From the NCBI RefSeq assembly GCF_013402815.2, contig NZ_CP058601.1, forward strand, positions 3,286,001-3,350,000: a DNA stretch of 64,000 nucleotides. Reading direction: 5' to 3'. The position numbers and the translations under genes are program-made. The notes under the pieces were generated by a model. That model saw only the letters and a program-made list of their open reading frames with translations. It was not told where the DNA came from and searched no databases. Shown piece by piece: positions 1-64,000 of the stretch (position 1 is its first letter; each line of letters starts with the position of its first letter). This DNA comes from Natrinema halophilum (lineage in GTDB: Archaea; Halobacteriota; Halobacteria; Halobacteriales; Natrialbaceae).

Positions 1-796
1 GAAATCGCGAGGCGGCAAATGCGAGGTCCGCCTCGTTTCCCAGTTGCGTGTACGGCACGACGCCGACGAGAACTGCGATGAGCGCCACGTAAAACAGCGC
101 CACGATGCCGATTCCCAGCCCCAGTACGAGCGGAATCGTCCGCCGGGGATCGTCGATCTCTTCACCGAGTTCGATCAGCAATCCGAAGCCGAGAAACGGA
201 TAGAACAGCGCGATAACCGCGAGACCGAACGCTCCGTAATCCGGGAAAAACGGTGCGTAATTGGCGGTGTCGACTGCGCTCGCACCTGGAACGATGAACG
301 TCAGTAACACCCCGATGAGACCGACGAAGAAGACGAGCTGTATTTGTGCGACCAGTCTGAGTCCGAGCAGGTTGATGAGCAATACGAAGCCGAGCAAAAC
401 GTAAATGAGCAGCGTTGACGGCACGTCAAAGAAGAGACGCGTGTACTCGGCGAAACCGGTCGCCGTCACGAGTAGGGATGCCCAGGCGACGAGCGGGATG
501 GTAAAAGGGACCAAAAACCCCCAGTAGGGGGCCGTGAGACGAGAGATATAGACGTACAAACCGCCAGCGACCGGCATTGCCGAACCCAGCAACGCGTTGT
601 ACAGTACGACGAAACTCGCCGGAATCGACGCCAGCACGATCGCCAACACGAGTGCCGGTCCGGCTGCGCCTGCCAGTGGTCCCGGCAGGACGAATATCGG
701 CACCGAAATCGCGTTGCCGACCAGCAATGCGAGCACGCCGACGATACCGATGCTAGAGGTAAGCGTGTCCGACTCACCGCTTGCCTGTTCGCTCAT
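1..796 (-). CDS. APC-superfamily amino acid permease (C-terminus outside window)
   Basis: Probable amino acid permease of the APC superfamily, a cytoplasmic-membrane secondary transporter; substrate unknown. Only about the first 265 residues are visible because the gene runs off the left edge. The ATG at 796 gives a short polar N-terminus and then a succession of hydrophobic helices. The first contains a Gly-rich segment (LLVGNAISVPIFVLPG) that matches the unwound TM1 of APC proteins (GxxIGxGIF-like). A later helix has FLGFGLLIELGEEIDDPRR, like the conserved TM6-loop segment of the family. Its start overlaps the stop of the upstream small membrane protein gene by ATGA, so the two are translationally coupled. 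It could also be an APC member for a polyamine or organic cation. Confidence 0.85.
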   Translation of the reverse strand, partial: MSEQASGESDTLTSSIGIVGVLALLVGNAISVPIFVLPGPLAGAAGPALVLAIVLASIPASFVVLYNALLGSAMPVAGGLYVYISRLTAPYWGFLVPFTIPLVAWASLLVTATGFAEYTRLFFDVPSTLLIYVLLGFVLLINLLGLRLVAQIQLVFFVGLIGVLLTFIVPGASAVDTANYAPFFPDYGAFGLAVIALFYPFLGFGLLIELGEEIDDPRRTIPLVLGLGIGIVALFYVALIAVLVGVVPYTQLGNEADLAFAASRF

Positions 797-1044
797 TCCT
801 TCATCGTGCGGTCAGCCCGACGGCGGCGGATTTCGAAGTCGTGAACGCGACGACCGAGAACGAATCCTGCAACACCGCAGAGAATGGGTGCGAAAACCAA
901 CAGCACTTCGACGGTCGCTATCGACAGGACGATCCCGACACCGAGTCCGAACACCAAGCCGCTCTGTGGGTACTGCGCTGCGGCCACTTCACACTCGACA
1001 TCGTCCATCTCCGACGGGACGTCCCGGTATCGTCCTATTGCCAT
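793..1044 (-). CDS. Small two-helix membrane protein coupled to the permease
   Basis: Unrecognised haloarchaeal protein of about 83 residues. It has an acidic N-terminus, two adjacent hydrophobic helices (roughly residues 30-48 and 52-68, separated by a short turn) and a basic tail (RRVHDFEIRRRR) that should stay in the cytoplasm. The ATG at 1044 is chosen; an ATG further upstream at 1059 and one at 1008 are alternatives. Its TGA overlaps the ATG of the permease (ATGA), so it probably belongs to the same transcript and may be an accessory subunit. No function can be assigned from sequence. Confidence 0.6.
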   Translation of the reverse strand: MAIGRYRDVPSEMDDVECEVAAAQYPQSGLVFGLGVGIVLSIATVEVLLVFAPILCGVAGFVLGRRVHDFEIRRRRADRTMKE

Positions 1045-1252
1045 GTCATAACACACCACAGTAAATGTAAAGTATTTTTCGGAGACATGATTGCTGGTGC
1101 AACTCCCTTCAGTGATCGAACGACTACCGCAAATCGTCGGGTCGTTCAGATCAATCTGACTCGTTCGGTCTCGACTTCGGTATGACGTCGTCCGTTGCTA
1201 CTGTCTCTGTGCGTTGACAAGAACTAAGCCCGACCCTGTGAAGGTTGGTATC

Positions 1253-1991
1253 ATGACACAACAGAGTGCGACTGTCGTCGGTGGCGGTATCATGGGCACC
1301 GGTATCGCACAGGTACTGGCACGAAACGGCTACGATGTATCCGTCCGGGAACTAAACGACGAACTGGTCGGTGAAGCCCGCGAACGGCTAATCTCGGGCA
1401 ATTATGGTCTCGACGATGCCGTCGAGGGCGGCTATCTTTCCGAAGACGAACGGGACGAAGTCGTCGACCGAGTGACGTTTACGACTGATCTCGCTGACGC
1501 AACCAATGGCACCGATTTCGTTATCGAAGCGGTCACCGAAGACCTCGCCGTCAAGGGACAGGTGTTCCGCAACTTAAACGACGTCACGGACGATCAGCCG
1601 CTCTATTCGAATACGAGCGGGTATTTCGGTAGCCTCGATTGCGAACGCCGTCTCCGATCCCTTGAGAGTTGCCGTCACTCACTTCTTCAACCCGGTTCCA
1701 GTCATGTCCATGGTAGAGATTGTACAGGCACCGGAGACGAGTGACGCGGTCGTCGAGCGAGCCGAAACCCTCGTCGACGAACTCGGCAAGACCAGCGTCA
1801 CCGTCGACGACGATCCCGGCTCCTACGGCTTTATCGCCAACCGTTGTTACGGTGCGATGCACGAAGAGGCACAGAAACTCGTCGACGAGGGCATCGCGAC
1901 CGAAGAGCAGGTCGACAAAGCCCTCGAAGAAGGATACAACCTCCCCGTTGGACCGTTCTCGCTGCGCGGTATCGGTGAAGAGTGGGAGTGA
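1253..1991 (+). pseudogene. 3-hydroxyacyl-CoA dehydrogenase, frameshifted and truncated
   Basis: Remnant of an NAD-dependent 3-hydroxyacyl-CoA dehydrogenase of beta-oxidation. Frame one (from ATG 1253) has an intact Rossmann nucleotide-binding loop (VVGGGIMGTGIAQVLA) and reaches the SNTSG motif near 1620. There the frame is lost: four bases (tatt) stand where three are expected, and the family sequence continues one frame over with VASIANAV, THFFNPVPVM (catalytic His), and the start of the helical C-terminal domain (GFIANRCYGAMHEEA). After GPFSL it diverges and stops at 1991, so most of the dimerisation domain is missing. Two intact homologues of this pathway lie nearby, so loss would be tolerated. 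A sequencing error could explain the frameshift but not the missing C-terminus. Confidence 0.8.
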
Positions 1992-2019
1992 GTGAACAAC
2001 GCGACCGAACGAGCGACGA

Positions 2020-2312
2020 TCCAGGTCGAAAACCGAGTCTCTCGTTTCGCTCCGCACGATCCGGAACCCCCCGGTCCCCAGAAGCGTTTCGAGATCTGCC
2101 TCGAGGAAACCGAACGAATATCCGGTGATCGCCGGCCTGAAGCGTGGGTCAGCACGGTCTCGAGGCCCCATTCGGTCAACCGCTATCGGTCTTCGCGAGA
2201 CTCGGCGTCGAGAGACCGCCAATCAAGCCACACCGGGACCCAGCGGACGACCCGGTTGCCGAGTTCGCCGGGGGACCCTTCGCGTGCGAGGGCCCGCAGA
2301 CCGACGCCGAGA
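2020..2312 (-). pseudogene. Possible degraded methyltransferase C-terminal fragment
   Basis: On the minus strand two short peptide segments in different frames look protein-like: LGVGLRALAREG followed by NRVVRWVPVWLDWRSLD (about 2305-2200), then a stop and frame change, and GYSFGFLEADLETLLG with GGFRIVRSETRD (about 2120-2040). The order and character resemble the last strands of a class I SAM-dependent methyltransferase (an EL..LL..GF-I segment). There is no start codon, no SAM-binding motif and no continuous frame, so this can only be a remnant, if it is real. From 2312 to 2623 I see nothing coding. Confidence 0.2.
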
Positions 2313-2623
2313 TAAATATAACTAAACTGGTTGTTATCCGTTCTTCACTGCCTAGTTATATGTTCGTCCACGTTCCGTTTCCCCACCTCGGTCGCGGATG
2401 CCTGATCCGGATGTCAGTCCGAAACCGGCACCTCCGGCGAGCGGCCAACGGCCACTCGTGCCATCCCTGATCGCGACGGCGGAACGACGCCGGGTGGGAC
2501 CGGCGGTTGGTGCGTCGGTCGTTTCCCTGTCGCCGAGCGGAAATCGACTCCTCCCCCCCTCGAACGTCCTCTCCTCGAAAGCGGCGGGACCGCCGGAACG
2601 GAACTGTCCGCTCGATCGCCTGC

Positions 2624-3694
2624 TCAAAACGCCCGCAACTCCTTGAGGACGGCCTGTGCACTGCCGTCTGCGATGACCTCACGAGCTCGCTCGAGGCCCT
2701 CGTCCAGCCCGTCGACGTCCTGACGGGCGTGCATCCGGAACGCGCCGTTGAGCGCGATCGCATCGGTGAAGTGGTCCTCGCGTTCGCCGGCGAGTACCTC
2801 CTCTGTGAGCGTGGCCGAATCGGCGGTTACGTCGTCGACTTCGAGATCCTCAGATTCCATCTCCATGCCGTACTCCGCGGTTTCTATCTCGTAGTCCTCG
2901 AGCTCGTCGTTTCCGTCGTCCCACTCGGCGACTTTCGTGTATCCCGGACGGATGTCATCGTATCCTTCCATTCCCTGGAAGAAAATTGCACGGGAGTACT
3001 CGAGTCGCTCGCTCTCGGTGATGGTCTCGGTCAGTTTCTTCGCGAACGCGAGGTGGTAGAACGAGCCGAGGTGGACGTCGGCGTTCGCCGGGTTCGCGAT
3101 GGTTTCGACGGTGTTGACGAACGTACGGACACCCATCTCGTCGCGTCGATCGTAGAGGGCCTGGATTCCGGGATTGAACTCGGGCTGGTAGTAGAATCCG
3201 AAGCCAGTCTCGTCGACCATTTCGGCGCTCGCCTCGGGTTCGAGTTCGGTTCTAACGTCGAGTTCGTCGAGGACGTGTTTGTACGCCGTCGCTTTCTGGG
3301 TGGGAACGCGGTCTCCCGAGTGGACGACGACTGGGGTTCCCGCCGCGGCGGCGACGATGCCGGCGCCAACGCCGAGAACGGCGGAGGTGTGCTTGCCGTC
3401 GTAATTCGCTCCGCAATCGACCGGATCGCAGTCCGGATCGGCGGTGACGACCGATTCTTCGCGCATGACGTCGGTGTACGCTGCCAGCTCTTCGGGGTTG
3501 TTCCGCTTCCACCGGTTTGCCAGCCAGAACGCGCCGAGGGTAGTCTCGTCGGGCTCGCCCGCCAGAATGCGCTGGAACGCTTCTCGAGCCTGCTCGCGGG
3601 TCATATCGTCGGCCGACTTCGGGCCGGAGCCGACGACCTCGGTCATCAGCCGCTTGAGCGGCCAGTCGCCGAATTCCTGGGTTGTCTGCGCCAT
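2624..3694 (-). CDS. Anthranilate phosphoribosyltransferase-like protein (TrpD2/YbiB-like)
   Basis: Cytoplasmic protein of 356 residues of the nucleoside-phosphorylase/TrpD fold. The N-terminal helical bundle (DDMTREQAREAFQRIL..., about residues 20-75) matches the glycosyltransferase family 3 N-terminal domain, and the alpha/beta domain follows. In place of the GTGGD phosphoribosyl-binding loop of true TrpD it has CGANYDGKHTSAVLG, and the second motif reads VVHSGDR. The lost GTGGD and substrate motifs suggest a TrpD2-type relative rather than tryptophan biosynthesis, and no trp genes are adjacent. ATG 3694 is preferred over 3724 because the family starts near the helical bundle. It is convergent with nothing and transcribed divergently from ahbAB. 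The actual substrate is unknown. Confidence 0.7.
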   Translation of the reverse strand: MAQTTQEFGDWPLKRLMTEVVGSGPKSADDMTREQAREAFQRILAGEPDETTLGAFWLANRWKRNNPEELAAYTDVMREESVVTADPDCDPVDCGANYDGKHTSAVLGVGAGIVAAAAGTPVVVHSGDRVPTQKATAYKHVLDELDVRTELEPEASAEMVDETGFGFYYQPEFNPGIQALYDRRDEMGVRTFVNTVETIANPANADVHLGSFYHLAFAKKLTETITESERLEYSRAIFFQGMEGYDDIRPGYTKVAEWDDGNDELEDYEIETAEYGMEMESEDLEVDDVTADSATLTEEVLAGEREDHFTDAIALNGAFRMHARQDVDGLDEGLERAREVIADGSAQAVLKELRAF

Positions 3695-3866
3695 GTTGTC
3701 GGATGGTTGTGCCGGTTCGCGCAAAAGCTTCCCGCTTCCCGCGCCCGATTGCCTCTCGATCGATGGGGTTCGAACTGGGCGTCAGTGGAACCGGACGACT
3801 CGGTGGTTCTCCCGATGGTCGGGCAGACCCGAAAACGATACGGCCCCCTTCTCCCTAGGGCAAGCA

Positions 3867-4946
3867 ATGAGTGGCCTGACGGCGGACTGGTACGATGCGA
3901 TCGACGGTGCAGACGCGGCGCTGATCGACGGCTATCAGAGCGGTTTTCCAGTCGAAGAGCGCCCGTTCCGGCGCGTCGGTGGCGACATCGGCCTCGATGA
4001 ATCCGCGACGGTCGACCGCGTTCGTGCGCTGACGGAAGCGGGAATCGTCCGTCGGTTCGGTGCCGTTCTCAACCCGCCAGTGATCGGCTCGTCGACGCTC
4101 GCCGCCGTTCAGGCCCCGACGGATCGGTTCGACGAAATCGCAATGATAGTCAACGAGTATCAGCAGGTCAACCACAACTACGCACGCGACCACGAGTGGA
4201 ACATGTGGTTCGTCGTCACCGCCGGCTCGCGGGACACGCGCGACGAAATCCTTGCAGAGATCGAATCCCGGACCGGTTGTTCGGTCTTGAACCTGCCGAT
4301 GGTAACCGACTACTACATCGACCTCGAGTTTCCCGTCGTCAACGGCGACCGCTTCGCACGGGAGAGTACGATCGGAACGAGCGGGGACGCGGCGCGGGAC
4401 GCGTCCTCGAGACAGCGCACCGACTCGTCGGCGACCCGAATCAGCGAGACGGCGACGAGCGGTCTCTCCGCGCTCGAGGCCGAATTGCTGCTCGAGATTC
4501 AGGACGGGTTTCCGCTGTCTGCAACGCCCTATCGAGACATCGCCGAGCGCGTCGGCTTCGCCGTCGAGGACGTCCTCTCGGCTATCGAACGGCTGCTCGA
4601 GAACGGCTGTCTCAAGCGGATCGGCTGCGTGATCAACCACGTCGCCACGGGATTCGACGCCAACTGCATGGTCGTCTGGGACGTGCCGGACGACCGACTC
4701 GACGAGTGGGGCGAGCGCGCGGGTGGATTGCCGTACGTGACTCTCTGTTATCACCGGCCCCGCAGACCGGACCAGGAGTGGCCGTACAACCTGTTTACGA
4801 TGATACACGGCCGCGACTCCGAGGCCGTCGACGAGAAGATAGACGAACTGGCGACCGACTACCTCCCCGTCGACCACGAACGACTGTATTCGACCGAGAC
4901 GCTCAAGCAGACCGGTGCGCGCTACGACGACCTGGTCGGCGTCTAA
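3867..4946 (+). CDS. ahbAB: Siroheme decarboxylase, AhbA-AhbB fusion (Lrp/AsnC-like)
   Basis: Cytoplasmic enzyme of the alternative heme pathway that decarboxylates siroheme to 12,18-didecarboxysiroheme. The 359-residue protein contains two tandem Lrp/AsnC-like units, residues about 15-165 and 205-355, each with a winged-helix part and a ferredoxin-like part. Diagnostic segments are HNYARDHEWNMWFV in the first unit and YHRPRRPDQEWPYNLFTM in the second; these are typical of AhbA/AhbB (NirDL-like) and not of ordinary Lrp regulators. In many organisms the subunits are separate genes, while here they are joined by a low-complexity Ser/Thr/Arg-rich linker (about 165-200). ATG 3867 is chosen; longer upstream reading would run antisense into the preceding gene. 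A regulatory role is the less likely alternative. Confidence 0.82.
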   Translation: MSGLTADWYDAIDGADAALIDGYQSGFPVEERPFRRVGGDIGLDESATVDRVRALTEAGIVRRFGAVLNPPVIGSSTLAAVQAPTDRFDEIAMIVNEYQQVNHNYARDHEWNMWFVVTAGSRDTRDEILAEIESRTGCSVLNLPMVTDYYIDLEFPVVNGDRFARESTIGTSGDAARDASSRQRTDSSATRISETATSGLSALEAELLLEIQDGFPLSATPYRDIAERVGFAVEDVLSAIERLLENGCLKRIGCVINHVATGFDANCMVVWDVPDDRLDEWGERAGGLPYVTLCYHRPRRPDQEWPYNLFTMIHGRDSEAVDEKIDELATDYLPVDHERLYSTETLKQTGARYDDLVGV

Positions 4947-5102
4947 TCGATCGCTTGCGAACACTCGGCCGATGGGAACCGGTGTTCAGCCGGTCGTCGA
5001 CACGTCGCTCGTCGTGCCGTGGCAACAACTCGTATGGAGAGGCACCCATCGAGGCGGGCCACCGTCTACAGTCTGTGGCCCAGACTTACCAATGGGAGAC
5101 CG

Positions 5103-8100
5103 CTATCGACGCGAGTGTCCCTCGAGCGCCGCTGCGACGACTTCGATCGGCGTCGGCGGTTCATCTGCCGCGCCGGGACGGTTCTCGAGTTGGGTCCGAC
5201 AGGAGGCGCCTGGGGCGACGACACGGTCACCATCGCTTTCGTCGACCTGATCGTAGAGAATGTCCGCGATTGCGTCGCTCATCGAGGCGTGTTCGGCTTC
5301 GTAGCCGAAGCTGCCGGCCATGCCACAGCAGCCGGAGTCGAGCGGATCGACGGCGTAGCCGGCCCGCCGGAGGATGCCGACGGCGTGGTGGTCCTTCGCG
5401 ACTGATTTCTGATGACAGTGGCCGTGATACGTGAGCTGTTGCCCGACCGATGCGGGATCGAATTCGATCTCCTCGTCCAGCCTGAAGGTGTCGAGGTACT
5501 CACAGACCCCGTAGGTGGCGTTCGAGAGCGTTTTCGCCGCCTCCGATGAGAGCAGGTCGAGGTAATCGGACTGGAACATTACCGCGTCGGAGGGTTCGAT
5601 GACCACCACGTCCCAGCCGTCTTCGACCCGCGGGGCCAGCGCAGTCACGTTCTCGCGGGCCGCGTCTTTCGCTTTCTCGAGGAATCCCTTCGAAAACGCC
5701 GGCCGACCAGTATCGCCGAGGTCGTCGGGGACGACGACCTGGACGCCGGCGGCTTCGAGAACGCGGACGGCCGCCTTCCCCGCGTCGGGATGGCTATAGT
5801 TGGTGTAGGTATCGGGGTAGAGGACGACCTTTCGTCTGGCCCCGTCCTCGTCGACACCGGTGCCGCTGCGCTCCGCTCGCTTTTTCGATGCGGCCGCGCC
5901 GCCTCGCTCTCGAAACCAGTCCCGGAACGTCTTCGCGTGGAACGTCGGCAGCGATCGGTCGGAATCGATGCCGACGACCACCTCGAGCAATCTCCGTGCG
6001 CCCGGCAGTCTGGGAAGCGCATTCGAGAGAGGTGCGAGCCGTGACCCGAGCCTCGAGAGCGTCGATACGTTGGCAAAGAGACGATCGCGGACGGAGGCTC
6101 CGTTGCGCTGGTGGTACTCGTGGGTCACTTCGGCTTTGAGCTTGGCCATGTCGACTTCGCTCGGACAGTCGATAGCACAGCCCTTGCAGCCGATACAGAG
6201 GTCCATGACCTCCTCAACGAACTCGTCTGCAAATGCTTCGTCGGGATCGAGATCGCCGCTCATAGCCTGGCGCAGCGCGTTCGCACGCCCGCGGGTGGCC
6301 GTTATCTCCTCTCGGCTCGCGCGGTAGGTCGGACACATCACGCCGCCCGTAGACGACTGCTCGCCCCGACAGCCGCCACAGCCGTGACAGAGTTCGACCA
6401 TGCCCTGGAAGCCGTTATCGTTGTTCCATTCGAGGGCTGGTTCGAAGTCGGCCTCGAACTTGTAGTCGGGATCGAACCGAAGATGCTCCCGGAGGTCCGT
6501 CGGCTCCTCCTCGCGGAAGACGACCTGTCCGGGGTTCAGGATCCAGTCGGGATCGAATGCCGTCTTGAGATCTTGAAACGTCTTCCAGAGTTGGTCGCCG
6601 TAGAGTTTGCGGTTCCACTGTGTGCGTGCGCGCCCGTCGCCGTGTTCGCCCGAGACGGACCCGCCGAGATCGACCACGAGGTCGGTCACATCGTCCGCGA
6701 TCCCGTGGATCTGCTCGAGGCCGATCTCTGTCTTCGTATTCACGAGCGGCCGAACGTGTAACACGCCGGGACCGGCGTGAGCATAGAAGCTCGCGTAGGT
6801 GTCGTGGGACTCGAGAATCTCCTCGAACGCGTCGACGAATTCAGGGAGTTTCGCCGGCGGAATCGCGGTGTCTTCGATAAAGGAGATGTGCTTTTCGTCG
6901 GTCGTCCGCGAGAGCAGGATCGGCAGCCCGGACTTTCGTAGCTTCCACAACTGGGCGCGCTCGGTCTCGTCGTAGGCCTCGAGTGCCTCGAGGGCGAGCG
7001 TCTCTGACTCGCTCACCGGGGCATCGGCGGCCGGTTCGCCCGCGGGCGTCTCCGACGGCACGCGGTCGGCGAGCAGACCGGCGACCTGTTCCTTGCCGTG
7101 GTCTGCGTCCTCGGCGTAGAACTCCACCAGGAGGACCGCATTGGTCCCGTCTGGAAGCATTTCGGTTACCGGGCCAAACTCGGCGGTATCGCGCGCGAGG
7201 TCGATCAGCACGTCGTCGAGAACCTCGACTGCGGCGGGATCGTGCTCGAGAATGGGCTCGACGTCGCGCATCGCCTCGCGGAGCGTCGGATAACAAAGAA
7301 GGGAAACCGCCTTGGTTTCGGGCACCGGCTCGAGCGAGACGGTCGCTTCGGTGACGATCGCCAGCGTTCCCTCGCTACCGGCCAGCAGTCGCGCCAGGTT
7401 GACGGTCCCAGCCTCGCCGGTTTCTTGGGTGCCCGGGAGGTCGTTCCCGCGAGCCTCCGCGACGAGTCGGTCGAGATTGTATCCCGAGACGTTACGCTTG
7501 AGATCCGGATACGTTTCCTCGATGCGATCGGCGTCATCCGACAGAATTCGATCGACTTCGGCGTAGATCCGGGCCTCGAGATTGCCGTCGGGGTCCGCTC
7601 GCTCCGCGAGTTCCTCGACCGGCACTTCTCCGAATTGCGTGACGGTGCCGTCAGCGAGGACGGCTTCGACCTCCTCAATGTACGCGTCAGTTTTGCCGTA
7701 TTGGAGCGAGTGGGAACCGGTCGAGTTGTTGCCAATCGCACCACCGATGGCGCTTTTGTCTCTCCAGGCGGGATCGGGGGCGAATTTGAGGTCGTACGGC
7801 TCGAGAGCCTCGTTCAGCGTCCCGAGGATCGTCCCAGGCTGGACCGTTGCAGTACGTCCCTCCGGATCGATCTCGAGGATGTCGTTCATGTCCCGGGTGA
7901 AATCCAGCACCACGGCCCGATTGACCGTCTGGCCTGCCAGACTCGTTCCGCCGCCCCGAGGGAGGACAGGAATCTCCCGTGCGGCACAGTACTCGAGGAT
8001 TCCCCCGACCTGGGCAGTCGATTCGGGGAAGGCAACTGCGATGGGGGTCATTTCGTATGCGCTCGCGTCGGTCGCGTACAGTTGGCGAGAGTAGGAGTCG

Positions 8101-8228
8101 CCACGGACCTCGCAGTCGACGAGTTCCTCGAGATCTGCGACCAGCGCCGGACGATCGACATCGTCGCTTCGGTAGTCGTAGTTCGCTCGCCGGTCGGCGG
8201 CTGGATCGGCGCTCGGCTCCAGAGACAT
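5103..8228 (-). CDS. FAD-binding and Fe-S oxidoreductase (GlcD/D-lactate dehydrogenase type, with CCG domains)
   Basis: Large 1041-residue membrane-peripheral dehydrogenase that probably oxidises a 2-hydroxyacid (D-lactate or glycolate) and passes electrons to the respiratory chain. It joins a PCMH FAD-binding domain (about residues 45-280, with LPRGGGTSLAGQ), an FAD-oxidase C-terminal domain (about 280-560, including the SGEHGDG motif), a 4Fe-4S ferredoxin part (CHGCGGC... and CIGCKGCAIDCP, about 610-690) and Cys-rich CCG motifs (GHCHQKS and DSGCCGMAGSFG, about 935-980). The start at 8228 gives the usual length for haloarchaeal homologues; the frame stays open upstream to 8546 but that part is Arg-rich and non-conserved. 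It corresponds to a GlcD-GlcF fusion. Confidence 0.87.
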   Translation of the reverse strand: MSLEPSADPAADRRANYDYRSDDVDRPALVADLEELVDCEVRGDSYSRQLYATDASAYEMTPIAVAFPESTAQVGGILEYCAAREIPVLPRGGGTSLAGQTVNRAVVLDFTRDMNDILEIDPEGRTATVQPGTILGTLNEALEPYDLKFAPDPAWRDKSAIGGAIGNNSTGSHSLQYGKTDAYIEEVEAVLADGTVTQFGEVPVEELAERADPDGNLEARIYAEVDRILSDDADRIEETYPDLKRNVSGYNLDRLVAEARGNDLPGTQETGEAGTVNLARLLAGSEGTLAIVTEATVSLEPVPETKAVSLLCYPTLREAMRDVEPILEHDPAAVEVLDDVLIDLARDTAEFGPVTEMLPDGTNAVLLVEFYAEDADHGKEQVAGLLADRVPSETPAGEPAADAPVSESETLALEALEAYDETERAQLWKLRKSGLPILLSRTTDEKHISFIEDTAIPPAKLPEFVDAFEEILESHDTYASFYAHAGPGVLHVRPLVNTKTEIGLEQIHGIADDVTDLVVDLGGSVSGEHGDGRARTQWNRKLYGDQLWKTFQDLKTAFDPDWILNPGQVVFREEEPTDLREHLRFDPDYKFEADFEPALEWNNDNGFQGMVELCHGCGGCRGEQSSTGGVMCPTYRASREEITATRGRANALRQAMSGDLDPDEAFADEFVEEVMDLCIGCKGCAIDCPSEVDMAKLKAEVTHEYHQRNGASVRDRLFANVSTLSRLGSRLAPLSNALPRLPGARRLLEVVVGIDSDRSLPTFHAKTFRDWFRERGGAAASKKRAERSGTGVDEDGARRKVVLYPDTYTNYSHPDAGKAAVRVLEAAGVQVVVPDDLGDTGRPAFSKGFLEKAKDAARENVTALAPRVEDGWDVVVIEPSDAVMFQSDYLDLLSSEAAKTLSNATYGVCEYLDTFRLDEEIEFDPASVGQQLTYHGHCHQKSVAKDHHAVGILRRAGYAVDPLDSGCCGMAGSFGYEAEHASMSDAIADILYDQVDESDGDRVVAPGASCRTQLENRPGAADEPPTPIEVVAAALEGHSRR

Positions 8229-8676
8229 ACCGTTGTCTTGCTCAGGCGTGGCAAAAAGCATCCGCATTAGCGGCGATTCGGCCAAGACGATGACGGGAAG
8301 TGATCGGTCACTCGGCTTCCGGTCCACTCTGCCGGCCGCGGCGTATGCCTGTCGATTTGCACCCACCACCGCGACCGCTCTGCGTCGGATCGAGTGTCGG
8401 GCGGTGGATCTCGAGCCGCCCGACCGGCGCGTAGTCTTTCGACGCTGGGGGTGACCGAGTTCGAAAGTGGCCCCGTCGTTTTCCCACGTGCGCCCTCGGG
8501 GCCGCCGTCCGATTGCTCGGACGGTAGCTCCCCCTAGTCGGGGCATCCAAAGAAGCGCCGTGCCTAACTAGTTGGGATGTTCGAGACTGGCTGCGGGCCA
8601 GCATTCCATCTCGAATCGTCCAGCCCGGTATTCCCCGTCAGCCCCCGCAGGAGCGATTCGATCGCGACTCCCGATG

Positions 8677-9564
8677 TCAGGCGTCGTCGTCCCAGCGACC
8701 GCTCATGCCGACTCTTTCGCCGTCCTCCCAGACGTAATAGCCCTCGCCGCTCTTTTTCCCGAGTTTCCCCGCCTGAACCTTTCGGCGGAGGGACTGGGGC
8801 GGTTTGAACCGCTCTCCGAGCTCCTCACGAAGGTGTTCTGCGATGTGCAGACGGACGTCGAGTCCAACGTGATCGGTCAACTCGAGAGGGCCCATCGGGT
8901 GGCCGTAGCCGAGCGTCATCCCCTCGTCGATGTCCGCCGGACTGGCGATGCCCCGTTCGACCATTCGGATCGCCTCGAGGCCGAGCACGAGACCGAGCCG
9001 CGAGGTAGCGAAGCCAGCCGTATCGCGCACGACGACGTCTTCTTTTTCGATATCCCTGACGTAGTCGATCGCGAACTTCTCGGCGCGGTCGTTCGTCTGT
9101 TCGGCGACGACGACCTCGACCAGATCCATGATGTGCGGCGGATTGAAAAAGTGCAATCCGACGGCCCGCTCTGGGTACTCGAGGGCGCTGGCAATCTCCG
9201 TCACCGATAGCGAGGAGGTGTTCGAGGCGATGATCGTCTCTTCGCCCGTGGCATCTTCGACGTCGGAGAACACGTCCTTTTTTAGGTCCATGTCCTCGGG
9301 AACCGCCTCGATGACGAGGGCAGCGTCCTCGACAGCCGCCTCGAGGTCGGTCGTCCCCTCGATCCGCTCGAGGGTCGCCTCCATCTCTGCGTCGGTGAGT
9401 TTGTCCCGATCGACGCCGCCCTGGAGGTTCGTTCGGATTTCCTCGAGGCCGTTTTCGACGAACCCGGATTCGACGTCCCGTAGAACGACGTCGTGGCCGG
9501 CCATCGCGGAAACGTGTGCGATCCCGTGGCCCATACTACCCGCTCCGAGCACTGCGATTTGCAT
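8677..9564 (-). CDS. hbd: 3-hydroxyacyl-CoA dehydrogenase
   Basis: Cytoplasmic beta-oxidation enzyme, 295 residues, converting L-3-hydroxyacyl-CoA to 3-ketoacyl-CoA with NAD. The N-terminal Rossmann domain begins at once with AVLGAGSMGHGIA; SNTSS (catalytic Ser) and GLHFFNP (catalytic His) follow at about 118 and 140, and the helical C-terminal domain carries GPLELTDHVGLD and the closing GEGYYVWEDG. All key residues are present, unlike in the pseudogene at 1253-1991. ATG 9564 puts the Rossmann strand right at the N-terminus; the upstream ATG at 9618 adds a non-conserved stretch. It is divergent from the thiolase gene, with 173 bp between the two starts, so a shared control region is likely. 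Confidence 0.92.
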   Translation of the reverse strand: MQIAVLGAGSMGHGIAHVSAMAGHDVVLRDVESGFVENGLEEIRTNLQGGVDRDKLTDAEMEATLERIEGTTDLEAAVEDAALVIEAVPEDMDLKKDVFSDVEDATGEETIIASNTSSLSVTEIASALEYPERAVGLHFFNPPHIMDLVEVVVAEQTNDRAEKFAIDYVRDIEKEDVVVRDTAGFATSRLGLVLGLEAIRMVERGIASPADIDEGMTLGYGHPMGPLELTDHVGLDVRLHIAEHLREELGERFKPPQSLRRKVQAGKLGKKSGEGYYVWEDGERVGMSGRWDDDA

Positions 9565-9737
9565 GTATGGTCTCTCCGTGGAAGCGATCAAAAGCATTCC
9601 CTTTCGAGAACCCAACATGGAGAACGCGGTACTCGAGCGAGAGGGAGATTCCCCACCGGTCTGCGAGACGGCAAAACCGAGACGAACGCCGAAGAACGGA
9701 GCTACTTTACCGCTGAAGCGCGAGCGGACGAGTACTA

Positions 9738-10880
9738 ATGAGTGACCGCCAGCCAGTTATCGTCCAGGCAGTACGAACGCCACAGGGCAAACACGGTGGC
9801 GCGTACGCCGAGACCGGCAGCGAAGAACTCTCCGTGCCGCTCGTCGACGAAATGCTCGAACGGACCGGGCTTTCGGGCGAGGACGTCGACGACGTCCGGT
9901 GGGGGTGTGCCAAACAGGTCAACGAGCAAAGTAACAACATCGCACGAGTCATCGCCCTTTGCTCCGAACTCGGCGAAGGCGTCCCCGGAACGACCATCGA
10001 CCGGCTCTGTGCCTCCTCCGCGGAAGCGATAATGAGCGCGAGCGACGCCATTCGGGCGGGCCAGCGCGAGGTCATCGTCGCGGGCGGCGTCGAGAACATG
10101 TCCCGAAACGAGCGTCGAAAGGGGATCGGCTCCTACGACGGGATCGCAGCGCAGTACGACGTGGCCGGACTCGCGATGGGCCAGACCGCCGAGACGGTCG
10201 CCGAGGAGTACGACATTTCACGCGAGGAGCAAGACGAGTACGGGGCGCGAAGCCAGCAACGCGCGGTGGAAGCGACGGAGAACGGCCGGTTCGACGACGA
10301 GATCGTCCCGATCGATACGGATGCGGACGTCATCACGGAAGACGAGGGGCTCAGACCCGGTACCACGAAAGAGAAGATAGCCGGTCTCCCGCCCGCATTC
10401 GAGGACGAGGGCACTGTCACCGCGGCGAACGCCTCGCAGATCTCCGACGGGGCTGCGGGAGTCTTGATTACGAGCAGGGAATACGCCGAGAACCGGGGTC
10501 TCGAGATACTGGCCGAGATCGAAGATCACAACGTCGCCGGCGTCGATCCCACGGTCATGGGAATCGGTCCGGTGCCCGCGGTGCGAGGAATCTGGAACCG
10601 CAACGGCCGGACGGCCGATGATTACGATCTCGTCGAACTCAACGAGGCCTTCGCTAGCCAAACGCTGTACTGTCGTGACGAACTCGGGTTCGACGACGAA
10701 ATCTTCAACGTCAACGGCGGCGCCATCGCGATCGGCCACCCGCTGGGCGCGTCGGGTGCCCGTCTTCCCGTCACGCTGATCCACGAACTGCGCCGCCGGG
10801 GCGGCGGTCTCGGCCTCTCGACGATGTGCGTCGGCTACGGACAGGGCGCCGCTCTCGAACTTCGGGTCTCGGGGCAGTAG
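9738..10880 (+). CDS. Acetyl-CoA C-acyltransferase (thiolase II)
   Basis: Thiolase of 380 residues that cleaves 3-ketoacyl-CoA in beta-oxidation or condenses two acetyl-CoA. The catalytic nucleophile lies in [13 protein letters not shown] (Cys at about residue 91). The second half contains NEAFASQ, the [10 protein letters not shown] motif with the catalytic His, and the C-terminal CVGYGQG with the second active-site Cys. The length is typical of the family. ATG 9738 is the natural start. It faces away from hbd across a short promoter region, so the two enzymes of consecutive steps may be co-regulated. Confidence 0.92.
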
Positions 10881-11431
10881 CGCAGCGAGTCACTCTCGAC
10901 GTCCTGTGACTCGCAACTGCCGTCGCTCGTCGTCGGACACCTCTCTTGGTATCACAATCGACGCAAGTCACGCGGTACCACTCTGTCCGCCGTTTGCGGG
11001 ATGGTTCAGTACAACGTTGCGATGAAGCCAGGAAATATCACATTCGATAGTATATATGTGATCTGAGTTGTTTGATAGAATAGTGATCTCCACTGCCGGT
11101 AGGTCGCACGATCGAACGTCGATTTCGGCTCACGTCGAAAGCCGGGTCTTTCGCCTCGCTACCGCTGTAACTACGTCGTCTGGTATGGCTGTGTTCGGTC
11201 GACCGTCTGGCCGAACCTGTCTCTCTCCAAGTGTATTGTTACCGTTTGCAACTCAAGGTCCGTCTTTCGGTGTCGGTTCGGTACGTGTAGTCCGACTGTA
11301 ATCCGGGTCCGCGTAAATGCCGGATTCACGTCTCATCGCCCAAAAACGCGATCCGGGGGAGATGACCGGTCGTGGAAACATTGTAATCCGGCTGTCTATT
11401 CTTGCGTGCGGGGACGGGAGTCGGGCCCGAA
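10881..11431. other. Non-coding stretch between convergent genes
   Basis: No convincing gene. The two neighbours converge here. The only structure noted is an inverted repeat, atcacat (11037-11043) and atgtgat (11056-11062), with a 12-nt AT-rich spacer; it is too weak for a terminator and may be a protein-binding site or chance. Confidence 0.5.
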
Positions 11432-12571
11432 CTAGAGGATCTGGTCGGCGATGATGTTCTTTTGTATTTCGCTCGTCCCCTCGTAAATCTTCGTGATTCC
11501 GGCGTCGCGGTAGTAGCGCTCGGCGGGGTAGTCGGTGACGTAGCCCGAACCGCCGTGAACCTGAATCCCCTCGTCGGCGACTTCGACCGAGATTTCGGAG
11601 GCGAAGAGTTTCGCCATGCTCGAGTACTGCGCGGCGACGTCCTGATTGTTCTGTTCGACCTGGGTTGCGGCGCGATATGTCAGCGAGCGGGCGGCCTCGA
11701 CCTTGGTTGCCATTTCGGCGATCTTGTGCTGGATGGCCTGAAACTCCGAGATCGGCTGGTCGAACTGCTCGCGCTGGTTGGCGTACTCGATCGCTGCATC
11801 GAGTGCGCCCTGAGCGGCACCGACGGCCTGTGCGGCGACGCTGGTGCGGCCGGAGGCGAAGAACTCCATCAGTTGGTAGAATCCCCTGTCGACTTCGCCG
11901 ATGACGTTCTCCTCGGGGACGCGGACGTCGTCGATGACGACTTCGGCGAGGTCGGAGGCGCGGATACCGAGCTTGTTGGTGATCTTGTCAGTCGAGACGC
12001 CGTCGCGGTCCATCTCGACGAGGAAGGCGGTGATGCCGCGGTGACCCTCGTCGGGGCTGGTCTTTGCCATCAGGACGCCGACGTCGGCGACGGACCCGTT
12101 CGTGATCCACATCTTGTTGCCGTTTATGATGTACTCGTCGCCGTCCTTCTCGGCGACCGTCTCGATGCCGGCGACGTTCGACCCGTGAGCCGGCTCGGAG
12201 ATCATCGAACAGGAGGCTGATTCGCCGTTGGCGATGCTGGGAAGCCATTCCTCTTTCATCCATTCGTCGCCGAATTCGAGGATCATGTCCGTCCCGAAGC
12301 CGGCACTGCCGACGGCGGAGCCGATCCCAGGGTCGGCACGCCAGAGTTCCTCGGTGACGATCGTCGAGGAAATCTTGTCCATTCCAGCTCCGTCGTACTC
12401 GATCGGAATGTTCGGCGCGACGAAGTCGTATTCGGCCGCTTTCTTGCGCAGTTCTTCGGGATACTCGTGTTCCCGGTCGTGTTCCTCGGCGACCGGCGTT
12501 ATTTCGTTTTCGCCGAACTCACGAACGGCATCGCGAATCGCCTCGTGCTCAGCTGATAACTGGAATGCCAT
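11432..12571 (-). CDS. acd: Acyl-CoA dehydrogenase
   Basis: FAD-dependent acyl-CoA dehydrogenase of 379 residues that introduces the alpha,beta double bond in acyl-CoA. The N-terminal helical domain is followed by the FAD/substrate loops CSMISEPAHGSN and KMWITNGSVAD, and by the C-terminal helical domain with QVHGGSGYVTDYPAERYYRDAG and KIYEGTSEIQ, whose Glu is the usual catalytic base of short- and medium-chain enzymes. ATG 12571 is chosen because the family begins with the helical AFQLSAEHEAIRD segment; the open frame upstream to 12793 overlaps the neighbouring gene. It lies 148 bp downstream of an acyl-CoA synthetase on the same strand, which fits fatty-acid or organic-acid activation followed by oxidation. 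Confidence 0.92.
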   Translation of the reverse strand: MAFQLSAEHEAIRDAVREFGENEITPVAEEHDREHEYPEELRKKAAEYDFVAPNIPIEYDGAGMDKISSTIVTEELWRADPGIGSAVGSAGFGTDMILEFGDEWMKEEWLPSIANGESASCSMISEPAHGSNVAGIETVAEKDGDEYIINGNKMWITNGSVADVGVLMAKTSPDEGHRGITAFLVEMDRDGVSTDKITNKLGIRASDLAEVVIDDVRVPEENVIGEVDRGFYQLMEFFASGRTSVAAQAVGAAQGALDAAIEYANQREQFDQPISEFQAIQHKIAEMATKVEAARSLTYRAATQVEQNNQDVAAQYSSMAKLFASEISVEVADEGIQVHGGSGYVTDYPAERYYRDAGITKIYEGTSEIQKNIIADQIL

Positions 12572-12719
12572 AACGATTGCTTGCTGTCGTCTTACAAAGT
12601 GTCTTCGGATACACTCGAATTTTGTTTTTGTTAATACGGTGCCGTACGAAACATGAAACTGGAAACGACCCTCGGATCGCACGCAAAACGGGTAGTCAAA
12701 CCACGACCGGTGGTTGGAA

Positions 12720-14375
12720 TTATTCGTCGCGCAACTCGAATTTCTGGACCTTTCCGGTCGTCGTTCGGGGGAGTTCCTGGACGAACTCGACATCGCGTGG
12801 GTGTTTGTACTCCGCGAGGTTGCTCAGGCAGTACTGCTTGATGTCTTCCGGCGTCGCTTCGGCGTCGGGCGTGGGGACGATAAAGGCCTTGACGGTCTCG
12901 CCACGGCGTTCGTCCGGAACCCCAACGACGGCGGCGTCGGCAACGTCTTCGTGTTCGAAGAGAAGTTCCTCGACTTCTCGCGGGTAGACGTTGTAGCCGC
13001 CGGTGACGATCATGTGTTTCTCGCGATCGACGACGTAGAAGAAATTGTCCTCATCCCAGTAGCCGACGTCGCCGGTGTGGAACCAGCGCTTGCCGTTTTC
13101 TTCGGTAAACGCCTCCTCGTTCGCCTCCGGCAGCCCGTAGTACCCTTTCATCACGTTCGGGCCGTGGATGACGAGTTCACCCGTGATCTCGTGGAGGTCG
13201 GCCGCTTCGGCGGTCTCACCGCCTTTGCCTCGTCGCGTCGAAGACGCGACGCTATCCACGTCGATCGGCCCTTCTTCGACGCGGGGCACTTCCTCGAACT
13301 CCTCGTCTTCGGGCGGCTCGTCGCCGCCCGAATGGTCAGCGGAACTTCGTTCCGCGCTATCGACGATCTTCGCCTCGACGCCCTCGAGTGGCTGACCGAT
13401 ACTACCCTTCCGACGCGACTCGTCGGTGTTGGCGTGGGTGACCGGACTCGTCTCGGTCAGGCCGTAGCCCTCGTTGAGCTGGACACCCCACAAGTCCTCG
13501 AACCGTTCGAGGACCTCGAGTGGGAGACTCGAGCCGCCGGAATTGACGAAGCGAAGTGCTTCGAACTCGTACTCCTCGGCGTCGGGCTGGTTGATCATGT
13601 CGTTGAACATTGCCGGGACGCCGAACATGATGGTAATCTCGTCGTCCTCGAGCTGGTCCATCACCGTCGGAGCGTCCCACTCGGGGACGGGGTAGTAGGT
13701 GCCCCCGCTGTACATTGCACCGTTCATCACGACGGACATGCCGTAGATGTGAAACAGCGGCAGGGTACCGATGAGCCGATCGGACGCCTGGAAGCCGCCT
13801 GGTGGGACGCTGGCGTTTGCCCGCGTCGTAAAGGCGAGGTTGTGGTGGGTCAGCAGTACCCCTTTCGGCGTGCCGGTCGTTCCCGACGTGTAGGGCTGGA
13901 CGGCGATGTCGTCGTCCGCACGGTCGACGATGGCTTTGGTCCCGTCGGCGAGGAAGTCGTCGAACTCGGTTGCGCCGTCGGCGTCGGCACCGACGCTGAC
14001 GACCGTTTCGACGTCAGTGTCGTTCTGTACCTCGAGGACGTTGGGGACGAGGTCAGCTAGCGCAACGACCACCGTCGCCTCGCTGTCGGCCAGCATGTGA
14101 CTGATTTCGCGAGCCTTGTACTGCGGATTCATCGGAACGATGATTCCGCCGACGCGAAGGGTGCCGTAGAAGGCCGTGACGAACTGCGGGAGGTTCGGTA
14201 GGTAGATGCCGACGCGGTCACCTTCGCCGATCCCGCGGTTTTCGAGAGCCTGTGCGAACTGGCCGGTTCGCTCCCAGAACTCCTCGTAGGACAGTTCCAT
14301 TCCCTCGTAGGAGAGCGCAGCCGACTCCGGGTTCGTATCGACGGTTTCGGCGACCTCTGTCACAAGATTAGTCAT
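12720..14375 (-). CDS. Long-chain/medium-chain acyl-CoA synthetase (AMP-forming)
   Basis: ANL-superfamily ligase of 551 residues that activates a carboxylic acid with ATP and CoA. Motifs in order are YTSGTTGTPKGV (P-loop-like, about 165), GYGLTETSPV (about 300), GKRWFHTGDVGYWDED (hinge-proximal, about 430), VTGGYNVYPREVE (about 455) and the C-terminal TTTGKVQKFEL with the catalytic Lys. Between about residues 330 and 385 sits a highly acidic insertion that is absent from the general family and encoded by hairpin-forming DNA (described separately). The fold core is intact, so the enzyme should be active. It is followed on the same strand by acd. The true chain-length range cannot be read from sequence. 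Confidence 0.9.
   Translation of the reverse strand: MTNLVTEVAETVDTNPESAALSYEGMELSYEEFWERTGQFAQALENRGIGEGDRVGIYLPNLPQFVTAFYGTLRVGGIIVPMNPQYKAREISHMLADSEATVVVALADLVPNVLEVQNDTDVETVVSVGADADGATEFDDFLADGTKAIVDRADDDIAVQPYTSGTTGTPKGVLLTHHNLAFTTRANASVPPGGFQASDRLIGTLPLFHIYGMSVVMNGAMYSGGTYYPVPEWDAPTVMDQLEDDEITIMFGVPAMFNDMINQPDAEEYEFEALRFVNSGGSSLPLEVLERFEDLWGVQLNEGYGLTETSPVTHANTDESRRKGSIGQPLEGVEAKIVDSAERSSADHSGGDEPPEDEEFEEVPRVEEGPIDVDSVASSTRRGKGGETAEAADLHEITGELVIHGPNVMKGYYGLPEANEEAFTEENGKRWFHTGDVGYWDEDNFFYVVDREKHMIVTGGYNVYPREVEELLFEHEDVADAAVVGVPDERRGETVKAFIVPTPDAEATPEDIKQYCLSNLAEYKHPRDVEFVQELPRTTTGKVQKFELRDE
13209..13355 (-). repeat. In-frame palindromes inside the acyl-CoA synthetase
   Basis: Three perfect inverted repeats with 3-nt loops lie in one coding insertion: ggcggt-ctc-accgcc (13209-13223), cgtcgcgtc-gaa-gacgcgacg (13231-13251) and gcggaac-ttc-gttccgc (13339-13355). 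On the coding strand the second and third are each preceded by g-t-s-gatagcg, so the insertion seems to have arisen from two copies of a related mobile or amplifiable unit. The reading frame is preserved and the added peptide is acidic and disordered-looking. Confidence 0.65.
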
Positions 14376-14601
14376 GCCTTGTGTGGGAGTCGTCTGAGTT
14401 CCACAAAAGGATTGTCACTCGCGAAGCCCATTTATTCAGGTTGTTCGACCGGTCGGGATAGAGTGTGTGAAGGAGGCAGGCAAAACACGAGCGAGTTCGT
14501 TACGATGGGTGACGTCACACCTGAAAAGAGAGGGTCCTCACCCGAGTTTACGGGTATATCGAACGAAGGGGCCGATCGGTGGCCGAGTACCAGTCTCTGC
14601 T

Positions 14602-16932
14602 TCAGGTGGTCGACGTGACCTCGTTCGGCGACTGCCCGAGATAGGACAGGCCGAGACCACCGAGTGCGAGGACTGCTGCGGCTACCTGAGCCATCGATGC
14701 GACATTAGTTCCGAGTACGAAGCTCGCCGCGGGTGCGTACATTGCCGTAAACGAAAGGACGAGGTAGCCGACCCGTTGGGGGAGGCCGAGCACGTTCCAG
14801 CCGTCGTAGCCGATAGTGACGGCCGTCAGTGCGATGACGCCGACGAACACGGCGAACGTGTCGATCGGCGTAGCCGTCAGCGACCAGTTCACGAGGCTGT
14901 CGTTGGCGACCAGGGCGAACGGGATGAGAAATCCGGCCGCACCGATGCGCAGTGCCTGCTTCGCGGAGGTCATGAACCCGCTATTAGCGATACGTGACCC
15001 AACGGCCACGGCCACCGCGACGGGCGGCGTAATAGCCGACAGCATCGCGAAGTAGAACACGAACAGGTGGGCCGTGATTTCGGCGACGCCGAGATCCTGC
15101 AGCGGCGCTGTCAGCAGCGTCGCAACGAGGATGTAAGCGGCCGGCGTCGGCATTCCCAGCCCGAATAGGATGCTCGTGATCATCGCAAGCAGGAGGACGA
15201 CGAGCAACACGCCTCCACCCAGCGACACCATTCGGACGCTGATCTCGGAAGTGAGGCCGGTCTGCGTGAACATGGAGATGATGACCCCCATCGCCGCGAG
15301 GACGCCCACGAGCGGCGCCATGTCGATCGCTCCCTGCTTGAAACCCGTAAGAGTCGTGTATCCGGTCCGCAGGAGCGTCTGAAACGCTTCGCCGGAGTAG
15401 CTCGCCGGTTGCTCGCCGGCGGATTCGGCGGTCGGTCCTCGGATCTGGTCGTCGAGGAGGATCAGCTGGTCGCGAACGAACATCGTTCCCACGAGCGTCA
15501 CGACGGTGTAAAGCCCCGCGGACATCGGCGAAAGTCGCATGATGACCAGCGTATACAGCAGGACCGCCATCGGAATCCCGAAGTGTGCACCGTCGAAGAA
15601 ATTGCGAACGGCACCGAGGAAGTCGCTCCCGACGCTTTCTTCTCCACCGGTGCTCACGATCGCCTGTAATAAGCGAGCGAAGACGAGCACTAAACCTGTT
15701 ACAGTTGCAGCAACGAGGAGCCCCTGACTGCGGGCGAGGTAGAAAGACCCCACGGTGAGCGCGAAGTACCCCACCGTCAGCATCGTCTCTGTCCGAAACA
15801 GCGAGCCGAGGATACCTGCCTCGTTGACCCGTTCGGTGGTCCAACCGTACCGAAGAACGGCGAACTGGACGGCTATCCCGGCGCTGAAATAAAACAGGAT
15901 GGCCGGAATGAGGGCTGCCTGTATGATGCGGACGTACGAGACGCCGATGATGTCGGCCATCAAGAAGGCTGCCACGCCCATGACAGGGGGCATGATCTGC
16001 CCGCCTGAGGAGGCGACGCTCTCGATGGCTGCCGCGTAATCTTCGCGGACCCCCTGCCGTTTCATCATCGGGATGGTAAAGGAACCGGTCGTTGCGGTGT
16101 TGGCCGCCGCACTTCCGGTGATCGAGCCCATCGCCATGCTGGAAATTACGGCGATGTGGACGACGCCACTTCTGAGGTTGTTACCGAGTTTCTCGCCAAG
16201 CCCGAGGATGAAGTCCAGAGCACCGTACGCGCGAGCGAGCCCGGCGAACATGATGAAGACGGCGACCCAGGTCGCACCGACTTCCATGATGAAACTGAAC
16301 GCACCGGAGATTCGCATCGCGCCGAAGGTCACGATGTCTGTCAGCGAAAAGCCCGGATGGGAAAGAAAGCCGGGCATCGATTCACCGTACAGTGCGTACA
16401 ACACCGACGCCAGCGCAACCATCGAGATGGACCATCCGTATGCACGCCGGGTCGCGTCGATGGTTACCGCGATCACGATGAGGCCGACGTAGAGGTCCGT
16501 CGTAGTGAAGCCGAAAACGATGGCGTCCTGCGACAACCGGATGTAGTGGTCGAAGGCATAGTACCCGGTGACCAGCCCCGCGACGGCAGAGACGAGACAA
16601 AGGACGGCATCGAATCGCCGAAACAGACCGAACTGCCGGTCGCTCATCCACCCCGTCAGACGGGTTCGGGCGCTCTCGTTCGTCGGGCCCTCGACCAGTG
16701 CGAGCGCCTGGGAGAGGTAATAGAGGCAGACGCCCACGCCGAAGAACAGGACCGCGAACTTGGTCCGAACGATGGGGCGCACGTAGGCGAAGTAGAGCGT
16801 TCCAGTGGTCAACGCGATACCGATACCGGTGATGGCGGCGATCAGTAGCTGTTCGACGGGCTGCCGTTGCCGAAACTCGGCGAGCGCTTCCCTGGGTTGT
16901 GGTACGTCGGAATTTGTCGAAGTTTCGCTCAT
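14602..16932 (-). CDS. TRAP transporter fused permease, TAXI type (DctQM fusion)
   Basis: Multi-spanning membrane protein of 776 residues that forms the sodium-coupled permease of a TAXI-family TRAP transporter, with the small 4TM and large 12TM subunits fused. The N-terminal third has about five helices; the large-subunit part contains typical Gly-rich segments such as MAMGSITGSAAANTATTG, the loop SSGGQIMPPVMGVAAF and the repeat-like second copy FGLGMPTPAAYILV with AITPPVAVAV. ATG 16932 is chosen; the frame upstream to 17106 overlaps the binding-protein gene and is not conserved. It lies 64 bp downstream of the TAXI binding protein on the same strand and is surely co-transcribed with it. Probable substrates of this family are organic acids or amino acids. 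Confidence 0.92.
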   Translation of the reverse strand: MSETSTNSDVPQPREALAEFRQRQPVEQLLIAAITGIGIALTTGTLYFAYVRPIVRTKFAVLFFGVGVCLYYLSQALALVEGPTNESARTRLTGWMSDRQFGLFRRFDAVLCLVSAVAGLVTGYYAFDHYIRLSQDAIVFGFTTTDLYVGLIVIAVTIDATRRAYGWSISMVALASVLYALYGESMPGFLSHPGFSLTDIVTFGAMRISGAFSFIMEVGATWVAVFIMFAGLARAYGALDFILGLGEKLGNNLRSGVVHIAVISSMAMGSITGSAAANTATTGSFTIPMMKRQGVREDYAAAIESVASSGGQIMPPVMGVAAFLMADIIGVSYVRIIQAALIPAILFYFSAGIAVQFAVLRYGWTTERVNEAGILGSLFRTETMLTVGYFALTVGSFYLARSQGLLVAATVTGLVLVFARLLQAIVSTGGEESVGSDFLGAVRNFFDGAHFGIPMAVLLYTLVIMRLSPMSAGLYTVVTLVGTMFVRDQLILLDDQIRGPTAESAGEQPASYSGEAFQTLLRTGYTTLTGFKQGAIDMAPLVGVLAAMGVIISMFTQTGLTSEISVRMVSLGGGVLLVVLLLAMITSILFGLGMPTPAAYILVATLLTAPLQDLGVAEITAHLFVFYFAMLSAITPPVAVAVAVGSRIANSGFMTSAKQALRIGAAGFLIPFALVANDSLVNWSLTATPIDTFAVFVGVIALTAVTIGYDGWNVLGLPQRVGYLVLSFTAMYAPAASFVLGTNVASMAQVAAAVLALGGLGLSYLGQSPNEVTSTT

Positions 16933-16996
16933 GGTGTGGTGGAACGGTGGGTGGATGTGATCGGTGGACTCTGTGCCGTCCGTGGGGCGCTTCGCT

Positions 16997-18055
16997 TCAC
17001 TCGCCGATTTCGTACTCGTCGTTCCAGACCCCCTTATCCTTGTAAAACTCTGCAGCCGCGGGGTGGAACGGCAGGGTGGTGTAGCTGTTCTTCGTCCAGT
17101 GTTCACCCTCCGTCATCGGTCCGAGAAGCGCGTTACTCTCGCCCAGCCCCTCGCGTTGTTCCCACAGCGTGTTGAGGAACGACTTGAGAGTTTCCCCGCT
17201 AAAGTCGTCACGCACGACGAAGTTGTACGACAACCCGGGCGTGTTCAGCGTGTCAGGTGCGTATCCGTAGTTGTCGAACGCGGTCGTGTCGACCGAGTTC
17301 ACGATGATAGCGGGATCCTGTTCGAGTTCCGAGACGGTGTCGTCGGGCCACTGCAACAAGCGCAGATCGACCGTCCCCTTCATCTGCTGGAGCCACCCGG
17401 GTTCGACGCTGCCGTTGATGAACGTTCCTGCGCCAGCGTCGAGGCGGCCCTCGCTCATAGCGCCGCCTTGGCTACCGTAGTCGATGCTGATGCGCTCGTA
17501 GTCTTCCGTGACGAAACCGAGTGCGTACTCGAGCATTTCGGCAGTCCCTGACCCACTCGGGGTCGGCGAGATGCGGTCGCCGGAGCCGATGTCGGAGACG
17601 CTCGTCCAGCCGTCGTTTGCGGTACAGAGGAACCACGCGAGGTCGTACAGGTGGAACACCTGGTACGGCGTGTAGTCGAGGTTTCCGAAGGGGTCTTCCC
17701 CGTTTGCGACCTTGCTCGCCGTCCAGTTCTGGATGTACGAGATATCCGACTCGTCGCGCTGGAGGCGACCGATGTTGGCGTTGGTTCCCTCGCTCGGTCG
17801 GGCCTGAACCGTGAGATCGGAGTTCTGAGAGACGGCGTTCGCGATGACCTGGCTCATGGAATACGCCGAGGTCGTCTCCGTCGAGGTGGTCATGATCATT
17901 TCGCCGTCCGCTCCGGGTACCGAACCGTTGCCGGAATCGCCGGAGGTACCGGAATTATCGAAACAGCCAGCCAGTGATGTGAGTCCAACTGCTCCAACGG
18001 TACCTTTCAGGAATGTACGCCGGCGGCTACCGGCGCTGTCAAGGCCTCTAGGCAT
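16997..18055 (-). CDS. TAXI-family TRAP transporter solute-binding lipoprotein
   Basis: Extracytoplasmic binding protein of 352 residues for the adjacent TRAP permease. The N-terminus carries a Tat signal (SRRRTFLKG) and a haloarchaeal lipobox (LAGC) with the acylated Cys at about residue 31, then a Gly/Ser/Asp-rich tether. The mature part has the TAXI pattern: an MTTSTETTSAYSMSQVIAN-type first strand, SDISYIQNW, and RISPTPSGSGTAEMLEYAL. It ends with a typical helical segment, FHPAAAEFYKDKG. It is the first gene of the two-gene operon. The ligand is not predictable; TAXI proteins are known to bind glutamate-like and other organic acids. Confidence 0.92.
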   Translation of the reverse strand: MPRGLDSAGSRRRTFLKGTVGAVGLTSLAGCFDNSGTSGDSGNGSVPGADGEMIMTTSTETTSAYSMSQVIANAVSQNSDLTVQARPSEGTNANIGRLQRDESDISYIQNWTASKVANGEDPFGNLDYTPYQVFHLYDLAWFLCTANDGWTSVSDIGSGDRISPTPSGSGTAEMLEYALGFVTEDYERISIDYGSQGGAMSEGRLDAGAGTFINGSVEPGWLQQMKGTVDLRLLQWPDDTVSELEQDPAIIVNSVDTTAFDNYGYAPDTLNTPGLSYNFVVRDDFSGETLKSFLNTLWEQREGLGESNALLGPMTEGEHWTKNSYTTLPFHPAAAEFYKDKGVWNDEYEIGE

Positions 18056-18080
18056 AGAACCTTAATTGAGATTAATGACT

Positions 18081-18088
18081 AATAAACC
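18081..18088 (-). promoter_or_regulatory. TATA-like element of the TRAP operon
   Basis: Reading on the minus strand the element is ggtttatt, centred about 29 nt before the ATG at 18055. This is the haloarchaeal TATA-box spacing for a leaderless transcript. There is no Shine-Dalgarno-like motif between it and the start. Confidence 0.4.
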
Positions 18089-18477
18089 CTTTGCTATTGA
18101 GGACAATTGCGCCGATGCTCGAAATCAGCATCAGTCGGGTTTTAGGGTCTCTTACTGTCATTTTGCGCAATGAATTAGCCCGCGCATCATCCGACTTTAA
18201 TCGGTGGTATAAGTGTAATCTTGTAGCGAGCGAGACGACCACGTGTCGAGTTGCCAGCGGGGCTCCGTGATCGAAGGCGTCACCGAGCCTTTCTCGAACC
18301 GTAGCCACCCGCCGTACTGATGGGTTTCCGTTCGGACGAGATTCGATCGTTGCCCAGGAAACCCACTCGACGAGACCAGCCCCATCGGTTGGAAACGATC
18401 CGTCGTTTCCCCCTCGTGTCCGTTGAGAGGCTAATCCGTATCGCAATACCTATTGTACCATTTGCATAGGCCTAGGT
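18089..18477. other. Divergent promoter region, no gene seen
   Basis: Separates the TAXI binding protein (minus) from the glutaryl-CoA-type dehydrogenase (plus). No ORF here has a haloarchaeal protein character. It presumably holds control sites for both genes; no clear operator was found. Confidence 0.5.
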
Positions 18478-19641
18478 ATGCTGGATTTCGTTCAACTCGA
18501 AGATGACTTGGACCAGGAAGAGCAAATGATCCGGGACACTGCCCGGGAATTCGTCGAGGAACACGTCAAACCCGACATCGGTGACCACTTCGAGAACGGT
18601 ACGTTTCCGAAAGAACTCATCCCCAAGATGGGCGAGCTCGGTTTCTACGCACCAAATCTCGAGGGGTACGGTTCGCCAAACGTCTCGGAGACGGCGTATG
18701 GAATCCTGATGCAGGAACTCGAGGCGGGGGATTCGGGTTTGCGCTCGATGGCGTCGGTCCAGGGCGCGCTCGTCATGTACCCCATTCATGCGTACGGGAG
18801 CGAGGAACAGAAAGAGGAGTGGCTGCCGGCGATGGGTAAGGGCGAGGCGATCGGCTGCTTTGGACTGACGGAACCCGAACACGGCTCGAATCCGTCGGCA
18901 ATGGAGACCCAGGCTGAACGCGACGGCGATGGCTACGTTTTGAACGGTTCGAAGACGTGGATCACGAACTCGCCGATCGCGGACGTCGCCATCGTCTGGG
19001 CACGCGACCGTTCGGACGACGGCAATCCGGTCCGCGGATTCCTGGTCGAGACCGACCGAGACGGCGTCACGACCAACAAGATCACCGAGAAGCTCTCGTT
19101 GCGCGCCTCGATTACGGGCGAAATCGGCCTCAACGACGTTTACGTCCCCGAAGAGAACGTCTTACCGGGCGTCTCGGGCATGAAGGGGCCGCTGTCCTGT
19201 CTTACCCAGGCTCGCTATGGGATCGCCTGGGGCGCGATCGGCGCTGCCCGCGATTGTTTCGAAGAGGCGCGTCAGTACGCACAGGACCGAGACCAGTTCG
19301 GCGGTCCGATCGGCCGATTTCAGCTCCAACAGCGAAAGCTGGCGGAGATGGGAACGCAGATCACGCTTGCGCAATTACTGGCCTACCGTCTCGCCGAACT
19401 CAAAGAGCGCGGCGACATGCGCCCCCAGCACATCTCGATGGCGAAGCGCAACAACGTCCGGATCGCCCGAAACCAGGCCCGTATCGCACGCGAGATGCTC
19501 GGCGGCAACGGAATCACGACCGACTATTCGCCGATGCGTCACATGGCCAACCTCGAGACGGTCTACACGTACGAGGGCACCCACGACATCCATACGCTCG
19601 TACTGGGTGAGGAGTTTACCGGCATCTCCGCCTATCAGTAG
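18478..19641 (+). CDS. Acyl-CoA dehydrogenase, glutaryl-CoA dehydrogenase type
   Basis: FAD enzyme of 387 residues. It resembles glutaryl-CoA dehydrogenases more than the other acyl-CoA dehydrogenases here: CFGLTEPEHGSNPSAM in the flavin-binding loop, KTWITNSPIADVAIVWARD, MLGGNGITTDYSPMRHMANLE and NTYEGTHDIH-like YTYEGTHDIHTLVLG near the C-terminus, where the Glu is the catalytic base. Glutaryl-CoA dehydrogenase oxidatively decarboxylates glutaryl-CoA to crotonyl-CoA in lysine, tryptophan and benzoyl-CoA-derived catabolism. An IclR regulator follows 170 bp downstream. A true glutaryl-CoA activity is inferred; a related substrate is possible. Confidence 0.85.
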   Translation: MLDFVQLEDDLDQEEQMIRDTAREFVEEHVKPDIGDHFENGTFPKELIPKMGELGFYAPNLEGYGSPNVSETAYGILMQELEAGDSGLRSMASVQGALVMYPIHAYGSEEQKEEWLPAMGKGEAIGCFGLTEPEHGSNPSAMETQAERDGDGYVLNGSKTWITNSPIADVAIVWARDRSDDGNPVRGFLVETDRDGVTTNKITEKLSLRASITGEIGLNDVYVPEENVLPGVSGMKGPLSCLTQARYGIAWGAIGAARDCFEEARQYAQDRDQFGGPIGRFQLQQRKLAEMGTQITLAQLLAYRLAELKERGDMRPQHISMAKRNNVRIARNQARIAREMLGGNGITTDYSPMRHMANLETVYTYEGTHDIHTLVLGEEFTGISAYQ

Positions 19642-19811
19642 CAACTCGTTCATACTGACGTAGCGCTTCGATTTTTCACCCGTATTCTCCGCCGGTCTCT
19701 CCTGATTTCTGTTCGCTGCACCGGGTCCGAATTTGAGTCGGCCCGACCATCGAGTAAGACTTTCGTTTCAGTCTCCGGAACGTTGATTACGCTGTGCGGA
19801 TAGGACCTGAT

Positions 19812-20582
19812 ATGACCACGGAACAGGGTGATACTGAGGCCGACAGTATCGGCGTGTCGACGACGAGGAAGACGTTTGCCCTCCTCGAGGCGCTCAAGGA
19901 GACAGAGGGTGTCACGATCGCAGATCTTACGCAGCGAACGGATCTCCCAAAGAGTACCGTTTATCGACACTTGCAGACGCTTACCGAAGTCGGGTACGTG
20001 ATCGAACGCGACGGGCGGTACTACGTCGGGTTTCGGTTCGTCGAACTGGGTGAACAAGCCCGATCCCGGAGGATGGGATACACGGCGGCCAAACGAGCGG
20101 TGTTCGAACTCGGCCAGGAAACCGACGAACTGGCGGTCTTCGTCGTGGAGGAGGATAACGAGGCCGTCTACGTCCACCGATACGGAAGCTTGTCGAACAC
20201 GATGATCGGTCAGCGACGGCCGCTTCACTCGATGGCGTCCGGAAAGGTCATTCTCGCGGAGTGGGACGACGAGTCGGTACACGAGTACGTCCGCGACGTC
20301 GGTCTCGAGGCGTTGTCGCCGAATACGATCACGGATTCGGATGCGCTGTTCGACGAACTCGAGAGCATCCGCGAGCAGGGGTATGCGGTGAACGATCAGG
20401 AACTCATGGATGGCCTTCGCGGAGTCGCCGTTCCCGTCTACACGCCCGACGGCGACTTTCTCGGGGGGCTTGCTGCTTTCGGGCCGACCAGCCGGCTTAC
20501 CGATGCCCACGTTCACGATGACCTTCTCACCCGACTTCGGGACAAAGCAGGTGAGATCAAGGTAACGCTCGCGTACAGCTAA
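19812..20582 (+). CDS. IclR-family transcriptional regulator
   Basis: DNA-binding regulator of 256 residues. The N-terminal winged helix (about residues 15-75) carries KTFALLEALKET and LPKSTVYRHLQTLTEVGYV, with the recognition helix in STVYRHLQTL. The C-terminal IclR ligand-sensing (GAF-like) domain has the signatures RRPLHSMASGKVILA, IREQGYAVNDQELMDG and GVAVPVYTPDG. IclR regulators commonly control catabolic genes next to them and respond to pathway metabolites, so the dehydrogenase directly upstream is the likely target. ATG 19812 is used; an in-frame start 18 nt upstream is less likely. Confidence 0.9.
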   Translation: MTTEQGDTEADSIGVSTTRKTFALLEALKETEGVTIADLTQRTDLPKSTVYRHLQTLTEVGYVIERDGRYYVGFRFVELGEQARSRRMGYTAAKRAVFELGQETDELAVFVVEEDNEAVYVHRYGSLSNTMIGQRRPLHSMASGKVILAEWDDESVHEYVRDVGLEALSPNTITDSDALFDELESIREQGYAVNDQELMDGLRGVAVPVYTPDGDFLGGLAAFGPTSRLTDAHVHDDLLTRLRDKAGEIKVTLAYS

Positions 20583-21954
20583 CAGTACCCGCTGTACGCA
20601 TTCACGACCGGAACGAATTCTGTCGGACGCCCGTTCTTGATCGAACTATCGGATCGAATGGTTTTGATCGGCAGTTCACCATCCGAAACTCGGCGGCGTA
20701 GATCGATATCACCGGTCGTATGTACGGACCGCTTTCCAGTCGACGGAACCTGTTCTTCGAATGTCGAATTCGTGTCAGAAGCCCCACCTGGCGTCGTTTC
20801 CTCGAGATTGGTTTCACCGTAGCACCCCATCCGAACAATCAACCGATCAATTCGCGAGTTCGATTTCGGACCGAACGCGTTCTATCCAGAGAAACGATTC
20901 CGTCTGGTGACGAAAGCCCGTCACACATCTTCGTCGGCTGACAGGCCCTTTACCGGTGCGTCGCTAATTGGACACCGTCACCGCACCATTCCCAACTGAC
21001 GCAGGGGAATTAGACACGAAAAGTTCCCTCCCTCGGGTTGGTACCTTTCGAAATCCATAACAATCGTACTACTGTCATGGACCGAATGAAATGAGTATTC
21101 CGTCTCCATCGAAACGAGAGTATGCAAAAATATATACTTATCTTGTGTTCTGATAGCAAGGGAGTCCTGGTGATTTTTTATTTTGTCGTTCTCAGTGTAC
21201 GGTCGTCCATATCGTGTCCGGCCACCCCAGTCGTGAGAAATACGATACCGCAACCGTCTTGGTCGACGCTCCTCGGTGGTTAGACCCTACGAATAGAGCG
21301 AATGGGACCAGTCGATACCGCTCGAGAAGTTCGGTACTCGACGATATCACCTGCCGTCTTTCGGCGAGGGCTCGTTCGCTGGAAGGAAGATAGCCGCTCG
21401 AATCAGCGCAAAAGAGTGCAGACAGCGCGTCACCAGTAATCATCTAGAACTCTGTATCGACATATTACGTCTCTCGAACGCAATTAAAGAAACCCTGTTA
21501 CGTCATCGATCCATTCAAGCATCTGAAACATCTCGCCTCCGCCTGTGTAACTGAAGTCGCTCCGAACTCGAATCCGGAGATAGTGGTGGACGGTGATGCT
21601 CCTCGAAATGCTCCTCCCAATTCAGCCGCCGTCGTCACACTTCGGCCGAAGTCCGCTGGCAGAGACTACTTCCGTTCCGCTTCCGTTTTCAAACCCGCCG
21701 GCGTCAGCTCAGTTCCGGATATCGGTTCCGCCGAAACAGGTGCCGTCGGCGAACTCGGAGAGTACGGTCGGCGTCCGCTATCCAAAGACAGCATCTACCG
21801 GATTCAGGAAGAGGATGCCTGCACTTCCTCGCGAGACGGCTTTCTGCGATGTGACACTAATTATCACAGTTCACAACGGGGGGACTCGAATTCCCCCTAT
21901 AGTACTATTATATGTGGACGTCCCGGTCGACATCACCCCCGACGAGTGGAGTCG
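20583..21954. other. 1.4-kb stretch without a convincing gene
   Basis: Only short ORFs with no haloarchaeal protein character or recognisable motif. The part from 21050 to 21200 is AT-rich, with several A/T runs such as caaaaatatatac near 21125. This marks the boundary between the metabolic region and the cellulase cluster and may be decayed DNA. No tRNA, transposase fragment or repeat was recognised. Confidence 0.5.
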
Positions 21955-23790
21955 TTACGAGACCGTGATCGCCACCTCGTGGGTCGTCCCATCGCCGTTA
22001 TTCGCCGTCGCCGTTAGTCTGACGGTGTACGACCCTGCGGAGTCGTATCGGTGGGCGTTCCACCAACCCGTCGCCGTCGTCCCGTCGCCGAACTCCCACT
22101 CGAGGTCCGTGATCCACCGACCGGAACCGGACGTGTCGCGTACGCTGAACGCGATTCGTTGGTCGACGTTCGCCGACGTGGTGCTCGGATTCATCTTCGC
22201 GATCAGGTCGCCGGACGAGCCACCATCGTCCCCGCTGCCGTCGTCACCGCTGCCGTCGTCGCCGCTGCCGCCGTCACCGCTGCCGTCGTCGCCGCTGCCG
22301 CCGTCACCGCTGCCGTCGTCGCCGCCACCGCTCGAACCGCCGCCCGGCAGGTCGGCGTTTCGATGTTCGTATAGGAACTCCTGCCACCACTGCCCGGGGC
22401 GGGCCTCGTACTCCCAGATTTCCCAGGTGCTGTCTTTGCTGGTGCTATGTTTGAAGAAGGCGGGTTCGAAGGTGTGATCGAAACACCAGGCGATCGGGTG
22501 GACCGGGTAGTTCTCGATGAAGTCCTCGAACTCCGGTGCGTACTCGGAGGCCGTCCCCTCGAGGAAGGCGAAGTCGTCCTTGCCGCCGCCTTCGGCCCAG
22601 CCGAACTCGCTGAAAAACACCGGGACCTGTTCGGCGGGTTCGCCGAAGTACGTCGATAGCGGGCGGAGCGTATCGTGGGTGTAGGCGTGACCGGTGTAAC
22701 AGATGTCGTCGCCGTCGAACTCGTTGTGCGGGGCCCAGTAGGTGTACTGGCTCCACCGGGGCGAGCCGATGGTGAGGAGGTTATCCGCGTGCTCCCGGAC
22801 GGTGTCGATCCACGGCTGGGCCCGATCGACCCACATGTCCCAGTACTGTTTGCTTTCCTGTTCGACGACGTCGACGTCATCGCCGCCCTCGCCGTTTCCG
22901 CTCTGAGGCATCGCCGTCGGCGATCCCCAGTCTCCCGCGTACGGGCCGGTCGGCTCGTTATACACGTCGTAGATGACGTGCGAGCGGTCGCTGTATCGCG
23001 GCGCGACGAAGTTCCAGTACATCTCGAGCTCCTGGTCGAGTTCGGCGGCGTACTCCTCGGTGTAGCCGTCGATCTCGGACGCTTGCTCCTCGGAGTTCCA
23101 GAGGACGCCGCGTTCGCCACAGAAACCGAGGTCGTTCGGGAAGCTCTCCGTTCCACACTGGTACTCGCCGAGGTCGGACTCGTTTTGTGGCTGGTGGAAG
23201 ACCGGGAAGTGCCGGTGGTAATCGATCATCACGTAGACGCCGGCTTCCTCGGCCGCGTCCACCAGCGGGTCCATGTAGTTCGAGAAGTACGCCTCCATGT
23301 CCGATTCGTCGATTTGCCCGGGGAGCAGCGGCCCCCAGTCGTCGCCGTGGGCGGGGGAGAGGTTATTGTTCACGCCGCTGATGTCCTGTGGTTGTGTCGG
23401 CACTCGGATGATCCGGTTGTACCAGCCGCCGTCGTTCGATTCGCTCGTGTCCGTCGCCTTCTCGAAAACGTCCGACCAGTCTTTCTTCCGCCAGCGCCGC
23501 GCCAGTCGAGCCGGATCGGCGATGTTCACCCCGCGAAGAATGACCTTGTTGTCGGACTCGTCGCGGATGAGATTGCCGTCGCGGTGGAGCCACGGTGTGT
23601 CGATGCCAACCGCCGCGACCGAACCGACGATGCTTTCGGCCAGTCCGGCGGTGAGCGCGGTCGTCCCGACCGCCCGCATCACGTTCCGGCGTGAGATGGT
23701 TCCAGGACCGCCGCTGCCGTCCGAAGTCGGTCCGTCCGCATGGGTCGTTGGTTCGTCTGTTCCGTCTGCGTTGTACGTTCGTCGTGCCAT
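21955..23790 (-). CDS. Secreted GH5 endoglucanase with linker and PKD-like domain
   Basis: Extracellular glycoside hydrolase family 5 enzyme of 611 residues, probably an endo-beta-1,4-glucanase. A Tat signal (ISRRNVMRAVG, Arg pair at 34-35) directs folded export. The catalytic domain (about residues 65-480) shows RIIRVPTQPQD, DYHRHFP, the acid/base Glu279 in YDVYNEPTG, TGHAYTHDT and the nucleophile Glu395 in FFSEFGWAE, followed by AWCFDHTF. A Gly/Ser/Asp linker (about 484-526) leads to a PKD-like domain (about 529-611) with ITDLEWEFGDGTT and GWWNAHRYD. ATG 23790 is chosen to give a usual Tat N-region; an upstream ATG at 23847 is possible. It is the last gene of the minus-strand glycosidase cluster. 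Mannanase or xyloglucanase activity cannot be excluded. Confidence 0.9.
   Translation of the reverse strand: MARRTYNADGTDEPTTHADGPTSDGSGGPGTISRRNVMRAVGTTALTAGLAESIVGSVAAVGIDTPWLHRDGNLIRDESDNKVILRGVNIADPARLARRWRKKDWSDVFEKATDTSESNDGGWYNRIIRVPTQPQDISGVNNNLSPAHGDDWGPLLPGQIDESDMEAYFSNYMDPLVDAAEEAGVYVMIDYHRHFPVFHQPQNESDLGEYQCGTESFPNDLGFCGERGVLWNSEEQASEIDGYTEEYAAELDQELEMYWNFVAPRYSDRSHVIYDVYNEPTGPYAGDWGSPTAMPQSGNGEGGDDVDVVEQESKQYWDMWVDRAQPWIDTVREHADNLLTIGSPRWSQYTYWAPHNEFDGDDICYTGHAYTHDTLRPLSTYFGEPAEQVPVFFSEFGWAEGGGKDDFAFLEGTASEYAPEFEDFIENYPVHPIAWCFDHTFEPAFFKHSTSKDSTWEIWEYEARPGQWWQEFLYEHRNADLPGGGSSGGGDDGSGDGGSGDDGSGDGGSGDDGSGDDGSGDDGGSSGDLIAKMNPSTTSANVDQRIAFSVRDTSGSGRWITDLEWEFGDGTTATGWWNAHRYDSAGSYTVRLTATANNGDGTTHEVAITVS
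22209..22337 (-). repeat. Low-complexity linker repeat in the first GH5 gene
   Basis: Tandem imperfect units of about 15-30 bp encode alternating GDDGSGDGGS-type peptide (for example the unit ccgctgccgtcgtc recurs with ccgctgccgccgtca). This is a flexible extracellular linker. Slipped-strand changes in unit number are likely. Confidence 0.8.
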
Positions 23791-24021
23791 TGGTAGGTAC
23801 TCTCTATTGGTCGTGATCGTTCGAGTCGCACTGTGCCTCGTTTCCACGCGTCCGTCCTGACACTCGCGCCGGGCCCCGGGCAGGTCAGCGATCGCTGAAA
23901 CCAGGGGTGCGCTTTAGCCTGTAGATTACTACACCTGGTGGTGATGTCGCGGGGACGGTGCCATCGTAAACGCGGTGTGCGCACCAGCGGGGCAGGGCAG
24001 CGGCGAGTCAGAAGCGTGGCT

Positions 24022-26001
24022 CTAGGACACGGTAATCGTCATCTCGTAGGTCGTCTGGTCGCCGTTGTTTGCGGTCGTCGTCAGCGCCACGGTGTAGGTG
24101 CCCGGCGACTTGTACTGGTGGGCGTTCCACCAACCCGTCGCCGTCGTGCCGTCACCCAACTCCCACTCGAGATCGGTAATCCACCGGCCGACACCGGACG
24201 TGTCTTGCACGTGGAAGGTGATCCGCTCGTCTACGCTGGCGGACGTCGTACTCGGCTGAAACTTCGCGATTGGGTCGCCGGACGGCGCGTCCTCACTGCC
24301 GTCACCGCCATCACTGCCGTCACCGTCGTCACTGCCATCACCGTCGTCACTGCCATCACCGCCGTCACTGCCCTCACCGCCATCACTGCCGTCACCGCCG
24401 TCACTGCCGCCGGTCGTCGCCGTCGTCGTCGCGGCGCTCGATTCGTTGCCGGCACCATCGACTGCCGAGACCCCGATCGTGTAGCTCGTGTCCGCCGAGA
24501 GGTCGGTGATGGTCGCGCTCGTTACGTCCGCTGCGACCTGCTGCTCGACCGAGCCGTCGACGGAGACGTTGTAATGATCGAGACCGCTGCCACCGGCGTC
24601 GGTGGCGGCGTTCCAGGAGACGTCGATCGACGATTCGGTCGTCCCGTCGACCGAGAGCGACGTCGGTGCGGTCGGCGCGGTCGCATCGCCGTCGCCACCG
24701 CCACCTCCCTCGCCCGGAACGTTGTCGTCGCGCAGGTCCGAGAGCGTCGCCTTGATGAACCCGCCCATGTTCTCGCCGGTGAGGGTCGTCCACTCGCAGG
24801 GCCTGTCGGAACACAGTTCCGGTACCGGTTCCGCGTAGGGATTGCCGATCGAGTCCTGCGTGTCGTTGTCCGTAAACGCCCGATCGAACATCGCCGGCAG
24901 CCAGATCGGGTCGGCACACCAGGCCGTCCAGTGGATGGCGTCGCTTTGCTCCATCCAGTCCATAAACGGCTGGCCGTAGTCCGACGTCGTTCCCCGGAGG
25001 TAGCGGCTCCGAATGTCGCTTTGCCAGCCGAACTCTGTGACGAACATCGGGTACTCTTCGTAGACGTTGGCGACTCCGCCGCCGTTCATCGACGCGTCGT
25101 CCCAGGCCTGATCGCGGCTGACGTTGTGGCCCGGATAGATGTGATAGGTATACATGAGATTCGAGCCCTCGAAAGGCTCGACGAGCGCTCCCTCCGGACT
25201 CTGGGACCAGCTGGGCGAGCCGACCAGAACGAGATTCTCCGGCGCGTGCGATCGGATGACGTCTACCCAGGGCTGGGCGGTTTCCTTCCAGTCCCGCCAG
25301 GTGTCCGCCCAGTGGTCTTTGGCGCTCGGATCGCCCCAGATACCCGGTTCCTGTGGCTCGTTGTACAGCTCGTAGAGGACGTGGGACTGATCGGCATAGC
25401 GTGGGGCAACCACGTCCCAGAACAGCCGAATTTCGTCGTCGAGATCCGGGTCTGTCCACTTGATGTCCCGGTGACGGTGATAGTCGATGATGCAGTAGAC
25501 GCCGCGCTGGCGACAGTGCTCGACGACCGGATCGAGGTGGTCGGTCAGATAGGTCTCGAGTTGCGATTCCGTAAACGCGACCGGGGGCGGGCCCTGGCCG
25601 GGTTCGTGCTCGCCGATGTCGACCGGCTGGACTGGGAGTCGGACGACGCGTGCGTGCCAGCCCTGGTTCGCGTCGGTAACCATGTCGACGACCTGTGTGG
25701 CGGTTTTTCCGCGAGCCGGCGCGGTGACGTTGATCCGTTTCGGATCGGCGATATTGACGCCTCGGAGCGTGACCGTGTTGCCGTCCGGATCTTTCACGAG
25801 GTTGCCGTCGACGTGTAACGGCGGTGTCGAAATGCCCGACGATGCGGCGACCGTCGAACCGGTCGCGCCCGTCCCGAGTGCACCGAGGGCACCTGCGGCG
25901 ACGGACGTTCGCATGAACGAACGTCTCGACGTGTCGAGATCGGTAGCGTGTTCAGTAAGACGATGCGTATCGGTCTGATCTTCGTCGCGTGAATCTGTCA
26001 T
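24022..26001 (-). CDS. Secreted GH5 endoglucanase with FN3, linker and PKD-like domain
   Basis: Extracellular family 5 glycoside hydrolase of 659 residues. The Tat signal is SRRSFMRTSVAAG (Arg pair 26-27). The catalytic domain (about 55-430) has RVVRLPVQPVD, DYHRHRD, acid/base Glu215 in YELYNEPQE, YTYHIYPGH and nucleophile Glu323 in FVTEFGWQS. It is followed by a fibronectin type III domain (about 442-530), a Gly/Asp/Ser linker (531-573) and the shared PKD-like domain (577-659) ending in TITVS. Unlike the other two GH5 proteins it lacks their GSPRWSQ...YWAP version of the post-acid/base loop (it reads GSPSWSQSPEGAL), so its substrate cleft may differ. It is separated from the downstream GH5 gene by 231 bp. 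Confidence 0.9.
   Translation of the reverse strand: MTDSRDEDQTDTHRLTEHATDLDTSRRSFMRTSVAAGALGALGTGATGSTVAASSGISTPPLHVDGNLVKDPDGNTVTLRGVNIADPKRINVTAPARGKTATQVVDMVTDANQGWHARVVRLPVQPVDIGEHEPGQGPPPVAFTESQLETYLTDHLDPVVEHCRQRGVYCIIDYHRHRDIKWTDPDLDDEIRLFWDVVAPRYADQSHVLYELYNEPQEPGIWGDPSAKDHWADTWRDWKETAQPWVDVIRSHAPENLVLVGSPSWSQSPEGALVEPFEGSNLMYTYHIYPGHNVSRDQAWDDASMNGGGVANVYEEYPMFVTEFGWQSDIRSRYLRGTTSDYGQPFMDWMEQSDAIHWTAWCADPIWLPAMFDRAFTDNDTQDSIGNPYAEPVPELCSDRPCEWTTLTGENMGGFIKATLSDLRDDNVPGEGGGGGDGDATAPTAPTSLSVDGTTESSIDVSWNAATDAGGSGLDHYNVSVDGSVEQQVAADVTSATITDLSADTSYTIGVSAVDGAGNESSAATTTATTGGSDGGDGSDGGEGSDGGDGSDDGDGSDDGDGSDGGDGSEDAPSGDPIAKFQPSTTSASVDERITFHVQDTSGVGRWITDLEWELGDGTTATGWWNAHQYKSPGTYTVALTTTANNGDQTTYEMTITVS
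24283..24415 (-). repeat. Low-complexity linker repeat in the second GH5 gene
   Basis: Tandem units built on tcactgccgtcaccg and close variants encode the GSDGGDGSDDGD-type linker between the FN3 and PKD-like domains. Confidence 0.8.
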
Positions 26002-26483
26002 CGTTGGTTATTTTTTCAGTATCGTGTCGTCACGGTGCGTTCGTGAGTATGACTGCGGAGCAGAGACGCCAGAGCTGTTCGGACCGTCGACGCTCTCGGG
26101 TCGCTGACCCGGTCGCTCGTCGTGGTCGGTTGAGTATCGGACGCGATCCGAACCCGATGAAGGACTCAGCCAGCCGGTTGCTTCCTCTCGCGATTCAACG
26201 CGTTCGAATCCGACAGTCGTCGTGCGATCGGGTCGAATCATTATATTTCGTTCTTTCACGTGTCGGGTAGGCGCCGCCCGGAGTCGACTTTCCGGCGTGG
26301 TCGATCGCTGGAATCCACCGTTGCTCGAGACGCGAGGGTGGACCGCATTCGCGGTTCGTGAGCGAACCGCCGACGACGCCGGGTCATAGCTGCACCACAC
26401 TGCAATCTATCTTTAATAATGATCGGATATTAGATTTACCCGTCATATTCCGTCCTATTATATGCACATGTCGGAACGTGAGC
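26002..26483. other. Intergenic region with a strong hairpin
   Basis: No gene seen. A perfect inverted repeat gcggttcg-tgag-cgaaccgc occupies 26351-26370. It could terminate the regulator transcript that ends at 26484 only if that transcript continued past its stop (on the minus strand), so it is more likely a dispersed palindrome or a control site upstream of the GH5 gene at 26001. Confidence 0.5.
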
Positions 26484-27128
26484 CTACCCGAGAGACTGGA
26501 AGAGTTGTTCTTCGAGGAGTCGGTGCTGTGCGCGGCGCAATCGCGCGGATACTGACGAACACGAAATACCGAGTTCCTCGGCGATGTCGGCCTGTGTGAC
26601 GCGTTCGGACTCGTCGAAGTATCCCATCTCGTAGGCCGTCGACAGTGCTTCGAACTGAGCGTCCGTCAACTGGTCCCGTGGCTCGTTCGTTTCGGTTGCC
26701 TGACGTAATCGTAACACGGTCACGTCGATGTCGTTCGAGCGGAAGTACTCCCAGACATCGCGGAGGTACTCTCGACCCGACACGCGTGACGTGAACTGGA
26801 GACAGTCGGGACGAATGCGAGCGTCTATAATTGTCCCTTGCTTGCACAGGTCGTCAGGCGGTTCGTCGAGTGTCAGGTCCATCACGACCCAGAACAGGCC
26901 CCTGTCGTCGAGTTCGTTGATGACACCGACGTCGACCACGTTCGGAACGTCGGTGAAGGCAGCAGTGATTCGGCTCGCATCATCGCCAGTGGCCCAGACG
27001 TACCAGATTATTTCGCCCCCGTCCAGATGCCAGTTCTGGATCTCGAGCGTCGATTCAGGGACCACTGCCGCCGCCTGCGGGAGCGTGATCGGCGGCCCGT
27101 TGATCTGGTATTCGACGACGAGGCTCAT
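26484..27128 (-). CDS. Bacterio-opsin-activator-like HTH regulator (HTH_10)
   Basis: Haloarchaeal transcription regulator of 214 residues. The N-terminal part (about 1-150) is the sensory domain typical of the Bat family; the C-terminal helix-turn-helix (about 150-205) has the family signature LTDAQFEALSTAYEMGYFD, then VTQADIAEELGISCSSVSARLRRAQHRLL with the recognition helix around SSVSARLRRAQ. ATG 27128 is chosen because the family starts with the strand SLVVEYQI. It lies between glycosidase genes on the same strand, so it is the obvious candidate for a local activator of the cellulases; this is inference from position. The ligand is unknown. Confidence 0.87.
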   Translation of the reverse strand: MSLVVEYQINGPPITLPQAAAVVPESTLEIQNWHLDGGEIIWYVWATGDDASRITAAFTDVPNVVDVGVINELDDRGLFWVVMDLTLDEPPDDLCKQGTIIDARIRPDCLQFTSRVSGREYLRDVWEYFRSNDIDVTVLRLRQATETNEPRDQLTDAQFEALSTAYEMGYFDESERVTQADIAEELGISCSSVSARLRRAQHRLLEEQLFQSLG

Positions 27129-27509
27129 CGTCGTCGACCCCGTTCCATCCAGGCCGTCACCGATGACGGACAGCATGGTGTCAGTTCGGTGGACCGAGGG
27201 GGGGCAGCGGGTTGTCGTCCGTTCACGTGAGGGTTCTGGACATCACATGCATTGATACCTTGGGGCGCTGGCAGCGTCATTTCACGGCTGCCGACGACGC
27301 TGGCTGGGACTATCGTGGTCCGGACGCGGACCGATCCGGCTGCGGTAGCGAAGTTGCTTCCGGGTCGTGAGCGCCATCTGGTAACCACAGACCGGGTCTC
27401 GTGGTGTGGCGCTGGCAGCCCTGCCGGTGCACCCAGCGTGTCGAATTCTCTGGCGAGTTCCGGCGTCATAGTCGGTACGGTCTATTTCTCTCCATTCCGC
27501 TGATCGGTC
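27129..27509. other. Intergenic region upstream of the regulator
   Basis: No gene or RNA recognised. It separates the regulator from the upstream GH5 gene on the same strand and presumably contains the regulator promoter. Confidence 0.45.
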
Positions 27510-29294
27510 TCATGAGACGGTAATCGTCACCTCGTGAACCGTCTCGTCGCCCGTGTTTGTGGTCGTCGTCAGCGCCACGGTGTACGCGCCCGCCGAGTCA
27601 TACCGGTGTGCGTTCCACCAGCCCGTGGCCGTCGTGCCGTCACCGAACTCCCACTCGAGGTCGGTGATCCACCGCCCTGTGCCGGACGTATCGGTCACGC
27701 TGAACGTGATCCGTTCGTCGACGCTCGCCGACGTCGTGCTCGGAGACAGCGTCGCGATCGGATCGGACGATCCGTCATCCGCTGTGGTCTCCACCGAGAC
27801 GGTCGCAACGGGCGACTCGCTGCCGGAGGCATCGATCGCCGAGACGCCGAACTGGTAGCTCGTGTTCGCCGAGAGATCCGAAACCGTCGCCGCGGTCGTT
27901 CCGGCCGCGACCTGTTGATTCACGTTCCCCTCCACGTACACAGAATAGTGGTCAAGATCGCCGTCGCTCGAGTCCGACGGGGGTTCCCAGGCGAGATCGA
28001 CGGTGGAACGAGTCTGGGCCGGCGAGGACACGTTCGACGGTGGCGCCGGCGGCGTGTCGTCTGACCCGCTGCCGTTCGACGGGTCGCCGGTCCCGGTGGC
28101 TTGCAGGCGGTTCTTGAACAACCGTCCGTGCGGGCTCGCGACCTCGTGGTCTCGGTTCAGCATAGCCGGCGACCAGGTGTGATCGAAACACCAGACCTGC
28201 CAGTGGATGTCGTAGGTGTCGAAGAGATCGAGGAACTGCTGTCCTTCGACGTCGGTGGTACCCGTAAGGTAGGGCGGGCCTTCCTCGCCGTACCCGAACT
28301 CGCTCAGGAACACCGGGACCTCCTCGGACGGCTCGCCGAAGTGCGTCGACAACGGGCGGAGGTTCTCGTGGGCATAAACGTGACCCGCGTACGCGAGGTT
28401 GTCGCCCTGGAATTCGTGTTTGGGTGCCCAGTAGGTGAACTGGCTCCACCGCGGCGACCCGATGACGACGAGGTTCCGTGACGCGTGAGACCGAATCAGG
28501 TCAACCCATGGTTGGGCAGTCTCGCGCCAGTAGAGATAGTTCTCCTCGGCACGCGGGTCAGTGACGCCGACCTCGTCCGTCGGGTCACCAGCACCGGGAT
28601 ACGGCGTCGTCGGTTCGTTGTACAGTTCGTAGATGACGTGCGAACGGTCGCTGTACCGCGGCGCAACGTGGTTCCAGAACGTCCGGATCTCCTCGTCGAG
28701 TTCCGGGGAATCCCAGTCCGGCCCTTCGGGATAATGTCGATGGTAATCCAGCATGATGTAGGCGCCGACGTCTTCGGCCGTCTGGACTGCCGGGTCGACG
28801 TACGTCTCCAGATACGTCTCCAGTTGGCTCTCGGTGAATCCTGGCGTCGGTGCGGCCGTCCCAGGGCCGTGATCACCGATATCCTGCGGCTGCATCGGTA
28901 GTCGGATGATACGCGCGTTCCAGCCCTGACTCGAGTCGGTCGCCAGTTCGATCAGCGGCTCGATGTCCATTCGCCACTCCGCGGCGGCCCGCTTCGGATC
29001 GACGACGTTGACGCCCCGCAAGTGTACCTCATTCCCAGTGGCGTCCCTGATGCGGTTGCCCTCACGGTGCAACCACGGCGTTTCGGTGGTAGTCGTGGCC
29101 GCCTCGCCGACCGAAACGGCTTGCAATCCGCTTGCCAGCGCGACCGACCCGACGGTCGACTTCACGAATACGCGCCGAGACGCGTGTCCATCTCGTCCGT
29201 CGCCGCCCCGGCTCTCCGTACTCTGGCGCTTCTCGGTATTGCTGCCTGTTCCCCTCTCGACCGTCCGCTCGATATTCTGTGGGTAGTCTGTCAT
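27510..29294 (-). CDS. Secreted GH5 endoglucanase with FN3 and PKD-like domains
   Basis: Extracellular family 5 glycoside hydrolase of 594 residues. The Tat signal is ASRRVFVKSTVG (Arg pair 40-41). The catalytic domain (about 70-400) shows RIIRLPMQPQD, DYHRHYPEG, acid/base Glu227 in YELYNEPTT, GSPRWSQFTYWAP, AGHVYAHEN and nucleophile Glu332 in FLSEFGYGE, then WQVWCFDHTW. An FN3 domain (about 414-505) follows and joins almost directly to the PKD-like domain (511-594), so this protein lacks the long Gly/Asp linker of its relatives. It shares with the first GH5 the loop RPLSTxFGEP and is clearly a paralogue. It lies 129 bp downstream of the GH12 gene, so co-transcription is plausible. Confidence 0.9.
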   Translation of the reverse strand: MTDYPQNIERTVERGTGSNTEKRQSTESRGGDGRDGHASRRVFVKSTVGSVALASGLQAVSVGEAATTTTETPWLHREGNRIRDATGNEVHLRGVNVVDPKRAAAEWRMDIEPLIELATDSSQGWNARIIRLPMQPQDIGDHGPGTAAPTPGFTESQLETYLETYVDPAVQTAEDVGAYIMLDYHRHYPEGPDWDSPELDEEIRTFWNHVAPRYSDRSHVIYELYNEPTTPYPGAGDPTDEVGVTDPRAEENYLYWRETAQPWVDLIRSHASRNLVVIGSPRWSQFTYWAPKHEFQGDNLAYAGHVYAHENLRPLSTHFGEPSEEVPVFLSEFGYGEEGPPYLTGTTDVEGQQFLDLFDTYDIHWQVWCFDHTWSPAMLNRDHEVASPHGRLFKNRLQATGTGDPSNGSGSDDTPPAPPSNVSSPAQTRSTVDLAWEPPSDSSDGDLDHYSVYVEGNVNQQVAAGTTAATVSDLSANTSYQFGVSAIDASGSESPVATVSVETTADDGSSDPIATLSPSTTSASVDERITFSVTDTSGTGRWITDLEWEFGDGTTATGWWNAHRYDSAGAYTVALTTTTNTGDETVHEVTITVS

Positions 29295-29423
29295 TCGTGT
29301 CAGTTTCGTGTCTGATAATTTGCCCCCGGTCTCCCTCAGCAGTCGAGTGTCGGTTCCGCTCGGCGGGTATCGACTACGGAGGCCGAACGGGTGCGGTAGT
29401 CCGTTTCGCGACGGGTGGACCCC

Positions 29424-30863
29424 TTACGATACCGTGATCGTTACCTCGTACATCGTCTGGTCGCCGTTGTTCGCCGTGGTCAGCAACTCGACGGTGTACG
29501 TCCCGGGCGCATCGTATCGATGGGCGTTCCACCAGCCCGTGGCCGTCGTACCGTCACCGAAATCCCACTCGAGATCGGTGATCCATCGGCCGACGCCGGA
29601 CGTGTCCTGGACGTGGAACGTGATCCGCTCGTCGACGCTCGCCGACGTCGTGCTCGGAGACAGCGTCGCGATCGGATCGGACGATCCGCCGTCGGTACCG
29701 TCATTGCCCCCAGATCCGTTATTGCCACCGGTACCGTCATCCCCTCCAGATCCGTCATCACTACCGGTGCCGTCATCCCCTCCAGATCCGTCATCACTAC
29801 CGGTGCCGTCGCCGCTGTCGGATCCGTTATCGCCATCGTCTCCGCTATCGCCACCGGTGCCGTCGTCGCTATCACCGCCGCTCCCGCTATTGCCGCTGCC
29901 ACCGCCGCTCCCGCTCGAGTAGGTGGTGCCGTTGATGGTGACGTCGAACTGGTGGAACGTGACGTCGCCCTGACTGCCTTGCCAGTATTCGTTCCCGAGT
30001 TCGATCCCGGAGATCCACTTCTGGCCGCCGACGCCGTGTCGCTCGCTCATGAAATCGATGACCGGTTTGAGGTCGACACGGCCCGATGTGAGGCCGCCCT
30101 GGACCCGGAAGATGTGGAAGTCGGCGCTCGTGCCGCCGCCGCCACCGTAGTGGACCCAGTAGTCGATGGTGTTGCCGAATTTGTCGGTCCAGACGCTCTC
30201 TTCTTTCGTACCGCCGTGACTGTGGCCGCCGCCCCAGTCGAGGACCAGCATGATCTCGTGGGTGTGTGTCTCCGACTGTTCGGAGACCGGCGCATCCATC
30301 AACCACCACTCCTCGGCGAGGTCCCACTCGCCGCCGGAGATGCTCTGATCGATGTCGACCTCGAGCTCTAATTGGTCGACGTCCCCTCGCTGGATCGGGA
30401 AGTCCCGTACCCCGGTATCCGAACCCCAGGGTTTCGTCCCGAGGAGGGCTTGCGGGTAATTCGGCGGCCCGCCACTCGTCCGCGTCGACCACTCGTATCC
30501 GTAGTCGCCGTTGTCTTCCGTCCAGATACACATGTCGACGTCGGAACTCCCCCAGTCGTTGTTGACGAGTTGAAACTGCCCGCCGCCGACCGTGGTCGTT
30601 GCGAACGATTGGCAGTTCTCCTGTCGGGCGGCCACCGTCGTACTCCCGAGCAGGGCAACTGATCCGACTACGGCGGCCGATCGCAAGAACGTCCGACGGA
30701 CAGTACCACCCGTCTCATCAGCCATCGCGAATTTCTGGTGTGGGGCGTCGTTGCCTGCAGTTTTGTGTCTCGCATCCTCAGTTCCATTGTTTTCGTGCTG
30801 TACAGTTTCGTTTCCGGGTTCGTTCGGACGACCGTTCGTTCGTGTCGATGTCTGCTCACTCAT
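29424..30863 (-). CDS. Secreted GH12 endoglucanase with linker and PKD-like domain
   Basis: Extracellular glycoside hydrolase family 12 protein of 479 residues, probably an endo-beta-1,4-glucanase. A long polar N-region precedes the Tat signal VRRTFLRSAAVVGSVALLG (Arg pair 56-57). The beta-jelly-roll catalytic domain (about 81-314) has LVNNDWGSSD, PNYPQALLGTKPW, the nucleophile candidate Glu203 in THEIMLVLDW and the acid/base candidate Glu292 in GNEYWQG. An insertion near GGGHSHGGTKEE follows the nucleophile strand. The linker (about 316-394) is rich in Gly, Ser and Asp, and the PKD-like domain (396-479) is nearly identical to that of the GH5 proteins. The ATG at 30725 would give a shorter N-region and is an alternative start. 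It is first in the glycosidase cluster. Confidence 0.88.
   Translation of the reverse strand: MSEQTSTRTNGRPNEPGNETVQHENNGTEDARHKTAGNDAPHQKFAMADETGGTVRRTFLRSAAVVGSVALLGSTTVAARQENCQSFATTTVGGGQFQLVNNDWGSSDVDMCIWTEDNGDYGYEWSTRTSGGPPNYPQALLGTKPWGSDTGVRDFPIQRGDVDQLELEVDIDQSISGGEWDLAEEWWLMDAPVSEQSETHTHEIMLVLDWGGGHSHGGTKEESVWTDKFGNTIDYWVHYGGGGGTSADFHIFRVQGGLTSGRVDLKPVIDFMSERHGVGGQKWISGIELGNEYWQGSQGDVTFHQFDVTINGTTYSSGSGGGSGNSGSGGDSDDGTGGDSGDDGDNGSDSGDGTGSDDGSGGDDGTGSDDGSGGDDGTGGNNGSGGNDGTDGGSSDPIATLSPSTTSASVDERITFHVQDTSGVGRWITDLEWDFGDGTTATGWWNAHRYDAPGTYTVELLTTANNGDQTMYEVTITVS
29690..29922 (-). repeat. Low-complexity linker repeat in the GH12 gene
   Basis: About 230 bp of imperfect units, including two copies of a block of about 40 bp with gtgccgtcatcccctccag, encode the Gly/Ser/Asp/Thr linker between the catalytic and PKD-like domains. 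Confidence 0.8.
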
Positions 30864-30927
30864 GATGTACTGGTATGCTTTCGTCGTTCGTCTGCTGCTA
30901 CCAACACCCACTATGGATGCTATCATA

Positions 30928-30944
30928 CGTTTGATTCACAAACG
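30928..30944. promoter_or_regulatory. Inverted repeat upstream of the GH12 gene
   Basis: cgtttg-attca-caaacg lies 65 nt before the GH12 start codon in an AT-rich intergenic region and is a candidate operator. The same sequence was not found at the other glycosidase genes. Confidence 0.3.
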
Positions 30945-31059
30945 GAATAAAGATTTTTACTAGTTCTTAACACGTATTGTGGCAGATGTGAACCCATCTC
31001 ATTTGCCGGATACAGCAAGTAAAACGCGTAATAGTCGGTGACGCGTCGATCCAGATACG

Positions 31060-31419
31060 ATGGTGGAAACACCCGCACGCGAGATCGGATTGGATCGGCC
31101 GGGGACCTCCAGTCTTCGTGCTGCGTTTTTCAGCGTTTGGTTCGTCGACCTCGTCGCGACGATTCTGTTCTTCGTCGTCCCATACGCGACCGAACTGAAT
31201 CCGATTACGGTCTTTCTGTACGACCTCCTCGGGCTAACTGGCGTCGTTTTCGCTGCACTCATCTACGCTGGCATCGTCGTCGGTATCAGTTCCCTCCTTT
31301 CGAGGCCGTTCGACGTCGTCTTCGTCACGTCCGTCGTTATCCTGTATGCCCTCTTTGCGAGCAGCAACGTCGTTTTGTTGATCTCCCGCGAACCACTGCT
31401 GTCGCCATTCATGCCGTAA
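31060..31419 (+). CDS. Small hypothetical membrane protein (about 3 TM)
   Basis: Unrecognised protein of 119 residues with three or four hydrophobic helices (about residues 20-42, 50-72 and 85-105) and a short cytoplasmic N-terminus. The composition is haloarchaeal and the frame is not explained by an antisense gene. It is transcribed away from the cellulase cluster. It might assist secretion or surface attachment of the enzymes, but position is the only hint. Confidence 0.6.
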   Translation: MVETPAREIGLDRPGTSSLRAAFFSVWFVDLVATILFFVVPYATELNPITVFLYDLLGLTGVVFAALIYAGIVVGISSLLSRPFDVVFVTSVVILYALFASSNVVLLISREPLLSPFMP

Positions 31420-31544
31420 TCAAACTGGTTACACGAGGTGATCGATCATTGATCCCAGCCCGAACGGTCAGTATATTTTATTGTCGACCAGTGGCCATGA
31501 GTTGGTATGCAACGTCATATCGTCCCGCGAGTAGGAGGGCGAAC

Positions 31545-31766
31545 ATGAGTGTCCGCGAGGAGTTCTGGAGCATCGTGTGTGCGCATTCCTCGTCTTTCTA
31601 TCTCATGTTCGTCTTCGTCACCGTGATGGCTGTCCTGAACGCAGCGGCAGTGGGACTCGGCGAACAGTCAGCGGGAACGATCGTCGTCTCGTTGCTCGTG
31701 TTCGTAATTCTCGGGCTGACCGGGTTCGGAATCGCCATCGTGTTATGGGTGTGCAAACGGCGATAG
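31545..31766 (+). CDS. Small hypothetical two-helix membrane protein
   Basis: Unrecognised 73-residue protein: a short polar N-terminus (MSVREEFWSIV), then two hydrophobic helices (about 20-40 and 48-70) and a basic end (WVCKRR). The start at 31545 is supported by a ggagg motif 7 nt upstream; an earlier in-frame ATG at 31497 is possible. It follows the previous small membrane protein after 125 bp and could share its transcript. Confidence 0.5.
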   Translation: MSVREEFWSIVCAHSSSFYLMFVFVTVMAVLNAAAVGLGEQSAGTIVVSLLVFVILGLTGFGIAIVLWVCKRR

Positions 31767-31951
31767 CGTGTGCGTCCTCCGTGTTCGTTCCTACCGACGC
31801 GGTTCTTCCATCGACTCGTTACCTCTCATTATCCCTCTTCGGTCGCGTATCGTCTTCACAAACGAACCTCGAAAAAGGCCGCAACTACCTAATATTTAGG
31901 CGATGCGGCCCATAGTAAAGTTCTTCTATCTGTAGCTGATTATCGCTACGT

Positions 31952-32878
31952 ATGTCTACGCAGGTCCCGGACGACGAGGAACTCCTCGAGACTGCACGGA
32001 ACGATCCCGAAAACGTCGACCTCGACGCCGTTGTCGCGCTGTTCGATGCCGAACGTGGACAGGTTCGAAACATCGCGTTGCGATGCGTGCTCTTCGTCGC
32101 AGTCGACGATCCCAGTCGCGTCGCGGAAATTAGCGAGCACGTCATCGAGCGCCTGGACGACGACTTCCCCGTCGCGGGGAGCACGGCTGCTGCAGTCCTT
32201 GCAAGTATCGCGGACGACCATCCAGACGCTGTTCGACCGGGACTTCCAGCGCTGGTTGGAAAACTCGACGAGCACCCTCCACAGACGGGGTACAGAGCGG
32301 CCCGAGCACTGTCTCCGTTTCTCGAGGAGGATCCGCGCGGATTCGTTCCGGAAGCGGACGCGCTTCTCGACGTATTGATCGATCCACCGGAAGTATGGGC
32401 TCCGAATTCGGCGGCGCTGCAGGACTTCCCTCCAGATCAGCGGCTATCGATCACGAATACGCTAACGTCGCGTCGGAACGAGATCGTCAAAGAACGGGCT
32501 CGCAACAGCGGAATTCGGGAACTTGCAGCTCATGCGCTCGTCGAGGTCACGGCCAGAGAACCCGACGCGGTCGCCGACCGACTACACGAACTCTCGCCTG
32601 CCCTCTCGAACGATCCGCCCATCGCCCGCGCGGCGACCATCGACGCGATCGCGAACGTAGCCGAAGTCGATCCGACGGCTGCAACGCCCCTGACCGACGC
32701 GCTGATCGCCCGTCTCGACGACGACGCCGAGTTCGTCCGTGCACACGCCGTCCGAGCACTCGGGTTTGCGGAAGCCGTCGATGCGGTCGACCCACTCCGC
32801 GAACTGGCAGACGATGCCACCGGCGATCTCGAGGAATTAGCTGCCGATACTGCCGACTGGATCGCCGAGTCACACTGA
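31952..32878 (+). CDS. HEAT-repeat protein
   Basis: Cytoplasmic, very acidic protein of 308 residues made of helical HEAT-like repeats, for example DPSRVAEISEHVIERLDDD, ERARNSGIRELAAHALVEV, ARAATIDAIANVAEVDP and VRAHAVRALGFAEAVDAV. Such proteins act as protein-binding scaffolds, and in archaea some function in phycocyanobilin-lyase-like or regulatory roles. No catalytic motif is present. It lies between the small membrane proteins and the ABC importer on the same strand, but nothing else ties it to sugar metabolism. Confidence 0.75.
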   Translation: MSTQVPDDEELLETARNDPENVDLDAVVALFDAERGQVRNIALRCVLFVAVDDPSRVAEISEHVIERLDDDFPVAGSTAAAVLASIADDHPDAVRPGLPALVGKLDEHPPQTGYRAARALSPFLEEDPRGFVPEADALLDVLIDPPEVWAPNSAALQDFPPDQRLSITNTLTSRRNEIVKERARNSGIRELAAHALVEVTAREPDAVADRLHELSPALSNDPPIARAATIDAIANVAEVDPTAATPLTDALIARLDDDAEFVRAHAVRALGFAEAVDAVDPLRELADDATGDLEELAADTADWIAESH

Positions 32879-32977
32879 GTGTCATCGTATTCGATGATCC
32901 GCTTTCCGTCTGGACCGTTCAGCAGTGAGCGGTCCCACCAGAGATCGTCAGCCCCTGTAATAATTGCTGAAAAATCT

Positions 32978-32996
32978 CTTCACACAATACTTGTGA
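32978..32996. promoter_or_regulatory. Inverted repeat upstream of the ABC importer operon
   Basis: ttcaca-caatact-tgtgaa lies 63 nt before the binding-protein start, in a strongly AT-rich promoter region (32960-33040). It is a candidate operator for the importer operon, inferred from position only. Confidence 0.35.
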
Positions 32997-33058
32997 AAAA
33001 TTTTGCTAATTAAAATATGACTAAATTTATGTGTGAGCAACGTTGACTAGGGAACCGT

Positions 33059-34768
33059 ATGGTTCGAAGCCAACGAAGTGGGGACTATAGCGATATAGTA
33101 TCCCGAAGAAAATTCGTATCGCTTGCGGGTGCAACGGGTGTCGCTGCAGTCGCTGGTTGTCTCGATGGCGGCGGAGGCGGTGGTAACGACTGGTTCGATG
33201 CGACGCAGGTCAATTTCGATCCCAGTAATTACCACTGGAATCTCCTCGCCGGCTGGGAAATACCACAGGACAGATTCGGCATGTTCGCCCAGTGGACGCA
33301 GTACCTGATCAAGGAAGATACGTTCCATTCGCACCTGATCAAAGAGTGGACCCACGAGAACGGGAAGATGATCCTCACGCTCTCGGAGGAGTTTACGTGG
33401 GGCAGCGGTGACAACGTAACCGCGGACGATCTCGTCTTCCAGCTCGATATCTTCAAGGCGGCCGATAAGGCGATATGGCAGTTCATCGAGGGTGCGGAGG
33501 CGACCGGCGAGTACGAACTGACCATTTCGTATCCGGAGGGAACGAACAAGGACATCATTGAATATGCATTACTCGGTACGCAAGCCGCTTATTCTCCCGA
33601 GAATTGGGAGGGGATGAACTGGGAGGAAGACCCGGCTGGCGTCGAGATTCTAGACCCCGATCCGTCGGGACCGATCGGACTGACGGATCACACTGATAAT
33701 TACGCTCAGACTGAGCCCCGAGACGGTCTCGATGACCACGCCGATCATCACCTGGCTGACCACTACAACTGGGAAGGCTACCGGGTCAAACACCGCGATG
33801 GCAACAACAAGGCCCATCAATCGTTCATCAACGGCGACACTGACGGTCAGCATAGCCTGTTTGTCGATCCAGACGTCCTGCAGCAGTTCCCGGAAGAAAT
33901 TCACGAGTTCCGGATTCCCGGCGGTTTCGGAATGGCCATCTGGTTCGATCACGAGACAGAGCCCTGGAATCAGCGAGAGGTCCGCCAGGCGCTCTATTAC
34001 TCGATAAACCGCGAGTCTGTCATCACCTCCGTCGGTGAGAGTACGAAGATCAGCCACCATCCAGCGCCGACCGGATTGACGTGGGAGACTGTCGACGAGT
34101 GGTTCGATTCCAAGGAACCGGACGGATTTACCGTCTACGAACGCGACGTCGACAAAGCGGAAGAATTACTCTCCGAAGCGGGCTACGACATGGGCGAAAT
34201 CACGGTCGAACTGACCTATCCACAGAGTTGGTCCGATTGGGCGACGGCAGCCCAGACCATCGTCGACCACCTCAACGATGCCGGCTGGGATGCGTCCGGT
34301 GATCCCAGAAAGGAGGGTCCAGGGGGGTATCTGGAATCGACCGATGTCTACGTCGCCAGGCACACGGATGGCGGGAAACCGCGCATGAACCATCCGTATT
34401 TCTCGCTGGATTTCATCCTCAGAAATCGAACGTTCAATACCGAGAAGCACTTCGCAAATTACCCTACCACGGTCGAACTCGATGGGGAGACGATCGACAT
34501 CGAAGCCGAATTGCAGGCGTTTGCAACTGCCAACGACGAAGCGACAGAGAAAGAAATCGTCGAACGCCTGGCTCGCGTCGTCAACGAAGACGTGCCCTGT
34601 ATCTACGTCACGGAGAAATACGAACAATCGTTCATTCACGGAGGCCCCTTCGAAATCGACGCAGAATCCCCACACTGCTACTCCTACTGGCCGCTGTGGT
34701 GGCTCCCCAAGGTCGATGAGAGCCTCGACGGCTACGACACGCCCGGTCTGATGAAGAAAACGGACTGA
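33059..34768 (+). CDS. ABC transporter substrate-binding lipoprotein (Opp/Dpp family, SBP_bac_5)
   Basis: Membrane-anchored binding protein of 569 residues. The N-terminus shows a Tat motif (SRRKFVSLAG) and lipobox with Cys34 (VAGCLDGG). The body is a cluster C (family 5) binding protein: TWGSGDNVTADDLVFQLDI, the hinge-region pattern IWFDHETEPWNQREVRQALYYSINRE (only part quoted in each match) and DKAEELLSEAGYD, all typical of oligopeptide and cellobiose-binding proteins such as CbtA. It heads a five-gene ABC operon (SBP, two permeases, two ATPases). Because a GH3 beta-glucosidase and secreted cellulases flank it, cello-oligosaccharides are the inferred ligand rather than peptides. Confidence 0.9.
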   Translation: MVRSQRSGDYSDIVSRRKFVSLAGATGVAAVAGCLDGGGGGGNDWFDATQVNFDPSNYHWNLLAGWEIPQDRFGMFAQWTQYLIKEDTFHSHLIKEWTHENGKMILTLSEEFTWGSGDNVTADDLVFQLDIFKAADKAIWQFIEGAEATGEYELTISYPEGTNKDIIEYALLGTQAAYSPENWEGMNWEEDPAGVEILDPDPSGPIGLTDHTDNYAQTEPRDGLDDHADHHLADHYNWEGYRVKHRDGNNKAHQSFINGDTDGQHSLFVDPDVLQQFPEEIHEFRIPGGFGMAIWFDHETEPWNQREVRQALYYSINRESVITSVGESTKISHHPAPTGLTWETVDEWFDSKEPDGFTVYERDVDKAEELLSEAGYDMGEITVELTYPQSWSDWATAAQTIVDHLNDAGWDASGDPRKEGPGGYLESTDVYVARHTDGGKPRMNHPYFSLDFILRNRTFNTEKHFANYPTTVELDGETIDIEAELQAFATANDEATEKEIVERLARVVNEDVPCIYVTEKYEQSFIHGGPFEIDAESPHCYSYWPLWWLPKVDESLDGYDTPGLMKKTD

Positions 34769-34785
34769 TCCATTCACACGTTTTT

Positions 34786-35811
34786 ATGAACTGGTACATC
34801 AAACGAACAGGACAGGCATTGTTTACGATCTGGTCGGTCATTACGATCGCGTTCGTTCTCGCGTGGAACATTCCGGGTTCCATCGTCGAGAAGATGATCG
34901 CTCGGATGGCACAATCAGGCGGTGGTGGAAGCCGAGAGGTCATCCGTGAATCGATCGAGAGCCGCCTCATGTTCGATCCGAATGCGTCGATCTTCGAGGC
35001 GTACGTAACGTACATGACGGAATTAGCCCAGGGTAATCTCGGGTATTCCATCGTAGCGAGCAAAAACGTCAGCGCAGAAATCGCCGATACGCTCCCGTGG
35101 ACGCTGCTCGTGATGTCGCTCGCGACTCTCGGGATGTTCGCCATCTCCCTGTCGCTGGGCGCGATCATGGCCTATCGAGAAGGATCCCGATTCGACCTCG
35201 CTAACACCATCGTCGGGACCGTCACGACCTCGATACCCTACTTCGTCGCCGCGCTCTTGCTAATCCTCTGGGTCGGCCACAGCGACGCCCCGATCCTCGA
35301 ACTATTCCCGGAGGCCGGACGGCGACCTGCAAAGTACCAAATCGAACCCGGCCTCACCCTCGCGTACGCGTGGGGTGTGCTCAGACACGCGACGCTTCCC
35401 GCATTGTCGTATATCATTACCGGGTACGGCTTGCTCGCGCTTTCGATGCGCGGCAACAGCATCCAGACACTCGGCGAGGACTACGTCCGCGTTGCCGAAC
35501 TTCGCGGCCTCCCATCCCGGCGGATCGCACTCCGATACGTCGGTCGGAACGCCGTTCTCCCGCTGTACACAAGCCTGCTGCTCGCGGTTGGCTCCATGCT
35601 GGGAGCGTCCGTCGTGCTCGAACAGATTTTCCAGTACAAAGGCATCGGATATCGGATGTTTCAGGCGATAAACAATAGTGACATCACGCTCATGATGGGA
35701 ACGTTCATCGTCATCTCGGTATGCATGGTGATCTCGACGTTCATCGCAGACGTGACCTACAGCTTCCTGGATCCGCGGATCAAATCGGGTGATCAAGGTG
35801 AAGCCTACTGA
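34786..35811 (+). CDS. ABC transporter permease (DppB/OppB type)
   Basis: Inner-membrane permease of 341 residues. It has the OppB layout: TM1 immediately at the N-terminus (RTGQALFTIWSVITIAFV), a long extracellular loop, then five helices. The cytoplasmic EAA-like loop is DYVRVAELRGLPSRRIALRYVGRNA, which docks with the ATPases. It starts 17 bp after the binding-protein gene, with no room for a separate promoter, and overlaps the next permease by about 23 bp. It forms the translocation pore with the DppC-type partner. Confidence 0.92.
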   Translation: MNWYIKRTGQALFTIWSVITIAFVLAWNIPGSIVEKMIARMAQSGGGGSREVIRESIESRLMFDPNASIFEAYVTYMTELAQGNLGYSIVASKNVSAEIADTLPWTLLVMSLATLGMFAISLSLGAIMAYREGSRFDLANTIVGTVTTSIPYFVAALLLILWVGHSDAPILELFPEAGRRPAKYQIEPGLTLAYAWGVLRHATLPALSYIITGYGLLALSMRGNSIQTLGEDYVRVAELRGLPSRRIALRYVGRNAVLPLYTSLLLAVGSMLGASVVLEQIFQYKGIGYRMFQAINNSDITLMMGTFIVISVCMVISTFIADVTYSFLDPRIKSGDQGEAY

Positions 35812-36883
35812 CGACGACGTACGGACCGATGGCGGAATGTTCGGTGAATCGGCGGTAACGAACGTGACGCGCCGTCAGCAAGCCCGGGAGGTCGTCGACG
35901 AATCGATCGTCGCCCCGTTCAAAATCGCCTGGTCGGACTGGCGGACGAAGGTCGCCCTGATTATTATCACGACCTTCGTCATCACGGCCGTGATCGTCTG
36001 GCTCCACCAGATTGGTATCACCATCCTGAACGACGCACTCAACCTGGTCGGGTCGCCGTGGACGCTCGAGACACCGCGGAGTCCGACGGTCCTTACGCCA
36101 GAAATGACGGGCGTTCGTCCGTTCGAGAACTGGGAAACGCCGCTCGGAACGTTCGACAACGGCGTCGACGTTCTATCGGCGCTGCTCTGGGCGACGCCGG
36201 GAATGCTGCAGATGATCATCGCCGGCGGAGTCTTCTCGACGGCTATGGCAACACTCGTCGGGACCGTCTCCGGGTATAAAGGCGGGACTGTCGAAACGGT
36301 GCTCAACACCATCGTCGACGTGGCAGTTGCTATCCCCGGTCTGCCGCTGGTTGTCGTGCTCATGGCGATTTTTCAGCCGTCCTCTCCCTACGTGATCGGG
36401 ATATTCATCACGATCAACGTCTGGGCCGGGCTCGCGCGGACGATCCATTCGCAGGTGCTCTCACTCCGCGAGAAATCCTACGTCGAGGCATCACGCACGA
36501 TGGGTATTTCCACCCCGCAGATTATCCGGAAGGATATTCTGCCGAACCTGATGCCGTATATCACGGTCAACTTCGTCTATGCCGCACGCCGGGTCGTCTA
36601 CGACAGCATCGCGCTGTACTACCTGGGGCTGTTGGGCGGCGCTACGGCGGAAAACTGGGGCGTGATGCTCGACTGGGCGTACAACGAAAACAATGCGATG
36701 ACCGTTCCGGGGAAAGAGTTCATGCTCATCTTGCCAATGATTCCGATCATCGCGTTGTCGTTGGCACTGATCTTGCTCTCACAGGGGACTGACAAGCTGT
36801 TCAACCCCCGGGTCCGCACCCGTCACGAAGGCAAGACGGTTCAAGACGACGACGCTGATCCCCAGGTTAATCCTCCGATGTAA
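35789..36883 (+). CDS. ABC transporter permease (DppC/OppC type)
   Basis: Inner-membrane permease of 364 residues, partner of the preceding gene. The N-terminal cytoplasmic segment is followed by one helix, a long loop (about 75-125) and five more helices. The EAA loop reads YVEASRTMGISTPQIIRKDILPNL, the usual OppC signature. The frame opens at a GTG at 35789; a second GTG at 35798 and an ATG at 35837 are possible starts, so the 23-bp overlap with the upstream gene is uncertain. Translational coupling is likely in any case. Confidence 0.9.
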   Translation: MIKVKPTDDDVRTDGGMFGESAVTNVTRRQQAREVVDESIVAPFKIAWSDWRTKVALIIITTFVITAVIVWLHQIGITILNDALNLVGSPWTLETPRSPTVLTPEMTGVRPFENWETPLGTFDNGVDVLSALLWATPGMLQMIIAGGVFSTAMATLVGTVSGYKGGTVETVLNTIVDVAVAIPGLPLVVVLMAIFQPSSPYVIGIFITINVWAGLARTIHSQVLSLREKSYVEASRTMGISTPQIIRKDILPNLMPYITVNFVYAARRVVYDSIALYYLGLLGGATAENWGVMLDWAYNENNAMTVPGKEFMLILPMIPIIALSLALILLSQGTDKLFNPRVRTRHEGKTVQDDDADPQVNPPM

Positions 36884-36888
36884 TAGCT

Positions 36889-37992
36889 ATGACTGAGCAA
36901 GACACACCACTGACGCAGACGGCGACGCACAGCTCACAAACCACGTCCGATACCGTCCTCGAGATACGGAACGCCGAGGTCACATTCGGGATGGACCGCG
37001 GCGTCTCCCGCGTTCTGGACACCGTCGACCTCGACGTCCAGCGCGGTGAGATCATCGGAGTCGTTGGCGAGAGTGGAAGCGGCAAGTCGATGCTCGCTTC
37101 GTCGATTCTCGACGCGGTGGTCGATCCGGGTGTGCTCTCCGGAGAGATCACGTACTACCCAGACGACGGAGCGCCCGTCGACGTCCTCGGTCTCTCGGAA
37201 CGGGAGCTGAAGTCCCTTCGATGGGAGGATATCTCCATGGTCTTCCAGGGTGCGATGAGCTCGTTCAATCCGACCATGAAGGTCGGCAAACACTTCGAGG
37301 AAACCCTCGTTGCCCACGACTACGACGTCGATACAGGGATGGAGCGCGCCCGCGAACTGCTCTCGGACCTGTACCTCGAGCCTGAGCGCGTTCTCGGTTC
37401 GTATCCGCACGAACTCAGCGGCGGCATGCAACAGCGGGCATTGATCGCCCTGTCGTTGATCCTCGAACCCGAGGTACTCGTCATGGACGAGCCGACGGCG
37501 GCACTCGACTTGCTGATGCAGCGCTCGATACTCTCGTTGCTGGAGAACCTGCAGGAAAAATACGATCTGACGATGGTGTTCATCACACACGACCTGCCGC
37601 TGGTCGCCGAACTGGCCGATCGCATCGCCGTGATGTACGCTTTCGAACTGATCGAGATCGGCCAGACTGAGGAAATCCTTCGCCACGCAGCACACCCGTA
37701 CACGCGATCGCTCCTGAACGCGACGCCGAACCTCGACGCACCGCTCGAGGAGATGCAACCGATCGAAGGCTCCGCACCCGATCCGGTGAACGTCCCGGAG
37801 GGGTGTTCGTACAACCCGCGGTGTCCGATCGCCGACGAGACCTGCGTCGCCGACGATCCGGATTTCCAGTCGGCCAGTCCGGACCACGAGGTTGCGTGTT
37901 TTCACTGGGAGGACGCGGCCGAGGCGGTCCCTTTCACCAGCGAGGAGCAACACGCGGAACCGAAAGCATCGACCGCGGAGGAGAACCGATGA
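36889..37992 (+). CDS. ABC transporter ATPase (DppD/OppD type)
   Basis: Cytoplasmic ATPase of 367 residues that powers the importer. Walker A GESGSGKSM, ABC signature LSGGMQQRALIAL, Walker B VLVMDEPTAALD and switch His in ITHDLPLV are all present. The C-terminal Opp/Dpp extension ends with CSYNPRCPIADETC, the Cys motif found in this transporter subfamily. It begins 5 bp after the permease stop and its own stop overlaps the start of the second ATPase by ATGA. Confidence 0.93.
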   Translation: MTEQDTPLTQTATHSSQTTSDTVLEIRNAEVTFGMDRGVSRVLDTVDLDVQRGEIIGVVGESGSGKSMLASSILDAVVDPGVLSGEITYYPDDGAPVDVLGLSERELKSLRWEDISMVFQGAMSSFNPTMKVGKHFEETLVAHDYDVDTGMERARELLSDLYLEPERVLGSYPHELSGGMQQRALIALSLILEPEVLVMDEPTAALDLLMQRSILSLLENLQEKYDLTMVFITHDLPLVAELADRIAVMYAFELIEIGQTEEILRHAAHPYTRSLLNATPNLDAPLEEMQPIEGSAPDPVNVPEGCSYNPRCPIADETCVADDPDFQSASPDHEVACFHWEDAAEAVPFTSEEQHAEPKASTAEENR

Positions 37993-39095
37993 CGGGGGAG
38001 CCACTCATCTCGCTCGACGGCGTCGAAGTTCACTTCGAGGAATCGCAGGGTCTATTGGAGTTCGGTGATCCGGACGTCGTCAAAGCCGTTGACGGCGTTT
38101 CGCTCGATATCGAAGAAAACGACGTCGTCGCACTCGTCGGAGAGTCCGGGTGCGGAAAGACGACCCTCGGGAAGACGACGATCGGGCTCCAGCGACCGAC
38201 CGGCGGAAGCGTCCGGTATCGGGGCCAGGACATCTGGGACGCGAAAGACGGGAATGGGGACGTTGCGATCCCCTACGACGAGATTCGCCGTTCCCTCCAG
38301 ATCATCCATCAGGACCCGGGGAGCGCACTCAACCCTAATCGTCGGGTGATGAAAATCCTCGAGGACCCGTTGAAGCGATGGCAGTCCGGAATGAGCACGG
38401 GCGATCGACGCCGAGAGATCCTGTCGATGTTAGAACGGGTTGGAATGACACCGCCAGCCGACTATGCCGGTCGATATCCCCACCAGCTCTCCGGTGGTGA
38501 GCAACAACGCGTCGCGCTCGTCCGCGCGCTGTTGATGGATCCCGATATGATCTTGGCGGACGAAGCTATCTCGGCACTGGACGTTTCACTGCGCGTCGAG
38601 ATGATGGATCTGTTGCTTGAACTGCAGGATCAGTTCGACACGTCGTTCGTGTTCGTCTCTCACGACCTCTCGAACGCGCGATACCTGGCATCTCACGCCG
38701 GCGGACGGATCGGCGTGATGTACCTCGGACAACTGGTCGAGATCGGTCCGGCCGAGGAGATCGTCACCGACCCAAAACATCCCTACACGAAGGTGCTTCG
38801 GTGGGCGACGCCGGACCTCCATACCGGGACGGACGCGGCGGAGCCACCGGTTCGAACGATCGATATCCCCGATCCGCAGAATCCTCCACGCGGCTGTCGA
38901 TTCCACACCAGGTGTCCCGACGCGCGCGAAGCATGTCGGCGGGCTCACCCCGACTCCGTCGGCGCGGGCACCGACCACGAGGTCGCGTGCTTCCGCGAGG
39001 TCGACGACCACGAGTATTGGTCGTCGACGCCGCTCACCGAGACCGATGACTCGGCCGACGGTACGGCCCCGGCGCAGTCGCCAACCACGGATTGA
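37989..39095 (+). CDS. ABC transporter ATPase (DppF/OppF type)
   Basis: Second cytoplasmic ATPase of the importer, 368 residues. Walker A GESGCGKTTLGKT, signature LSGGEQQRVALVRALL, Walker B MILADEAISALD and switch FVSHDLSNA are intact. The C-terminal extension has CRFHTRCPDAREAC. The start at 37989 overlaps the previous stop (ATGA), and an upstream extension of the frame would run inside dppD. It is the last gene of the operon; a GH3 gene with its own promoter follows after 119 bp. Confidence 0.93.
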   Translation: MTGEPLISLDGVEVHFEESQGLLEFGDPDVVKAVDGVSLDIEENDVVALVGESGCGKTTLGKTTIGLQRPTGGSVRYRGQDIWDAKDGNGDVAIPYDEIRRSLQIIHQDPGSALNPNRRVMKILEDPLKRWQSGMSTGDRRREILSMLERVGMTPPADYAGRYPHQLSGGEQQRVALVRALLMDPDMILADEAISALDVSLRVEMMDLLLELQDQFDTSFVFVSHDLSNARYLASHAGGRIGVMYLGQLVEIGPAEEIVTDPKHPYTKVLRWATPDLHTGTDAAEPPVRTIDIPDPQNPPRGCRFHTRCPDAREACRRAHPDSVGAGTDHEVACFREVDDHEYWSSTPLTETDDSADGTAPAQSPTTD

Positions 39096-39181
39096 CGCAC
39101 CCCGCCGTCTTCAGTGGATCCTCCGCCTGAAAAAAGGCAACGTTTCTGTTACCGCTGACGATTCTATCACTGTACCCGTAG

Positions 39182-39189
39182 TTTTAATA
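39182..39189 (+). promoter_or_regulatory. TATA-like element before the GH3 gene
   Basis: ttttaata lies centred 29 nt before the ATG at 39215, the spacing for a leaderless transcript. It suggests the beta-glucosidase can be transcribed separately from the ABC operon. Confidence 0.45.
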
Positions 39190-39214
39190 CAAACCGAGTC
39201 AATGTAAAACAAGA

Positions 39215-41434
39215 ATGACCGGTCGAGAGCATTCCTACGAGAGTGGCGATTATGCAGCACCCGATCCCGCGAACATGACCCTGGCCGAAAAGGCCGGACA
39301 GCTCGTCGGTGCGTACGTTGGACCGTTAGGTGACGTCGACCTGAGCGTCGACGATGCAGCAGCGCTCGTCCGCGACGAGAACGTCGGAACGGTCGCGGCG
39401 TTTGGAATCGGTATTTCTCCGCACCGGAATCCTGAACGGCTCGCCGAGATCGCCAATCGTCTTCAGCGGGTTGCCATAGAGGAGACGCGTCACGGCATCC
39501 CGCTGTTGCTTCCCGTCGACGCCGTCCACGGACACGCGTACGTAGACGGGGCAACGGTGTTTCCCCACGGGCTGGGCGTCGCTGCGACCCGAAACCCAGC
39601 GAACGAGCGTATGGCCAGCGATATCACGGCTGCGGAGATGCGTGCAACCGGTGCGAACCAGGCCTACGGCCCAACCTGCGACGTGGCACGCGATCCGCGC
39701 TGGGGACGCACCTTCGAAACGTACGGAGAGAGTCCGCTTCTGTGTAGCGCATTTTCTCGAGCAGCCGTTCGCGGATTCGAGTCCATCGAGCACAGTCCAC
39801 GCGTCGCTGCGACAGCAAAACATTTCCCAGCCTACAGCGATCCGGCGGGTGGCGAGGACGCTGCCGTCGTAGACCGCTCCTCGAGTACCGTTCATCGGCT
39901 ATTCATCCCGCCGTTCGTCGAAGCGATCGACGCCGGTGCGTCGGTCGTGATGCCGTGTTATAACTCCGTCGACGGTGAACCGGCCCACGGCTCCCGCCGA
40001 TACCTCACCGAACTTCTGCGCGAACGACTCGGGTTCGACGGAGCGATCGTCTCGGACTGGGGCGGGATCGATCATCTCCACGAGGATCACCGCGTGACGG
40101 CATCCCAGCGTGACTCGGCGCGAACGGCGATCGACGCGGGTCTCGACCTGATATCGATCGGCCGCGACGAGTACACGGCTCACATCCGAGACCTCGTCGA
40201 AGCGGGCGAACTGTCTGAACGCCGTATCGACGAGGCTGTCACCCGAATTCTCGACCTGAAGCAGTCGCTCGGCCTCTTCGAGGACCCGTACGTCGACGTC
40301 GAGACCGTCAAGTCAACGGTCGGTTCCTCGGATCATCGTACGGCCGCGTTGCAAGCGGCCCGCGAGTCCCAGACCCTCCTCGAGAACGACGGGGTCCTTC
40401 CCCTGTCGGACGATTTGGATTCGATTCTCGTCGCGGGTCCGAACGCGGATTCCCTGCGCAATCAGTTCGGTGGATGGAGCGTTCAGACTCCCGACCCCAC
40501 GACCGGATCGACGGTTCTGGACGGGATCGTGGAACGGGCCGGTGACGGGACGTCGGTCCGGTACGAGCAGGGTGCGACTCTCCGAGACCAACGCGACCTC
40601 GAGGCGGTCGGTGACGCCGCGACGGACGCAGACGTGGCGGTCGTGGCCGTCGGTGAAGGGTGGTACTACCACGAGTTCGGACCGACGGAACTCATCGGCC
40701 CCACCGGCAGTTTTCCGAGTCGCTCCCTGCTCGAGTTACCGGATGCCCAGCGCGACCTGCTCGAGACCGTCAACGAAACCGGAACGCCGATGGTGGTCGT
40801 CGCGATTGCGGGTCGACCGCTGGCGCTGTCGTGGACCGCTGACGCCGCCAACGCGCTCGTTTACTCGTACTACCCCGGCAGCGAAGGCGGCGAAGCGATC
40901 GCGAACGTTCTGTTCGGCGATCACAATCCGTCAGGTCGATTGCCGATCAGCGTTCCGCGTTCGGCGTCCGAACTGCCGACGAATTTCAATCACGTCGCCC
41001 ATCCGACGCCGATCGGGGCCGACGAACACCCCGATACGTACGACCCCCTCTACGAGTTCGGCTACGGCGAGAGCTACACCGAATTTTCGTGTCGCGATCT
41101 GACGGTAGCCAACTCGCGGATCGGACCTGCCGAATCGGTTACCGCCTCGATCACCGTCGAAAACGTCGGCAATCGAGCGGGCGACCGGGCGGTCGATTTC
41201 TTCCTGCGAGACGAAGTGAGTTCGCGCGTTCGCCCCGTTCGGGAACACGCTGGCTTCGCACGCGTTTCTCTCGAACCCGGCGAGTCGACGGTCGCCGAGG
41301 TAACGATTCCGAACGAGTCATTAGCCGTGACCGACTCGCAAGGCCGGAGCAGGGTCGAACCAGGTGTGTTCGAACTCTCGTGTGAGAACTGTTCGACGAC
41401 AGTCACGGTCGAGCAGACGAACGCCCGGCGATAG
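39215..41434 (+). CDS. GH3 beta-glucosidase (cytoplasmic)
   Basis: Family 3 glycoside hydrolase of 739 residues that should release glucose from cellobiose and short cello-oligosaccharides. The N-terminal TIM-barrel (about 15-350) contains PVDAVHGHAYVDGATVFPHG, YGPTCDVARDPRWGRTFETYGE, KHFPAYSDP and the nucleophile Asp281 in AIVSDWGGIDH. The alpha/beta-sandwich domain (about 370-590) supplies the acid/base residue (candidate region GEGWYYHEFGP), and the FN3-like domain (about 640-730) closes the protein. There is no signal peptide, so the enzyme should act in the cytoplasm on sugars imported by the adjacent ABC system. The length is typical for a three-domain GH3. Confidence 0.93.
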   Translation: MTGREHSYESGDYAAPDPANMTLAEKAGQLVGAYVGPLGDVDLSVDDAAALVRDENVGTVAAFGIGISPHRNPERLAEIANRLQRVAIEETRHGIPLLLPVDAVHGHAYVDGATVFPHGLGVAATRNPANERMASDITAAEMRATGANQAYGPTCDVARDPRWGRTFETYGESPLLCSAFSRAAVRGFESIEHSPRVAATAKHFPAYSDPAGGEDAAVVDRSSSTVHRLFIPPFVEAIDAGASVVMPCYNSVDGEPAHGSRRYLTELLRERLGFDGAIVSDWGGIDHLHEDHRVTASQRDSARTAIDAGLDLISIGRDEYTAHIRDLVEAGELSERRIDEAVTRILDLKQSLGLFEDPYVDVETVKSTVGSSDHRTAALQAARESQTLLENDGVLPLSDDLDSILVAGPNADSLRNQFGGWSVQTPDPTTGSTVLDGIVERAGDGTSVRYEQGATLRDQRDLEAVGDAATDADVAVVAVGEGWYYHEFGPTELIGPTGSFPSRSLLELPDAQRDLLETVNETGTPMVVVAIAGRPLALSWTADAANALVYSYYPGSEGGEAIANVLFGDHNPSGRLPISVPRSASELPTNFNHVAHPTPIGADEHPDTYDPLYEFGYGESYTEFSCRDLTVANSRIGPAESVTASITVENVGNRAGDRAVDFFLRDEVSSRVRPVREHAGFARVSLEPGESTVAEVTIPNESLAVTDSQGRSRVEPGVFELSCENCSTTVTVEQTNARR

Positions 41435-41587
41435 CTGGCGAATTGCTTTTTTGTCGATCGATTTTCATCGCATTCGGTACATCTAGCGTCGTCGATCGAG
41501 AAAGACAGCGAATGAGGGGAAACTCGAAATCCGACGCCCACCGAGTTCAAAATCGCCAGTCGCTCGACCGATATCGACTCAGACCGT

Positions 41588-41725
41588 ACATATATTTTAT
41601 ATGTGGCCGACTAAAGAACGAATCATTGAATGAAAATCGTGGCACTGGACCGGTTCAGGAACTACAATTATATATTGTATTACATGTAATAATGCTATGT
41701 TATTTTAATAGAGTGTATTATACAC
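41588..41725 (+). promoter_or_regulatory. Cluster of four inverted repeats upstream of the TrmB gene
   Basis: Four near or perfect palindromes lie within 138 bp: acatata-ttt-tatatgt (41588-41604), acaat-tatat-attgt (41664-41678), tattacatgtaata (41678-41691, perfect) and gtgta-tta-tacac (41713-41725). They occupy the promoter region before the TrmB start at 41761. TrmB-family sensors bind palindromic operators, so autoregulation or control by the nearby Bat-like regulator is likely. Confidence 0.5.
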
Positions 41726-41760
41726 ATACATTTTTGTACGTTCGTGATTCAGTAAATGGT

Positions 41761-42822
41761 ATGGACACGAAGACGCTCCGACGGGCGCTCGAGGACGCTG
41801 GGTTGACCGGTCAGCAAGCGGAGGCCTATCTCACACTCCTCGAATCGGGACCAGCTCCTGTCGTCGAGATCGCCCAGCAGTCGTCGATTTCGTCCTCGCG
41901 GATCTACGACATCGTCCGATCGTTAGAGGAAGAGGGTTTCGTCGAGACGCTCGAGCGCGATCGATTACACGCTCGGCCGCGCGAACCCGTCGACGTTCTC
42001 AATCGGCTTCGCCAAAAGAGCGAGATGTTTGCGGACGCTGCCGGGGAGATCGAAGATCGATGGGAGCGTCCTGATCCGCGCGAATCGCGCATTAGCGTCC
42101 TCAAACGGGCCGAGACGGTGCTCAGGAGCACCGCGGACGCAATCGCTGAGTCGAACATCTCCCTCGTACTGGCCGTCACACCGGCCCAACTCGAGGAATT
42201 GCGGCCGACGATCGAGACCGCCGCCGCAAACGGCACGCTGATTCAGATTGCGGTCTACGACGACGGCACCGTCGACGTCCCCCGGATCGAGGGCGTCCTG
42301 GAAATTCGTCGGTGCTGTATTCCCGGCCCGTTTCTGGCGATCGTCGACCGTCGGTATGCGTTCTTCGAGCCGAACGTCCGCAGCGATCGCTCGTACGGGA
42401 TCACGATCGGGGACGAAATCCTTTCGTTCATCATGCACTGGTACTTCTGGACGTGTCTCTGGGCACAGAACGAACGGATTCACGTCGATCGAGAACAGCC
42501 CCCGACGTACGTCAGCATCGAGGGGTTCGTCCACGATGCCGCATCGCTACTTCACGACGATGCGACGATGACGCTCCACATAATCGGCCGGCAGATCGAG
42601 ACCGGCGACCGAGTCGATATTCGCGGCGAGCTCGCTCGGGTCACCTGTGGTGGCCACCTCGAGTTACCGCGTCATCCGAAGTATACTGACCTGGCGGGCC
42701 AGATCACTCTCTACGTCGAGACTGAGGACGGTATCGTTTCGGTCGGCGCGTGGGGTGCGGTATTCGAGGACGTCGAGGCCGAAATCATTCGTGTGGAAGG
42801 GATTGACCTCCCGGAGCCGTAA
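41761..42822 (+). CDS. TrmB-family sugar-responsive transcription regulator
   Basis: Regulator of 353 residues. The N-terminal winged helix (about 1-75) has LTGQQAEAYLTLLESG and SSSRIYDIVRSLEEEGFVE, then the coiled linker (about 85-105). The C-terminal sugar-binding domain (about 110-350) includes RSDRSYGITIGDEILSF and the TrmB_C-like part ending in the ITLYVETEDG strand. TrmB regulators bind maltose, trehalose, glucose or related sugars and control sugar transport and breakdown genes. Next to GH3 and the importer it is the natural sensor of this pathway. ATG 41761 follows an AT-rich promoter with four inverted repeats. Confidence 0.9.
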   Translation: MDTKTLRRALEDAGLTGQQAEAYLTLLESGPAPVVEIAQQSSISSSRIYDIVRSLEEEGFVETLERDRLHARPREPVDVLNRLRQKSEMFADAAGEIEDRWERPDPRESRISVLKRAETVLRSTADAIAESNISLVLAVTPAQLEELRPTIETAAANGTLIQIAVYDDGTVDVPRIEGVLEIRRCCIPGPFLAIVDRRYAFFEPNVRSDRSYGITIGDEILSFIMHWYFWTCLWAQNERIHVDREQPPTYVSIEGFVHDAASLLHDDATMTLHIIGRQIETGDRVDIRGELARVTCGGHLELPRHPKYTDLAGQITLYVETEDGIVSVGAWGAVFEDVEAEIIRVEGIDLPEP

Positions 42823-43732
42823 GGCGAGATTCGAAACCTGTCTTTCAGACTGCCAGGACTGTACCCATCGATGTTTTTCAGATCTCGGACCGGGACGTGG
42901 ATTCAAACTCGATCGATCTGCACCCCTCAATTACACTCCTATGCATGTAATCATCTTTTGCCGCTACTCCGTCCTCGTTCGATAGCAATCGTGACCGGCG
43001 AAGGTTTCGCCGAAGCGACTCGGCACTTCTCGCCGAGTCGTGTAGTCGTTGGGTTAAATGCCGTCTAGAGATACCCCTCCAGAAATATATGTTCTTCTTT
43101 CGAGTAGTTGCACTTTACATATGTATTTTTATATAACTGGATGCGACCAGCCGCGATCACTACTTACACAGTCAGCGATCTCACAGGCAGAAATTCAGCG
43201 TCGTCAGTGGGTGGCTACCTGATTACAGTTCGATACGCATTCCAGCGATCGAGACTCCGCTATGAACGACGATTTTCTCTTTCTCTGCCGGAGAACTATC
43301 CGAAACGCTGATCGGGAAATCAGCCATCAGTGGCTGAGAAATGGCATCCCCTGCGCCAAACCGGACTGAATTCCGTTCTGACCCTTAGAGAACGGTCCCC
43401 AATTACGTAATAATTATATCAATATCGCATTCACAACACATATTTTAAAAATGTATTATTTAGATCCATCAAGTTGTGTCCGTCACCGGCGGTATCCGAC
43501 GGGAAGCGGTTGAGTAGCGCCGGGAGTAACGTCACCGCGGTGGCTCGGTGTAGAATCCGTGAGTTCGTTCTCGGCATTTGCTCCGTCTCCCTCGAGTACA
43601 GCGACGGCCCCCGACCGACTCCGGCGTCAGAGTCGACGTATATCGGTATCGTCTCGCCAATACGACTCATCAGCGGGCAACGCTGGCCCACTGCAGACGA
43701 AGACCAATCACTCGATGGCGTTTCGTCAGTCA
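42823..43732. other. Non-coding stretch with two adjacent hairpins
   Basis: No gene seen. Two GC-rich inverted repeats stand side by side: ggcgaa-ggt-ttcgcc (42997-43011) and cgactcggc with gccgagtcg around a 7-nt loop (43016-43040). They are about 180 bp past the TrmB stop, so they could mark the end of the transcript, or belong to a family of dispersed palindromes. The region 43080-43140 is AT-rich. Confidence 0.5.
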
Positions 43733-44024
43733 GGTAGTAGCGAACCGACGAGTTCAGAGTAAGCGACGCGATGTTGACGGCACGCCGAATCAGCCCCGTG
43801 CTCTCCTCCTCGAGAACGTCATCTCCCAGTCGGCTCACGGGACCAGTTTCGGAGACGGCGCCGTAGAGCTTCCCATCCTGATCTCGAATTGGCGCTCCGA
43901 CGCCCAGTCCCTGAATCGACTCTTCGTGATTCTCTGTAATACCGTGCGAGCGCACATCTGCCAACTCGTCGCGGAGTGTATCGATGTCGGTGTTGCACCT
44001 GTGATATTTTCGCCATATACTCAA
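43733..44024 (-). pseudogene. IclR regulator remnant (C-terminal domain only)
   Basis: About 97 residues from 44024 downward match the second half of an IclR sensory domain: DIDTLRDELADVRSHGITENH, then ESIQGLGVGAPIRDQDGKL, YGAVSETGPVSRLGDD and an end resembling NIASLTLNSSVRYY. The helix-turn-helix and the first half of the sensory domain are missing, and no upstream frame supplies them. The open frame runs on to 43431 but that extension has no family resemblance. It is probably a decayed regulator of the neighbouring ABC importer. Confidence 0.7.
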
Positions 44025-44586
44025 AGCCAGTCATTATTATTTCATTTACTTACTCGGAGGAACGTGAACTGTGGCGATTTGCTGAATGTATTGCTGTGCT
44101 ATTAGTCCATGCCACAACAACATTATCCCACCGGAAATGATTCGCGGATAAAGTTCAATATTGTGTGAAGTCCTTCTCCGAAGGGGATATCGAGTTCGAC
44201 GTTCGTGTGCAACGCCGTGCAAACCGCAGTTAGATCCGACTCATACACGTTCTATCCGCGAATGGAACGCTCATCTCCGACAGCCAGTGTCGGCCGAACG
44301 ACGACGTCCCTTTCACCCGCCGACGAGGAGTGTGCAACCAGTTCGTCGTGAGCGTTGGTCGGTCCTCGCGTTGCTCGGATCGGTGAAGACCGACCGATAC
44401 CGTGGATCAGAGTGAGGTTCGACATCAGTCGGTGACTGAAAGTGTTTCGACCGGCTTTCGACACCACTTCTTTCTCGAGGGTATTTCGAGACATCCGGTG
44501 TCTCGTGGCGGAATTCACGGTCTCGATACAGTCAGAGACTTCTCGTGAACCGATCGAACTCACGCCCGAAACGCAGAAAATAGCAG
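44025..44586. other. Stretch without a convincing gene
   Basis: Short ORFs on both strands lack recognisable motifs. The stretch lies between the IclR remnant and the end of the minus-strand ABC operon and may contain more decayed regulator sequence. Confidence 0.45.
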
Positions 44587-45402
44587 TTATAGATTTTTGG
44601 AGAGTTGATTGAGTCCGATGGCGAGGCTCGCGCCGATTACGATTATCACCGCGGCACCGATCATCACCGTCGAGACGACGCTCACCAGGGGATCGAGTAT
44701 CTCCCGGAGCGAAATATACGCGAGCACGGGGACGGTGCGGGTATCGAATCCCGACAGGAACAACGCCATGATGAATTCCTGGAGACTGATGATAAAGGCG
44801 ATCAACATCGAGGCGAAAATCCCGTTTCGCACGCCCGGGAGAACTACTTCCCAGAACGCGCGAATTCGCGATGCGCCCAGATCGAGTCCCGCATCGCGGA
44901 GACTCCAGTCGAAGCGAGCGAAGACCGACTGCATGATGAAGAATACGAGCGGTGTTGCCCAGAGCGAGTGTGCGAGTATGATCCCGAGATAGCTCTGCTG
45001 AATGCCGAGTTTACTGTAGAAGGTAAGCAGCGTAACCGCGGTCACCACCGCCGGTATGAGTAGCGGAAGCAAGACGAGCGGGACGAGGTACGTCGACAAT
45101 TTCCCTCTGGATCCTTCGACACCCAGCGCTGCGAGCACGCCGAGCGTCGTCGAGAGGAGCATCGTCCCGGTTGAGGTGATGAGGCTATTTTTCATAGCAG
45201 TCAGCCATTGATCGCTCTCGAGGAACTTCTGGTACCACTGTAGTGAGATTTCTTTTGGTGGAAACGAGAGATAGCTCGATTCGGTTATCGACGTACTGAT
45301 TATGATCACCAGCGGGAGAAGCAACATCACTACCAGCGTGATGTACCCGATGCGGAAGGCAGCCGTTTCGATCTGTTCTCGCTTAAACATAGTCCGTTTC
45401 AC
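44587..45402 (-). CDS. ABC transporter permease (PotC type)
   Basis: Inner-membrane permease of 271 residues, second permease of a spermidine/putrescine- or iron-type importer. Six hydrophobic helices are seen, and the cytoplasmic EAA loop is DAGLDLGASRIRAFWEVVLPGVRNG, typical of the PotC group. It is last in the operon and overlaps the upstream permease gene by 20 bp. Family members carry polyamines, ferric ions, thiamine or other small organic ligands, so the substrate is open. Confidence 0.9.
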   Translation of the reverse strand: MKRTMFKREQIETAAFRIGYITLVVMLLLPLVIIISTSITESSYLSFPPKEISLQWYQKFLESDQWLTAMKNSLITSTGTMLLSTTLGVLAALGVEGSRGKLSTYLVPLVLLPLLIPAVVTAVTLLTFYSKLGIQQSYLGIILAHSLWATPLVFFIMQSVFARFDWSLRDAGLDLGASRIRAFWEVVLPGVRNGIFASMLIAFIISLQEFIMALFLSGFDTRTVPVLAYISLREILDPLVSVVSTVMIGAAVIIVIGASLAIGLNQLSKNL

Positions 45403-46294
45403 CTCCCCGACTATCGAGGAATCTAAAAAGGACGATGATGCTTACGAGGACGACGAGCAACATTATGAGGGATAGCGCCGCTGCAGCAGGCCAATTAAAC
45501 TCGCTGAGCATGAGTGATTCCACTTCCAGTGCGAACGTCGTCTGGCGAGCAGTTCCGAGAATCGCCGGTGAGGAATACGCTCCGATACCCCAGGCGAAGG
45601 AGATTACGGACGCGACGGCGATTCCGGGCACTATCTCCGGGAGCACCACTTCGTAAAACGACCGGACTCGGTTTGCTCCCAGGTCACGTGCTGCTTCGAC
45701 GATCTCCCAGTCCATCGTCGAGAGAACGCTGTATATGGCCAGCACCGAGTATGGAACTGTGATATACAGTTGTCCGATAAGAACCCCGAGGAAATTGTTC
45801 ATAAGTTGGATCGGTTCGGACCGAATACCGGTGCTGATCAGCACTTCATTGATTGCCCCTCCAGGCGAGAGGAGCAAGACCCCAGCGTATAGTTTCACCA
45901 CTAGAGTCGTCAGAAGCGGGAGCACAACTCCGAACAGAAGGAGCATTCGAAGTTTTTGTTCTGCTCTCCATATCGCGTATGCATAGAAGACGCCTATCGC
46001 GACAGAGATTGCCGTCGATATGATGGCAAATTTGAACGTAAACCACATTAGGTCTTGAATATATCCGGAGGTGATGACGTCGGCGTAAGTCGATAGGGTC
46101 CACGTTCCTTCTTTGAAGGCTCCTTGAGAGGTCTGCTCGTATAGACTGATTCGCAGGAGATACAGCATCGGAACAACGAAGAATACGAGTTCGAATACTG
46201 TAACGGGAAGAAGGAGAAGCGACGATCTATTCGAGTCGTCTTTCAAGATCTCGCCAACCCGCGTAAATAGACCCGAGGATGACTTGACACTCAT
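45383..46294 (-). CDS. ABC transporter permease (PotB type)
   Basis: Inner-membrane permease of 303 residues, partner of the PotC-type protein. Helices begin near residue 27 (LLLPVTVFELVFFVVPMLYLL), and the EAA loop is EAARDLGANRVRSFYEVVLPEIVPG. Its start codon overlaps the stop of the ATPase gene by 4 bp, and its end overlaps the next permease, so the three genes form a tight translationally coupled unit. Confidence 0.92.
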   Translation of the reverse strand: MSVKSSSGLFTRVGEILKDDSNRSSLLLLPVTVFELVFFVVPMLYLLRISLYEQTSQGAFKEGTWTLSTYADVITSGYIQDLMWFTFKFAIISTAISVAIGVFYAYAIWRAEQKLRMLLLFGVVLPLLTTLVVKLYAGVLLLSPGGAINEVLISTGIRSEPIQLMNNFLGVLIGQLYITVPYSVLAIYSVLSTMDWEIVEAARDLGANRVRSFYEVVLPEIVPGIAVASVISFAWGIGAYSSPAILGTARQTTFALEVESLMLSEFNWPAAAALSLIMLLVVLVSIIVLFRFLDSRGGETDYV

Positions 46295-47412
46295 GACTGT
46301 ACCTTGATTTTGTCCCCTGACCTATCGAAGCAGAGGAGGCCGGTCGCCTGCCACTGGAGTTCTACCGTACTCCCTTCGTCGATAGACGAATCCCCGACCG
46401 TCTTTTCGACGAACATGGAGGTGTCTCCGACATCGACGTAGTACCGGACCGTCGACCCTCGATACAGCAAATTCGTCACGGTTCCAGTGGCGGTGAAATT
46501 GTGGGATCCGTCAGCTCTGACGGTGTTCGTTTCGGCTGTTGCTGGCTCAAGGGAGAGGATTTCCGGCCGAATCGAGACGTGAATGCGGTCGCCTTCAGTG
46601 ATACTTCGGTTCTGGAGCGGGATTCGTATGGGCTCACCGATACCGGTACTTACGACCACGCCGTCGGAAACCACCTGTTCGACGGACCCTTTGATAAAGT
46701 TAGTTTCCCCGAGGAACTCCTCGACGAACTTGTTTTTAGGATTGTTGTAGACTTCCCGCGGTGGACCGACCTGTACGAGTCGACCATCGTTCATGATTCC
46801 GATCTTATCGCCGATCGTGAACGCCTCGTCTTGATCGTGCGTGACGTGAATCGTCGTTCGCTGGAACTGGCTGTGGATCTCCTTGATTTCGATCTGCATT
46901 TGCTCTTTGAGCCGCTTGTCCAGATTTGAGAGCGGCTCGTCGAGCAGAAGAACGGGAGATTCCGTCGCGAGCGAACGGGCGAGTGCGACTCGCTGTTGTT
47001 GCCCCCCGCTCAGATCGGTTGGACTGGCGTCCCCGAACTCACCCATCTCCATCACCTCGAGCATTTCGCGCGCCTTTTCCCGTCGCGCTTTCTTGTCCAT
47101 CCCCTGCATTTTCAGTCCGAAGGCGACGTTCTCTATCACCGACTTGTGGGGAAACAACGCCCACTCCTGGAACACCATCGAACTGTCCTGTTTGTAGGGC
47201 GGTTGGTCTGTGACTTCCGTATCGTTGATGTATACCTCGCCCTCGGTCGGCGTTTCCAACCCGGCAAGCATGCGGAGCGTCGTCGACTTTCCACAGCCGC
47301 TCGGGCCAAGCAGACAGAGTAACTCACCGGCTTCGACCGTGAGCGATACGTCTTCGACTGCGACGAGATCGCCGAAGCGCTTTGTGAGATTCTCTGTGTG
47401 TAATCCTGACAT
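46291..47412 (-). CDS. ABC transporter ATPase (PotA/CysA-like with TOBE domain)
   Basis: Cytoplasmic ATPase of 373 residues. Walker A GPSGCGKSTTLRML, Q-loop region DSSMVFQEWALFP, signature LSGGQQQRVALARSL, Walker B VLLLDEPLSNLD and switch His in HVTHDQDEA are complete. The C-terminal OB-fold/TOBE part (about 240-370) includes the segment SIRPEILSLE and is typical for ATPases of polyamine, iron and sulfate importers. It is the second gene of the operon, starting 10 bp after the binding-protein stop. Confidence 0.93.
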   Translation of the reverse strand: MSGLHTENLTKRFGDLVAVEDVSLTVEAGELLCLLGPSGCGKSTTLRMLAGLETPTEGEVYINDTEVTDQPPYKQDSSMVFQEWALFPHKSVIENVAFGLKMQGMDKKARREKAREMLEVMEMGEFGDASPTDLSGGQQQRVALARSLATESPVLLLDEPLSNLDKRLKEQMQIEIKEIHSQFQRTTIHVTHDQDEAFTIGDKIGIMNDGRLVQVGPPREVYNNPKNKFVEEFLGETNFIKGSVEQVVSDGVVVSTGIGEPIRIPLQNRSITEGDRIHVSIRPEILSLEPATAETNTVRADGSHNFTATGTVTNLLYRGSTVRYYVDVGDTSMFVEKTVGDSSIDEGSTVELQWQATGLLCFDRSGDKIKVQS

Positions 47413-47422
47413 CGTAGTCTCC

Positions 47423-48541
47423 TTAGTTCCCAGTTTGATTTGACTTTAGCGTTTTCATTCGCTCCGAGAAATCGGAGTTGTAATCGCTCAGATATTCCCA
47501 ATCCGGGAGCTGAAGTCCCTTCAGTTCCTCGTTCGTCGTCGGAATGGTTTCCGCGACGAAGTCCGGATACTCTGCGTTCTTGTTGGATTTGATCTCCCAA
47601 CTGGTTTCCGACCAACTGGTCTGGATATCGGCACGAAGCAGGAAATTGAGGAATTCTTCTGCCTGTTCTTGTTTGTCCGAGCCGCGGACGAGACAATAGT
47701 CGTCGAAGTATCCACCAGTTACTTCCGGAACGACCACGTTCAGATTGAGGCTGTCGTTCGTTCGCGACTGATATGCCGCCGTAGCCCAGTAGTACTGAGC
47801 CGTATTTATGATATCGTTCCGGAAGAGTTCCCAAATTTGAGCGCCGGAAGTGAACCATTTGGTGATGTTCATCTGACTGATTGCATCGAACGGTGCATCG
47901 TGATATTCTTCGCCGTAGAGTTCTCCAGTCCCTTCGAGGTCATCGGCGACGATGGCACCGGTCTGTAATGGATAAATGTAGAACCCGTCGCTCAAACTGA
48001 TCTTCAGATCACGACTACTATCGGTGAAATGGGCGAATTTCTCCGGTGGCGACTCTAGATCCTCACTGTAGGCGATTGCGTTGGGGTTTCCTTCTACCGG
48101 AACGCCGTATTTGTGTCCGTCCGCTCGTATCTCTTTCAATACCGGGAAGACGTCCTCGTAATTGGGGATATTGTCGTGATTTACCTCGGCGAAGAGCCCT
48201 GATTGTTTTCCCTGGAAATAGAAGTAATCGTCAGCGACGGTAAGATCGTAGGGGGGATTGTCCTCGGGCGCCGACTGAATCTTGGACAGGATTTCACTGT
48301 ATCCGGGGATACACTCTATCTTGTTTCCCGTCTCCTCTTCGTACGGTTTCTTGATCTTATTCCGGAATCGTTCCGTATAGGGTCCACTCCAGGTCGCAAC
48401 GCGAAGCGGTCCGCCTGATCCCGATCCAGAACCCATACATCCCGCAACGCTGGCACTAACCGACGTAATGCCAAGCGCTTTAACGAATGATCGGCGGTCG
48501 AAACGTGTGCGTCCTTCTCCCTGCTTCATGTTATGTTTCAT
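47423..48541 (-). CDS. ABC transporter substrate-binding lipoprotein (PotD-like)
   Basis: Membrane-anchored binding protein of 372 residues. The Tat signal DRRSFVKALGITS and lipobox VAGCMGSG (Cys at about 38) are followed by a Gly/Ser tether. The body resembles spermidine/putrescine-type family 1 binding proteins: VATWSGPYTERFRNKI, DLTVADDYFYFQGKQ, NPNAIAYSEDL and DDYCLVRGSDKQEQAEEFLNFLL. It is first in a four-gene operon. The flanking acyl-CoA genes suggest an organic acid or other carbon source rather than a polyamine. The ATG at 48529 is an alternative start. Confidence 0.9.
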   Translation of the reverse strand: MKHNMKQGEGRTRFDRRSFVKALGITSVSASVAGCMGSGSGSGGPLRVATWSGPYTERFRNKIKKPYEEETGNKIECIPGYSEILSKIQSAPEDNPPYDLTVADDYFYFQGKQSGLFAEVNHDNIPNYEDVFPVLKEIRADGHKYGVPVEGNPNAIAYSEDLESPPEKFAHFTDSSRDLKISLSDGFYIYPLQTGAIVADDLEGTGELYGEEYHDAPFDAISQMNITKWFTSGAQIWELFRNDIINTAQYYWATAAYQSRTNDSLNLNVVVPEVTGGYFDDYCLVRGSDKQEQAEEFLNFLLRADIQTSWSETSWEIKSNKNAEYPDFVAETIPTTNEELKGLQLPDWEYLSDYNSDFSERMKTLKSNQTGN

Positions 48542-48788
48542 GGTTATATTGTTCGCATTTCCACATCGTGTTCGTGTTGTCCATCCGACACATCATCGCA
48601 ATTCCTTTCTGTGCTACGGAATCACATGTACCATGCTAATTTGCAGGTATATATAGGTTTCGACAGGACGCGAGCCCAGTAGTCTGCTCCACCGTATGGC
48701 GGATGCGATGCCAGACGCGCGGTCCCGCGAGCTGTCGGGACCCGACTACATGAATGCATCGAGTTGCGCGATATGCGCTCAAACTCGC

Positions 48789-49202
48789 TTACCCAGCTAG
48801 CAACACAACGGACAGAATAGCGAACACGAAACCGACTACCTCTCTGATCCCGAGAGGATTTCCGAACAGGACAATTCCGATGCCAACCGCCACTACGAAG
48901 TACAAGGCTGAAATCGTCGTAACGGTTCCCGCTCGTCCCTGTGCGATACCGGAATAAAACGCAATGGCACCAATCCCGGCGAATATACCGCTAACCAGCG
49001 CCCAGCCTACGCCTTCAACCGTTATCGACACGTTATCACTGGCAATCCAGAGGTACCCGATTGCAATCGCGATGCTCGTTACGTACGACAGAATCATCGC
49101 TACCGTCGGATCGACTGTCTCGGTCGCTATCTTTGCTATTGCAGTCCACAACCCCCAGGAAATCATCGCAACCACTGCAAACACTACGGGTGACGGAGCC
49201 AT
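48789..49202 (-). CDS. Half-size EamA/DMT-family transporter
   Basis: Membrane protein of 137 residues with five hydrophobic helices covering one EamA domain: FAVVAMISWGLWTAIAKIA, a central loop, ALVSGIFAGIGAIAFYSG and VGIGIVLFGNP near the end. Most EamA proteins carry two such domains; half-size members work as dimers. Function could be export of a metabolite or small hydrophobic compound. The ATG at 49202 begins the first helix; the long open frame upstream is antisense to the enoyl-CoA hydratase gene and is not used. It is divergent from that gene. Confidence 0.8.
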   Translation of the reverse strand: MAPSPVVFAVVAMISWGLWTAIAKIATETVDPTVAMILSYVTSIAIAIGYLWIASDNVSITVEGVGWALVSGIFAGIGAIAFYSGIAQGRAGTVTTISALYFVVAVGIGIVLFGNPLGIREVVGFVFAILSVVLLAG

Positions 49203-49253
49203 ACGGATACATCGCTTCAACTCACTTATGAAGGTACTGGTGCGGTGAGTAGA

Positions 49254-49262
49254 TTTATATAT
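49254..49262 (+). promoter_or_regulatory. TATA box deciding the enoyl-CoA hydratase start
   Basis: tttatatat lies centred about 26 nt before the GTG at 49284, the usual distance from a haloarchaeal TATA box to the transcription start. A transcript beginning there would be leaderless at 49284 and would exclude the earlier GTG at 49245. Confidence 0.55.
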
Positions 49263-49283
49263 TTCCTTCTCACCACTGGTACT

Positions 49284-50081
49284 GTGACACGAGAGAGCTT
49301 CCAAGACATAGAATGGTCTGTAGATGAAGAGACGGGTATCGGCCGCGTCGTCATCGACCGCCCCGAGAGCCTCAACGCGCTCACCTGGAGGACGCGTCGA
49401 GAAATTGCTGAAGCCTTCGAGCGGTTCCAGCGACTCGACGACGAATCTCACGAAGTCGTGGTAAAAGCAGTCGTTCTCGAGGGGAAGGGGGACAACTTCT
49501 CCGCCGGAGCCGACACCAACGAATTCGGTGGCGAGTCTGCGCATTCGATGGTTCCCGTTCGTATGTACGACGCTATCGAACGATACGGCGCCCCCGTTAT
49601 TGCCAAGGTCTCCGGATATTGTCTCGGCGGCGGACTGGAACTCGCACTCGCCTGTGATTTCGTTCTTGCCGCGGAGGAGAGTGAATTTGGGTTCCCTGAA
49701 ATCGAACACGGGCTTTGTCCGGGTGCCGGTGGGACGGTGCGACTCGTCAAAAAGATCGGTGCCGATCGAACGAAACAACTCGGAATGACCGGTGAGCGTC
49801 TCTCCGGGCGTGAAGCGGCAGACGAGGGGATTATCTATGAGGCCTATCCAGCAGCAGAATTCGACGCCGAGGTGAGAGAATTCATTGCCGAGTTAGCTTC
49901 GAAAGCCCCGCTCGGCGTTCGGGGCGTCAAACACACCGCCAACTTTGCGAAAGATGCGGACATCGATGAAGGGACGAAGTACGAGTGGTCTCAATTTTAC
50001 GCGCTAATGGCGACTCGGGACTACGCCGAAGCAGCGGCGGCACGGCGTGAAGATCGAAACCCCGAGTGGAAAGGTCGATAG
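49284..50081 (+). CDS. Enoyl-CoA hydratase/isomerase family protein
   Basis: Crotonase-fold enzyme of about 265 residues. Hydration of enoyl-CoA is the default role: RVVIDRPESLNALTWRT, the oxyanion-hole segment NFSAGADTNEFGG, KVSGYCLGGGLELALACD and the region GFPEIEHGLCPGAGGTVRLV, where both Glu positions of hydratases are represented (Glu in the FPEI and the GGxELALACD segments). GTG 49284 is preferred over GTG 49245 because a TATA box overlaps the earlier start. A CoA ligase gene follows on the same strand, so this fits CoA-dependent side-chain oxidation. Isomerase or hydrolase activity of the same fold is possible. Confidence 0.87.
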   Translation: MTRESFQDIEWSVDEETGIGRVVIDRPESLNALTWRTRREIAEAFERFQRLDDESHEVVVKAVVLEGKGDNFSAGADTNEFGGESAHSMVPVRMYDAIERYGAPVIAKVSGYCLGGGLELALACDFVLAAEESEFGFPEIEHGLCPGAGGTVRLVKKIGADRTKQLGMTGERLSGREAADEGIIYEAYPAAEFDAEVREFIAELASKAPLGVRGVKHTANFAKDADIDEGTKYEWSQFYALMATRDYAEAAAARREDRNPEWKGR

Positions 50082-50597
50082 TGTCCGCCTTCCCCTGACC
50101 GCAGTTCATTTTTACCGTGATCGGTTTGGCGATTCCGTCTTTTCTTCGTTACGGTCGATTTCTCACGCTGGAACCGGAGCCGGCATCCTCTGAACGCCGG
50201 TACCCGTTCGCTCCGAGAGACGGCCGGGGACGAGGAATACCTCGCTTTCGATCGGAATGGGAACCGTCTCCATCAGTACTGCCGGATGGTCCGCACCATA
50301 TCCGCTGACCGGCTTCGATGGTCGTCCCGATTACTTGCCCGCGGTCGTCCTTCGTAGAGTGCGATTCAGTTAGCCGTTTCTGGCAGTCTGTCTCTCCCGT
50401 CTTCGGCTTTCCCGCCTTCTATGTCCGTTCTCGTATCGCTCGGGTGGTCACTGGAGCGGATGCAACGATGGCCCGAAATGTACTGACACAATCTGTGTCT
50501 TATCCCGGCTTATGCCTCCGAACATTTTTAATGATTCAGAGATGAACTCCCGGAAAGGGTCGCTCAGCAAGAGCAACCTGTATTGGAACATACAAAT
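50082..50597. other. Promoter-containing intergenic region
   Basis: No gene seen. A run of atttttaatg near 50523-50532 precedes the CoA ligase by about 65 bp and may be part of its promoter; the ligase start itself is preceded by tacaaatatg. Confidence 0.45.
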
Positions 50598-52100
50598 ATG
50601 AATTTCGTCGATTACCTCGAGCTCAACCGGCGTAGCAACCCGGACCAGATAGCGATTCGAACGGAAACGAACACGTGGACGTACGAAGAGTTGGTACGCG
50701 ACGTCCGCCGATTTGCGAACGTCCTTCAATCAGATGGCATCTCTTCGGAAAGCCACGTCGCCGTGATGCTCCCTAACACCTACGAATTTGCCGTCGCTTT
50801 GTTTGGTTCGCTCGCACGCAACCAGCTGACTGGCCTGATAGACCCTCGGAGCAAACGTGGCGAGCTTGAAACACTCATCACACAGATGGACCCCGCTGCG
50901 ATCGTCACGACCGCTGAGAATGCAGATTCGGTCAGGGAAATAGACCAGAGTATATCGGTCTATTGTACCGAAGCGGGCGACGGAGTCGGCCAAGATTTCT
51001 GGGAGCAAACGGAGGCTGCAAGTGCTGAGTTTCGAGTTCCCGAAACGCTCGGTGAGGAAGAAGCACTTATGTTGCATACAAGCGGCTCTACGGGCCAACC
51101 GAAAGCCGTCGTCCACACCCACGGCAGTTTTATCGCTGTTAGCGATCTTGCGACGATTTCGTACGAACTTCATTCAGATACGACACATCTCGCTGCACTC
51201 CCGTTGTACCATTGCTGGGGTCTCATGAATCTTGGGGCGACGTTGAAAATCGGCGGAGAAATAGTTCTGATGAACCGGTGGAACCCCGAGGAAGCAATGG
51301 AGCGAATCGACGAATACGGGATCGATTTCTTCTCCGGCGTCCCAGCGATGTACAAGGACCTGATGGCGTCTCCACAGTCGGACCAGTGGCAACCGACATC
51401 ACTGGAAGTCGCGATCACCGGTGGCGCTCGTGTGCCATCGGAGCTCATCCCCGATGCGGAGGCGCTTCTCGAGTGTCCGGTTTTCAACGGGTGGGGTATG
51501 ACCGAAACGTTTGCCGCTGGCGTCTGGGAAGAGCCGTCTCAAGAACGACGGATTCCCAGCGTCGGGACGTCGAGTGATCGGCTATTCGAGGTTAAAGTCA
51601 TCGATCAGGAAGACGGTTCGGAATTGCCGAGCGGCGAAGCCGGTGAATTACTCGTGAGAGGTGACGCGGTGATGAAGCGATATCTCGGTCAGCCGTCCGA
51701 AACGAGCGACGTCTTTTCCGGCGAGTGGTTACGCACGGGCGATATCGCACGCATCGACCAGGACGGGTACGTTTACCTGCAGGATCGAGAGAAGTATATG
51801 ATCATAACCGGTGGCGAAAATATCTATCCCCAGGAGGTCGAAGACGTGATCGAAGAACTGGATGGCGTTCGGAACGCGGTCGTCGTCGCGAAACCTGACG
51901 AGCGAAAAGGCGAGAAACCGGTTGCGTTCGTGGAACGAACGGACCAGTCCGAACTTACGGAAGCGGAAATCAAATCGCACTGTCTCGATCAACTTGCCGC
52001 GTTCAAACACCCGCGCACTGTCACGTTCATCGACGATCCTCCCCGGAATTCCGTCGGTAAGATACAGCGCACCGCGCTTGAGGAAGAGATAGTCGACTGA
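50598..52100 (+). CDS. AMP-forming acyl/aryl-CoA ligase
   Basis: ANL-superfamily ligase of 500 residues. It activates a carboxylic acid to its CoA thioester. Motifs are LHTSGSTGQPKAVVHTH (about 164-180), the substrate-side segment LPLYHCWGLMN, GWGMTETFAAGVWEE, LRTGDIARIDQDGYVYLQDR and ITGGENIYPQEVE, and the C-terminal PPRNSVGKIQRTALEE with the catalytic Lys. ATG 50598 is chosen over a TTG at 50583. It stands between enoyl-CoA hydratase and a divergent IclR regulator, which suggests the first step of the local catabolic pathway. The acid may be medium-chain or aromatic. Confidence 0.9.
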   Translation: MNFVDYLELNRRSNPDQIAIRTETNTWTYEELVRDVRRFANVLQSDGISSESHVAVMLPNTYEFAVALFGSLARNQLTGLIDPRSKRGELETLITQMDPAAIVTTAENADSVREIDQSISVYCTEAGDGVGQDFWEQTEAASAEFRVPETLGEEEALMLHTSGSTGQPKAVVHTHGSFIAVSDLATISYELHSDTTHLAALPLYHCWGLMNLGATLKIGGEIVLMNRWNPEEAMERIDEYGIDFFSGVPAMYKDLMASPQSDQWQPTSLEVAITGGARVPSELIPDAEALLECPVFNGWGMTETFAAGVWEEPSQERRIPSVGTSSDRLFEVKVIDQEDGSELPSGEAGELLVRGDAVMKRYLGQPSETSDVFSGEWLRTGDIARIDQDGYVYLQDREKYMIITGGENIYPQEVEDVIEELDGVRNAVVVAKPDERKGEKPVAFVERTDQSELTEAEIKSHCLDQLAAFKHPRTVTFIDDPPRNSVGKIQRTALEEEIVD

Positions 52101-52263
52101 TCGACCTTGCATCACGGTCGGAAATCGGTCCGGTTCTCAATTCGTTGCGGCAGGCGTCTCGAAACCCGTCTCGGACGACCCGATCACGTCGCGTCGGTAC
52201 CGACCGTCGAGAGGTGGGTTCCGCCGTCCACCGTGCCCATGGCGAAGCAGGAGTCACAGCGCG

Positions 52264-53037
52264 TCAAATCGATCTGTAGATCTCTTCCGACTCGGCTTCG
52301 AATCCGGTTTTTCCCTCCACGAGCAGTTCTACCAGTTCGGACTCGATCATTTCGTCGGTCAACTTGTACCTGGGTCCACTGATACCGAAGGTGCCGAAAA
52401 GCGACCCGTCCGGTTCCACGAGCGGTACCGCGACGGCCCGCATTCCGTCGATACATTCCTGATAGCTCACGGCGTAGCCCTGCTCTCTGATCGTCTCGAG
52501 TTCGTCGAACAGGCGATCTTCCGATGTAATCGTGTTCTCGGTCTCCTGGGGCAGCCCCCATTGCTCTATAATCTCTTCGACGCGGTCGTGAGGCAAGTGC
52601 GCGAGGAGCGCTTTCCCTTGTGCCGTTGTCGGCATGTAGTAGTATTCAGCGATCGTAAAACGCGGATTCTGTATTCCGTTGACGGCGAGATGGACTGTGA
52701 GAACCCGGCCGTTTTGTTCGACGCAAAAATCGACGTACTCATCGCATTCTCCCGCGATCTCTTTCACGTACGTTTCCGCTAGCTTGTACGCATCGTTGCG
52801 ACGTTTCGTATACTCTCCAAGGAAGAGAAATTTGAAATCGAGGTGGTAAATTTCCCCTCGCTTCGTCACGTACCCGCTCTCTTGGAGCGTGTGGAGATGA
52901 CTGAAAACCGTGCTTCGGGCCATTCCAAGTTCGTTTGTGAGCTCCGCCATCGTCGCCCCGTCCATTTCCTGAATCGTCTCTATGAGTCTGAGCGACGTTT
53001 GAGTCGCCTGGACCAGATTTGTGTCCTTTTTTGCCAT
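52264..53037 (-). CDS. IclR-family transcriptional regulator
   Basis: Regulator of 257 residues. The winged helix (about 8-70) has TSLRLIETIQEMDGATMAEL and MARSTVFSHLHTLQESGYV. The sensory domain (about 85-250) shows YYYMPTTAQGKALLAHLP, IREQGYAVSYQECIDGMRAVAVPLV and FGISGPRYKLTDE. It is convergent with the CoA ligase and likely controls the surrounding ligase, hydratase and dehydrogenase genes. Its promoter carries a TATA element 26 nt before the ATG, so the transcript is probably leaderless. Confidence 0.9.
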   Translation of the reverse strand: MAKKDTNLVQATQTSLRLIETIQEMDGATMAELTNELGMARSTVFSHLHTLQESGYVTKRGEIYHLDFKFLFLGEYTKRRNDAYKLAETYVKEIAGECDEYVDFCVEQNGRVLTVHLAVNGIQNPRFTIAEYYYMPTTAQGKALLAHLPHDRVEEIIEQWGLPQETENTITSEDRLFDELETIREQGYAVSYQECIDGMRAVAVPLVEPDGSLFGTFGISGPRYKLTDEMIESELVELLVEGKTGFEAESEEIYRSI

Positions 53038-53060
53038 GCCAGAACAATACTACTGCTGCG

Positions 53061-53068
53061 ATATAAAA
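53061..53068 (-). promoter_or_regulatory. TATA-like element of the IclR gene
   Basis: On the minus strand ttttatat is centred about 27 nt before the ATG at 53037, consistent with a leaderless transcript. Confidence 0.5.
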
Positions 53069-53646
53069 GTTTTCTAGAGCCGAACTGAGTCGTCTCGAGT
53101 GCCGAGGTCGTATACGTACGTCTCTCAGTCGGGAACGAAGCGATACCGCGACGGAGATTGGTAATTGATGACGCGCGCCAATCCGTCTACGAGAACGTTC
53201 CTTTCACGCGTTCGATGCACGAACGAGGCTCCGATTTCCCTCCGTACGCAGTCAGGTTCCCCTCCGGCCGTTTACAGACGTAGGTCTGTAACACTTTGAC
53301 ACACTGTTTTACTAGCATAAGGTTGTAAATCACTCGGAACGTCCACGTAAAGTAGTTCACGAGAGCCGAACACCAGATCGGCCGGTCTCGTCTCACTGCA
53401 CACGACTCGGCAGTACGGGACCTCCTTCGTCCGTTCAGCCTCCTCGGAGGGGAATCGACGGCGGGTATCGAAGAACGATAGTCTGGGGTTTTGCAACGAA
53501 TGCATATCGAGAGCGGGGCGAACGGGAGGAGCTCGTTTCCAAAAGTATAATTGAGTATAGTCCGACTCGACGTCTATGCGTCAAACTGCGAGCGCAGTAG
53601 ATCGGACTAGTTACGGTATCGTTTCTCCATTCGCTGGTGACGAGCT
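53069..53646. other. Intergenic region with a perfect hairpin
   Basis: No convincing gene. A perfect inverted repeat ttacagac-gtag-gtctgtaa is at 53272-53291. It may be a terminator or regulatory site or a relic of an insertion element end; no transposase fragment was found. A ggtga motif (53636-53640) 6 nt before the next start is a plausible ribosome binding site. Confidence 0.45.
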
Positions 53647-54633
53647 ATGAACCTCGGTATCAACGTAAGCGACCTCGAATACGACCTGATGCGTGACTAC
53701 GCCGTTCGGGCCGAAGAACTGGGATTGGATTCGGTCTGGGTGGGTGAAACGTGGGGGTGGGAAGCGTTCACGTTACTGGGCGAACTCGCCCAATTGACGG
53801 ACGAAATTACGCTCGGGACCGGAATCGTCCCAGTCTACACGCGGTCACCCTCCCTCCTCGGGCAGGCAGCCGCAACTGTCGCCGAAGCGACGGGTGATCG
53901 CTTCGTTCTGGGTCTGGGGACGAGCGGCCCTGCAGTCATCGAGAACTGGCATGGAGACGACTTCGAACGGCCGATTGGCTACACGGCGGAAACTATCGAC
54001 GTCATAGAACAGGTACTCTCGGGAGAGACGGTTTCCCACGACGGTGACTCGTTCCAGTTGGACGGGTTTCGGTTCCGGGCCACTCGAGAGTCGGGGGACG
54101 TCCCCGTCTTCGTCGGCGCTCTCGGGGAGTCGAACGTCAGAATGAGCGGCGCGATCGCTGACGGCTGGATGCCGATTTTCGTCCCGCGCAGTCGTATCTC
54201 GGAACTGTACGAGGAATTCGCTGCCAGTGCGTCTGAGCGAGGGAGAGATCCCGACTCCCTCTCGGTTGCACCGAATACCGTCGCCGCCATTAGCGAGGAC
54301 GGTGACGTGGCTCGACAGGCGGTCAGACGTCACATCGCGTTTTACGTCGGCGCGATGGGTGATTTCTATCACCGCACCTTATCGGAGGCCGGGTTCGAGC
54401 AAAACGCCGATGCGATTCGAGAGGCGTGGCACGAAAACGGTCCCGAAGACGCCGCCGAAACGATAAGTGACAGGGTTATTGATGAGACGGCGGTCGCTGG
54501 AACGCCCCGTCAAGCACACGAGCAACTCGATTCTTTCGCTGCTACCCCGGCGGACGAGATTCACCTGTTCTTCCCACGGTCGGCGGACGCTGCCCTTATG
54601 GAATCGACGATCGATCACCTCGCTACGTATTGA
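53647..54633 (+). CDS. F420-dependent luciferase-like (LLM-class) oxidoreductase
   Basis: Cytoplasmic TIM-barrel enzyme of 328 residues that uses coenzyme F420 (or flavin). The family features are MNLGINVSDLEYDLMRDYAV, GLDSVWVGETW, TDEITLGTGIVPVYTRSP, GDRFVLGLGTSGP and VPVFVGALGESNVRMSGAIADGW. It resembles methylenetetrahydromethanopterin reductase-like proteins of haloarchaea, which have no methanogenesis and use them as redox or monooxygenase enzymes. It is preceded by a ggtga ribosome-binding motif. Its place between a CoA ligase cluster and an acyl-CoA dehydrogenase suggests an oxidation or reduction in the same catabolic route. Confidence 0.87.
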   Translation: MNLGINVSDLEYDLMRDYAVRAEELGLDSVWVGETWGWEAFTLLGELAQLTDEITLGTGIVPVYTRSPSLLGQAAATVAEATGDRFVLGLGTSGPAVIENWHGDDFERPIGYTAETIDVIEQVLSGETVSHDGDSFQLDGFRFRATRESGDVPVFVGALGESNVRMSGAIADGWMPIFVPRSRISELYEEFAASASERGRDPDSLSVAPNTVAAISEDGDVARQAVRRHIAFYVGAMGDFYHRTLSEAGFEQNADAIREAWHENGPEDAAETISDRVIDETAVAGTPRQAHEQLDSFAATPADEIHLFFPRSADAALMESTIDHLATY

Positions 54634-54915
54634 TCGCGCTTGGGTCGACTCTCGAGCGTAGTGGCGTACCGACATCCGATGCTGCTCGGGTTACCAATTT
54701 CCGACGGGAACCGAACCCGCCTCGAACGCGTTTCTGGGGGAGTGGCGTTCGATACTTCGCGTCGGTCGGTTTCTCTTTTCGCGGCCGAGCTTTGGGTAGC
54801 CGAATTACTCGGAACCGAACGACGTTAGAACAGTATTTTGTTCAGTGAGTACGTCCGACGGTACGTCTCCCCTGGGAGGTGTCCCGTGTCCGGTATCGTC
54901 TACTGGGACACATCG

Positions 54916-56052
54916 TCATTCGAAGGTCGCATCACCGATTACTTCCCGCATCACCGCGTTTGTGCCCTCGTAAATCTGGGGAATTTTCGAGAAACGGAAG
55001 TACGTTTCGACGCGGTATTCATCGAAACAGCCGTATCCGCCGTGGAGCTGGACGGCTTCGCTGGACACGTCCTCAAGTAGCGTCGTCGCAACGAGTTTCG
55101 CCATCGCGGCGCGTTCGGTATCGAAATCGTCGGCCTGCTGGCATTCGTAGGCCGTTTCGTAAACGAGCGAGCGGGCAGCCGCCACGCGAGCACGAAGGTT
55201 GGCGACTCGGTGTCGAACCGCCTGTTTTTCGGAGACAGACCCACCGAACACCTGCCGTTCCGAGACATAGTCAATCAGCAGGTCGAGTGCACCGCGAGCG
55301 GCGCCGACGGAAGCGACAGCGACGCCCAGCCGGCTTTCGTCGAGAAATTCCATGACCTGGTAGAATCCCTGCCCTTCGGCCCCGAGTCGGTTTTCCTCGT
55401 CGACTCGAACGTCGTTGAGGAATACCTGTGCGATATCCGTCGTCGCAGGCCCCAGATGACCATCCATTGGCGTCGCCTCGAACCCCGCCGCGTCCGTCTC
55501 GACGATGAACGTACTGATCCCTTTGTGTGCTTGCTCCGGTGAACCCGTGCGAGCGTATACTACGAGGAAATCCGCGACGCTCCCGTTGCTGATGAATACC
55601 TTATTACCGTTGAGAACGTATTCGTCGCCGTCTTTCTCGGCCGTCGCCTGAATGTTTGCAAAATCCGATCCGGCCTTGGGTTCGGTCATAGCGACACCGC
55701 TTACTTTCTCTCCTCGAGTAGCGGGTCGTACGTACGTCTCGATTTGCTCAGCCGTTCCGTGTTCGATAATCGATTCACATCCGAACGTAGCAGCGGTGAC
55801 GCTTTCTGCGATGCCGGGATCGGCCCGGTGAAGTTCCTCGTTGATGAGTAATTCCGTGACTAGATCCATCCCGGCACCGCCGTGGTCTTCATCGAATCCC
55901 GGAGCGAGTAAATCCAGTTCGGCGCTCCGTTCGATGATGTCTATCGGGTACGTACCGTTTCGCTCGTACTCGACGGCTACCGGCTCGATCTCTTCTTCCG
56001 CAAATCGACGTACCTCTTGCTGTACAAACGCCTGCTCGTCACTCAGTCGCAT
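54916..56052 (-). CDS. Acyl-CoA dehydrogenase
   Basis: FAD enzyme of 378 residues. Flavin and substrate loops are VAMTEPKAGSDFANIQA and KVFISNGSVADFLVVYART; the C-terminal domain has QLHGGYGCFDEYRVETYFRFSKI and QIYEGTNAVMREVIG, whose Glu is the expected base. Its similarity to short/medium-chain enzymes is clear. ATG 56052 gives a start at the conserved RLSDEQAFVQQ helix; ATG 56073 is an alternative. It is convergent with the LLM gene. With the CoA ligase and hydratase it completes the first steps of a beta-oxidation-like route. Confidence 0.9.
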   Translation of the reverse strand: MRLSDEQAFVQQEVRRFAEEEIEPVAVEYERNGTYPIDIIERSAELDLLAPGFDEDHGGAGMDLVTELLINEELHRADPGIAESVTAATFGCESIIEHGTAEQIETYVRPATRGEKVSGVAMTEPKAGSDFANIQATAEKDGDEYVLNGNKVFISNGSVADFLVVYARTGSPEQAHKGISTFIVETDAAGFEATPMDGHLGPATTDIAQVFLNDVRVDEENRLGAEGQGFYQVMEFLDESRLGVAVASVGAARGALDLLIDYVSERQVFGGSVSEKQAVRHRVANLRARVAAARSLVYETAYECQQADDFDTERAAMAKLVATTLLEDVSSEAVQLHGGYGCFDEYRVETYFRFSKIPQIYEGTNAVMREVIGDATFE

Positions 56053-56073
56053 ACCTACGGGAAATTTCCGCAT

Positions 56074-57773
56074 TCGTTTATAACTATCGGTGTATATGGG
56101 CCGTGTCCACGCGGGTTCGAATTAGCCGATCCGGCCGGCGATCCGCTCAATGTGGATCATACCCTTCGAAAAATGGGACACCATACGATGAGTATCCCCA
56201 TAATTATTATATATTTAATCATAATTGTGTTCAGGTTTCACAGCGTTGTCACCGGACGCAGATCGACGAACGATTTTTCTCGAATTCGACCATCCGTGCC
56301 GTCACCCGGGCCGGCATTTGTTCGGTCGGTCGAAGTCGACGTTCGCAGCCGTACCAAAATCTGAAACGGGCACTCATTGTACATCTGTAGCCTCTCGGCG
56401 ATGGACGTCGACTCGTATCGACTATTTACGTACCATCTGAGCCGTCAACGGGAGAACGTTCGCTCCAGATCGTCTGTGCCCAAAGCGATGGCAACCCGAA
56501 AACGGGGCTATCCAGCGGACGTCCCATTTCGCATTTCCTCTTTTCCGTTATATACCTCCGCTGTCGGGAATTGTGGCGCCTTGCGTCGGATGGCGATTCG
56601 ATGAGGTGATTCAGGCGACATGTACTTGCATCCTTCCATGCCATCTCCTGGCACCCTCTTCAGAAATAAAATATTCCTGTTGTTTCTAGTGATACATACT
56701 AAAGTAGTCATATAATGGCCGGGTTATTATCAGCCCGGTTACAACGGAGTACTCGGGCTCTGCCTACACATTTTATTTTATCTTCGTATAGCTCTCTCGG
56801 ATTCCATAGAGACGATCGTAAAATTTGGTAAATAATAGTGGAAATTGTATTTACTAATGATTTAATATACAAATGTGGGATTACAGTGCTGCACTGTCCT
56901 GATGTACTCGACGATCTGTCCTATTGTCCGTTGTGTGCGCCGTTATCGATGCGACTGCAATCTGTTACTTCCTCGTCGTTCGATTGACAGTCCGGTCTCG
57001 GGTCCAGTTATGAAAGGCCAACCGGGGCCGATAATCGCAACCTATCTTATTTGGATATATTATGTAGAAACGATACTATAGCCGGTTCCGATTCGGTAAG
57101 TCGCGCTTTCGAGGCGTGGATCTCTCTCTATTTTCCGCGGTCTATCGTTTCGGACATTTAGAAATGGAACAGGGCGGATTCCGGTTTAGAACGCATATCC
57201 GGGTTGCGAACCTCGTTCGTCCGATCGATCGTCGCCCGGCGAGCGACACCCCGGTTCGACAGCCGACCACTGATGAGCAGATTCGGACTCTCGGAAGCCC
57301 CGCCGCTGCCTGCCGCGAGTGGGGCGAATCCCGATGACGGCTCTCGTTCAGACCGTCGCAATAATCCCACCGCGGGCCGAAGATTTCCGAGGCGGCTGTT
57401 TCGGGCGGACTCGAGCCGACTCCCGTCGAAATAGCCGTCCATCGCATCGCTGAGTTACAGCCGCCGCGAAGCGAGGAGGCAGTCGTTCGAAGCACGAATA
57501 AGTCCCACGGCGAGTTGGGTCCGACGGCAGAAGATATCGGGCCGGCCATCCATCACGCGAAGGCACGAGTAATTTCGTCGACGCGGTCGAATCGATGGTG
57601 TCGGTGGCGAAAGCATCCAACGAGTATTCCGTCGGCATGCCTCGAGGGGGGCAGAATCGTCAGCGACGTCGATTGACTGTTTGTAATACCCCGACGCCAT
57701 CACGTCGTCGGCTACCGTACGCTGCCCGGTGTGTGATCTCGTTCGACGCATGCCATACCCCCGGCGATCGTGT
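56074..57773. other. 1.7-kb gene-poor stretch
   Basis: No convincing gene. The part 56640-57080 is unusually AT-rich for this chromosome, and ORFs in 57100-57650 have the composition of frame-shifted coding DNA rather than of a gene. A weak inverted repeat ccggg/cccgg spans 56719-56738. The stretch may be decayed mobile or transferred DNA; no transposase, integrase or tRNA was recognised. Confidence 0.45.
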
Positions 57774-58127
57774 TCAGTACTGATTCTGTGCCGTATCCAT
57801 CTTGCACTGCACGCAGCGGTCGTCGGCGAAGCAAGCGATGTCGTCGTAGGGACAGTCGTATGCGTCGACAGTGACGGAGAGATGGCGTTTTGCGTCCTCC
57901 CATTCGGACACCCAGTCCTCGAGTCGCATTTCTGCCGACGTGAAGACGATAGTATCATTCCGGTCTACGATTTTTGCCACCGTGACGGAGCACCGGTGTT
58001 CTTCGACGGCGTCGATCGCTTCGTCGTACGAGTCACACCGGATTATCTCCGTTCCGGTATCGTCGTCCAGGAGCCGGACCCTGACGGAGCCGTCGCATTC
58101 CTCGGTCGGGTCCAATCCACCTACCAT
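57774..58127 (-). CDS. Conserved haloarchaeal protein with C-terminal Cys cluster
   Basis: Acidic protein of 117 residues, no function known to me. The N-terminal part (about 1-75) has alternating strands, such as VRVRLLDDDTGTEIIRC, and a helix EAIDAVEEHRCS. The C-terminus contains CPYDDIACFADDRCVQC (four Cys), which suggests a zinc site. ATG 58127 is chosen; the frame upstream to 58619 is antisense to the HNH-like gene. It is divergent from that gene with 146 bp between starts. Confidence 0.65.
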   Translation of the reverse strand: MVGGLDPTEECDGSVRVRLLDDDTGTEIIRCDSYDEAIDAVEEHRCSVTVAKIVDRNDTIVFTSAEMRLEDWVSEWEDAKRHLSVTVDAYDCPYDDIACFADDRCVQCKMDTAQNQY

Positions 58128-58273
58128 GGTAGTGTCGTCGAAACCGTGACGGAAAAGGGTACGCGTTGTGAGAGTGTTGACGAGCGTTGGTATCGGATCT
58201 GAAAACGAGGCGGTGATAGATATCGTATGGTTCGAACGAAGACGTTTTGCGCGCGTCGCTCGTAGTTCTTGCA

Positions 58274-58579
58274 ATGCCGACGACGTGTGCGCTGTGTCGG
58301 CGCGTCGTTCCGGATGAGAATATCGACGATCCGCAGGTCGTACAGCAGCACCATTTGCGGCCAGAGGAACGAGCCGAGAGTCCGACGGTGATGCTATGCA
58401 GACCGTGTCACAGGCAACTACACGCGCTATTTTCGAACGAAGAACTTCGAGAGGACTACGACACGGTCGACGCGCTCCGATCGGCAGCCCGCCTCCAGGG
58501 CTATATCGACTGGATTCGCGGGACCGAGAAACTCGATATTCGCGTCTCGACCAGCAACCGAGTGCGCGAGCGGTCGTAG
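58274..58579 (+). CDS. HNH-like zinc-binding protein
   Basis: Protein of 101 residues with the pattern of a small HNH nuclease fold: CALCRR near the N-terminus, QQHHLRPEE (candidate catalytic His pair) and MLCRPCHRQLHALF (second Cys pair and His). The remainder is helical (about 60-95). The zinc-knuckle layout CxxC...HH...CxxCH is complete. Nuclease activity is inferred; many such proteins of haloarchaea are uncharacterised. ATG 58274 is chosen over a start at 58247. Confidence 0.7.
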   Translation: MPTTCALCRRVVPDENIDDPQVVQQHHLRPEERAESPTVMLCRPCHRQLHALFSNEELREDYDTVDALRSAARLQGYIDWIRGTEKLDIRVSTSNRVRERS

Positions 58580-58785
58580 ATTCGGATGCGATACCGCCGT
58601 TTGACCGTGGCAAGTGCACGACCCTCGAACACGGGAGTTCCTGATCAATCCGCTCGAGGATGCGCTGACGCGTAGCCTGTCCTACGCTGAGTGCCAGAGC
58701 CGTCGCTACGGGGCACCTGGAACCCCCTCAGAAACTGACTAAGAGGTACCATCAGTGGCTCGCGGTGTTGCTCGCCACAAAAACA

Positions 58786-58808
58786 TGGGCCGACTCGGAT
58801 TTGAACCG
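58786..58808. other. Partial tRNA-Ile 3'-end copy (candidate attachment-site scar)
   Basis: tgggccgactcggatttgaa and the following ccg match the intact tRNA-Ile 3' end at 60831-60853 at 22 of 23 positions and in the same orientation. The flanking block around 58721-58739 (gaacc...tcagaaactga) also resembles the sequence just outside the intact tRNA 3' end (60812-60829). This is the pattern left by site-specific integration at a tRNA gene or by a segmental duplication. Confidence 0.6.
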
Positions 58809-58811
58809 TAG

Positions 58812-59345
58812 GAAGACGATCCCACTTGCTTTGCTCGTGGGCGTGGGACTTATCGACGAGGATCGCACGCCTACGATCCAGTCGGCGGCGTTCCTCTCGA
58901 CACTGAAATTCTGTCGGTACCTGCGCGGCGATGACGTCGAGCGGCTCAAGCGGCACGACCTCTTCGACGAGGACTCGCCGGAGGCGGACGGTATCGAGTT
59001 CACGCGGCTGCGGAAGACGTACCGTTGCCACCTCGACGTCACGGAGTTCCTCCGCCGCTGGATGTACGAACAGGATGGCATCAAGTCCGTCTCCGATATT
59101 GACTCGACGCTGGAGACCGCCGACGGCGATGTGCCCAACGCGCTGCATCCCGTCTTCGAGGAGTCGCCGTTGATCCTCATCACGCACGTTGATCGCGGCA
59201 GTCAGCAGCGCAACGAGGCGGAGGCCAACCTCGTCAGTCGGCTCTGCAAGCTGGTTCCGGGCGAGGAGGGCGTCGGCAATCCCCTCGGACCGACGTCGAC
59301 CAGAACGAGGCCACGTTCCGTCTCGACGGCGACGAGCAGGGCGTG
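58812..59345 (+). pseudogene. Helicase C-terminal fragment (degraded)
   Basis: From about 58812 the frame reads like the late part of a superfamily 1 (DNA2/UPF1-like) helicase: KFCRYLRGDDVERLKRH, EFTRLRKTYRCHLDVTEFL, then SPLILITHVDRGS and NEAEANLVSRLCKLVPGEE, where the family usually continues with VGVVTPHRAQ. Near 59280 the frame shifts and the sense continues elsewhere with TDVDQNEATFRLDG. The N-terminal ATPase part is absent. It begins almost directly after the tRNA 3'-end copy, so it probably came in with an integrated element and then decayed. Confidence 0.55.
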
Positions 59346-59480
59346 GGCGCATCCGGATTATTCTATATCAGGTGGTTCGCTCGGACGGCCCAAAGCGTTG
59401 GATATCGAGCCTCGGAACTGCATCGGCCTGTGCCTGCAAGTATTATCACCATTACCTATCTCGCCGTTCATGACATTTGC

Positions 59481-60335
59481 ATGACTGAAGATTGCGTGAG
59501 TCGACGACGAATTCTACAGATCGGTGGCGGCCTCGTGGTGGTCAGTGGCGTCGGAGGTACTACGGCCGCCTCGAGTGACCACGAAACGAACGACCAGCCA
59601 ACCGATACTGGCTTCCAGACTCGCGTTGCACACCTTTCACCCGACGCACCCAACATCGACGTCTACGTCGACGGAGAGCGGGTCCGCAAGGGCATCTCGT
59701 ACGGGACGGTCACCGACTACCGCGACCTCGCGCCTGGCACGTACAGGATCCAGATCGATCCCGCCGGTGAAGACCCGGCCGAAGCAGTGCTCGAGGAGAC
59801 CGTCGAGGCCGGCGACGGAGACCCCACCCTCGACGGTCTCCTCGCAGTGATCGGCGAAGTGGCCGCCGAAAACCAGCCCCTCGAGGCGCTGTTTCTCGAT
59901 GACGACAACAGCCCGATCGATTCGGGTACCGCTCGCGTTCGCGTCCTCCACGCCTCACCCGACGCGCCTGCGGTGGACGTCGTTGCCGGTGAAAACGGGA
60001 ATGCGCTGTTCGAGAACGTCGCTTTCGGTGAATCCGGCTACACCGAGGTCCCGGAGGGCGAGTATCCACTCGTCATCTATCCTGCGGGTGACCGAGAGAC
60101 CAGCGTCTTCGAAATCGACGTGTCCCTCGCCGGAGGAACCGTCTACTCCGCGTTTGCGATTGGCTACCTCGAGCCGGAGGGAGCACCCGCCGATGAGCCG
60201 TTCGAGATACTCCTCACGGAGGATTCCCTTCCGGATGAAGAGGTCGTCGAGCCGGACGAAGAGGAGCCAAAAGAAGACGAACCCGAGAAAGAGTCTGAAA
60301 AGGAGGAGAAGTGCGAGGGCAAGAACGCTACGTGA
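59481..60335 (+). CDS. Secreted DUF4397-domain protein
   Basis: Exported protein of 284 residues. The Tat signal SRRRILQIGGGLVVVSGVG is followed by two DUF4397 units: VAHLSPDAPNIDVYVDGE (about residue 47 on) and VRVLHASPDAPAVDVVAGE (about 155 on), with the typical YRDLAPGTYRIQI and EVPEGEYPLVIYPAG strands. The C-terminal tail (about 245-284) is extremely Glu/Lys-rich (PDEEEPKEDEPEK) and likely disordered or wall-facing. DUF4397 proteins are surface or secreted proteins of unknown role. ATG 59481 starts the Tat N-region; the longer frame upstream is a helicase remnant. Confidence 0.82.
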   Translation: MTEDCVSRRRILQIGGGLVVVSGVGGTTAASSDHETNDQPTDTGFQTRVAHLSPDAPNIDVYVDGERVRKGISYGTVTDYRDLAPGTYRIQIDPAGEDPAEAVLEETVEAGDGDPTLDGLLAVIGEVAAENQPLEALFLDDDNSPIDSGTARVRVLHASPDAPAVDVVAGENGNALFENVAFGESGYTEVPEGEYPLVIYPAGDRETSVFEIDVSLAGGTVYSAFAIGYLEPEGAPADEPFEILLTEDSLPDEEVVEPDEEEPKEDEPEKESEKEEKCEGKNAT

Positions 60336-60830
60336 TACTGCCGGCTGCCCGCCGTGGAATCGAGATGTCTGCACAATACCATGGTGCCGTCGTTGCGGTG
60401 GATCAGACACACCGAGCAGCTCGCTCAAAGTACAGCTCGGATCAAGATGCATCCAGCGAGAATCAAGAGAGTAACAGCTTGCAGTCGGTGAATCGGTTCG
60501 GAGAGTTCTGGAAAATCGCACGCTCAGCACCGCAGGTATTTGAACCATGAGTCTGATGCTGCCTCCCGTAATTGAATCGGATTAATTACGCAGCAGATTG
60601 TAATACACTATTACGATTTCAAGAAACAATTCTCATTTCACACCCATACTTATCACTCACGAAACTGTTTGAGCTAACCGGAATCCCGAGACGGAGGCGA
60701 CCTGCGTTCAGAAGTGAATCAACTAAGCGGCGAAATCGAGGGGGCACCGATCTCCTCGAATGCCGTGAACGGAACTGTCGAACGCTAAAACCGGCGTTAC
60801 CGGCCGTCTAAGAACCGTTCAGAAACTGAG
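60336..60830. other. Non-coding stretch before the tRNA
   Basis: Contains no convincing gene. The block gaacc-gttcagaaactga at 60812-60829, just outside the tRNA 3' end, recurs in similar form at 58721-58739. Otherwise nothing recognised. Confidence 0.45.
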
Positions 60831-60904
60831 TGGGCCAACTCGGATTTGAACCGAGAGCCTCCACCTTATCAGAGTGGCGCTCAACCTGATTGAGCTATTG
60901 GCCC
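60831..60904 (-). tRNA. tRNA-Ile (GAU anticodon)
   Basis: The minus strand folds into a complete cloverleaf of 74 nt. Acceptor arms GGGCCAA/TTGGCCC pair fully, with discriminator A; D-arm GCTC...GAGC; anticodon stem CCACT/GGTGG around loop CTGATAA with anticodon GAT (GAU), specifying isoleucine; T-arm CTCGG-TTCAAAT-CCGAG. CCA is not encoded and no intron is present. Its 3' half is partly repeated at 58786-58808. Confidence 0.95.
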
Positions 60905-60971
60905 GCTTCGCACTCGGTTGTTGCCCGGTGGAACGTTTAAGCGTTTCTTTCTTCGGGAGGCGTGCGAACCG

Positions 60972-61562
60972 CTACCGGGCGAGGGGATCGTCGTCCCGTT
61001 CGTCGTCGGTGTCGTCGGTGCGGTCGTCACCGAACTCGATCGTGTACGAATCTTCATCGTTGACGGTATAGGCATCCGACCCGAGGTCGTACGTTCCGCC
61101 GTCGGTCGATTCGGATGGCTCACTCGTCGTCCCCTCGCTGGGAAAGCCGACGGTCCAGACCTTTCCGCTGGCGAATCCGCCCGTTTTCTTGTCCGCGTAC
61201 GGAATAATCACGAAACGCTTGAGAGCGGCGCGGATTGGGATCCGCGTCAGCGGGACGGCAAGCAGGAAGCCGATGGCGTCGGTCACCAGACCGGGGGTTA
61301 GCAGGAACGCTCCGGCGGCGATCAGTAGTCCACCGTCGAGTAGTTCGTTGGTCGGCGGCTTGCCCTGGGCCATCGACCGTTGCATCTTCCGAATCGTCCG
61401 CCGTCCTTCTGCACGGACCAGTAGCATCCCGACCAGTCCCGTCAGGACGACGAGCAGTACCATCCCGACCCAGTTCAGGAGACCAAACTGGGTGACGATG
61501 ACCGCGAGCAAGACGGCATCGAGAAACGGGATGAGCAATAGCGCGAAAATCCACCAGAGCAT
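60972..61562 (-). CDS. fxsA: FxsA family membrane protein
   Basis: Membrane protein of 196 residues. Conserved FxsA features are the N-terminal helices with PFLDAVLLAVIVTQFGLLNWVG (part), GLVGMLLVRAEGRRTIRKM, the amphipathic middle ELLDGGLLIAAGAFLLTPGLVTDAIGF-type region and PLTRIPIRAAL. A long acidic tail (about 140-196) is a haloarchaeal addition. The best-known member relieves phage exclusion in E. coli when overproduced; the physiological role is unknown. ATG 61562 begins directly with the first helix. Confidence 0.88.
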   Translation of the reverse strand: MLWWIFALLLIPFLDAVLLAVIVTQFGLLNWVGMVLLVVLTGLVGMLLVRAEGRRTIRKMQRSMAQGKPPTNELLDGGLLIAAGAFLLTPGLVTDAIGFLLAVPLTRIPIRAALKRFVIIPYADKKTGGFASGKVWTVGFPSEGTTSEPSESTDGGTYDLGSDAYTVNDEDSYTIEFGDDRTDDTDDERDDDPLAR

Positions 61563-61754
61563 ACCCTCGCTAGGGCCCGAAGATTGAAAATCCTTTACTC
61601 TCGTCTCGGTATCCGCATCATCTTCATCTCGAGAGCGCGGTCCCCGATGGGGCGACAGGGCGGCGACCGAGTCAGTGCGAGCGAAATGATCGTCGGTTCC
61701 TGACGTTCCCCGTGCGAACGAAGGCCTTACGCCGGCGACTCCCGTCGGGTAACT

Positions 61755-63404
61755 ATGAACGATGCTACGCGCGTCGAGTGGCGCGAGTGGGGGCAGGCGG
61801 CCTTCGACGAAGCGTCTACGGCCGAGGTTCCCGTCTTGCTCTCGCTGACTGCGACGTGGTGCGATCACTGTCACGAGATGGACGCTGAGACGTACGCCGA
61901 GCCCCGTATCGCGGCGAACGTCAACGATAGTTTCGTTCCGGTACGGGTCGACGTGGACCGTCACCCGCGCGTTCGCGACCGGTATAACATGGGCGGGTTC
62001 CCGTCGACGGTCTTTCTCGCGCCCGACGGGACGGTGCTGACCGGTGCAGGCTATCTCGGCCCCGACGGAATGCGCCAGGTTCTCGACAGCGTCCGGACCA
62101 TGTGGCAGACGAAAGGCAGCGGGGCCGCGCGAATCCCCCGTCCGCTGCGGGAGGATAACCCGCCGGCCGACGAGTTGACCGCCGACGTCGAATCGGCCAT
62201 GCTCGGTCAGCTCACGGAGACATACGACGAAGTCGCCGGCGGCTGGGGTCAGAGCCCGAAGTTTCCACTCCCGGATGCCCTCGAGTTCGCACTCAAACGC
62301 GACCGGGAGATGGCGCTGCGCTGCTACGATGCTGTCGGGGCAAATCTGTTAGACGAGTACGACGGCGGATTCTATCGCTTCGCGACGGAGCGCGACTGGT
62401 CGGGGCTCCAGCGCGAGAAGTTACTGGATTCGAACGGCGCGCTCGTGCGGGCGTTTGCTAACGCCTACCTGCTCACCGGGAAAGACGAGTACCGCGAGCC
62501 CGCCGAGCGGACGATCGAGTACCTGACGACGACGCTGTGGAACGGCAACAGAGACGCCTTCGCGAACAGCCAGGCTCCCGGTGAGGACGACGCCCATAGC
62601 CTCGATGCGACCGAGCGGGCGAGTGCGGACGAGCCCCCTGTCGACGACGGCGTCTTCGCCGGTCCGAACGCACTGGCGATCGAAGGACTGTGTACCTACT
62701 ACGCCTACACCGACGACGACCGCACACGCCGGTACGCCGAACGCGCGCTCACGACCCTCCGTGAGGACCTGCTTGCCGACGGCGTCGTCCGGCACACACT
62801 CGGGGAAGACGACCGTAGAGGAGTCGGCGACCAACCCGTCTGTCTCCTCTCGAATCAGGCGCGCGCGCTGGGGGCACTGACGACGGCTGCGAGCACGCTC
62901 GAAACGGCGGCCATCGAGGACGCAATCGAGATCGCCGACGCGACGATCGAGCGACTCTACGACGAAGATTCGTTTCTCGACGGCCCGGCCGAAGGGGTAG
63001 GCTTACTCGACCGTCCGCTTCGGCCACTCGATTCGAACGTCGCGTTCGCCGATGCGCTGCTCGAGGTAGCCGTTCTCGCCGACACGGATCGTTATCGAGA
63101 GTACGCACGACGGACGCTCGAAGCCTTCGCTGGTGCGAGCGACCGCTTCGGCGTCCAGATCGCACGATACGCGACGACTGTCTCCCGCCTGCTCGAGGGA
63201 CCGCTGGTGATACGGATCGCGGGCGAGCCTGGGTCGGACCTGCACCGTGCAGCGCTTCGCCTCGCAGACCACGAAAAAGTCGTCGTCCCCGAAGCGGACG
63301 AAATCGAAGCGGGAACGGCGCGAGTCGAACGCCGCGACCGCGTGTCCGCCCTCGCCGAAACTCCCCGCGAGTTGAGCGAACGTGTCCGGGCCGTTCACGA
63401 CTGA
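61755..63404 (+). CDS. DUF255 (YyaL/Spata20-like) protein with thioredoxin domain
   Basis: Cytoplasmic protein of 549 residues. The N-terminal thioredoxin-like DUF255 domain (about 1-115) has the CxxC motif in TATWCDHCHEMDAE and the cis-Pro region NMGGFPSTVF. The rest is an alpha/alpha barrel like that of glycosidase-fold proteins (about 160-540), with GGWGQSPKFPLPDALEF and YDGGFYRFATERDWS. Family function is uncertain (redox or sugar-related). A thioredoxin-linked role is supported by the intact CxxC. It stands 192 bp from the divergent fxsA start. Confidence 0.87.
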   Translation: MNDATRVEWREWGQAAFDEASTAEVPVLLSLTATWCDHCHEMDAETYAEPRIAANVNDSFVPVRVDVDRHPRVRDRYNMGGFPSTVFLAPDGTVLTGAGYLGPDGMRQVLDSVRTMWQTKGSGAARIPRPLREDNPPADELTADVESAMLGQLTETYDEVAGGWGQSPKFPLPDALEFALKRDREMALRCYDAVGANLLDEYDGGFYRFATERDWSGLQREKLLDSNGALVRAFANAYLLTGKDEYREPAERTIEYLTTTLWNGNRDAFANSQAPGEDDAHSLDATERASADEPPVDDGVFAGPNALAIEGLCTYYAYTDDDRTRRYAERALTTLREDLLADGVVRHTLGEDDRRGVGDQPVCLLSNQARALGALTTAASTLETAAIEDAIEIADATIERLYDEDSFLDGPAEGVGLLDRPLRPLDSNVAFADALLEVAVLADTDRYREYARRTLEAFAGASDRFGVQIARYATTVSRLLEGPLVIRIAGEPGSDLHRAALRLADHEKVVVPEADEIEAGTARVERRDRVSALAETPRELSERVRAVHD

Positions 63405-63455
63405 CGTTCGGGCCCGAGACGCCCGTACCTGCTATTCCGTCAAACTACCACAGCG

Positions 63456-63463
63456 TTTATGTT
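63456..63463 (+). promoter_or_regulatory. TATA-like element before the TrmB-family gene
   Basis: tttatgtt is centred about 28 nt before the ATG at 63487, the spacing of a leaderless haloarchaeal transcript. Confidence 0.45.
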
Positions 63464-63486
63464 TCTTCGGTATATTGGTTCCCGAT

Positions 63487-64000
63487 ATGGCCAGCCTCAG
63501 GGATCTCGGGCTCTCCGAGTACGAAGCTCGAGCCTACCGATCGTTGCTAACAACCGGGCCGACAACGGCAAAGGAGTTGTCACGGGCGAGTGACGTGCCG
63601 ATGGGCCGCATTTACGACGTCCTCAACAGCATCGAGCAGTACAATCTGGTTCGAAGCCAGACCGCGAGTCGGCCGAAAAAGTACGTCGCAGTCGAACCCT
63701 CAACGGCGCTCGATCGATTGCTCGACGACAAGAAACGCGAACTTGAAGAAAAAGCGGATCAGTACGAGTCGATCGTCGACGACCTGGCCGACGAACTCGA
63801 TGCCGCCGAACCGGTCGAAGAACAGTTCTGGACCGCCGCCGTTGGCCCCGACGAGACGATCGACCTCCTCCTCGAGCGGCTCGCAGCCGCCGACCGCGAT
63901 ATCGTTATGGTATCCGCGGACCCGGCCCCTCAGTGGGACATGCAAACCGTCAGCGAGGACGTGAACGCTCAACTCGAGGACGCACTCGATCGCGGTGTTT
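63487..64000 (+). CDS. TrmB-family transcription regulator (C-terminus outside window)
   Basis: First 171 residues of a TrmB-type regulator. The winged helix (about 1-70) has GLSEYEARAYRSLL and MGRIYDVLNSIEQYNLVRSQ, followed by a coiled-coil linker (LDDKKRELEEKADQYESIV) and the start of a sensor domain with a PLD-like strand DIVMVSADPAPQW. The end is cut by the window. The target is unknown; it is not next to sugar genes in the visible part. A TATA-like element lies about 28 nt upstream. Confidence 0.85.
   Translation, partial: MASLRDLGLSEYEARAYRSLLTTGPTTAKELSRASDVPMGRIYDVLNSIEQYNLVRSQTASRPKKYVAVEPSTALDRLLDDKKRELEEKADQYESIVDDLADELDAAEPVEEQFWTAAVGPDETIDLLLERLAAADRDIVMVSADPAPQWDMQTVSEDVNAQLEDALDRGV

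Follow-up and report, generated by a model that had tools for sequence, protein, structure and literature searches.

A probable two-part beta-1,4-glucan utilisation locus in the haloarchaeon Natrinema halophilum

Introduction

Cellulotrophic haloarchaea are described in the main text of Elcheninov et al. 2023 (PMC10267330) as carrying many GH5, GH9, GH10 and GH12 genes, with Natrinema salaciae as the one published exception to the presence of GH9, and ABC import of cello-oligosaccharides is proposed there for these organisms. The same main text is silent on TrmB and on regulation, and a module of importer, GH3 and TrmB is not known to be singled out there. Natronoglomus mannanivorans grows on both cellulose and mannan, and the ABC transporters listed for it include none assigned to cellulose (PMC10963439).

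Here we describe a locus of Natrinema halophilum that lies at positions 21955-42822 of the window, by which we mean the whole 64-kb stretch of DNA that was analysed. The locus resembles the cellulotrophs, as the main text of PMC10267330 presents them, in having multiple GH5 genes, with several predicted Tat-secreted acidic GH5 enzymes and a GH12. It differs from them in that the genome lacks GH9 and in that the GH5 genes adjoin an importer.

Results

Gene content of the locus

The following genes were assigned, with coordinates given as positions in the window.

21955..23847, minus strand: GH5c, predicted Tat-secreted GH5 endoglucanase with C-terminal PKD (Pfam Cellulase 6.2e-18, and PKD); alternative start possibly at 23790
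24022..26001, minus strand: GH5b, predicted Tat-secreted GH5 endoglucanase with FN3 and PKD (Pfam Cellulase 2.4e-35)
26484..27176, minus strand: Bat-type regulator (Pfam BAT domain, HTH_10)
27510..29294, minus strand: GH5a, predicted Tat-secreted GH5 endoglucanase with FN3 and PKD (Pfam Cellulase 5e-27)
29424..30926, minus strand: GH12, predicted Tat-secreted family-12 endoglucanase with linker and PKD (phmmer, profile, predicted fold)
31060..31419, plus strand: mem119, 119-aa membrane protein, 75% identical to that of the congener G066
31545..31766, plus strand: mem93, small membrane protein, preceding the HEAT gene in congeners, with a weaker match in other genera
31952..32878, plus strand: HEAT-repeat protein (Pfam HEAT)
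33059..34768, plus strand: substrate-binding lipoprotein, SBP family 5, cluster C oligosaccharide type (Pfam SBP_bac_5)
34786..35811, plus strand: ABC permease 1 (Pfam BPD_transp_1)
35789..36883, plus strand: ABC permease 2 (Pfam BPD_transp_1)
36889..37992, plus strand: ABC ATPase 1, OppD type (Pfam ABC_tran, oligo_HPY)
37989..39095, plus strand: ABC ATPase 2, OppF type (Pfam ABC_tran, oligo_HPY)
39215..41434, plus strand: GH3 beta-glycosidase, predicted cytoplasmic (Pfam GH3 N 3.6e-69, C 1.4e-47; SDW nucleophile motif)
41761..42822, plus strand: TrmB, putative sugar-sensing regulator (Pfam Regulator_TrmB 3.5e-40)

The start of ABC ATPase 2 was corrected to about 37989 from an open reading frame listed from 37803, and the true start of TrmB is at about 41761 rather than 41443. 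An open reading frame at 31038-31766 was rejected as a gene, as it overlaps the two real membrane genes at 31060-31419 and 31545-31766. The genes form two divergently transcribed groups, with the enzymes and Bat on the minus strand and the import module and mem119 on the plus strand. All proteins of the locus that were checked are acidic (pI 4.2-4.7).

An earlier sequence-only reading had listed four Tat-secreted enzymes (three GH5 and one GH12), a Bat-like regulator, a complete Opp/Dpp-type importer, a signal-less GH3 and a TrmB sensor. Each of these is found on the strand implied, and the enzyme families also hold, by Pfam domains and active-site motifs and, for GH12, by homologs and predicted fold. 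That reading had passed over the HEAT-repeat gene at 31952-32878 and the small membrane protein.

The secreted enzymes

GH5a, GH5b and GH5c each carry a twin-arginine signal, an intact NEP acid/base motif and a nucleophile within SEFG or TEFG, and each scores above the Pfam Cellulase cut-off, with both the acid/base and the nucleophile Glu in place. They are among six PF00150 genes detected in the genome by profile search. The nearest PDB entries are the cellulases 4hty, 8bn7 and 5wh8, with matches to PDB cellulases at 2e-23 for GH5b and 9e-18 for GH5a and a weak match for GH5c. The PDB matches of the GH5 enzymes also include 5a8m, which we take to be a GH5_26-type mixed-linkage glucanase.

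The protein encoded at 29424-30926 required a different approach, as the Pfam GH12 model did not match it even at an E-value of 10 and only its PKD domain was found. By phmmer the protein matches the GH12 endoglucanase 3wx5 at 1.6e-10, and a profile built from 16 GH12 homologs matches GH12 structures at 9e-17. Two catalytic Glu residues, E224 and E313, are invariant in the 16 homologs. The GH12 domain is predicted to adopt a beta-jelly-roll fold (pLDDT mostly 76-96), and all 50 Foldseek matches listed for this model are GH12 enzymes, both xyloglucanases and endoglucanases, with TM-scores of up to 0.85 on the target. The catalytic residues and the predicted fold thus confirm the protein as GH12, although the Pfam model is silent.

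No cellulose-binding module was recognised by Pfam in the proteins of the locus. The four enzymes share a C-terminal PKD tail, the last 86-88 residues being about 74-85% identical among them, and we infer a common role for these tails in attachment. In a tree of tails, those of the four enzymes and of the GH12 of the sister genome G053 form one clade (SH-aLRT 93), separate from the tails of Halobacteriales archaeon YIM A00010 and Halocatena and from those of congeners.

The importer and its companions

The importer spans 33059-39095 and consists of an oligosaccharide-type SBP_bac_5 binding protein, two permeases and two OppD/F-type ATPases with oligo_HPY domains, the composition of a cluster C importer. 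The structures nearest to the binding protein bind chito-, manno- and cello-oligosaccharides, and in profile matches oligosaccharide binders rank far above peptide binders. Assignment of the binding protein to the oligosaccharide class is secure; its fold does not fix the specific sugar, because binders of chito-oligosaccharides and mannosides are among its closest solved relatives.

In this module and in several paralogous importers, the binding-protein gene is preceded by genes for a HEAT-repeat protein and for a small membrane protein, which accompany the importer constantly. Such a binding protein is encoded within 5.4 kb of 23 of the 28 HEAT matches examined in the family. A literature search on the HEAT protein found nothing relevant. 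The HEAT protein and mem93 may be parts of the importer.

Import of peptides or of manno-oligosaccharides would fit the Opp/Dpp annotation, the presence of the mannobiose binder TM1223 among the nearest structures, and the location of a paralogous importer of the same genome in a mannan-type locus. We consider such a role very unlikely in view of the profile ranking and of the linkage of the importer to GH3 and TrmB and, in relatives, to GH9: an importer homologous to that of the locus has a GH9 gene about 6 kb away in G038-G040. Furthermore, the mannan-type paralogous loci that were checked lack both HEAT and mem93.

Distribution of the import module

The sequence-only reading had called for gene order to be compared between cellulolytic and non-cellulolytic haloarchaea. 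We compared 125 genomes of the family Natrialbaceae, including 124 relatives. Six congeners (G052, G059, G066, G068, G069 and G072) carry HEAT, binding protein, permeases, ATPases, GH3 and TrmB in identical order and at the same chromosomal site, with module proteins about 71-85% identical to those of Natrinema halophilum and TrmB orthologs (76-86%) in the same position. The genes flanking the module are mostly 81-94% identical to those of the congeners. Among other genera, the module was found with TrmB in G022 and without TrmB in five genomes (G085, G007, G008, G095 and G096); in these genera GH3 is kept at about 70% identity, with the binding protein down to about 30-45%. In G011, G083, G111 and G118 a GH3-TrmB pair adjoins a different ABC importer. 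On these comparisons of sequence and gene order, the module for import, hydrolysis and sensing is ancestral in the lineage.

The module is present in 13 of the 125 genomes, and four or more GH5 genes are found in 12 of these 13 compared to none of the 112 genomes without it (Fisher p 7e-16, and p 9e-10 at a threshold of one GH5 gene, both values ignoring descent and following a module definition and a GH5 threshold that were chosen after looking). Outside the genus, at least three GH5 genes occur in 5/6 genomes with the module and in 3/90 without it (p 5e-6). Within the genus, a tree of 29 congeners based on an rpoB region gives three independent pairs with good support, and five if the best tree is taken; all are concordant, and they are too few for significance. 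The module is present in G022, in which no GH5 was detectable by Pfam. The GH5 lengths of G007 (637 and 610) match the published table for Natronoglomus mannanivorans (PMC10963439). The comparison shows that the importer-GH3 module tracks genomes with several GH5 genes, and suggests that it tracks cellulolytic potential.

The probable substrate

The sequence-only reading had proposed a cellulose or beta-glucan system running from secretion through import to cytoplasmic hydrolysis. Domains and signals support this order of events: GH3 has both its N and C domains and the SDW nucleophile motif intact and lacks a signal peptide. A substrate of the beta-1,4-glucan class is likewise supported, by the co-occurrence of the module with multi-GH5 genomes, by the GH9 genes beside homologous importers and by the oligosaccharide-type binding protein. 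Cellulose in particular fared less well. No PF00759 match to GH9 was found in the genome, and none in the genus. The models for GH3 are equivocal, since those for xylosidase, 1,3/1,6-glucosidase and BglX score alike, with a small lean to xylosidase/arabinosidase, and no NCBIfam equivalog specific for a glucosidase scored above its cut-off.

Instead of cellulose, the same architecture could serve mainly a soluble or branched beta-glucan, such as xyloglucan or a mixed-linkage glucan, or some other hemicellulose. The xyloglucanases among the GH12 fold matches listed, the entry 5a8m among the GH5 matches, the slight tilt of the GH3 models and the lack of GH9 in the genus all fit such a substrate. 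Against this, the genomes that the module tracks have multiple GH5 genes and include a lineage with a published cellulose grower (PMC10963439), and GH9 genes adjoin homologous importers; we therefore regard a mainly non-cellulosic substrate as possible but the less probable case.

Origin of the enzyme block

The sequence-only reading had treated the locus as one complete system. Its parts and the logic of the pathway stand, but a single evolved unit is at best weakly supported, because the other module-bearing genomes with GH5 show no linkage between enzymes and importer. In the six congeners 0.4-0.57 Mb separate the GH5 cluster from the module where the two are not on different contigs, and over congeners and other genera together the main GH5 clusters lie 0.16-0.57 Mb away or on another contig.

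The native GH5 cluster of the congeners is located between an RNase Z-like gene and a gene for a 718-aa protein (c13746). At this site in Natrinema halophilum the two genes are still close, with one relic of a secreted protein and no GH5 between them, and the sister genome G053 has the two side by side with nothing in the gap. The native GH5 cluster has been lost from its site in the Natrinema halophilum genome.

Phylogenetic analysis places the catalytic domain of GH5c with that of YIM A00010 (82% identity) and groups that of GH5b with YIM A00010 and Halocatena (74%), a genus assigned to another family, Natronomonadaceae. Both groupings have SH-aLRT support of 97-99%, and the congener enzymes fall elsewhere at about 42-53% identity. 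Because of this placement, the best reading is that GH5b and GH5c were probably acquired laterally. GH5a groups with enzymes of G085, G007 and G008 (up to 62% identity, to another genus of the family), and not with those of congeners, and its origin appears less clear. No insertion footprint was recognised in the GH5 block, in which the direct repeats are mostly coding (linkers, PKD and GH5 homology).

A move of the native cluster to a new site could also have produced the block. The congeners' cluster contains types broadly like GH5c and, in some genomes, like GH5a or GH5b, and neither the GC content nor the third-position GC of the block is aberrant, so that base composition gives no mark of foreignness. 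The GH5 tree, with its strongly supported non-congener partners, leads us to reject relocation for GH5b and GH5c, and the flanking genes retain a close identity to congeners that the GH5 block does not; for the block as a whole, relocation is improbable.

The sister genome bears upon the order of events at the site. In G053 IclR is followed by an RdfA-like gene, GH12, mem119, the C-terminal half of GH3, and then TrmB; the stretch from mem119 to the remaining half of GH3 has been deleted. The G053 GH12, beside the truncated GH3, is 84% identical in the catalytic domain and lies in the same place, so GH12 had reached the site before the split from G053. In Natrinema halophilum the RdfA-like gene is absent and GH5c-GH5b-Bat-GH5a occupy the gap. 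In congeners, mem119 is an old resident of the site. The imported catalytic domains seem to have been given a resident PKD tail, by fusion or gene conversion, because the tails form one clade with that of the G053 GH12 and the tail search found none of this kind in the relatives that GH5b and GH5c have in YIM A00010.

Regulation

TrmB has the helix-turn-helix and the sugar-binding regulator domain of its family (Pfam). We take the Halobacterium TrmB motif to be TACT-N7/8-AGTA; it has no match in the window, and, being the motif of Halobacterium, it may not be that of this TrmB. Aligned module promoters revealed no conserved operator, and such conservation as they show is confined to the vicinity of the expected core promoter. 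A palindrome (TTCACACAATACTTGTGAA) that precedes the binding-protein gene was rejected as an operator as it is not conserved. Bat was considered as a conserved partner of the locus and rejected, as it has no ortholog in the 124 family relatives, the best relative being 33% identical. The sequence-only reading had included Bat in the locus and had assumed common control, neither of which is borne out; common control is unproven because Bat lacks an ortholog in the family and no shared operator was found in the promoters.

These results bear on whether the enzyme block and the importer are functionally independent neighbours, brought together by chance and neither co-used nor co-regulated. The absence of a shared operator, the divergent transcription of the two parts, the lack of conservation of Bat and the fact that the block stands apart from the importer in the remaining genomes examined are all what independence would produce, and the adjacency itself could be accidental. 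The two parts, however, co-occur almost perfectly even where they are unlinked, and for this reason joint use is likely whatever the reason for the adjacency; we consider functional independence rather unlikely.

Discussion

Gene content, synteny and phylogeny, together with co-occurrence and the loss of the native cluster, lead us to favour, with good though not full confidence, a two-part beta-1,4-glucan utilisation locus, in which an enzyme block was placed beside an ancestral import module in this lineage. The first part (31545-42822) would be the ancestral importer with HEAT and small membrane companions, GH3 and TrmB, and the second (21955-30926) a block of four predicted Tat-secreted endoglucanases, three GH5 and one GH12. 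GH12 would already have stood at the site before the split from G053, and the GH5 genes, at least two of them lateral, would have replaced the native GH5 cluster lost elsewhere. Outside the cell, beta-1,4-glucan would be cut by the four exported enzymes and the oligosaccharides gathered by the binding lipoprotein, and the ABC transporter, in the predicted direction of import, would bring cello-oligosaccharides in for GH3 to split to glucose, with TrmB exerting control in response to the imported sugar. More tentatively, the HEAT and small membrane proteins might be undescribed importer parts, with a role in coupling, assembly or regulation, and the importer site might at the same time have been a landing place where foreign cellulase domains met a resident PKD tail, rebuilding a lost cellulolysis; we hold this combined proposal to be doubtful but worth stating.

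A locus of this kind would tie a specific importer, a cytoplasmic GH3 and a sensor to the cellulolytic trait of haloarchaea, a link left open in the main text of PMC10267330, and the module may serve as a marker for predicting that trait. The history of the site suggests a route by which such a locus could be assembled, from an old import module, a lost native enzyme cluster and a replacement block beside the importer. It also brings two uncharacterised companion proteins, HEAT and the small membrane protein, to attention.

Among known systems, the locus is like the GH5 islands of Natronoglomus mannanivorans (PMC10963439) in its clustered GH5/PKD and GH5 endoglucanases, but the GH5 island of G007/G008 stands at least 165 kb from the importer module. 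The Natrarchaeobius chitin clusters (PMC12343721) similarly bring secreted hydrolases, an ABC importer and GH3 together, but their system is one for chitin, with GH18/GH20 enzymes and a binding protein of the diacetylchitobiose type. With the Thermotoga maritima cluster C binders (the cellobiose binder 2o7i and TM1223) the binding protein shares the SBP family 5 fold and the oligosaccharide-binding class, whereas identity is about 17% and the haloarchaeal version has HEAT and small membrane companions. As in the polysaccharide utilisation loci of Bacteroidetes, secreted hydrolases, import, an internal exo-enzyme and a sensor occupy one stretch; unlike those loci, there is no outer membrane and no SusC/SusD pair among the Pfam matches of the locus proteins, nor would one be expected in an archaeon, and ABC import and a putative TrmB sensor are found instead. 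The parts belong to known families; their arrangement in a single locus and its history are new, and the assignment of the importer is an addition to what has been described.

Decay and downstream neighbours of the locus

The sister genome G053 contains a decayed version of the window locus (L097, G053:C1:2774000-2793999), in which the GH12 and TrmB genes are intact and a deletion spans from the small membrane gene mem93 to the middle of GH3, the C-terminal half of which remains. A relic gene of a secreted protein was found in the window's own genome (L168, 13752-15743; C1:2938751-2940742), at the site occupied by the GH5 cluster in congeners. Two features lie downstream in the window:

43431-44024, IclR-type gene, C-terminal sensor part only
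44587-48541 (-), second ABC importer, PotABCD-like

No HTH domain was found in the IclR-type gene, which is probably a remnant. The PotABCD-like importer occupies the same place in G053 (86-94%) and was not seen in the loci of the six other congeners.

Related loci and possible importer exchange

The window's own genome carries three further GH12 genes in tandem (L113, C1:2744464-2749857), 74-82% identical to the window GH12 catalytic domain. Also in this genome, a second Opp-type importer (L114, C1:868000-884000) has as neighbours a GH5 with a PKD tail, an IclR regulator and a gene that resembles oxidoreductases, and the locus looks like a mannan-type one; a similar locus, L141, additionally carries a GH2-like ORF. 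HEAT and mem93 are absent from L114.

The small membrane and HEAT-repeat genes (window 31545-32878) accompany importers of the window type in several genera, and no published account of them was found. In four other genomes (L106, L107, L108 and L109), the GH3-TrmB pair adjoins a different, MalK-like ABC importer, which suggests that importers have been exchanged around a conserved GH3-TrmB core.
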